Shown here one piece after another: positions 1 through 22,618 of a stretch of DNA of 22,618 bases. Position 1 is the stretch's first letter, and each line of letters opens with the position of its first letter. The translations under genes were made by a program, and so were the position numbers. The DNA comes from a virus. Below the pieces are notes generated by a model, which had not been told where the DNA came from, ran no database searches, and saw only the letters and a list, made by a program, of their open reading frames with translations. The DNA is taken from positions 1-22,618 of IMG/VR virus record IMGVR_UViG_3300046010_011077. One strand, 5' to 3'.

Positions 1-24
1 AATACGAATGGCGTAACAATTATT

Positions 25-702
25 ATGGCTTCAACAGTAGGCACTCGCCTAGCATTTGAAAAAGCGAAACAGGCTATCAATAACGCCGGTTTTTCGCTCG
101 GACAGGCTGTACTTTCACAGTCCTATCTTCGTTTGGAAGTAGCTTTATCAACTACTATCACAAGCTATCAGTTCCCAGTACTCACTAATGACGTTAGCAG
201 CTCAAACACCAGCAGCTTCAATACTGAGCAGCGTTTGAACTTGCAGGACGCTTTCGTGTGTTCTTCAATCGGTCTGTTTTTCGCTGTACCTGGCAGCAGC
301 ACCGCTAGCAATTATCGGCTGTTTACTTACCCTAGCCCGATCACGTTCTCGGCTTCTAATACAGCCACTAGCTTGCTGAACTGGTATAACAGCTCGCTCA
401 CTTTGACTGTTAATAACCGTCAAATTGTGCCAGCCTATGACCTGTACAGACACTATTTTGTGCCACAAACGCAAGCCCAGACAGCGCCTTACTACGCTGC
501 CAATACCCAAGCGTTTGTAGATCAAAACGACGGTAGCAATGACGCTTTCTATCCTGTAGAGCCAGCTTGGGTACTGGTGGGATCAAAGCAAAATTCACTA
601 CAAGTACAGTTGCCACAAGCTATGGCCGCAGTTGAAACAAACAGCCGCGCGATCCTTATTCTTCGTGGTCACCTGGCCCAGAACGTCACCCCGGTAAGAT
701 AA
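25..702 (+). CDS. Candidate major capsid protein (225 aa, beta-rich)
   Basis: I infer a major virion protein; I do not recognise the family with certainty. The 225 residues have no signal peptide or membrane segment. After a short helical N-terminus (residues 1-30) the protein is rich in Ser, Thr, Asn, Gln and aromatic residues in alternating patterns, as expected of a jelly-roll. Three features point to high expression: the gene has its own leader with a stem-loop, it is followed by a strong terminator, and it differs from its copy at 12970 by only two residues (Gly/Ser near 90, Ala/Ser near 156). It lies between a basic membrane protein (in unit 2, at 12464) and a second beta-rich protein. 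It could instead be a minor virion protein. Start ATG at 25 follows an A/T-rich leader without a clear Shine-Dalgarno. Confidence 0.55.
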   Translation: MASTVGTRLAFEKAKQAINNAGFSLGQAVLSQSYLRLEVALSTTITSYQFPVLTNDVSSSNTSSFNTEQRLNLQDAFVCSSIGLFFAVPGSSTASNYRLFTYPSPITFSASNTATSLLNWYNSSLTLTVNNRQIVPAYDLYRHYFVPQTQAQTAPYYAANTQAFVDQNDGSNDAFYPVEPAWVLVGSKQNSLQVQLPQAMAAVETNSRAILILRGHLAQNVTPVR

Positions 703-778
703 TGATTTTCAGCGACTTATAACAAGTCCTAAATCACAACCGGAGTAACATTTTGAGCAAAGTGTTCAATAAAAAAAG

Positions 779-806
779 AGGGCCGGTTTCGGCCGGCCCT
801 TATTTT
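779..806 (+). terminator. Terminator or attenuator after the capsid gene
   Basis: An 8-bp GC stem (AGGGCCGG, 779-786, with CCGGCCCT, 793-800) closes the six-base loop TTTCGG, and TATTTT follows. It lies inside the late unit just after the candidate major capsid gene, so it probably reduces transcription of downstream genes and not of the capsid gene. The hairpin is identical in unit 2 although the spacer before it is not. Confidence 0.75.
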
Positions 807-829
807 CAAAAAAAGTAAAATTTAAGACA

Positions 830-1261
830 ATGGCATTTAAGGCCGCTAAATACGAACTGGTAGAGCTACTGGTTCCCGGTGTAGCAGTAACAGGACAGAC
901 ACAAACGCAATGGTCGTTCCCAGATCTACCCAAGCTACGCTATACAGCACTGATGGCGCTGGAAACGTTCGCCGTTGATACAGTAACCGTATCACCTAAC
1001 AACGTCGCTTTGCCGTCCGCAGCTATTATGCAAAAAAGTTATCTGGTACTCTATTCAAACGAGCGCCAGGACTTATTCCGTATTCCTTTAGTATCACTGA
1101 TCCGCACCCAGGCTACAACTAGCGCCAGCGCGCCTTTTGTACGTAGCTTGCCAGAATTTAGCGGACAAAAGATCACCTGGGATAAGAGCTATGTAACAAT
1201 CGCGTCGGCACCAGCCAACACGACTAACATTAGTTTTGTTTTCGGCGTTTACTATATCTAA
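830..1261 (+). CDS. Candidate second capsid-type protein (143 aa, beta-rich)
   Basis: This 143-aa protein has no membrane segment. It is dense in Val, Thr, Tyr and Ile with short strand-like blocks, including LRYTALMALETFAVDTVTV near residues 42-60 and a C-terminal strand ending FVFGVYYI. The size and pattern fit a single jelly-roll or other beta-sandwich. Its place directly behind the candidate major capsid gene suggests a structural partner. Viruses with two single jelly-roll capsid proteins encode them side by side, which makes this attractive but unproved. The copy at 13725 differs by a single residue (Val/Ile near 124) despite many silent changes, so the protein is under strong constraint. 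The internal terminator upstream implies a lower dose than the first capsid gene. A vertex or minor coat role is equally possible. Confidence 0.5.
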   Translation: MAFKAAKYELVELLVPGVAVTGQTQTQWSFPDLPKLRYTALMALETFAVDTVTVSPNNVALPSAAIMQKSYLVLYSNERQDLFRIPLVSLIRTQATTSASAPFVRSLPEFSGQKITWDKSYVTIASAPANTTNISFVFGVYYI

Positions 1262-1267
1262 AAAACT

Positions 1268-1945
1268 ATGGCTGCAACAGCACAACTACGAAACGCAAGC
1301 GCCGTCCTAAACTGGTATAACGAGCAGCCGCAGGCTGCCTGGAAGATCTTTAGGTTTTCAGTAATGGCTAAAAACATTACTGGCGCTTATGACGGTAAAA
1401 GCAAGGACGAAGGATACGAAAAGCTACAAACGGAGCTTTCGTATATTTCGCCGGACGACTACAACAATTTTGTTCTCGGTCTATACAACGACAAGGACAA
1501 AGAAAGAGTAGCGCCAGCGATCAATAAAGTTTTTGTGCTAAACGAAGCGCCGCTAGGTATGATCGCAGGCTACGGCGTCAGCAATCAGCAAGCCCAGGTA
1601 AATAACGAGATACTAAACGAGATCCGCGCACTACGAGCTGAACGAATGGCCGAACTGGAAACCGACGACGAAGAAGAAGAAGAGGCAGAGCAGCCAGTAA
1701 CGCCGTCCAGTATTTTAGCCGGTATGCTACAGCAACCACAAGTACAACAAATGTTAATCGCTATGCTAGGCAATTTAGTAAACAGCTTTTCGGCACCCAA
1801 GGTGCAGCACGTAAGCGGCACCCAGGACGTAGAGCAAATTATTCAAACACTATTTAGCAAAGGGGTAACAGCCGACGACCTGGCGAAGCTGGCAGCTATG
1901 CCGCAGGCGCAGATCAGTATGCTGTTATCAATGCTTAGAAAGTAA
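1268..1945 (+). CDS. Acidic coiled-coil structural protein (225 aa), function unknown
   Basis: Function is unrecognised. Three parts can be seen. Residues 1-105 form a mixed helical domain. Residues about 110-142 form a helix (NNEILNEIRALRAERMAEL) running into an acidic run, ETDDEEEEEAEQ. The C-terminal third contains Met-, Leu- and Gln-rich amphipathic helices (near 148-172 and 182-225). Such a layout would suit a scaffold, a capsid-membrane linker or an assembly factor. The start is ATG at 1268, six bases after the previous stop. The copy at 14163 is the same length and differs mainly around residues 167-170 (NLVN against SIVS) and one Ser/Ala near 216. Its place among virion genes is the main reason to call it structural. 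Confidence 0.6.
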   Translation: MAATAQLRNASAVLNWYNEQPQAAWKIFRFSVMAKNITGAYDGKSKDEGYEKLQTELSYISPDDYNNFVLGLYNDKDKERVAPAINKVFVLNEAPLGMIAGYGVSNQQAQVNNEILNEIRALRAERMAELETDDEEEEEAEQPVTPSSILAGMLQQPQVQQMLIAMLGNLVNSFSAPKVQHVSGTQDVEQIIQTLFSKGVTADDLAKLAAMPQAQISMLLSMLRK

Positions 1946-1947
1946 CT

Positions 1948-2406
1948 ATGCCACAGATCAGCGCACGACAGCTTATTGGTAAGTCAATAAGAGCAGAAAG
2001 GCGGGCAAATTTTTACCGGGTTAGCGACGTCAATAATTTAGGCGATAAGGCTAAGCCAGTAAGCAATATGCTGCCGGTGGGCTATACCTTAAAGGTGGAT
2101 AGTTTTTTGAGTAAGACGCCAGCATATACGAATATCTATGGCATTCGCTATGCGGCCAGAAAGGACGATTATATCACCTTTTTTGGCAAAGACGGAAAAT
2201 ACTATGCGATTAAGGTGCAGGATATTGGATTAAGCGCGCAGCAAAGGCGGCAGGCTGGTATTAAGACGGTAGAGGAAGAAATAAAAGAGGCACAGGAAGC
2301 TAATTTAACAACATTAGATAAACTGGCACGCTTCGGCAAATACCTGGCAATCGGTATAGCAGTAGTTTGGGCCGGTGGATATATCTACAAAACGACAAAA
2401 AAATGA
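1948..2406 (+). CDS. Exchangeable locus, variant A: 152-aa protein with C-terminal membrane segment
   Basis: Function is unknown. The 152-residue protein has a basic, mostly soluble N-terminal domain (1-110) with the strand-rich stretch YITFFGKDGKYYAIKVQDIG. A charged helix follows near 100-120, then a membrane segment near residues 128-147 (YLAIGIAVVWAGGYIY) ending in Lys residues. The topology matches the other tail-anchored small proteins of this unit. At the same position unit 2 has an unrelated 155-aa gene (14840), while flanking genes stay collinear, so this is a true gene replacement. The stop overlaps the next start in ATGA. It starts just after the preceding stop with no visible Shine-Dalgarno. 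A membrane virion protein or a host-interaction protein are the main options. Confidence 0.65.
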   Translation: MPQISARQLIGKSIRAERRANFYRVSDVNNLGDKAKPVSNMLPVGYTLKVDSFLSKTPAYTNIYGIRYAARKDDYITFFGKDGKYYAIKVQDIGLSAQQRRQAGIKTVEEEIKEAQEANLTTLDKLARFGKYLAIGIAVVWAGGYIYKTTKK

Positions 2407-2753
2407 AAAAAGGAATTTTGCCTTTGCTACTAATCGCCGGCGCAGCTATAGCGTTTATGGCCTTTCGCAGACGGCCCAGGGTAACAGTAGAGGCTGGCCC
2501 TACAGAAAGGATCACCGAGCAAGAGTTTGAGGCGGCACCCAGGCCCAGCGCCGTTGATGTAGGAATAAAAGTAGCCAGTGAGCTTTTTAAGCGCCGTACA
2601 GAGCGCGAAAAGAAAGCGAAACAAGCCCAGGCCGCAGCTGTAAAAAGAGCGGTAAGGACTAAGACAGCAACAAGAGCGCAGGCAAAGGCAGCTACTAAAC
2701 AGCTGGCAAAGGGTATTCGCTTTGCCGGTTTTGGCGATAACGTACTTGTATAA
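2403..2753 (+). CDS. Small membrane protein with basic Ala/Lys-rich tail (116 aa)
   Basis: The N-terminal membrane segment is residues 5-19 (LPLLLIAGAAIAFMAF), followed at once by RRRPR, so the tail should stay on the cytoplasmic or virion-interior side. Residues 55-105 are rich in Lys, Arg and Ala (KRAVRTKTATRAQAKAATK), a composition that could bind nucleic acid, and the end is GFGDNVLV. I chose ATG 2403, which overlaps the previous stop in ATGA, because the copy at 15304 starts at the equivalent base and also gives 116 aa; an upstream in-frame start at 2367 would extend into the previous gene. The middle (residues 41-75) differs strongly between units and the ends are conserved. A genome-membrane linker is an inference. 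Confidence 0.65.
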   Translation: MKKGILPLLLIAGAAIAFMAFRRRPRVTVEAGPTERITEQEFEAAPRPSAVDVGIKVASELFKRRTEREKKAKQAQAAAVKRAVRTKTATRAQAKAATKQLAKGIRFAGFGDNVLV

Positions 2754-2763
2754 ATATACGACA

Positions 2764-2982
2764 ATGAAAAAAGGAACTATACTTTACCTGGTAGCCGCAG
2801 CCGCGCTATATTACTACTGGATCAGGCGCAAAAAGGCAACTGGCAAAAATTCACCAAGCGCAGAAAGCGCAGCCAGTACAGCCCGGCAAATGGTGGCCGA
2901 TATTGTAGATCAAACGACATTTGTAGCGGACGACACAACTTTTGCAAAGCAGTACGCTAAAGATCAAAAACTTTGTAGATAA
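2764..2982 (+). CDS. Small single-pass membrane protein (72 aa)
   Basis: A short N-terminus, MKKG, leads into a membrane helix at about residues 5-19 (ILYLVAAAALYYYWI) and a basic stop-transfer, RRKK. The rest is a soluble tail with small residues and an acidic C-terminal part. ATG 2764 is chosen over an in-frame ATG at 2722, because the copy at 15664 has the same 72 residues from this point and 2722 lies inside the previous gene. The stop overlaps the next start as TAATG. The tail varies between units (FVADDTTFAKQY against FIPDETTMRQEY) while its last residues, AKDQKLCR, are identical. A virion-membrane protein is likely from context; function is unknown. Confidence 0.65.
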   Translation: MKKGTILYLVAAAALYYYWIRRKKATGKNSPSAESAASTARQMVADIVDQTTFVADDTTFAKQYAKDQKLCR

Positions 2983-3233
2983 TGGCCTGTATTAAGTTCA
3001 TAACAGAGACAAAGATATTTCAGCAATCTGGCCAGACGGATACGAACGCTAACAGCGTTATATTCGTCAATCAAGGCACAAGCAACGTAACCGTGGACGG
3101 TTTTTTGCTTACGCCGAACCAGTCCTGGAATATAACCGGTAACCGCGACGAGATCAATGTTAAGGTCTATAGCTTTAATTTTAGCGGCACCGGCACTAAT
3201 CAACTGACAGTAATACTTAAACGATACGTTTAA
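2982..3233 (+). CDS. Small beta-rich protein upstream of fibre (83 aa)
   Basis: This 83-aa protein has no membrane segment. Nearly all of it is predicted-looking beta strand with Asn, Thr and Ser turns (NSVIFVNQGTSNVTVDGFLL, then WNITGN). A beta-sandwich or small spike-base fold would fit. It is joined by TAATG to the gene before and to the fibre gene after, so the three are translationally linked. The protein in unit 2 is the same except Ile/Val near residue 4, so it is constrained while the adjoining fibre varies. A connector between fibre and capsid vertex is a reasonable inference; there is no family evidence. Confidence 0.6.
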   Translation: MACIKFITETKIFQQSGQTDTNANSVIFVNQGTSNVTVDGFLLTPNQSWNITGNRDEINVKVYSFNFSGTGTNQLTVILKRYV

Positions 3234-5764
3234 TGTTCGTTAATTTTAATATATTAAACCAGCTTGGATCGCCAGCTATCAATAGTAATGTGTTTGCTAA
3301 CAGGCCCGCCGCAGGACAGACAGGGCGGCTCTTTGTTAGTACCGATACTTTTGAGATCTACCGGGATAATGGTACTACCTGGGATCTAATTGGCGGCCCA
3401 GGATCTAGCACGATAACTGGAACAGGTACGGCAACGCAAGTGGCTTATTTTACCAGCTCCCAGGCAATCGGATCTAGTGCTAACCTATTTTGGGATAACA
3501 CAAACAGTTTTTTAGGAGTAGCGACAGCCACACCAACAGCCACAATTGAGGCTGTAAAAACAGACGGTATTGGGATCTATGCTAATTTTACTACTAACGT
3601 CGGTACTGGATCAAACGCTTTCGGATTATTAGCTAAAAACGTAACTAATAGCAGCGGATATGCCGCTGTTATTGAAGAAACGACGCCAAACACAACAGCG
3701 GGCCAATATCCTTTGCTCGTAAAACATAGCCTATCTAGTGGCACGGCTGGCGTGGGTATGGGTACCGGAATACATTTTCAGCTACCTGACGACGCTGGTA
3801 CATTTAAGACGACACAGCTAACTATTGAAACAATAGACGCAGCCGCCGCAACATACGCGACGCGTTACCGTTTTATGGTACAAAGTGCAGGGAGTAGCAC
3901 GCCAGCAGCTTACCTTAATGCTACCGGACTGGGATTGGGAACGGCTACGCCTGGAGCTAAATTAGATATTCACAGCACAGGCGTAATGGCGCAGCTAAAT
4001 TCTACGAGCGCAACTGCAAACAGTTTACTGGCGTTTCAGCGTAGCGGTAGTGGACTTTGGCGCATAGGCGACGCCTATAACGGTGGAAACAACTATTTTG
4101 AGTTACATAATACTGTACTAACCAATAACGCTATAGAGGTACTTGCCGCCAGTAATGAAGCTACTTTTTTATCTACAAAAACATATAGCACCGGTAACGC
4201 AATCGGAGTAGCGGTACAGCACAATTTAACTATACCTAACGGAGTAAACGTAGGACTAGCCGCGTTAGGTGGAGTAAATAGTAATCTAAATTTAACGCTA
4301 GGCGGCAGCACTACTGTAGCAAATACTGGCAGACAGGGGCTAGAGGGTAGTACCAGTATTAGCTTTACTGGCGCTGGTACTTTAACAATGACGCAAGGCA
4401 GTACTGTGCGCGCATTTAGCGCGCTTAGTAGTGTTTATGCGTTTAATGGTAGCGCAGTAGGAACTATTACGCACCTTGCTGGACTTCGCATTTGCTTTCC
4501 TGATAACGTTGGTAGCGCAGTAAATATCACTAATAACTACGCGCTACTAATAAACAATCAAACAACTGGTACAGGTACAGTAACCTATACTAACCGCTGG
4601 GGGATCTATCAAGAGGGCGCGAGCGATCTAAACTACTTTGCTGGCAATAGCCTTTATGGTACTACGACAAACGTAGGTGCTAAAATATCTATTGCTGGTT
4701 ATATGTATATCAATAATAGACCACTAGCACAAATAGTGTTTGATAGTACTGGATCTTACTATGGACAGATACAAAATGACGCAGCCGATAAATTTAGTTT
4801 TGCACGAAACACTCTAAACGACGGAACATTAGGCACGCCAATAATGACGTGGGACGCTGCTAATATACGAGTTGGAATAAATACCAGTAGCCCTAATTCA
4901 ATTTTTGAGGTTAAAAGCACTGGTACTGGATTAAAAACATTAGTAGGTGCTTTTAGGGATAGTTCTACAAATGGTAACGGAATAGAAATTTACAATCAAG
5001 ATAATTTATCAAGCATATATTCTACATACTATACTGGTGCAAGCAATCAAGATTTAGGATTTTTTACAACTACTAACATTGGTGCGCAAAATGAAGTATT
5101 GCGTTTAACCAGTACACAAAGAGTAGGAATTTCAACTAGCACGCCACAGTATAAATTAGATATTACTGCTTTGGGTTATGGAGTGCAACATTATGGCGAT
5201 GTAAATAATTCTTTAAGGACTTATGCTGGAAGTGGATACCAAGTAATTGAGGCAACAAATTCAGGTACAGTAAATCAATTCGGATATCTTTCAGGCGGTT
5301 TTTATATTGATACGAGTGCAACTGCAAGATTTAGAATAACTACTGGCGGAAATGTTTTGATAAATACAAATACTAATAGCGGTCAAACTTTACAGGTTAA
5401 TGGCAACGGCTTTTTTGGCGGTCAAATTCAATTATCTGGTACTGGATATAATGCTACAAATTCTCCAACAGTTTTTTTAACAAATACTACTGCAACTACT
5501 GGTAGAAACTATGGAATAAATAGTTTTGATAGTGGTGGTTTTCAAATTTTTGACGTAACTAATTCAAATGCTACAGTTTTTGCTATTAGCTCTAGTAGTA
5601 ATGTTTCTTTAATAGGATCGTTAACAACAGGCACACCTACAGGTGGCACAGCCGCAGCGTGGAAACTTGGCAGCCGCGTAGCAGCAACAGTAGTAGTAAA
5701 CACGACTGAATATATTGAGGTAGATATAGGCGGCACTCTTTACAAATTAGCAACAGTAACTTAA
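3233..5764 (+). CDS. Receptor-binding fibre, long variant (843 aa)
   Basis: This is the large fibre or spike protein, probably a beta-helical trimer that binds the host surface. The composition is Gly, Thr, Ser and Asn rich with almost no Cys. Residues 1-92 are a conserved N-terminal anchor containing RLFVSTDTFEIYRDNG. Repeated modules begin with LG(V/L/I)xTATP followed by a strand such as LDIHSTG, at about residues 94 and 235, and similar STP(Q)YKLDIT units lie near 640. Unit 2 lacks the first module (about bases 3512-3927), which explains most of the 132-residue length difference. Bases about 4594-5400 are close to unit 2, but the centre (4105-4590) and C-terminus (from about 5405) are different. 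The last third is distinctly A/T rich. The end (EYIEVDIGGTLYKLATV) resembles fibre tips of Bacteroidota phages. Confidence 0.8.
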   Translation: MFVNFNILNQLGSPAINSNVFANRPAAGQTGRLFVSTDTFEIYRDNGTTWDLIGGPGSSTITGTGTATQVAYFTSSQAIGSSANLFWDNTNSFLGVATATPTATIEAVKTDGIGIYANFTTNVGTGSNAFGLLAKNVTNSSGYAAVIEETTPNTTAGQYPLLVKHSLSSGTAGVGMGTGIHFQLPDDAGTFKTTQLTIETIDAAAATYATRYRFMVQSAGSSTPAAYLNATGLGLGTATPGAKLDIHSTGVMAQLNSTSATANSLLAFQRSGSGLWRIGDAYNGGNNYFELHNTVLTNNAIEVLAASNEATFLSTKTYSTGNAIGVAVQHNLTIPNGVNVGLAALGGVNSNLNLTLGGSTTVANTGRQGLEGSTSISFTGAGTLTMTQGSTVRAFSALSSVYAFNGSAVGTITHLAGLRICFPDNVGSAVNITNNYALLINNQTTGTGTVTYTNRWGIYQEGASDLNYFAGNSLYGTTTNVGAKISIAGYMYINNRPLAQIVFDSTGSYYGQIQNDAADKFSFARNTLNDGTLGTPIMTWDAANIRVGINTSSPNSIFEVKSTGTGLKTLVGAFRDSSTNGNGIEIYNQDNLSSIYSTYYTGASNQDLGFFTTTNIGAQNEVLRLTSTQRVGISTSTPQYKLDITALGYGVQHYGDVNNSLRTYAGSGYQVIEATNSGTVNQFGYLSGGFYIDTSATARFRITTGGNVLINTNTNSGQTLQVNGNGFFGGQIQLSGTGYNATNSPTVFLTNTTATTGRNYGINSFDSGGFQIFDVTNSNATVFAISSSSNVSLIGSLTTGTPTGGTAAAWKLGSRVAATVVVNTTEYIEVDIGGTLYKLATVT

Positions 5765-5774
5765 AAATAAAATA

Positions 5775-6065
5775 ATGGGATATTCAATTCAGCCAGTACA
5801 GATCTGGACTAACGGACAAGCAAGCAGCGGCAATTTTATTGACGCGTCTATCGTAAACGATAACCTGAGTAATTACGCGCAGTTTTACTGGGTTATTAGC
5901 AGCGTTACTACCGATAGCGAGGGTAACGAAACTAAGCAATCGCTGGCGCAAGGCAATACCAGTATATCGGGCGACGACTATACCGCGTGGGGGCAAGCTG
6001 GCGATGTTAATTTAGCGGCTTATGAGTATATTTGTACGCAACTTAATTTAACACTAATACCTTAA
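5775..6065 (+). CDS. Fibre-associated small protein (96 aa)
   Basis: This is a soluble 96-aa protein of a type often found just after fibre genes in Bacteroidota phages; I recognise the flavour but no named family. Its features are an N-terminal IWTNGQ segment, an aromatic strand, YAQFYWVIS, a variable acidic loop (TDSEGNETKQ), and DYTAWGQ followed by a helix with one Cys near residue 88. The copy at 18273 differs at two residues (Thr/Ile and Asp/Glu), although the fibre just upstream has a wholly different C-terminus, so it does not co-vary with the fibre tip. A fibre assembly factor or accessory coat protein is possible. The 10-base gap before it contains only A and T plus a start. Confidence 0.6.
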   Translation: MGYSIQPVQIWTNGQASSGNFIDASIVNDNLSNYAQFYWVISSVTTDSEGNETKQSLAQGNTSISGDDYTAWGQAGDVNLAAYEYICTQLNLTLIP

Positions 6066-6068
6066 AAA

Positions 6069-6224
6069 ATGGCAAACGTAACGGAACTAAAGGCCCAGGC
6101 CTACGACCTACTGGCAAACATTGAATTTTTGCAATCTAAGCTACGCGAGGTCAATATGGCGATAGCAGAAGAAACTAAAAAACAGCAAGAAAGTGGATCT
6201 AAACATAGCGACGATAGTAATTAG
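6069..6224 (+). CDS. Small coiled-coil protein (51 aa)
   Basis: This is a 51-residue hydrophilic protein, starting MANVTELKAQAYDLLANIE. It is almost entirely helical with heptad-like Leu/Ile spacing (Leu7, Leu14, Ile18, Leu21, Leu25), and its end, SDDSN, is polar. Small helical proteins of this kind sit near lysis genes in Bacteroidota phages. It starts four bases after the previous stop. Its last 32 bases are also the start of the next gene in another frame. The copy at 18568 keeps the length and has two changes (Met/Ile and Lys/Gln), which supports it as real. A role is unknown; a regulator of the lysis proteins is possible. Confidence 0.6.
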   Translation: MANVTELKAQAYDLLANIEFLQSKLREVNMAIAEETKKQQESGSKHSDDSN

Positions 6225-6384
6225 TAGTATTTGTAGCTTTGTAGCGTCTTGGGCCGTGCTTAACCAGCGTGTAAAAACGCTGGAAGAAAAGCAGGCTAAG
6301 CACGACGACCACGGCGAGCGCCTGATCCGGCTGGAAACCAAGCTAGATATACTCATTCAGCAATTTAAGCGCAGCAGCCTTTGA
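6193..6384 (+). CDS. Membrane protein with coiled coil, possible holin-type accessory (63 aa, GTG start)
   Basis: Residues 5-22 (IATIVISSICSFVASWAV) are a membrane segment, followed by a charged coiled coil (VKTLEEKQAKHDDHGERL, then a second helix to the end). This N-terminal anchor plus coiled coil is the layout of many phage lysis accessory proteins. The start is GTG at 6193; an in-frame stop (TAG 6163-6165) lies upstream and no ATG precedes the membrane segment, so GTG is the only reasonable choice. It overlaps the 51-aa gene by 32 bases. The same GTG is kept at 18692 and the 63 residues are identical, despite many silent changes. The stop overlaps the next start in TTGA. Confidence 0.6.
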   Translation: MDLNIATIVISSICSFVASWAVLNQRVKTLEEKQAKHDDHGERLIRLETKLDILIQQFKRSSL

Positions 6385-6548
6385 AAACACAGCTAATTAG
6401 AATCGCAGACGTGGCCTATATTGGGCCGTTTATGCTGTATGCGGCCACTAAGCTAAAAGGCCAGGATCGGGCTATAATGACAGCCCTGGGCCTTGCAACT
6501 ATAATCTATAACGGAATAAACTTTGTAAAAAATGAAAAAGCTATTTAA
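6381..6548 (+). CDS. Small hydrophobic protein with TTG start (55 aa)
   Basis: The gene begins with TTG (6381), overlapping the previous TGA as TTGA, and reads KTQLIRIADVAYIGPFML onward. The middle holds a moderately hydrophobic stretch, and a second one with LGLATIIYNGINF lies near the C-terminus, so two weak membrane helices are possible. It is joined to the 54-aa gene, whose ATG lies inside its last codons (17-base overlap). The copy at 18880 keeps the TTG, the length and the reading frame while many third positions differ, which is the main support for this ORF. Membrane and lysis context suggest a holin-system component. An ATG-started shorter form (internal Met) cannot be excluded. Confidence 0.55.
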   Translation: MKTQLIRIADVAYIGPFMLYAATKLKGQDRAIMTALGLATIIYNGINFVKNEKAI

Positions 6549-6696
6549 GAACTGGAAAACGACTTTTTTTGGCTTTGCCACTATTATCGGCGGCGTGGCC
6601 GCTATTTTGAAAGGCGACCTGGTTACCGGAATCACAACAATAGGAGCTGGTCTCGGCCTTACAGCGGCTAAAGATTTTGATAAATCTGGTCTGTAA
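6532..6696 (+). CDS. Holin-like small membrane protein (54 aa)
   Basis: This 54-aa protein starts MKKLFKNWKTTFFGFATIIG and has two short hydrophobic segments (residues about 12-25 and 32-45) separated by the turn KGDL. The C-terminal part reads LGLTAAKDFDKSGL. Small proteins of this pattern, placed directly before an endolysin, are common in Bacteroidota phages and are usually taken as holins. It lies four bases upstream of the muramidase ATG. Protein sequence is nearly unchanged at 19031 despite silent differences. I infer that it permeabilises the cytoplasmic membrane or releases the muramidase; no experimental family is identified. Confidence 0.6.
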   Translation: MKKLFKNWKTTFFGFATIIGGVAAILKGDLVTGITTIGAGLGLTAAKDFDKSGL

Positions 6697-6699
6697 TGA

Positions 6700-7200
6700 A
6701 TGAAAGGCGCAAAAAACTATATTATCGCCCTGGCTATACTGGGCCTAATCTTAATTACTAGCAACGTGAGCGCAGCCGCACTTATAGCAAAATTTGAGGG
6801 CCTGGAGCTGGAAGCCTACAAGGACAGCGCAGGCATTTGGACGATCGGCTATGGCAATACGCGCAATCCCTATACTGGCCTGCCAATAAAGAAAGGCGAC
6901 AAGATCACTAAAAAAGAGGCCCTGGACTGGCTGCGGATCACTACAACGGCCGTGGAAGCAGACGTAAAGCGACTTGTAAAGGTGCCAATCAATACCAATC
7001 AACGCCTAGCCCTGGCCAGCCTAGTATTTAACATAGGCGCCGGAGCCTTTGCTAGATCAACGCTGCTTCGCTTACTAAACAGCGGAGCTGAAAAGTCGGC
7101 TATAGCAGCCCAGTTTTTACGCTGGAATAAAGTAAATGGCAAAGAAGTAAAAGGATTAACAAATAGGCGAAAAGCAGAAGCCGAGTTGTTTTTGTCATAA
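6700..7200 (+). CDS. GH24 muramidase endolysin with N-terminal signal or anchor
   Basis: This is a T4-type lysozyme that cleaves the peptidoglycan glycan chain to release virions. The catalytic set is Glu33, Asp42 and Thr48 in KFEGLELEAYKDSAGIW followed by TIGYG. The spacing of 9 and 6 residues is the same as Glu11, Asp20 and Thr26 of T4 lysozyme. Residues 8-25 (IIALAILGLILITSNVSA) form a signal peptide or signal-arrest-release anchor, so export may use the host Sec system. Cleavage after VSA is plausible. At 166 aa it has normal family length. It is the last gene of the late unit, followed by a terminator. The copy at 19199 keeps all three catalytic residues and is more divergent than the virion proteins. 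Confidence 0.93.
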   Translation: MKGAKNYIIALAILGLILITSNVSAAALIAKFEGLELEAYKDSAGIWTIGYGNTRNPYTGLPIKKGDKITKKEALDWLRITTTAVEADVKRLVKVPINTNQRLALASLVFNIGAGAFARSTLLRLLNSGAEKSAIAAQFLRWNKVNGKEVKGLTNRRKAEAELFLS

Positions 7201-7228
7201 ATTACTGAAAAATAGCATTTTGTAAAAT

Positions 7229-7257
7229 AAATTAGTACAGTGTACTAATTTTTTTTG
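7229..7257 (+). terminator. Late-operon terminator, T-tract shared with early promoter
   Basis: A stem of AAATTAGTA (7229-7237, at its base the A-T pairs 7229/7251 and 7230/7250) and TACTAATTT closes a loop of five bases, CAGTG, and is followed by a run of T. The fold could also be read as a nearly perfect 9-bp palindrome around G7240, so an operator is an alternative. Unit 2 has a completely different stem (19726-19750) at the same place with the same T-tract, which favours a terminator. Confidence 0.7.
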
Positions 7258-7301
7258 TTTATATGAACTAATCTACTATAAATTTACAAACGACAAACGA
7301 C
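7254..7301 (+). promoter_or_regulatory. Early promoter, Bacteroidota type, with ACGACAAACGAC start motif
   Basis: TTTG at 7254-7257 and TAAATTTA at 7279-7286 are separated by 21 bases, matching the Bacteroidota pattern TTTG-N19-21-TAnnTTTG at all but the last base. Three bases after the -7 box is ACGACAAACGAC (7290-7301). The same 12-mer lies three bases after the -7 box of the putative late promoter (9735-9746). The spacer differs between units but both boxes are kept, so they are under selection. Confidence 0.75.
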
Positions 7302-7327
7302 TTTACTAACCTTAAATTATCGGAACT

Positions 7328-7588
7328 ATGGCTATTCTAAGCGACCGTGCCGCGTACATACGCGAGCTGGAAAACAAAATTAAGACACTACAGTTTTTAG
7401 GCAAACACCTGGACGACGCCAGGATCAAAATTGAATTTACCTACAGCTGCGGCAGCCGCGCCCAGGTAGATCAATCCCTTATCCCTTTCAATATGGCTAT
7501 GGAGCTTCGCCTGTTAATCGGCGAAAGCATAGACCACTACCAGCGCACAATTACAAACATTCTAACGATACCAGATGAAATTGGCTAA
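7328..7588 (+). CDS. First early protein (86 aa), function unknown
   Basis: This is an unrecognised soluble protein with two helix-rich halves. Residues 5-30 (AAYIRELENKIKTLQFLGKH) form a charged helix, then a strand-like centre (IKIEFTYSCGSRAQVDQSLIP) and a C-terminal helix (MELRLLIGESIDHYQRTI). It is the first gene after the early promoter, where regulators or host-takeover proteins are usual, but no DNA-binding motif is evident. The leader from the promoter to ATG 7328 is about 26 bases. The copy at 19829 differs only at NMAM against NLGM near residue 56. The next gene starts inside its last codons. Confidence 0.65.
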   Translation: MAILSDRAAYIRELENKIKTLQFLGKHLDDARIKIEFTYSCGSRAQVDQSLIPFNMAMELRLLIGESIDHYQRTITNILTIPDEIG

Positions 7589-7739
7589 ATTATTACTGGA
7601 GCTGCTTTTTGTAGTTCTGGTATGCCTGCCAGTATTTTGCCTGGCCTATATTCTTATTGAACTATCTTTTTTATTCTATAACCTAAAAAAAACCCTAAAA
7701 TGGAAAATTACAATTTACCAGCGTTCCCGCCACAAGTAG
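7575..7739 (+). CDS. Small membrane protein overlapping both neighbours (54 aa)
   Basis: ATG 7575 lies in the last 14 bases of the 86-aa gene, and the gene runs 40 bases into the 89-aa gene in another frame. The protein has one long membrane segment, about residues 5-35 (LLLELLFVVLVCLPVFCLAY and following), with a basic tail ending QRSRHK. In unit 2 (20076) the length, start and hydrophobic character are kept with four conservative changes in the first half. The part shared with the next gene has no changes, as expected where two frames are constrained. Function unknown; a role in host membrane binding of the early replication proteins is a guess. Confidence 0.6.
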   Translation: MKLAKLLLELLFVVLVCLPVFCLAYILIELSFLFYNLKKTLKWKITIYQRSRHK

Positions 7740-7969
7740 CACAAGACAACCTGGGCCGTATCATTGCGCCGATCCCTGGAATGAGTAAGCTAGAGTATTT
7801 TGCTATCCAGCTGCTACCTACCTACCTGGAGCTAGGCAAAAAACACCCACTAGCTGATAAAGGCGAGCCGATCACACCTATACAGGCTGCGATCATTACT
7901 GCAAAAAATTTACTAGACCAATTAAACGAAAAGCACAATGAAAAAGACACTTTACAGATTATTGAATAG
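7700..7969 (+). CDS. Early soluble protein (89 aa), function unknown
   Basis: This is an unrecognised 89-aa protein. Residues 1-30 are Pro-rich and extended (LPAFPPQVAQDNLGRIIAPI). From residue 32 it is helical, with an aromatic/aliphatic face (LEYFAIQLLPTYLELGKKH) and a C-terminal helix from about 62 to 88 (QAAIITAKNLLDQLNEK). It overlaps the 54-aa gene upstream and the 32-aa peptide downstream. Its copy at 20201 is nearly identical. The place two genes before the ATPase suggests a DNA-replication or regulatory partner, without direct evidence. Confidence 0.65.
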   Translation: MENYNLPAFPPQVAQDNLGRIIAPIPGMSKLEYFAIQLLPTYLELGKKHPLADKGEPITPIQAAIITAKNLLDQLNEKHNEKDTLQIIE

Positions 7970-8036
7970 CCCTAAATTTTGGCTACTAATCATTTTTACT
8001 TTTATGCTCTGGCTATCTAGCTACTGGAATATGTAA
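7938..8036 (+). CDS. Membrane peptide (32 aa)
   Basis: The peptide MKKTLYRLLNSPKFWLLIIF continues as a hydrophobic stretch to residue 26 and ends WNM. It is one basic amphipathic start plus one membrane helix. It overlaps the 89-aa gene by 32 bases and ends six bases before the ATPase start. The copy at 20439 keeps the start, stop and all residues but one (Thr4 to Ile), although the total is short and partly shared coding, so confidence is moderate. The role may be translational coupling or membrane association. Confidence 0.5.
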   Translation: MKKTLYRLLNSPKFWLLIIFTFMLWLSSYWNM

Positions 8037-8042
8037 AAAATA

Positions 8043-8849
8043 ATGGCAAACGACGTCCGACTAATTACTGCGCTGCTTCACGCCAGGCGATACGACGCTA
8101 AAAATAGACCACCTGCGCAAGAGCCTATTTTTACTATCCAGGGCAAAGTAGTGGGCTGCCTGCAGAGCTACATTGTTTTTTCGGGCCTGCCCAAGGCCAG
8201 CAAATCAACATTTGTGGGAGCTGCGGCCGCGTCAGCCCTGGTGCCGCCCTTTCAAGGCATTTGGGGTATGAAGCTGCAGCTTCCAGTTAATAGGCCCAGG
8301 ATCGGCTACTTTGATACTGAAATGAGCAGCTTTGATTTTTACCGGCAAATAGATAAGATAGTAAGCCTGGCTGAAAAGCAAAAGTTACCTGATTTTTTTG
8401 ACGCCTATAGTATGCGAGAAGATATGCCCAGCAAGATCCGTATAATGATAGAGCAGTATTTGATAGAAAATAAGGACTGTAGCTGCCTTATTGTGGACGG
8501 CCTACTGGACTTATGCCTGGACTACAACGATCCTAAAGAAACGCGCCTAGTAACGAACTGGCTGAAGCGGATCACTAAGCAATACGATATTTTGCTGATC
8601 GGCGTCCTGCACCTGGGTAAAGGCCACGGCGAAACGCTGGGCCACCTTGGTAGCAATACTGATCGCTGGAGCCAATCAACAATGATCGTGGAAAAAAATA
8701 AGGACACAGGCCAGTTTGTACTCAAGCCTAAATACATACGAAGCGACGGCGATTTTGAGCCGGTAGCCATAATGAACTACAACGGACGCTGGAGCCAGGT
8801 GCCGTACATTGAGCCAGCGCCTGTGGCACCTACAAAAAAGAAAAATTAA
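8043..8849 (+). CDS. RepA/AAA_25-like RecA-fold ATPase, probable replicative helicase
   Basis: I infer a RecA-fold NTPase of the RepA/DnaB-like (AAA_25) group that unwinds DNA during viral replication. The Walker A loop is residues 48-56, GLPKASKST, where Ser53 replaces the usual Gly. A catalytic-type Glu93 lies in FDTEMS, Walker B is LIVDGLLDL with Asp152, and the sensor-like HLGKG has His190. GHLGS at 200-204 matches the conserved Gly-Ser loop of this family. The 268-aa length is typical of single-domain RepA proteins. It is placed between small early genes and an 88-aa protein. A packaging ATPase role is less likely, because the motif set is not that of FtsK/HerA or terminase families. The copy at 20544 keeps all the motifs including Ser53. 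Confidence 0.8.
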   Translation: MANDVRLITALLHARRYDAKNRPPAQEPIFTIQGKVVGCLQSYIVFSGLPKASKSTFVGAAAASALVPPFQGIWGMKLQLPVNRPRIGYFDTEMSSFDFYRQIDKIVSLAEKQKLPDFFDAYSMREDMPSKIRIMIEQYLIENKDCSCLIVDGLLDLCLDYNDPKETRLVTNWLKRITKQYDILLIGVLHLGKGHGETLGHLGSNTDRWSQSTMIVEKNKDTGQFVLKPKYIRSDGDFEPVAIMNYNGRWSQVPYIEPAPVAPTKKKN

Positions 8850-8882
8850 CCTGGGGACAGAGGCAACTGAACAGCAATAACT

Positions 8883-9149
8883 ATGGAACAGAAAAACAAC
8901 AGCGGCAGCCTTTACAAAAACACAAAAGACAAGCCAACGCAGCCGGACTACACCGGAACGGCCACCATTGCCGGAAAGCAGTACCGTGTTAGTGGCTGGG
9001 TAAATAAGAGTAAGGCTGGCGCTAATTATTTGCGCGTCTTATTTAGCGAGCAGCAAGCCCAGGATCTAAACGTGGCGGCTAGCCAGGCTACTATGCCTAT
9101 ACAGCCACAAAGCAGCAATGATCCTATGCCAGACGATCTGCCTTTCTAA
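8883..9149 (+). CDS. Small DUF736-like protein, possible single-strand DNA-binding factor (88 aa)
   Basis: The start MEQKNNSGSLYKNTKDKPTQ and the following DYTGTATIAGKQYRVSGWVN match a small protein type frequent in Bacteroidota phages and plasmids, with a DUF736-like or OB-type beta core over residues 10-58. The last 25 residues are a disordered Gln/Ser/Pro linker ending in an acidic tip, DDLPF, as in single-strand DNA-binding proteins whose acidic tail recruits partners. This, plus the place after the helicase, is the basis for the call. The copy at 21384 has an identical core with changes only in the tail, ending in the same DDLPF. Confidence 0.6.
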   Translation: MEQKNNSGSLYKNTKDKPTQPDYTGTATIAGKQYRVSGWVNKSKAGANYLRVLFSEQQAQDLNVAASQATMPIQPQSSNDPMPDDLPF

Positions 9150-9242
9150 AAAAAAGCGCCAGGAGCAAAGCTCAACTGGCGCGGACAAACGACTGCGGAA
9201 CTGGCCGCGAGCCACCTGTATTCAATGCTAAAATAGTACAAA
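9150..9242 (+). promoter_or_regulatory. Structured 93-nt intercistronic element
   Basis: There is no gene here. A hairpin at 9156-9182 has an outer stem GCGCCAG/CTGGCGC and inner stem GAGC/GCTC with loop AAA. After it come GACAAACGAC (9184-9193, 10 bases of the promoter-linked motif), a small GCGG/CCGC hairpin (9195-9208) and CACCTGTATTCA (9213-9224), which recurs at 12903. Unit 2 keeps every stem and motif (21651-21743) with changes only in loops. Because of the A-run before it, the first hairpin would read as a terminator on the minus strand. A translational control site, origin element or antisense terminator are possible. Confidence 0.55.
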
Positions 9243-9446
9243 ATGAGTAAAAAACTGGAAACGGCGATAGTTTTTTTTAAGCCTGGCACCAAGCGGCCCA
9301 GGAAATACCGAAATATTACAAACAGGCTCAAATTTGGCCAATTTTGCGTTAGTTGCGGCGCCTGGTATATTAACTGGTATGACAAGGAAACGGCCAATTT
9401 TGAGGGCCGTACGTGGCTTATAAGCGATTTTAACAAAAAACAGTAA
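9243..9446 (+). CDS. Small CxxC protein (67 aa), function unknown
   Basis: This is an unrecognised basic protein. The N-terminal half is Lys/Arg rich (FFKPGTKRPRKYRNITNRLK) and the middle holds a single Cys-x-x-Cys, FCVSCGAWYINWYD, at residues about 35-48. Two such proteins together or a partner would be needed for a four-Cys zinc site. It is the last gene of the early unit, followed by terminator 9480. The unit 2 copy (21744) is 66 aa, ends differently (FEKK in place of FNKKQ), keeps both Cys and changes Val to Ala between them. A small nucleic-acid-binding or late-switch regulator is plausible. Confidence 0.6.
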   Translation: MSKKLETAIVFFKPGTKRPRKYRNITNRLKFGQFCVSCGAWYINWYDKETANFEGRTWLISDFNKKQ

Positions 9447-9479
9447 ATTAGAGCTTTCATAAGCAGGGTTGGTTTAGGC

Positions 9480-9509
9480 GGCCTGGCGTTTCAACGCCGG
9501 GCCTTTTTT
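9480..9509 (+). terminator. Early-operon terminator
   Basis: An 11-bp stem with one G-T pair (GGCCTGGCGTT, 9480-9490, with AACGCCGGGCC, 9493-9503) and a two-base loop is followed by six T. It ends the early unit after the CxxC gene. The hairpin is identical in unit 2 (21994-22023), although about 20 bases upstream differ. Confidence 0.9.
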
Positions 9510-9535
9510 GTACCCTTTACAAGACATTACTTTTA

Positions 9536-9557
9536 TTAAATAAAGGTGAATACAGGT
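9536..9557 (-). repeat. 22-nt inverted repeat partner of 12904-12925
   Basis: This sequence is the exact reverse complement of 12904-12925. It contains AGGTGA-ATAC-AGGTAA, two hexamers one helical turn apart, with the second one base off. Unit 2 at 22050-22073 has the perfect AGGTGA-ATAC-AGGTGA form and matches 12902-12925 over 24 nt. It is a likely protein-binding site. Confidence 0.75.
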
Positions 9558-9612
9558 AACAATGTGGATATTTTGAACTACAAAAATGTACAATATATCA
9601 GTTTTTTTCACT

Positions 9613-9672
9613 AACTTCGCCAGAGACCGCGCAGCGGCCCTACAGAGCCGCGCGCGGGCTCGGCGAAAAGTT
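9613..9672. other. Large conserved hairpin, candidate replication origin
   Basis: A long imperfect hairpin. The core pairs are 9618-9621 with 9662-9665, 9623-9625 with 9659-9661, 9627-9628 with 9656-9657, 9629-9632 with 9652-9655 and 9634-9638 with 9647-9651, giving 18 GC-rich pairs with single-base bulges, and an 8-base loop CCTACAGA. A/T pairs from AACTT and AAGTT extend the base. All 60 bases are identical in unit 2 while flanks vary. It lies next to T-runs and before the late promoter. No Rep nickase gene was found, so the origin role is inference. Confidence 0.6.
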
Positions 9673-9703
9673 ACAAAAAAAGAAAAGTTTTGAAATAGAT
9701 TTT

Positions 9704-9746
9704 TTTGTTTGACTTTTCAATCTTATTTTCGGTAACGACAAACGAC
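9704..9746 (+). promoter_or_regulatory. Probable late promoter with ACGACAAACGAC start motif
   Basis: TATTTTCG (9724-9731) matches TAnnTTTG at seven of eight bases. TTTG boxes lie at 9704-9707 and 9708-9711, so spacing is 16 or 12 bases, shorter than the usual 19-21. ACGACAAACGAC (9735-9746) follows after three bases, exactly as at the early promoter. The late genes begin at 9777. Short spacing may mean a weak or activator-dependent promoter. Confidence 0.6.
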
Positions 9747-9776
9747 AAGGATCTAAAAGGCCGCAGCACATTGTAA

Positions 9777-10205
9777 ATGCGGAATATCTTACTACTGGTA
9801 GGCGGCGCAGCTGCACTGTTTTTCTTATCACGCTATCGCTTCGGACAAAGAGCGATATTTTCACTAAGGTCATTACGCCCAGGCGGCACATTGTTCGCAC
9901 CAATCTTTAACGTGGATCTGGCCGTCGCTAATCCTACTAACCAGGCTATAGTCATTAAGTCAATTACTGGATCTATAAATGTACAGGGATCAACTGTAGC
10001 TAATGTATCGGCGTTCGGTGATCAGCGCGTAGCTGCTAACAGCGAAAGTATTTTGAAGCTGCAGGCAAGGCCCAGCGCTGTCGGCGTGTTTGAAACGGTG
10101 CGGGAGCTGTTAAGCCGTCCTATCGGATCTACCAGCGTGAGTTTTACCGGTACGGCCAACGTGGACGGCCTAGTCGTTCCTGTTAGTGAAAGTAAAATGA
10201 TCTAA
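9777..10205 (+). CDS. LEA2/WHy-like domain protein with N-terminal membrane anchor (142 aa)
   Basis: Residues 3-18 (NILLLVGGAAALFFLSRY) form an N-terminal membrane anchor followed by Arg. Residues 30-135 look like an LEA-type 2 beta-sandwich: LRPGGTLFAPIFNVDLAVAN, then NPTNQAIVIKSITGSINVQG, then a SILKLQARP strand and the last strand GTANVDGLVVPV. In such domains the NPT segment and alternating strands are typical. It is the first gene of the late unit, next to the transglutaminase-like gene. Acting in the virion membrane or on the periplasmic side is likely. The unit 2 copy (22289) is cut by the window end. Confidence 0.65.
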   Translation: MRNILLLVGGAAALFFLSRYRFGQRAIFSLRSLRPGGTLFAPIFNVDLAVANPTNQAIVIKSITGSINVQGSTVANVSAFGDQRVAANSESILKLQARPSAVGVFETVRELLSRPIGSTSVSFTGTANVDGLVVPVSESKMI

Positions 10206-10208
10206 GGA

Positions 10209-11459
10209 ATGGACGCAACTACTTTAATGGGTAGGCTGGGGCCGTTTCAAAATAGACGTGAAATGCTTACGGCAGATCAAAGTACCGGCGACATAATAGA
10301 CGCCATACTGGAAGCGCACCGCAGGCACGCACACGACTACAGTAAAATAAGTTCTTTTTTTAATGCGGGATCAAGGCGAGCAACGGCGCGCAAAATTTTT
10401 AATTTTCTTAAAAACAATGTGCGCTATGTAATTGAGCCAGGAAGCAAGCAGACCGTGAAAAGCCCTGCAGCAATCCTGGCGACTGGTTACGGCGACTGCA
10501 AACACTATAGCCTTTTTGCTGGCGGCGTTTTACAAAATTTAGGCATACCGTTTGCCTATCGCTTCGCTAGCTATAAAATTTTTGATAAGCAGCCGCAGCA
10601 CGTTTTTGTAGTTGTTAATCCCGGCACCAGTAACGAAATATGGATAGATCCAGTCGTAGGCGACTTTGATTATAAAAAACCGTACACGTACGCAACAGAT
10701 AGAAAAATGGCACTATACTCAATAAGCGGAATTGGCGCAACAGCGCAACAAAAGGCGGCTTTGAAAGCTGCTAAAGCAGCAAAGAAAGCGGCGCCGACTA
10801 AGGCGGCGAAACAAGCAGCCCAGACGTCAGTCGTGGCTGCCCGCAAAGCTGCCGGCCGTACTGCTGGCCAGGTATTAAAGAAAGGCGCTAAAGTAGTTCT
10901 AAAAGTAGCGGCCGCACCAGTTAGAAACTCATTTTTGCTACTGGTTACTATCAATTTTGCAGGACTAGCCAATAAGCTAGCCGCTGCCTGGCAAAAAGCA
11001 CCTAGCAAGCTCACAAGTTTTTGGGAGGGAGCCGGGGGCCAGATAAATGCACTGAAGAAAGCCTGGGAAAAGGGATCTACTAAAAAGCGAATTTTTGGAA
11101 TGGAGCAGATAGGCGTAGCGCCAGCAGCACCAGCCGCAGCCGCCGCAACTGCAGCGCCACTACTGGTTAAGGTAGCCGACTTTTTTACTAAAATTGGAAT
11201 AGATCCGGCAGAGCTTGTACAGGTAGGTAAGGACGCGCTAAATAAAAAAGCCCAGGAGCTAGCTAAAAAAGCCCTGGAGCCAAAGGCAGCAACTGAAGCT
11301 ACTAACATTGACATTGCCGACCAGGTATTTGAGCCAGCCGATCTGCAGCCCACTACTGATATGGCACCAGCTCAAACGACAGCCACAAAAAAACCTAATT
11401 TTTTACCGTTACTAATCGGCGGCGCTGCCGTTTTGTATTTTGTAACTAGAAAAAAATAA
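10209..11459 (+). CDS. Transglutaminase-like protein with C-terminal membrane anchor (416 aa)
   Basis: Residues 55-150 form a transglutaminase-like (papain-fold) domain. The catalytic triad is Cys97 in GYGDCKHYS, His131 in QPQHVFVVV and Asp147 in IWIDPVVGD, in the family order. Such domains act as proteases or peptide-modifying enzymes; the target here is unknown. Residues about 174-232 are a long Ala/Lys-rich basic stretch that may bind DNA or lipid. A hydrophobic segment lies near 240-255, then an Ala-rich linker and a C-terminal membrane anchor, LPLLIGGAAVLYFVTRKK. Possible roles are a virion enzyme for entry, a capsid maturation protease, or a cross-linking factor. It has no copy in unit 2, because the window ends first. 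Confidence 0.75.
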   Translation: MDATTLMGRLGPFQNRREMLTADQSTGDIIDAILEAHRRHAHDYSKISSFFNAGSRRATARKIFNFLKNNVRYVIEPGSKQTVKSPAAILATGYGDCKHYSLFAGGVLQNLGIPFAYRFASYKIFDKQPQHVFVVVNPGTSNEIWIDPVVGDFDYKKPYTYATDRKMALYSISGIGATAQQKAALKAAKAAKKAAPTKAAKQAAQTSVVAARKAAGRTAGQVLKKGAKVVLKVAAAPVRNSFLLLVTINFAGLANKLAAAWQKAPSKLTSFWEGAGGQINALKKAWEKGSTKKRIFGMEQIGVAPAAPAAAAATAAPLLVKVADFFTKIGIDPAELVQVGKDALNKKAQELAKKALEPKAATEATNIDIADQVFEPADLQPTTDMAPAQTTATKKPNFLPLLIGGAAVLYFVTRKK

Positions 11460-11460
11460 T

Positions 11461-12150
11461 ATGACAGCAAAGCAAAGAGCAGCCAGGGCAAAATTCAAGG
11501 CCGTAGTCGCAGAAGCAAAAAAGCTGCGAAAGAAAAATCCGAAGCTTACGCAAGCGCAAGCCGTTAAGCAAGCCTGGGCGATTAGCTATAGTAAAAAGCG
11601 TGCTGGAGTAGGCGCTGCGCCTAAAAAGAAAGCAGCAACGACTAAAGTAAAAGCTAAGAAAAGTAAGCGCACTAGCGAAATGCACACCGACACTAAGAGC
11701 CACAATGTAAATATTCGTGTGGTTAGTGGTATTAAAGTAAAAAGTAAAGAGTTAAGAAAACAACTAGAAAAGAAAGGATATAAACTTACTCACGGCTATA
11801 CAGTAGCAAAAAGAAAGAGAATAGGCGAAATGCCAACTTTTAGTGATCCCGACGCAGCAAGAGAAATTGAATTGTATGCAGATAATGATAGCCAATTATA
11901 TTTTCAAATGAGAAAGCCTATTTTGATCAATTTAGGTAAGAAATATAAAAAAGGTACTTACGATATTGATAAGGCAGCAAAGTTGTGGCGTTATTACATT
12001 GAAGCTGCAATGAAAAAATATAATAAAGAGTTCGGCAGTCGTGGCGATAAATGGTTTGAGTTATTAAATACAAACGATAGAAATTTGTTAGCGCGCGACT
12101 ATGCAATAAGAACAAAAGAAGAATTTGATTTAGGAAATTTTGTAGATTGA
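11461..12150 (+). CDS. Chimeric basic protein with phage-type C-terminal domain (229 aa)
   Basis: There are three parts. Residues 1-75 are very basic (MTAKQRAARAKFKAVVAEAK, then KKRAGVG and a Lys/Ala run), typical of a DNA-condensing or virion-internal domain. Residues about 80-118 hold a VRVVSG-like strand and basic helix. Residues 120-229 (EIELYADNDSQLYFQMRKPI onward) resemble a domain I have seen in other phage proteins but cannot name. Base composition drops to A/T rich from about 11700 to the end, unlike the neighbours, suggesting the C-terminal part came from elsewhere. The stop overlaps the next ATG as TGATG. Probably a structural or genome-associated protein. No unit 2 copy is in the window. 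Confidence 0.6.
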   Translation: MTAKQRAARAKFKAVVAEAKKLRKKNPKLTQAQAVKQAWAISYSKKRAGVGAAPKKKAATTKVKAKKSKRTSEMHTDTKSHNVNIRVVSGIKVKSKELRKQLEKKGYKLTHGYTVAKRKRIGEMPTFSDPDAAREIELYADNDSQLYFQMRKPILINLGKKYKKGTYDIDKAAKLWRYYIEAAMKKYNKEFGSRGDKWFELLNTNDRNLLARDYAIRTKEEFDLGNFVD

Positions 12151-12428
12151 TGTATAAAATCTTACCCTATACAGCAGCGCAGGCCCGGCGCCTTAACGTA
12201 AAGATCCGGCCAAGCAGCAGACAGGGTAAAAAACTGGACGTATATGACAGACAAGGAAACTACATAACGAGCGTTGGGGCCAGGGGTTACCTGGACTATC
12301 CTACGTACAAAAAGTTATTCGGTAAGGCAGTAGCAGATCAGCGCCGAAAACTTTACAAGGCCAGGCACGAAAAGGACAGAAAAGTGAAAGGATCGCCAGG
12401 CTACTTTGCTGATCGGCTACTATGGTAA
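12150..12428 (+). CDS. Small basic protein, DUF5754-like (92 aa)
   Basis: The start is ATG 12150, overlapping the previous TGA; an upstream TTG at 12147 would add one residue only. The protein is basic and soluble. It reads YKILPYTAAQARRLNVKIRP, then GYLDYPTYKKL near residue 50, and ends with YKARHEKDRKVKGSPGYFAD and LLW. The closing pattern (RHEKDR, then GSPGYFAD, LLW) resembles a small family known from large eukaryotic DNA viruses and some phages (DUF5754 by memory). Function is unknown; a virion-associated DNA-binding protein is likely given the neighbours. Confidence 0.6.
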   Translation: MYKILPYTAAQARRLNVKIRPSSRQGKKLDVYDRQGNYITSVGARGYLDYPTYKKLFGKAVADQRRKLYKARHEKDRKVKGSPGYFADRLLW

Positions 12429-12463
12429 ATAAGGACGTAATAAAACAACTATAAACTAGAAAA

Positions 12464-12895
12464 ATGGCAAGACGTAGAAAAAGCACTAAGAGACGCAGTT
12501 CACGCCGTCGTATGGGTGCCGTTGGCAAAGCCAACATTCAAGCAGCTCTGGGCATTATTGCCGGCGCTGTAATCGGTAAAAAAGTCGCTGGGTTTATTCC
12601 TGTAGGCGATGATCGTATCAAAAATGCAGCTGTACTGGGTATCGGTCTGGCGTTCCCAATGATCCTTAAAGGTGATCTGGGTAAGGCTATCGGTAACGGT
12701 ATGATCGCTGCCGGTGGAGCTGGTCTGGTAGGCGGCCTTATCCCTGCACTGGGGCAAATGGACGATACTATGACGTTCCCAGTAACCGTTGGCGAAATAC
12801 CTGACAATATCAGCGTAATCGCCGGCGATGACAGCGTAATGGCTGGCGACGATCTTTCAGTCCTGGCTGGTATGGAAGAAGATGAAACGTACTAA
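12464..12895 (+). CDS. Basic-start, Gly-rich membrane protein (143 aa), probable virion protein
   Basis: The start MARRRKSTKRRSSRRRMGAV carries about eleven Arg/Lys in 16 residues and could bind the genome. Residues 25-95 hold three Gly/Ala/Ile-rich membrane-type segments (IQAALGIIAGAVIGKKVAGF, then LGIGLAFPMIL and a GMIAAGGAGLVGGLI stretch). The C-terminus is acidic with three variants of (I/M/L)AG-DD (VIAGDD, VMAGDD, SVLAGM), ending EEDETY. A protein linking DNA, membrane and capsid would fit. Codons favour CTG, GGT and GCT, as in the capsid gene, suggesting abundance. It directly precedes the capsid gene of unit 2. Confidence 0.65.
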   Translation: MARRRKSTKRRSSRRRMGAVGKANIQAALGIIAGAVIGKKVAGFIPVGDDRIKNAAVLGIGLAFPMILKGDLGKAIGNGMIAAGGAGLVGGLIPALGQMDDTMTFPVTVGEIPDNISVIAGDDSVMAGDDLSVLAGMEEDETY

Positions 12896-12901
12896 AATGG
12901 A

Positions 12902-12925
12902 TCACCTGTATTCACCTTTATTTAA
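12902..12925 (+). repeat. TCACCT-GTAT-TCACCT repeat before capsid gene
   Basis: Two TCACCT hexamers (12902-12907 and 12912-12917) are one helical turn apart, followed by TTATTTAA. The 22 bases from 12904 are the reverse complement of 9536-9557, and 24 bases match 22050-22073. The shorter CACCTGTATTCA core occurs also at 9213-9224 and 21714-21725. It is a likely operator acting on capsid-gene and control-region transcription. Confidence 0.7.
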
Positions 12926-12936
12926 CTAAAAGCCCC

Positions 12937-12959
12937 ACGCCAGGCAATACGAATGGCGT
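12937..12959 (+). promoter_or_regulatory. Stem-loop in capsid-gene leader
   Basis: ACGCCA (12937-12942) and TGGCGT (12954-12959) can pair over an 11-base loop. It ends ten bases before the ATG at 12970. The right arm is also present before ATG 25, but the window starts within the loop there. It may protect or regulate the capsid mRNA. Confidence 0.4.
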
Positions 12960-12969
12960 AACAATTATT

Positions 12970-13647
12970 ATGGCTTCAACAGTAGGCACTCGCCTAGCAT
13001 TTGAAAAAGCGAAACAGGCTATCAATAACGCCGGTTTTTCGCTCGGACAGGCTGTACTTTCACAGTCCTATCTTCGTTTGGAAGTAGCTTTATCAACTAC
13101 TATCACAAGCTATCAGTTCCCAGTACTCACTAATGACGTTAGCAGCTCAAACACCAGCAGCTTCAATACTGAGCAGCGTTTGAACTTGCAGGACGCTTTC
13201 GTGTGTTCTTCAATTGGTCTATTTTTCGCTGTACCTAGCAGCAGCACCGCTAGCAACTATCGGCTGTTTACTTACCCCAGCCCGATCACGTTCTCGGCTT
13301 CTAATACAGCCACTAGCTTGCTGAACTGGTATAACAGCTCGCTCACTTTGACAGTGAATAACAGACAAATAGTGCCTGCCTATGACCTGTACAGACATTA
13401 CTTTGTGCCACAAACGCAAGCCCAGACAGCGCCTTACTACTCTGCCAATACACAGGCATTTGTAGATCAAAACGACGGTAGCAATGACGCTTTCTATCCT
13501 GTAGAGCCAGCCTGGGTGTTGGTGGGATCAAAGCAAAATTCACTACAAGTACAGTTGCCACAAGCTATGGCCGCAGTTGAAACAAACAGCCGCGCGATCC
13601 TTATTCTTCGTGGACATCTGGCCCAGAACGTTACGCCTGTACGTTAA
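12970..13647 (+). CDS. Candidate major capsid protein, unit 2 (225 aa)
   Basis: Same protein as at 25, with two residue changes (Ser for Gly near 90 in VPSSSTAS, Ser for Ala near 156 in PYYSANT). The first 245 bases of the gene are identical to unit 1; silent changes then appear in the second half, about 20 in total. Here the full leader is visible: the TCACCT repeat (12902), the stem-loop (12937) and an A/T-rich stretch before the ATG, with no clear Shine-Dalgarno. The preceding gene is the basic membrane protein at 12464. Beta-rich, no membrane segment; the role as major coat is inference. Confidence 0.55.
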   Translation: MASTVGTRLAFEKAKQAINNAGFSLGQAVLSQSYLRLEVALSTTITSYQFPVLTNDVSSSNTSSFNTEQRLNLQDAFVCSSIGLFFAVPSSSTASNYRLFTYPSPITFSASNTATSLLNWYNSSLTLTVNNRQIVPAYDLYRHYFVPQTQAQTAPYYSANTQAFVDQNDGSNDAFYPVEPAWVLVGSKQNSLQVQLPQAMAAVETNSRAILILRGHLAQNVTPVR

Positions 13648-13673
13648 TTTTCGTTTCGGTCAATAAACCTAAG

Positions 13674-13701
13674 AGGGCCGGTTTCGGCCGGCCCTTATTT
13701 T
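13674..13701 (+). terminator. Terminator or attenuator after the capsid gene, unit 2
   Basis: The same 8-bp GC stem (13674-13681 with 13688-13695) and loop as at 779, then TATTTT. The spacer from the capsid stop is only about 26 bases here, against about 76 in unit 1, and it is unrelated in sequence, so the hairpin itself is what is conserved. Confidence 0.75.
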
Positions 13702-13724
13702 CAAAAAAAGTAAAATTTAATACA

Positions 13725-14156
13725 ATGGCATTTAAGGCCGCTAAATATGAACTGGTAGAGCTACTGGTTCCCGGTGTAGCAGTAACAGGACAGACACAAA
13801 CGCAATGGTCGTTCCCAGATCTGCCCAAGCTACGCTATACAGCACTAATGGCGCTGGAAACGTTCGCCGTTGATACAGTAACCGTATCGCCTAACAACGT
13901 CGCTTTGCCGTCCGCAGCTATTATGCAAAAAAGTTATCTGGTACTATATTCAAACGAGCGCCAGGACTTATTCCGTATTCCTTTAGTATCACTGATCCGC
14001 ACCCAGGCTACAACTAGCGCCAGCGCGCCTTTTGTACGTAGCTTGCCCGAGTTTAGCGGACAAAAGATTACCTGGGATAAGAGCTATATCACTATCGCGT
14101 CGGCTCCTGCCAACACGACTAACATTAGCTTTGTTTTCGGCGTTTACTATATCTAA
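13725..14156 (+). CDS. Candidate second capsid-type protein, unit 2 (143 aa)
   Basis: This is the equivalent of the gene at 830 with one residue change (Ile for Val in SYITIAS, near 124) and a scatter of silent differences. Very low protein change with clear silent divergence is what a tightly packed coat protein would show. It begins after the internal terminator and an A-rich leader (CAAAAAAAGTAAAATTTAA). Beta-rich; structural role inferred from context. Confidence 0.5.
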   Translation: MAFKAAKYELVELLVPGVAVTGQTQTQWSFPDLPKLRYTALMALETFAVDTVTVSPNNVALPSAAIMQKSYLVLYSNERQDLFRIPLVSLIRTQATTSASAPFVRSLPEFSGQKITWDKSYITIASAPANTTNISFVFGVYYI

Positions 14157-14162
14157 AAAACT

Positions 14163-14840
14163 ATGGCTGCAACAGCACAACTACGAAACGCAAGCGCCGT
14201 CCTAAATTGGTACAACGAGCAGCCGCAGGCTGCCTGGAAGATCTTTAGGTTTTCAGTAATGGCTAAAAACATTACTGGCGCTTATGACGGTAAAAGCAAG
14301 GACGAGGGATACGAAAAACTACAAACAGAGCTTTCGTATATTTCGCCAGACGACTACAACAATTTTGTTCTCGGTCTATACAACGACAAGGATAAAGAAA
14401 GAGTAGCGCCAGCGATCAATAAAGTTTTTGTGCTAAACGAAGCGCCGCTAGGTATGATCGCAGGCTACGGCGTAAGCAATCAGCAAGCCCAGGTAAATAA
14501 CGAGATATTAAACGAGATCCGCGCACTACGAGCTGAACGAATGGCCGAACTGGAAACGGACGACGAAGAAGAAGAAGAAGCAGAGCAGCCAGTAACGCCG
14601 TCCAGTATTTTAGCCGGTATGCTACAGCAACCACAAGTTCAACAAATGTTAATAGCAATGTTAGGAAGTATTGTTAGCAGCTTTTCAGCGCCTAAAGTGC
14701 AGCACGTAAGCGGCACCCAGGACGTGGAGCAAATTATTCAAACACTATTTAGCAAAGGGGTAACAGCCGACGACCTGGCTAAGCTGGCAGCAATGCCGCA
14801 GGCGCAGATCGCTATGCTTTTATCAATGCTTAGAAAGTAA
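14163..14840 (+). CDS. Acidic coiled-coil structural protein, unit 2 (225 aa)
   Basis: This corresponds to the protein at 1268. It keeps the helical N-terminus, the coiled coil with the DDEEEEEAEQ run and the Met/Leu-rich C-terminal helices. The difference is local: bases about 14650-14700 (residues 163-175) carry a cluster of changes, including SIVS for NLVN, and Ala replaces Ser near residue 216. The stop overlaps the next start as TAATG, whereas in unit 1 two bases separate them; this shift marks the left edge of the gene replacement. Scaffold or membrane-linker role is possible, unproved. Confidence 0.6.
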   Translation: MAATAQLRNASAVLNWYNEQPQAAWKIFRFSVMAKNITGAYDGKSKDEGYEKLQTELSYISPDDYNNFVLGLYNDKDKERVAPAINKVFVLNEAPLGMIAGYGVSNQQAQVNNEILNEIRALRAERMAELETDDEEEEEAEQPVTPSSILAGMLQQPQVQQMLIAMLGSIVSSFSAPKVQHVSGTQDVEQIIQTLFSKGVTADDLAKLAAMPQAQIAMLLSMLRK

Positions 14841-15307
14841 TGGCAGGCAAGATAAAAATATCAGCTACAGACGTGCTACTGGTAGGCGGCGGCTTACTGG
14901 CCTTTACAGCTATTAAGCGCCTGTTAATCGCAGGCGGGATCGCAGCAGGGCCAGGCACACAAAGCGCCAGCCAGCAAATTACTGATCCGGGAAGCTACTG
15001 GAAGCCGCAATACTATAAACGTACTGGCGGGATCTTAGTAAGACGAGCAACGGCCGAGCAACTGGCTAGACAGATCCACAATGCTTTTGGAGTATTCCAG
15101 GACGACTTTAACGCTGTAATGGCGGCTTTTAGCCAGGTTAAGACAAAGGCTGCTGTATCTTTTTTAGCCGATGTATTTCAGCAGCGCTACAAAGAAGATC
15201 TACTGACTTTTTTAACTAACGGCGGCGGCATATTACCCTGGGACGGATTAAGTGATAGCCAGCTGCGCACATTATTAACGTACACAAACAGATTACCAGC
15301 ACGATGA
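14840..15307 (+). CDS. Exchangeable locus, variant B: 155-aa protein with N-terminal membrane segment
   Basis: This gene occupies the position of the 152-aa gene in unit 1 but I see no similarity to it. Here the membrane segment is at the N-terminus, residues about 11-35 (VLLVGGGLLAFTAIKRLLIA and on), followed by a Gly/Ser/Gln linker and a soluble helical domain (residues 70-155) with AEQLARQIHNAFGVFQDDFN and a C-terminal LSDSQLRTLLTYTN. The anchor is at the opposite end to variant A. It joins neighbours by TAATG and ATGA. The soluble part is of a type seen in other Bacteroidota phage proteins near structural genes, but I cannot name it. Entry or membrane role is possible. Confidence 0.65.
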   Translation: MAGKIKISATDVLLVGGGLLAFTAIKRLLIAGGIAAGPGTQSASQQITDPGSYWKPQYYKRTGGILVRRATAEQLARQIHNAFGVFQDDFNAVMAAFSQVKTKAAVSFLADVFQQRYKEDLLTFLTNGGGILPWDGLSDSQLRTLLTYTNRLPAR

Positions 15308-15654
15308 AAAAAAACATATTGCCCTTACTACTGATCGCCGGCGCTGCTATAGCGTTTATGGCCTTTCGCAGACGGCCCAGGGTAACCGTTGAAGCAGGCC
15401 CAACAGAAAGGATCACTGAGCAGGAGTTCGCGGCGCCTGTAGATATGCCGCCAGCTAGGCAAACAGCTGTAGATATCGGCACAAAGCTGATCAGTAATTT
15501 ATTTACAAAGAAGCCTGGCGCAAAAGCCAGGGGCACGGCTGTAAAAAGAGCCGTAAGGACTAAGACAGCAACCAGGGCGCAGGCAAAGGCTGTAACAAAG
15601 CAGCTTTCTAAAGGTATTCGCGTGGCCGGTTTTGGCGATAACGTACTTGTATAA
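15304..15654 (+). CDS. Small membrane protein with basic Ala/Lys tail, unit 2 (116 aa)
   Basis: Same layout as the gene at 2403: membrane segment LPLLLIAGAAIAFMAF, then RRRPR, an acidic stretch, a variable middle and a basic end with KRAVRTKTATRAQAKAVTK and GFGDNVLV. Residues 41-75 (APVDMPPARQTAVDIGTKLI and on) replace the unit 1 sequence, showing a variable middle with conserved ends. ATG 15304 overlaps the previous stop. Possible genome-membrane linker. Confidence 0.65.
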   Translation: MKKNILPLLLIAGAAIAFMAFRRRPRVTVEAGPTERITEQEFAAPVDMPPARQTAVDIGTKLISNLFTKKPGAKARGTAVKRAVRTKTATRAQAKAVTKQLSKGIRVAGFGDNVLV

Positions 15655-15663
15655 AAAACGACA

Positions 15664-15882
15664 ATGAAAAAAGGAACTATACTATACCTGGTAGCCGCAG
15701 CCGCAGTGTATTATTACTTTATTAGGCGCAGAAAAGTTAGCGGCAAGACGGCACCTAGCGCAGAAAGCGCAGCCAGCACAGCCCGACAATTGGTCGCAAA
15801 TATCGTCGATCAAACGACTTTCATACCTGACGAGACCACTATGCGCCAGGAATACGCTAAAGATCAAAAACTTTGTAGATAA
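15664..15882 (+). CDS. Small single-pass membrane protein, unit 2 (72 aa)
   Basis: Equivalent of 2764: MKKGTILYLVAAAAVYYYFI, a basic RRRK stop-transfer and a short tail. The tail region FIPDETTMRQEY differs from unit 1, while the end AKDQKLCR and the TAATG junction with the next gene are the same. Its ATG at 15664, together with the absence of an upstream extension, fixes the start used in unit 1. Virion-membrane protein by context. Confidence 0.65.
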   Translation: MKKGTILYLVAAAAVYYYFIRRRKVSGKTAPSAESAASTARQLVANIVDQTTFIPDETTMRQEYAKDQKLCR

Positions 15883-16133
15883 TGGCCTGTGTAAAATTCA
15901 TAACAGAAACAAAGATATTTCAGCAATCTGGCCAGACGGATACGAACGCTAATAGCGTTATATTCGTCAATCAAGGAACTAGCAACGTAACCGTTGACGG
16001 TTTTTTGCTTACGCCTAACCAGTCCTGGAATATCACTGGTAACCGCGACGAGATCAATGTTAAGGTATATAGCTTTAATTTTAGCGGCACCGGTACTAAT
16101 CAACTGACAGTAATACTTAAACGATACGTTTAA
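15882..16133 (+). CDS. Small beta-rich protein upstream of fibre, unit 2 (83 aa)
   Basis: Equivalent of 2982, with a single residue change (Val for Ile near 4). It is joined by TAATG at both ends. Constant sequence next to a changing fibre fits a fibre-base or connector protein. No family recognised. Confidence 0.6.
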   Translation: MACVKFITETKIFQQSGQTDTNANSVIFVNQGTSNVTVDGFLLTPNQSWNITGNRDEINVKVYSFNFSGTGTNQLTVILKRYV

Positions 16134-18268
16134 TGTTCGTTAATTTTAATATATTAAACCAGCTTGGATCGCCAGCTATCAATAGTAATACGTTTGCTAA
16201 CAGGCCCGCCGCAGGACAGACAGGCCGGCTCTTTGTTAGTACCGATACTTTTGAGATCTACCGGGATAATGGTACGACCTGGGATCTAATTGGCGGCCCA
16301 GGATCTAGCACAATTACTGGAACGGGTACGGCAACGCAAGTGGCCTATTTTACCAGCTCCCAGGCAATTGGATCTAGCGCAAATTTATACTGGGATAACA
16401 CAGCCGGCGCGTTAGGGATCAATACAGCTACACCAGGCGCCGAGCTAGACGTACACGGCACCGGGATAATGGTGCAGCTAAATTCAACTACTGCAACGGC
16501 TAATAGCTTGCTGGCTTTTCAGCGTAGCGGTAGTGGTTTATGGCGAATAGGCGATGTGTACAATGGTGGCAGTAATTACTTTGAGATCTTTAATACTGCA
16601 GGATCAAATACACCTGTAAGAATAGACGCCAGCACCAGTAACATAGGACTACAAGGCGCACCGGCCGCAGTAGAAACGCTGCGAGTAGTGGGAGCCAGTA
16701 CGTTTGAGGATACTTTTACGCAAGCGGTCGGAACTGACAGAAAAGGGCTTTGGAGCCAATTAACAACGACTACGCCAAATGCAGCCAGCTATACGGCTGG
16801 AATGGCTTACACAGCATTAGCTGCTTATCATCTTAATATTGTACAAGGCAGCGCAACGGTACCCAATACGGTAATAGTCGGCGGTACGTCTAGCGGCGCT
16901 TTGCTACAATTTACTGGAGGCGGTACGCTAATTATCAATCAAGGCAGCACCGGCGGCTTACGTTCTTTTGCTGCTGTGCAGTCGCAGTTTGCTTTTTTAC
17001 CGACGCAGCCTTTTACCAATGTAACACACGTTAGCGGCTTTCACGCTTACGCGCCCTATTATGTAGGCGCAAATAATCCCACAATAGATAACTATTATGG
17101 CATAGCGTTAAACGCCAGCACAGAATATACGGCATTAACAATTACTAATCGCTGGGGGGTTTATCAGGCTGGCGCAAGCGACTTAAATTACTTTGCGGGA
17201 AATAGCCTTTTTGGTACTACGACAAACGTGGGTGCAAAAATATCTATCGCTGGTTATATGTATATCAGCAATAGGCCGCTGGCACAAATAGTATTTAATA
17301 GCACTGGCAGTTATTATGGACAGATACAAAACGACGCAGCCGATAAATGGAGTTTTGCAAGAAATTTTACAAACGACGGAACATTAGGCACGCCAATAAT
17401 GACGTGGGACGCTGCTAATATACGAGTTGGAATAAATACCAGTAGCCCTAATTCAATTTTTGAGGTTAAAAGCACTGGTACTGGATCAAAAACATTAGTA
17501 GGTGCTTTTCGGGATAGTTCTACAAATGGTAACGGAATAGAAATTTACAATCAAGATAATTTATCAAGCATATATTCTACATACTATAGTAGTGGAAGCA
17601 ATCAAGATTTAGGATTTTTTACAACTACTAACACTGGTACGCAAAATGAAGTATTGCGTTTAACCAGTACACAAAGAGTAGGAATTTCAACTAGCACGCC
17701 ACAGTATAAACTAGATATTACTAACTTGGGTTATGGAGTGCAACATTATGGCGATGTAAATAATTCTTTAAGGACTTATGCTGGAAGTACATACCAAATA
17801 ATTGAGGCAACAAATTCAGGTACAGTAAATCAATTTGGATATTTTGGAGGCGGTTTTTTTATTGATACGAGTTCAACTGCAAGATTTAGAATAACTACTG
17901 GCGGAAATGTTTTGATAAATACAAGTACTAATACTGGTCAAACTTTACAAGTTAATGGAACTGCTACGGCAAGTGAATTTAACACGTCGGAAGATAATTT
18001 TACAAATGTTACAAGCGGTGGAACTGCAACATTATTTACAGTAGCAGCGAGCCAAATGTATCTATGTTATGCAACGCAAGGCGCAACAAATAAACAAGTT
18101 ACATTTACCGTATCTGTACCAGAGGGCGGAACAACAGCGGAAATAGGTATAATTAGTACAACTGGCGCATCATTAGCAATTACAGCAAGCGGTCTTAATG
18201 TTCAAGCAACAAATACAGAAGCATTTACAGTAACGGTAAAAACTACTTACATAAGAATAAAATCATAA
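16133..18268 (+). CDS. Receptor-binding fibre, short variant (711 aa)
   Basis: This is the unit 2 fibre. Residues 1-90 match unit 1 closely; then LGINTATPGAELDVHGTG follows at once, so the first module of unit 1 (about 132 residues) is absent. The centre (about 16590-17145) is different in sequence and probably in fold, with Pro/Ala-rich stretches such as LPTQPFTNVTHVSGFHAYAP. From NRWGVYQ (about 17146) to LQVNG (about 17958) the DNA is again close to unit 1 and A/T rich. The last 103 residues are unrelated to unit 1 and end AFTVTVKTTYIRIKS, with one or two beta domains. Changing centre and tip with fixed base is what receptor switching would produce. Confidence 0.8.
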   Translation: MFVNFNILNQLGSPAINSNTFANRPAAGQTGRLFVSTDTFEIYRDNGTTWDLIGGPGSSTITGTGTATQVAYFTSSQAIGSSANLYWDNTAGALGINTATPGAELDVHGTGIMVQLNSTTATANSLLAFQRSGSGLWRIGDVYNGGSNYFEIFNTAGSNTPVRIDASTSNIGLQGAPAAVETLRVVGASTFEDTFTQAVGTDRKGLWSQLTTTTPNAASYTAGMAYTALAAYHLNIVQGSATVPNTVIVGGTSSGALLQFTGGGTLIINQGSTGGLRSFAAVQSQFAFLPTQPFTNVTHVSGFHAYAPYYVGANNPTIDNYYGIALNASTEYTALTITNRWGVYQAGASDLNYFAGNSLFGTTTNVGAKISIAGYMYISNRPLAQIVFNSTGSYYGQIQNDAADKWSFARNFTNDGTLGTPIMTWDAANIRVGINTSSPNSIFEVKSTGTGSKTLVGAFRDSSTNGNGIEIYNQDNLSSIYSTYYSSGSNQDLGFFTTTNTGTQNEVLRLTSTQRVGISTSTPQYKLDITNLGYGVQHYGDVNNSLRTYAGSTYQIIEATNSGTVNQFGYFGGGFFIDTSSTARFRITTGGNVLINTSTNTGQTLQVNGTATASEFNTSEDNFTNVTSGGTATLFTVAASQMYLCYATQGATNKQVTFTVSVPEGGTTAEIGIISTTGASLAITASGLNVQATNTEAFTVTVKTTYIRIKS

Positions 18269-18272
18269 TAAA

Positions 18273-18563
18273 ATGGGATATTCAATTCAGCCAGTACAAA
18301 TCTGGACTAACGGACAAGCAAGCAGCGGCAATTTTATTGACGCAAGCATTGTAAACGACAATCTAAGCAACTACGCGCAGTTTTACTGGGTTATTAGCAG
18401 CGTTATTACCGATAGCGAGGGTAACGAAACTAAGCAATCTTTAGCGCAAGGCAATACCAGTATATCGGGCGAAGATTATACCGCTTGGGGGCAAGCTGGC
18501 GATGTTAATTTAGCCGCTTATGAGTATATTTGTACGCAATTAAATTTAACCTTAATACCTTAA
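18273..18563 (+). CDS. Fibre-associated small protein, unit 2 (96 aa)
   Basis: Equivalent of 5775, with Ile for Thr near residue 45 and Glu for Asp near 72. The aromatic strand YAQFYWVIS and the DYTAWGQ motif are kept. It follows the new fibre tip after four bases without any adjustment, so it does not specifically match the tip. Role unknown. Confidence 0.6.
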   Translation: MGYSIQPVQIWTNGQASSGNFIDASIVNDNLSNYAQFYWVISSVITDSEGNETKQSLAQGNTSISGEDYTAWGQAGDVNLAAYEYICTQLNLTLIP

Positions 18564-18567
18564 AAAA

Positions 18568-18723
18568 ATGGCAAACGTAACTGAACTAAAGGCCCAAGCC
18601 TACGACCTACTGGCAAACATTGAATTTTTGCAATCTAAGCTACGCGAGGTTAATATCGCAATAGCAGAAGAAACTAAAAAACAGCAAGAAAGTGGATCTC
18701 AACATAGCGACGATAGTAATTAG
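18568..18723 (+). CDS. Small coiled-coil protein, unit 2 (51 aa)
   Basis: Equivalent of 6069, with Ile for Met at residue 30 and Gln for Lys near 45, but the same 51-aa length and helical pattern. It overlaps the next GTG gene by 32 bases. The second of the two changes lies in the overlap and alters the other frame silently, so both frames are kept. Confidence 0.6.
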   Translation: MANVTELKAQAYDLLANIEFLQSKLREVNIAIAEETKKQQESGSQHSDDSN

Positions 18724-18883
18724 TAGTATTTGCAGCTTTGTGGCGTCCTGGGCTGTACTTAACCAGCGTGTAAAAACGCTCGAAGAAAAGCAGGCTAAGC
18801 ACGACGACCACGGCGAGCGCCTGATCAGGCTGGAAACCAAGCTCGATATACTCATTCAGCAATTTAAGCGCAGTAGCCTTTGA
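18692..18883 (+). CDS. Membrane plus coiled-coil protein, unit 2 (63 aa, GTG start)
   Basis: Protein identical to 6193, including the GTG start and the TTGA junction, even though roughly ten silent changes separate the units. Membrane segment 5-22, coiled coil 28-60. Lysis accessory role is inferred from place. Confidence 0.6.
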   Translation: MDLNIATIVISSICSFVASWAVLNQRVKTLEEKQAKHDDHGERLIRLETKLDILIQQFKRSSL

Positions 18884-19047
18884 AAACACAGCTCATACGA
18901 CTAGCAGACGTAGCCTATATCGGGCCGTTTATGCTGTATGCGGCCACTAAACTAAAAGGCCAGGATCGGGCAATAATGACAGTCCTGGGCCTTGCAACAA
19001 TTATCTATAACGGAATAAACTTTGTGAAAAATGAAAAAGCTACTTAA
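18880..19047 (+). CDS. Small hydrophobic protein with TTG start, unit 2 (55 aa)
   Basis: Equivalent of 6381: TTG overlapping TGA, then KTQLIRLADVAYIGPFML. Changes are few (Leu for Ile at 8, Val for Ala near 36, Thr for Ala near the end), mostly silent elsewhere. It runs 17 bases into the holin-like gene. Conservation of frame and length across units supports a coding role. Confidence 0.55.
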   Translation: MKTQLIRLADVAYIGPFMLYAATKLKGQDRAIMTVLGLATIIYNGINFVKNEKAT

Positions 19048-19195
19048 AAACTGGAAAACGACCTTTTTTGGCTTTGCCACAATCATTGGCGGCGTGGCCG
19101 CTATTCTTAAAGGCGACCTAGTTACTGGGATCACTACAATCGGAGCCGGGCTGGGCCTTACAGCGGCTAAAGATTTTGACAAAACAGGGCTGTAA
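19031..19195 (+). CDS. Holin-like small membrane protein, unit 2 (54 aa)
   Basis: Equivalent of 6532: MKKLLKNWKTTFFGFATIIG, two hydrophobic segments around KGDL and an LGLTAAKDFDKTGL end. The ATG of the muramidase follows four bases after the stop. Likely membrane permeabiliser in lysis. Confidence 0.6.
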   Translation: MKKLLKNWKTTFFGFATIIGGVAAILKGDLVTGITTIGAGLGLTAAKDFDKTGL

Positions 19196-19198
19196 TGA

Positions 19199-19699
19199 AT
19201 GAAAGGAACAAAGAACTATATCATTGCCCTGGCTATTGTGGGCTTAATCTTACTATCTACTAACGTGAGCGCAGCTACTCTTATAGCAAAATTCGAGGGC
19301 CTAGAGCTAAAAGCCTACCAGGACAGCGCAGGCATTTGGACAATCGGCTACGGCAATACGCGCAATCCCTATACTGGCCTGCCTATTAAAAAAGGCGATA
19401 CAATTACAAAAAAAGAAGCCCTGGACTGGCTGCGCATTACTGTAGCTGCAGCAGAGGGCGAAGTCAAGCGATTAGTAAAGGTGCCGATCAATAATAACCA
19501 GCAACTAGCGCTGGCCAGCCTGCTATTTAATATAGGCGCTGGAGCGTTTGCAAGATCAACGCTGCTTCGCCTGCTAAATAGTGGCGCCGACAAAGCCGCA
19601 GTGGCAGCCCAATTTTTACGCTGGAATAAGGTAAAAGGAAAAGAGGTAACAGGGCTAACAAGGCGAAGAAAAGAAGAAAGTAGGCTATTTTTATCTTAA
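19199..19699 (+). CDS. GH24 muramidase endolysin, unit 2
   Basis: Equivalent of 6700, 166 aa. Glu33, Asp42 and Thr48 are all present (KFEGLELKAYQDSAGIW, then TIGYG), and the N-terminal hydrophobic stretch IIALAIVGLILLSTNVSA ends in a possible signal-peptidase site. About twenty residues differ from unit 1, mostly in the surface helices and the C-terminal tail (RRKEESRLFLS), so it evolves faster than the capsid genes. Last gene of the late unit, before terminator 19726. Confidence 0.93.
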   Translation: MKGTKNYIIALAIVGLILLSTNVSAATLIAKFEGLELKAYQDSAGIWTIGYGNTRNPYTGLPIKKGDTITKKEALDWLRITVAAAEGEVKRLVKVPINNNQQLALASLLFNIGAGAFARSTLLRLLNSGADKAAVAAQFLRWNKVKGKEVTGLTRRRKEESRLFLS

Positions 19700-19725
19700 A
19701 TAGCTGATTTTTATACATTTTAGGC

Positions 19726-19758
19726 AATCTACTCAATTACAGAGTAGATTTTTTTTTG
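19726..19758 (+). terminator. Late-operon terminator, unit 2, T-tract shared with early promoter
   Basis: Stem AATCTACTC (19726-19734) with GAGTAGATT (19742-19750), 7-base loop AATTACA, then a T-run ending in TTTG. The stem is unrelated in sequence to the one at 7229, yet position, stem length and T-run are the same. TTTG at 19755-19758 is also the -33 box of the early promoter. Confidence 0.8.
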
Positions 19759-19802
19759 TTTATATGAACTAAAGTGCTATAAATTTACAAACGACAAACG
19801 AC
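19755..19802 (+). promoter_or_regulatory. Early promoter, unit 2
   Basis: TTTG (19755-19758), 21-base spacer, TAAATTTA (19780-19787), three bases, then ACGACAAACGAC (19791-19802). Spacer bases differ from unit 1 but the boxes and distances are the same. Confidence 0.75.
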
Positions 19803-19828
19803 TTTACTAACCTTAAATTATCGGAACT

Positions 19829-20089
19829 ATGGCAATCCTAAGCGACCGTGCCGCGTACATACGCGAGCTGGAAAACAAAATTAAGACACTACAGTTTTTA
19901 GGCAAACACCTGGACGACGCCAGGATTAAAATTGAATTTACCTACAGCTGCGGCAGCCGCGCCCAGGTAGATCAATCGCTGATCCCTTTTAACCTTGGTA
20001 TGGAACTGCGACTACTAATTGGCGAAAGCATTGACCACTACCAGCGCACAATTACAAACATTCTAACAATACCAGATGAAATCGGCTAA
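19829..20089 (+). CDS. First early protein, unit 2 (86 aa)
   Basis: Equivalent of 7328; only NLGM for NMAM near residue 56 is changed. Helix, strand-like centre with one Cys, helix. The leader from the ACGACAAACGAC motif to ATG is 26 bases and identical to unit 1. Function unknown. Confidence 0.65.
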   Translation: MAILSDRAAYIRELENKIKTLQFLGKHLDDARIKIEFTYSCGSRAQVDQSLIPFNLGMELRLLIGESIDHYQRTITNILTIPDEIG

Positions 20090-20240
20090 ATTCTTACTAG
20101 AGCTATTATTTTTAGTTTTAGTATGCCTGCCAGTATTTTGCCTGGCCTATATTCTTATTGAAATATCTTTTTTATTCTATAACCTAAAAAAAACCCTAAA
20201 ATGGAAAATTACAATTTACCAGCGTTCCCGCCACAAGTAG
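20076..20240 (+). CDS. Small membrane protein overlapping both neighbours, unit 2 (54 aa)
   Basis: Equivalent of 7575. MKSAKFLLELLFLVLVCLPV begins the long membrane segment; Ser, Phe, Leu and Ile replace unit 1 residues conservatively. The last third, which overlaps the 89-aa gene, is unchanged in both frames. Function unknown. Confidence 0.6.
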   Translation: MKSAKFLLELLFLVLVCLPVFCLAYILIEISFLFYNLKKTLKWKITIYQRSRHK

Positions 20241-20470
20241 CCCAGGACAATCTCGGTCGTATCATTGCGCCAATCCCTGGAATGACTAAGCTAGAGTATT
20301 TTGCTATCCAGCTGCTACCTACCTACCTGGAGCTGGGCAAAAAACACCCACTAGCCGACAAAGGCGAGCCGATCACACCTATACAAGCTGCGATCATTAC
20401 TGCAAAAACATTACTAGACCAATTAAACGAAAAGCAAAATGAAAAAGATACTCTACAGATTATTGAATAG
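20201..20470 (+). CDS. Early soluble protein, unit 2 (89 aa)
   Basis: Equivalent of 7700, with Thr for Ser near 29, Thr for Asn near 71 and Gln for His near 79. Pro-rich start and two helices are kept. It overlaps neighbours on both sides. Function unknown. Confidence 0.65.
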   Translation: MENYNLPAFPPQVAQDNLGRIIAPIPGMTKLEYFAIQLLPTYLELGKKHPLADKGEPITPIQAAIITAKTLLDQLNEKQNEKDTLQIIE

Positions 20471-20537
20471 CCCTAAATTTTGGCTACTGATCATTTTTAC
20501 TTTTATGCTCTGGCTATCTAGCTACTGGAATATGTAA
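20439..20537 (+). CDS. Membrane peptide, unit 2 (32 aa)
   Basis: Equivalent of 7938 with Ile for Thr at residue 4. Basic start, one membrane helix, WNM end. The stop lies six bases before the ATPase start. Conservation supports translation, but shared sequence with the 89-aa gene weakens the test. Confidence 0.5.
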   Translation: MKKILYRLLNSPKFWLLIIFTFMLWLSSYWNM

Positions 20538-20543
20538 AAAATA

Positions 20544-21350
20544 ATGGCAAACGACGTTCGACTAATTACTGCGCTGCTTAAGGCCAGACGATACGACGCT
20601 AAAAATAGACCACCTGCGCAAGAGCCTATTTTTACAATCCAGGGCAAAGTAGTGGGCTGCCTGCAGAGCTATATTGTATTTTCGGGCCTGCCTAAGGCCA
20701 GCAAGTCAACATTTGTGGGAGCTGCGGCAGCGTCAGCCTTGGTGCCGCCCTTTCAAGGAATTTGGGGAATGAAACTGCAGCTGCCAGTCAATCGGCCCAG
20801 GATCGGCTATTTTGATACTGAAATGAGCAGCTTTGATTTTTACCGGCAAATAGATAAGATAGTAAGCCTGGCTGATAAGCAAAAGTTACCTGATTATTTT
20901 GACGCCTATAGTATGCGAGAAGATATGCCTAGCAAGATCCGCATAATGATTGAGCAGTATTTAATCGAAAACAAGGACTGTAGCTGCCTTATTGTGGACG
21001 GACTACTGGACTTATGCCTGGACTACAACGATCCCAAAGAAACGCGCCTAGTAACTAACTGGCTAAAGCGGATAACTAAGCAATACGATATTTTGCTGAT
21101 CGGCGTACTGCACCTGGGTAAAGGACACGGCGAAACGCTGGGCCACCTGGGGAGTAATACTGATCGCTGGAGCCAGTCAACAATGATCGTGGAAAAAAAT
21201 AAGGACACTAGCCAGTTTGTACTGAAGCCTAAATACATACGAAGCGACGGCGATTTTGAGCCTGTCGCCATAATGAACTACAACGGACGCTGGAGCCAGG
21301 TGCCTTACATTGAGCCAGCACCGCAGGTACCTACAAAAAAGAAAAATTAA
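20544..21350 (+). CDS. RepA/AAA_25-like ATPase, unit 2
   Basis: Equivalent of 8043, 268 aa. Walker A GLPKASKST with Ser53, Glu93, Walker B Asp152 and His190 are all present. Seven or so residues differ, none in motifs (Lys for His at 13, Asp for Glu at 111, Tyr for Phe at 118, Ser for Gly near 224, and the last residues). Many silent changes show purifying selection. Probable replicative helicase. Confidence 0.8.
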   Translation: MANDVRLITALLKARRYDAKNRPPAQEPIFTIQGKVVGCLQSYIVFSGLPKASKSTFVGAAAASALVPPFQGIWGMKLQLPVNRPRIGYFDTEMSSFDFYRQIDKIVSLADKQKLPDYFDAYSMREDMPSKIRIMIEQYLIENKDCSCLIVDGLLDLCLDYNDPKETRLVTNWLKRITKQYDILLIGVLHLGKGHGETLGHLGSNTDRWSQSTMIVEKNKDTSQFVLKPKYIRSDGDFEPVAIMNYNGRWSQVPYIEPAPQVPTKKKN

Positions 21351-21383
21351 CCTGGGAACAGAGGCAACTGAACAGCAATAATT

Positions 21384-21650
21384 ATGGAACAGAAAAACAA
21401 CAGCGGAAGCCTTTACAAAAACACAAAGGACAAGCCCACGCAGCCGGACTACACCGGCACGGCCACCATTGCCGGAAAGCAGTACCGTGTTAGTGGCTGG
21501 GTAAACAAGAGTAAGGCCGGAGCCAATTATTTGCGCGTCTTATTTAGTGAGCAGCAAGCCCAGGATCTAAACGCGGCGGCTAGCCAGGCCAGTATGCCTA
21601 TACAGCCAAAGAGCAGCCACGATCTTGTGCCAGACGATCTACCTTTCTAA
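21384..21650 (+). CDS. Small DUF736-like protein, unit 2 (88 aa)
   Basis: Equivalent of 8883. Residues 1-60 are identical; changes are confined to the disordered tail (AAASQAS, KSSHDLVP), and the acidic tip DDLPF is kept. The pattern of fixed core plus free linker plus fixed tip is that of single-strand DNA-binding proteins, which supports that idea without proving it. Confidence 0.6.
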   Translation: MEQKNNSGSLYKNTKDKPTQPDYTGTATIAGKQYRVSGWVNKSKAGANYLRVLFSEQQAQDLNAAASQASMPIQPKSSHDLVPDDLPF

Positions 21651-21743
21651 AAAAAAGCGCCAGGAGCGAAGCTCGACTGGCGCAGACAAACGACTGCGGA
21701 ACTGGCCGCGAGTCACCTGTATTCAATGCTAAAATAGTACAAA
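21651..21743 (+). promoter_or_regulatory. Structured intercistronic element, unit 2
   Basis: Same elements as 9150-9242: hairpin 21657-21683 (GCGCCAG/CTGGCGC with inner GAGC/GCTC, loop GAA), GACAAACGAC, a GCGG/CCGC hairpin and CACCTGTATTCA (21714-21725). Differences from unit 1 fall in loops and the 2-base bulge. Confidence 0.55.
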
Positions 21744-21944
21744 ATGAGTAAAAAACTGGAAACGGCGATAGTTTTTTTTAAGCCTGGCACCAAGCGGCCC
21801 AGGAAATACCGAAATATCACTAATAGGCTCAAATTTGGCCAATTTTGCGCCAGTTGCGGCGCCTGGTATATTAACTGGTATGACAAGGAAACGGCCAATT
21901 TTGAGGGCCGCACGTGGCTCATAAGCGATTTTGAGAAAAAGTAG
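21744..21944 (+). CDS. Small CxxC protein, unit 2 (66 aa)
   Basis: Equivalent of 9243. Both Cys of FCASCGAWYINWYD are kept and Ala replaces Val between them. The C-terminus is FEKK, one residue shorter than in unit 1. Followed by a spacer that differs from unit 1 and then terminator 21994. Function unknown. Confidence 0.6.
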   Translation: MSKKLETAIVFFKPGTKRPRKYRNITNRLKFGQFCASCGAWYINWYDKETANFEGRTWLISDFEKK

Positions 21945-21993
21945 TATATTTATTTTCTCATAAGCAGTTGGTTTAGGGTTTTTTAAGCAATTC

Positions 21994-22023
21994 GGCCTGG
22001 CGTTTCAACGCCGGGCCTTTTTT
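21994..22023 (+). terminator. Early-operon terminator, unit 2
   Basis: Same hairpin as at 9480 (21994-22004 with 22007-22017, two-base loop) and six T. Upstream spacer from the CxxC gene is changed and contains an extra T-run near 21979. Confidence 0.9.
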
Positions 22024-22049
22024 GTACCCTTTACAAGACATTGCTTTTA

Positions 22050-22073
22050 TTAAATAAAGGTGAATACAGGTGA
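22050..22073 (-). repeat. Unit 2 copy of the AGGTGA-ATAC-AGGTGA repeat
   Basis: This is the reverse complement of 12902-12925 over 24 bases. Both AGGTGA hexamers are intact and one helical turn apart. The unit 1 copy at 9536 has one changed base in the second hexamer. Confidence 0.75.
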
Positions 22074-22124
22074 ATGTGGATATTTTGAGCTTCGAAAATA
22101 TACAATATATCAGTTTTTTTCACT

Positions 22125-22184
22125 AACTTCGCCAGAGACCGCGCAGCGGCCCTACAGAGCCGCGCGCGGGCTCGGCGAAAAGTT
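22125..22184. other. Large conserved hairpin, unit 2, candidate origin
   Basis: All 60 bases are identical to 9613-9672, including bulges and the CCTACAGA loop. The flanks have substitutions, so the hairpin is the constrained part. Confidence 0.6.
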
Positions 22185-22215
22185 ACAAAAAAGGAAAAGT
22201 TTTGAAATAGATTTT

Positions 22216-22258
22216 TTTGTTTGACTTTTTAATCTTATTTTCGGTAACGACAAACGAC
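22216..22258 (+). promoter_or_regulatory. Probable late promoter, unit 2
   Basis: TTTG boxes (22216-22219 and 22220-22223), TATTTTCG (22236-22243), three bases, ACGACAAACGAC (22247-22258). Layout equals 9704-9746. Confidence 0.6.
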
Positions 22259-22288
22259 AAGGATCTAAAAGGCCGCAGCACATTGTAA

Positions 22289-22618
22289 ATGCGGAATATC
22301 TTACTACTGGTAGGCGGCGCAGCTGCACTGTTTTTCTTATCACGCTATCGCTTCGGGCAAAGAGCGATATTTTCACTACGATCACTACGCCCAGGCGGCA
22401 CGTTGTTCGCACCGGTATTTAACGTGGAACTGGCCGTCGCTAATCCTACTAACCAGGCTATAGTCATTAAGTCAATTACTGGATCTATAAACGTACAGGG
22501 ATCAACTGTCGCCAATGTATCAGCGTTCGGCGATCAGCGCGTAGCTGCTAACAGCGAAAGTATTTTGAAACTGCAGGCAAGGCCCAGCGCTGTCGGTGTG
22601 TTTGAAACGGTGCGCGAG
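22289..22618 (+). CDS. LEA2/WHy-like anchored protein, unit 2 (partial, 3' end outside window)
   Basis: Equivalent of 9777, open to the window edge: 110 codons without a stop. N-terminal anchor NILLLVGGAAALFFLSRY and the NPTNQAIVIKS strand region are unchanged; Val and Glu replace unit 1 residues in the first strand (APVFNVELAVAN). The C-terminal 32 residues are not in the window. Confidence 0.65.
   Translation, partial: MRNILLLVGGAAALFFLSRYRFGQRAIFSLRSLRPGGTLFAPVFNVELAVANPTNQAIVIKSITGSINVQGSTVANVSAFGDQRVAANSESILKLQARPSAVGVFETVRE

Follow-up and report, generated by a model that had tools for sequence, protein, structure and literature searches.

The 22,618-nt window, that is, the whole stretch of DNA that was analysed, represents 1.75 turns of a circular genome with a unit of about 12.5-12.9 kb, and its ORFs, including those starting at 25, 830 and 1268, are all on the + strand (Table 1). 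Offsets between repeat units range from 12945 down to 12483 bp and complete circular relatives measure 10.6-13.6 kb, which bears out the complete gene set announced in the earlier note. The two copies are diverged strains, with dS of 0.14-0.94 and dN/dS mostly of 0.02-0.28 but of 0.40 for the fibre gene g08, the fastest-evolving one, and these values indicate purifying selection and, with it, that the ORFs are genuine genes. Furthermore, g04 is replaced in copy 2 (14840-15307) by the gene of an unrelated protein with an N-terminal transmembrane (TM) segment, and the copies are 98-99% identical close to both points at which the record switches from one strain to the other. The 22.6-kb record most likely arose when assembly merged two co-occurring strains. 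An inversion of the g21-g25 segment between the inverted sites was rejected, all genes being on the same strand in 186 loci, as was a dif-like site, whose sole match in the window is a chance one overlying the g01 start codon.

Table 1. Features of the window and the evidence for each.
Feature	Position	Strand	Evidence
g01, putative major capsid protein, 225 aa	25..702; second copy 12970-13647	+	modelled as one vertical jelly roll
g02, putative second capsid protein, 143 aa, all-beta	830..1261; second copy 13725-14156	+	fold match and adjacency
g03, coiled-coil-type, conserved morphogenesis protein, 225 aa	1268..1945	+	40/40 relatives; homologue in L202
g04, C-terminally membrane-anchored protein	1948..2406	+	copy 2 differs
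g05, g06, small, N-terminal hydrophobic segment	2403..2982	+	TM-like: g05 70/70, g06 24/68 members
g07, small beta protein before fibre	2982..3233	+	L202 homologue, hhalign probability 94%
g08, fibre-like, 843 aa (711 aa in copy 2)	3233..5764	+	repetitive, Gly/Asn/Ser/Thr-rich
g11-g13, small; of these, g11 and g13 are membrane proteins and candidate holins	6193..6696	+	TM-like 87/92 (g11), 71/71 (g13)
g14, GH24 endolysin, N-terminal membrane segment	6700..7200	+	PF00959 4.2e-43; phrog_7 4.9e-56
g16, membrane protein, 54 aa	7575..7739	+	TM-like in 78/78 members
g18, RepA-like RecA-fold ATPase	8043..8849	+	AAA_25 8.8e-6
g19, phage single-strand DNA-binding protein, near g18	8883..9149	+	phrog_18154 1.6e-13
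u2, inverted-motif site	9531..9557	+	between g20 and g21
g21, LEA_2-domain protein, N-terminal membrane segment	9777..10205	+	PF03168 1.1e-5
g22, transglutaminase-like, C-terminal membrane anchor	10209..11459	+	PF01841 6e-7
g23, g24, strongly basic, net charge +33, +16	11461..12428	+	composition
g25, membrane protein, Arg/Lys-rich N-terminus	12464..12895	+	TM-like 64/86 members; homologues in proviruses
u1, inverted-motif site	12904..12930	-	between g25 and next g01

The g01 protein, modelled by AF2 with a pLDDT of 80, is predicted to fold as one vertical jelly roll. Among solved structures, it is matched best, at middling scores, mainly by vertical jelly-roll capsid proteins from viruses that have no tail and in most cases contain a membrane (SPV1, P23-77, SH1 and PBCV-1): VIA-align ranks SPV1 first (Z 7.3), ahead of P23-77 VP17 (6.2) and SH1 (6.0), all below 8, E-values of the PDB Foldseek search exceed 0.001, and the lists of fold matches also include the FLiP penton as well as PRD1-type and PHM proteins, with lower or similar scores. 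The best BFVD fold match is a viral protein of 211 aa (I1ZBH9, E 5e-4), alike in length to gp46 or gp35 of Salisaeta icosahedral phage 1 (SSIP-1). No known capsid protein is matched by g01 in sequence, and the gene is found in 40/40 complete relatives. For g02 (pLDDT 76), the fold list includes SPV1 at Z 6.6 and jelly rolls of plant viruses near 6 but also beta sandwiches of non-viral origin, and it is weaker than that of g01 for the P23-77/SH1 type. Both are the most conserved beta proteins and adjoin in all relatives. Of the proteins named in the earlier note, the one at 25 is retained as a coat candidate for its jelly-roll capsid matches and that at 830 on its weaker, mixed list, whereas the one at 1268 is of coiled-coil type and no coat candidate. 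No match was found for g08 in the Pfam scan, and g07 is possibly a vertex adaptor.

Pfam and PHROGs scans, which covered nearly all window proteins except a few tiny ORFs, returned no terminase, portal or HK97 capsid, the traits of Caudoviricetes, no tail tube, tape measure or integrase, and no HUH Rep, a trait of Finnlakeviridae and Microviridae. The absences reported in the earlier note thus hold for the window, but a more distant relative does encode an HUH Rep (rolling-circle Rep_1, 4.8e-14). In the complete circular relatives, no tail, terminase or portal gene belonging to the genome was found. Together with the grouping of the protein at 25 with vertical jelly-roll capsids, this supports the tailless nature of the virus. 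A double jelly-roll capsid protein (about 270-400 aa or longer), the trait of Corticoviridae, Tectiviridae and Finnlakeviridae, was not found in the window, where g01 forms a single barrel and only the fibre, the transglutaminase and the ATPase exceed 250 aa.

TM-like segments of the small proteins are conserved across members, more than at the shuffled level, in agreement with the many small membrane proteins listed earlier, and such segments suggest that the virion probably contains a membrane. A PHROG match of g05 to a tail protein (E 0.0026) was rejected in view of its Lys/Ala-rich composition. In g22, residues Cys97, His131 and Asp147 are invariant. This protein matches gp34, a virion protein of SSIP-1 (E 1e-4; hhalign 96.9%, at domain level), which is the sole phage-collection match both of g22 and of its homologue in the circular relative L202. 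Transglut_core and AAA_25 are widespread domains, which counts against the weight of the g22 and g18 links.

The GH24 muramidase (PF00959, 4e-43) and the RepA-like ATPase were both recovered as first described, the latter with an AAA_25 score just below the curated cut-off in the window and above it in a relative (L091, 1.8e-8). g18 is a probable replicative helicase; it is unlikely to be a packaging ATPase because the capsid module persists without an AAA_25 homologue in circular L202 and in proviruses. No FtsK/HerA-type packaging ATPase was found in the window, whose only ATPase is the AAA_25 protein, and neither L202 nor the provirus loci L221-L226 contain a convincing Walker ATPase. RepA-like ATPases of the g18 type also occur in Bacteroides plasmids. 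One of the gut 'Bacteriophage sp.' matches of g18 was examined (L195) and is an element of plasmid type that encodes ParA/ParB and an integrase; a Marinobacterium match (L193) was set aside as short and weak.

The 40 complete circular relatives are distinct contigs and all carry the core genes, which are common to more than 200 loci, with a fixed gene order in the 91 loci checked. The lineage is common in IMG/VR. The module composed of LEA_2, transglutaminase, membrane and capsid genes is also found in L202 and in Bacteroidota bacterial contigs (L221-L226), with a GH108 endolysin in L202 and L221; in one case, it lies together with a rolling-circle Rep between repeats of 23 bp inside a 7.3 Mb chromosome. 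Furthermore, of 398 genomes sampled from one Bacteroidota order, 19 carry the capsid gene. These sequences indicate that the lineage also lies dormant as proviruses in bacterial chromosomes; no flanking repeat of 20 bp was found at the provirus ends in G549. The Bacteroidota host proposed earlier is supported by these contigs, by links confined to Bacteroidota (Salisaeta and Persicobacter) and by the near absence of Shine-Dalgarno motifs (2/26 starts in the window).

SSIP-1, a tailless, membrane-containing phage of a Bacteroidota-type host with two capsid protein types (PMC6356626, PMC4958249), is probably a distant relative. Like the window virus, it has a transglutaminase-like, membrane-anchored protein, and its virion ATPase gp40 carries AAA_25 as does g18; its GH108 endolysin recalls L202 and L221. 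However, its genome is of 43.8 kb, encodes an integrase, an invertase and a primase, differs in downstream gene order, and its capsid proteins show no sequence match to those of the window. Plasmids of Persicobacter (CP012856, CP012854, CP012861, NZ_AP025302, NZ_AP025293), not annotated as viruses, display a parallel order of LEA-like, transglutaminase, membrane, beta, coiled-coil, TM, GH108 and holin proteins, and hhalign connects them to the window lineage (transglutaminase 99.2%, membrane protein 78%). Unlike the window, they are plasmids of 47-53 kb or megaplasmid regions with ParA/ParB and Rep, and their capsid proteins lack a sequence match to those of the window; indeed, profile comparison tied neither g01 nor g02 by sequence to the beta proteins of SSIP-1 or Persicobacter. 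The P23-77/SH1 group (Helvetiavirae, realm Singelaviria) would share vertical single jelly rolls, predicted here at middling scores, and a probable internal membrane, but has larger genomes without sequence similarity and a packaging ATPase that was not found in the window virus. In such viruses, the capsid genes as a rule lie side by side (PMC4958249), as do g01 and g02, assuming that both encode capsid proteins. The best VIA-align match of both is the capsid protein of SPV1 (Portogloboviridae), whose host, unlike that of the window virus, is archaeal. FLiP and PhiCjT23 (Finnlakeviridae) resemble the window virus in their small circular genome, Bacteroidota host, tailless virion and lipid (presumed here), but have a double jelly-roll capsid protein; they also carry a Rep gene. 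The Charybdis elements (PMC12324425), of 4.6 kb and from marine archaea, were rejected as the same entity. No description of the lineage was found in the literature that was searched. The novelty claimed in the earlier note stands for an apparently undescribed, widespread lineage, not for an isolated one, given SSIP-1; it would be new at the family or order level.

We consider it probable that the window derives from a tailless icosahedral Bacteroidota virus with a circular, probably dsDNA genome of about 12.9 kb and a jelly-roll shell over a membrane, belonging to a lineage defined by its module. The shell would most likely consist of g01 and g02 above a protein-containing membrane, supplied by the small anchored proteins g04-g06, g21, g22 and g25. 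g22 would probably act in assembly or cell-wall passage, basic g23-g25 may condense DNA, and g08 may bind the host. Replication would rely on g18 and g19, and lysis on g14 with small membrane proteins. The same module would join different replication modules, in proviruses as well.

That this virus instead packages ssDNA, as do FLiP and microviruses, with encapsidation during replication and no need for a packaging ATPase, appears unlikely. The missing packaging ATPase in the window family, L202 and proviruses, the SSB gene and the Rep_1 of the distant relative would fit such a genome, but the window family encodes a RepA-like helicase and lacks an HUH Rep, Persicobacter forms resemble ParA/ParB plasmids, and hundreds of contigs come from ordinary metagenomes, which presumably under-sample ssDNA. 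It is very improbable that the record is a natural tandem dimer or concatemer: the contig runs unbroken through its 1.75 turns, yet these differ in dS and by one replaced gene as two strains should, near-identity surrounds both switch points, and complete relatives span one unit each, their ends overlapping by the size of a k-mer, mostly 127 bp. Least credible is a capsid-less plasmid-like or vesicle-borne element, which would agree with the unmatched capsid sequences and the plasmid occurrence of the ATPase type but not with an endolysin, a fibre, conserved adjacent beta proteins of capsid-like fold and a virion-protein homologue.

More tentatively, and with somewhat less than even confidence, we suggest that the tailless virus proposed here represents a separate single jelly-roll lineage in Bacteroidota, of order or higher level, whose capsid module may move between unrelated replicons (circles with a RepA helicase, proviruses that carry an HUH Rep and possibly sit at dif, and ParAB plasmids) and whose packaging may proceed without a dedicated ATPase. 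Because sequence searches find no match for their capsid genes, tailless viruses are under-recognised, and the lineage connects SSIP-1, an orphan phage, with many genomes and with plasmids from cultured strains of Persicobacter. Two questions become testable, namely how DNA is packaged in a membrane virus that has no recognisable packaging ATPase and how a single capsid module pairs with different replication systems.

Our analysis retains the tailless, probably membrane-containing virus lineage proposed in the earlier note and places it closest, among characterised viruses, to Salisaeta icosahedral phage 1 (SSIP-1), a phage with a membrane and two capsid protein types (PMC6356626, PMC4958249). 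The IMG/VR virus record is 22,618 bp long, and its unit genes, all on the + strand, recur at offsets of 12,945 to 12,483 bp. Gene by gene, the two turns differ with dS of 0.14 to 0.94 and dN/dS mostly of 0.02 to 0.28 (0.40 for the fibre), a pattern indicating that the genes are real. This divergence, together with the replacement of g04 and the shortening of the fibre from 843 aa in one turn to 711 aa in the other, makes it most likely that the record joins two strains at stretches of near identity. Both types of g04-locus protein were found again among relatives (14 and 49 loci). Unit-length circles are supported by 40 distinct relative contigs with end overlaps (127 bp being the commonest), which are what assemblers leave on circles; unit lengths of relatives span 10,619–13,646 bp.

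Coordinates and domain assignments of the features discussed
Feature	Sequence	Position	Description
g01	window	25..702	capsid candidate
g02	window	830..1261	capsid candidate
g04 locus	window	1948-2406; 14840-15307	unrelated membrane-anchored proteins in the two strains
g14	window		GH24 lysozyme
g18	window		RepA-like AAA_25 ATPase
g19	window		SSB
g21	window		LEA_2 domain
Inverted motif	window	9531-9557; 12904-12930	opposite orientation
L202 extra gene	L202	4469-4951	160-aa beta protein, after the g02-like gene
L225 locus	G680:C1	4,076,500-4,096,400	provirus in bacterial chromosome

Scans of viral contigs yielded more than 200 loci encoding g01 (218 in one scan); among their clades are the window clade, L114–L119 (about 64% g01 identity) and L091/L169–L187 (about 42%). 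The genes g01, g02, g03, g18, g20, g21, g22, g23 and g25 are present in 40/40 complete genomes, and gene order is identical in all 91 loci having enough genes. The lineage pairs a conserved late module of strictly kept order with a replication module that can be exchanged, and it also carries a gene for lysis. Each genome also holds exactly two copies of the motif TTTAAATAAAGGTGAATACAGGT, oppositely oriented; its 3' half varies among relatives (ATACAGGT, ATGCAAGT, ACACAAGT, ACGAAAT and others) and is nearly always equal at both sites within one genome, the two-site match averaging 23.9/28 inverted versus 17.1 direct. The motif, absent from the L169–L187 clade, may be a regulator site, a recombination site or a means of ssDNA pairing.

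For the beta-rich coat candidates of the earlier note, fold searches point towards capsid proteins at middling scores. The AlphaFold2 model of g01 (33 family members, pLDDT 80) has no Foldseek match in the PDB better than 0.001, and viral jelly rolls dominate its list. VIA-align gives Z scores of 7.3 for SPV1, 7.2 for PBCV-1, 6.2 for P23-77 VP17, 6.0 for SH1 and 5.5 for HHIV-2/HCIV-1; the enzyme PHM is also listed at 5.7, so this score by itself is no proof of capsid identity. The best BFVD match, I1ZBH9 (211 aa, E 5e-4, probability 1.00), is exactly as long as SSIP-1 gp46 and gp35; a check of the accession gave no tie to SSIP-1. The g02 protein is all-beta with a weaker, mixed list, and its gene adjoins g01, an arrangement also seen in the known viruses whose capsids use two single-barrel proteins (PMC4958249). 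From these models, the shell proteins are predicted to be single jelly rolls.

Among 50,697 phage records, the single virus match of g22 is SSIP-1 gp34 (E 1e-4), annotated as structural. The transglutaminase-like domain of g22 keeps the expected Cys, His and Asp invariant, and the protein ends in a hydrophobic C-terminal anchor; 88/104 members have a TM-like segment. SSIP-1 gp40, also annotated as structural, is an AAA_25 protein like g18. Most or all members of g04b, g05, g11, g13 and g16 retain a hydrophobic segment, more often than sequences with shuffled residues do.

The distant relative L202, an 11.4 kb circular genome from a MAG bin, retains LEA_2, transglutaminase (hhalign 99.9%), a basic membrane protein and homologues of g01 (98.9%), g03, g07 and g23; its g22 homologue has the same sole match, gp34. 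AAA_25 was not found in L202, and its lysin is GH108. Its additional beta protein may be a third component of the shell or a protein of the vertex.

Module genes in the same order are also present in the bacterial contigs L221–L226, the largest of which is a 7.3 Mb chromosome; their g01 homologues measure 255–302 aa, and most of these contigs have LEA_2 and transglutaminase homologues. In L225, a Rep_1 rolling-circle (HUH) gene (4.8e-14) adjoins the capsid module. The module lies in a 14.9 kb provirus of the 7.3 Mb chromosome, between 23-bp direct repeats that are separated by 14,880 bp and occur nowhere else in that genome. As this repeat fits the CATAA-N6-TTAT pattern of dif sites, and proviruses of Bacteroidetes microviruses appear to use dif (PMC3091885), Xer-mediated integration can reasonably be inferred. 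The capsid gene was found, with a broadened profile, in 19/398 genomes of one Bacteroidota order, that of L225, and in 1/395 genomes of a phylum-wide sample.

Persicobacter plasmids carry a parallel module with ParA/ParB. Their transglutaminase matches SSIP-1 gp34, their GH108 protein gp31 and their spike-like protein gp56; the transglutaminase and membrane proteins also match the window lineage. Unannotated SSIP-1-like virus modules lie on Persicobacter plasmids or megaplasmids (L209, L210, L211, L213, L214), strain JZB09 having several. Separately, MT836017 (L195), filed in GenBank as a 'Bacteriophage sp.' of human faecal origin, encodes ParA, ParB and an integrase and resembles a plasmid-type element of Bacteroides.

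The GH24 lysin and RepA-like ATPase of the earlier note were confirmed by their domains and, as it had claimed, we saw none among the window genes for a terminase, portal, tail, integrase or HUH protein. An internal membrane would be assembled from small anchored proteins, the basic proteins would condense DNA, and g18 and g19 would replicate the genome. A packaging ATPase is absent from two complete genome types, the window lineage and L202. Their DNA could be packaged as ssDNA during replication, by a motor of the host or through nucleoprotein condensation. We regard the window lineage as new within an already known kind of virus; it would represent a new kind only if ATPase-free packaging or an independent capsid origin were demonstrated.
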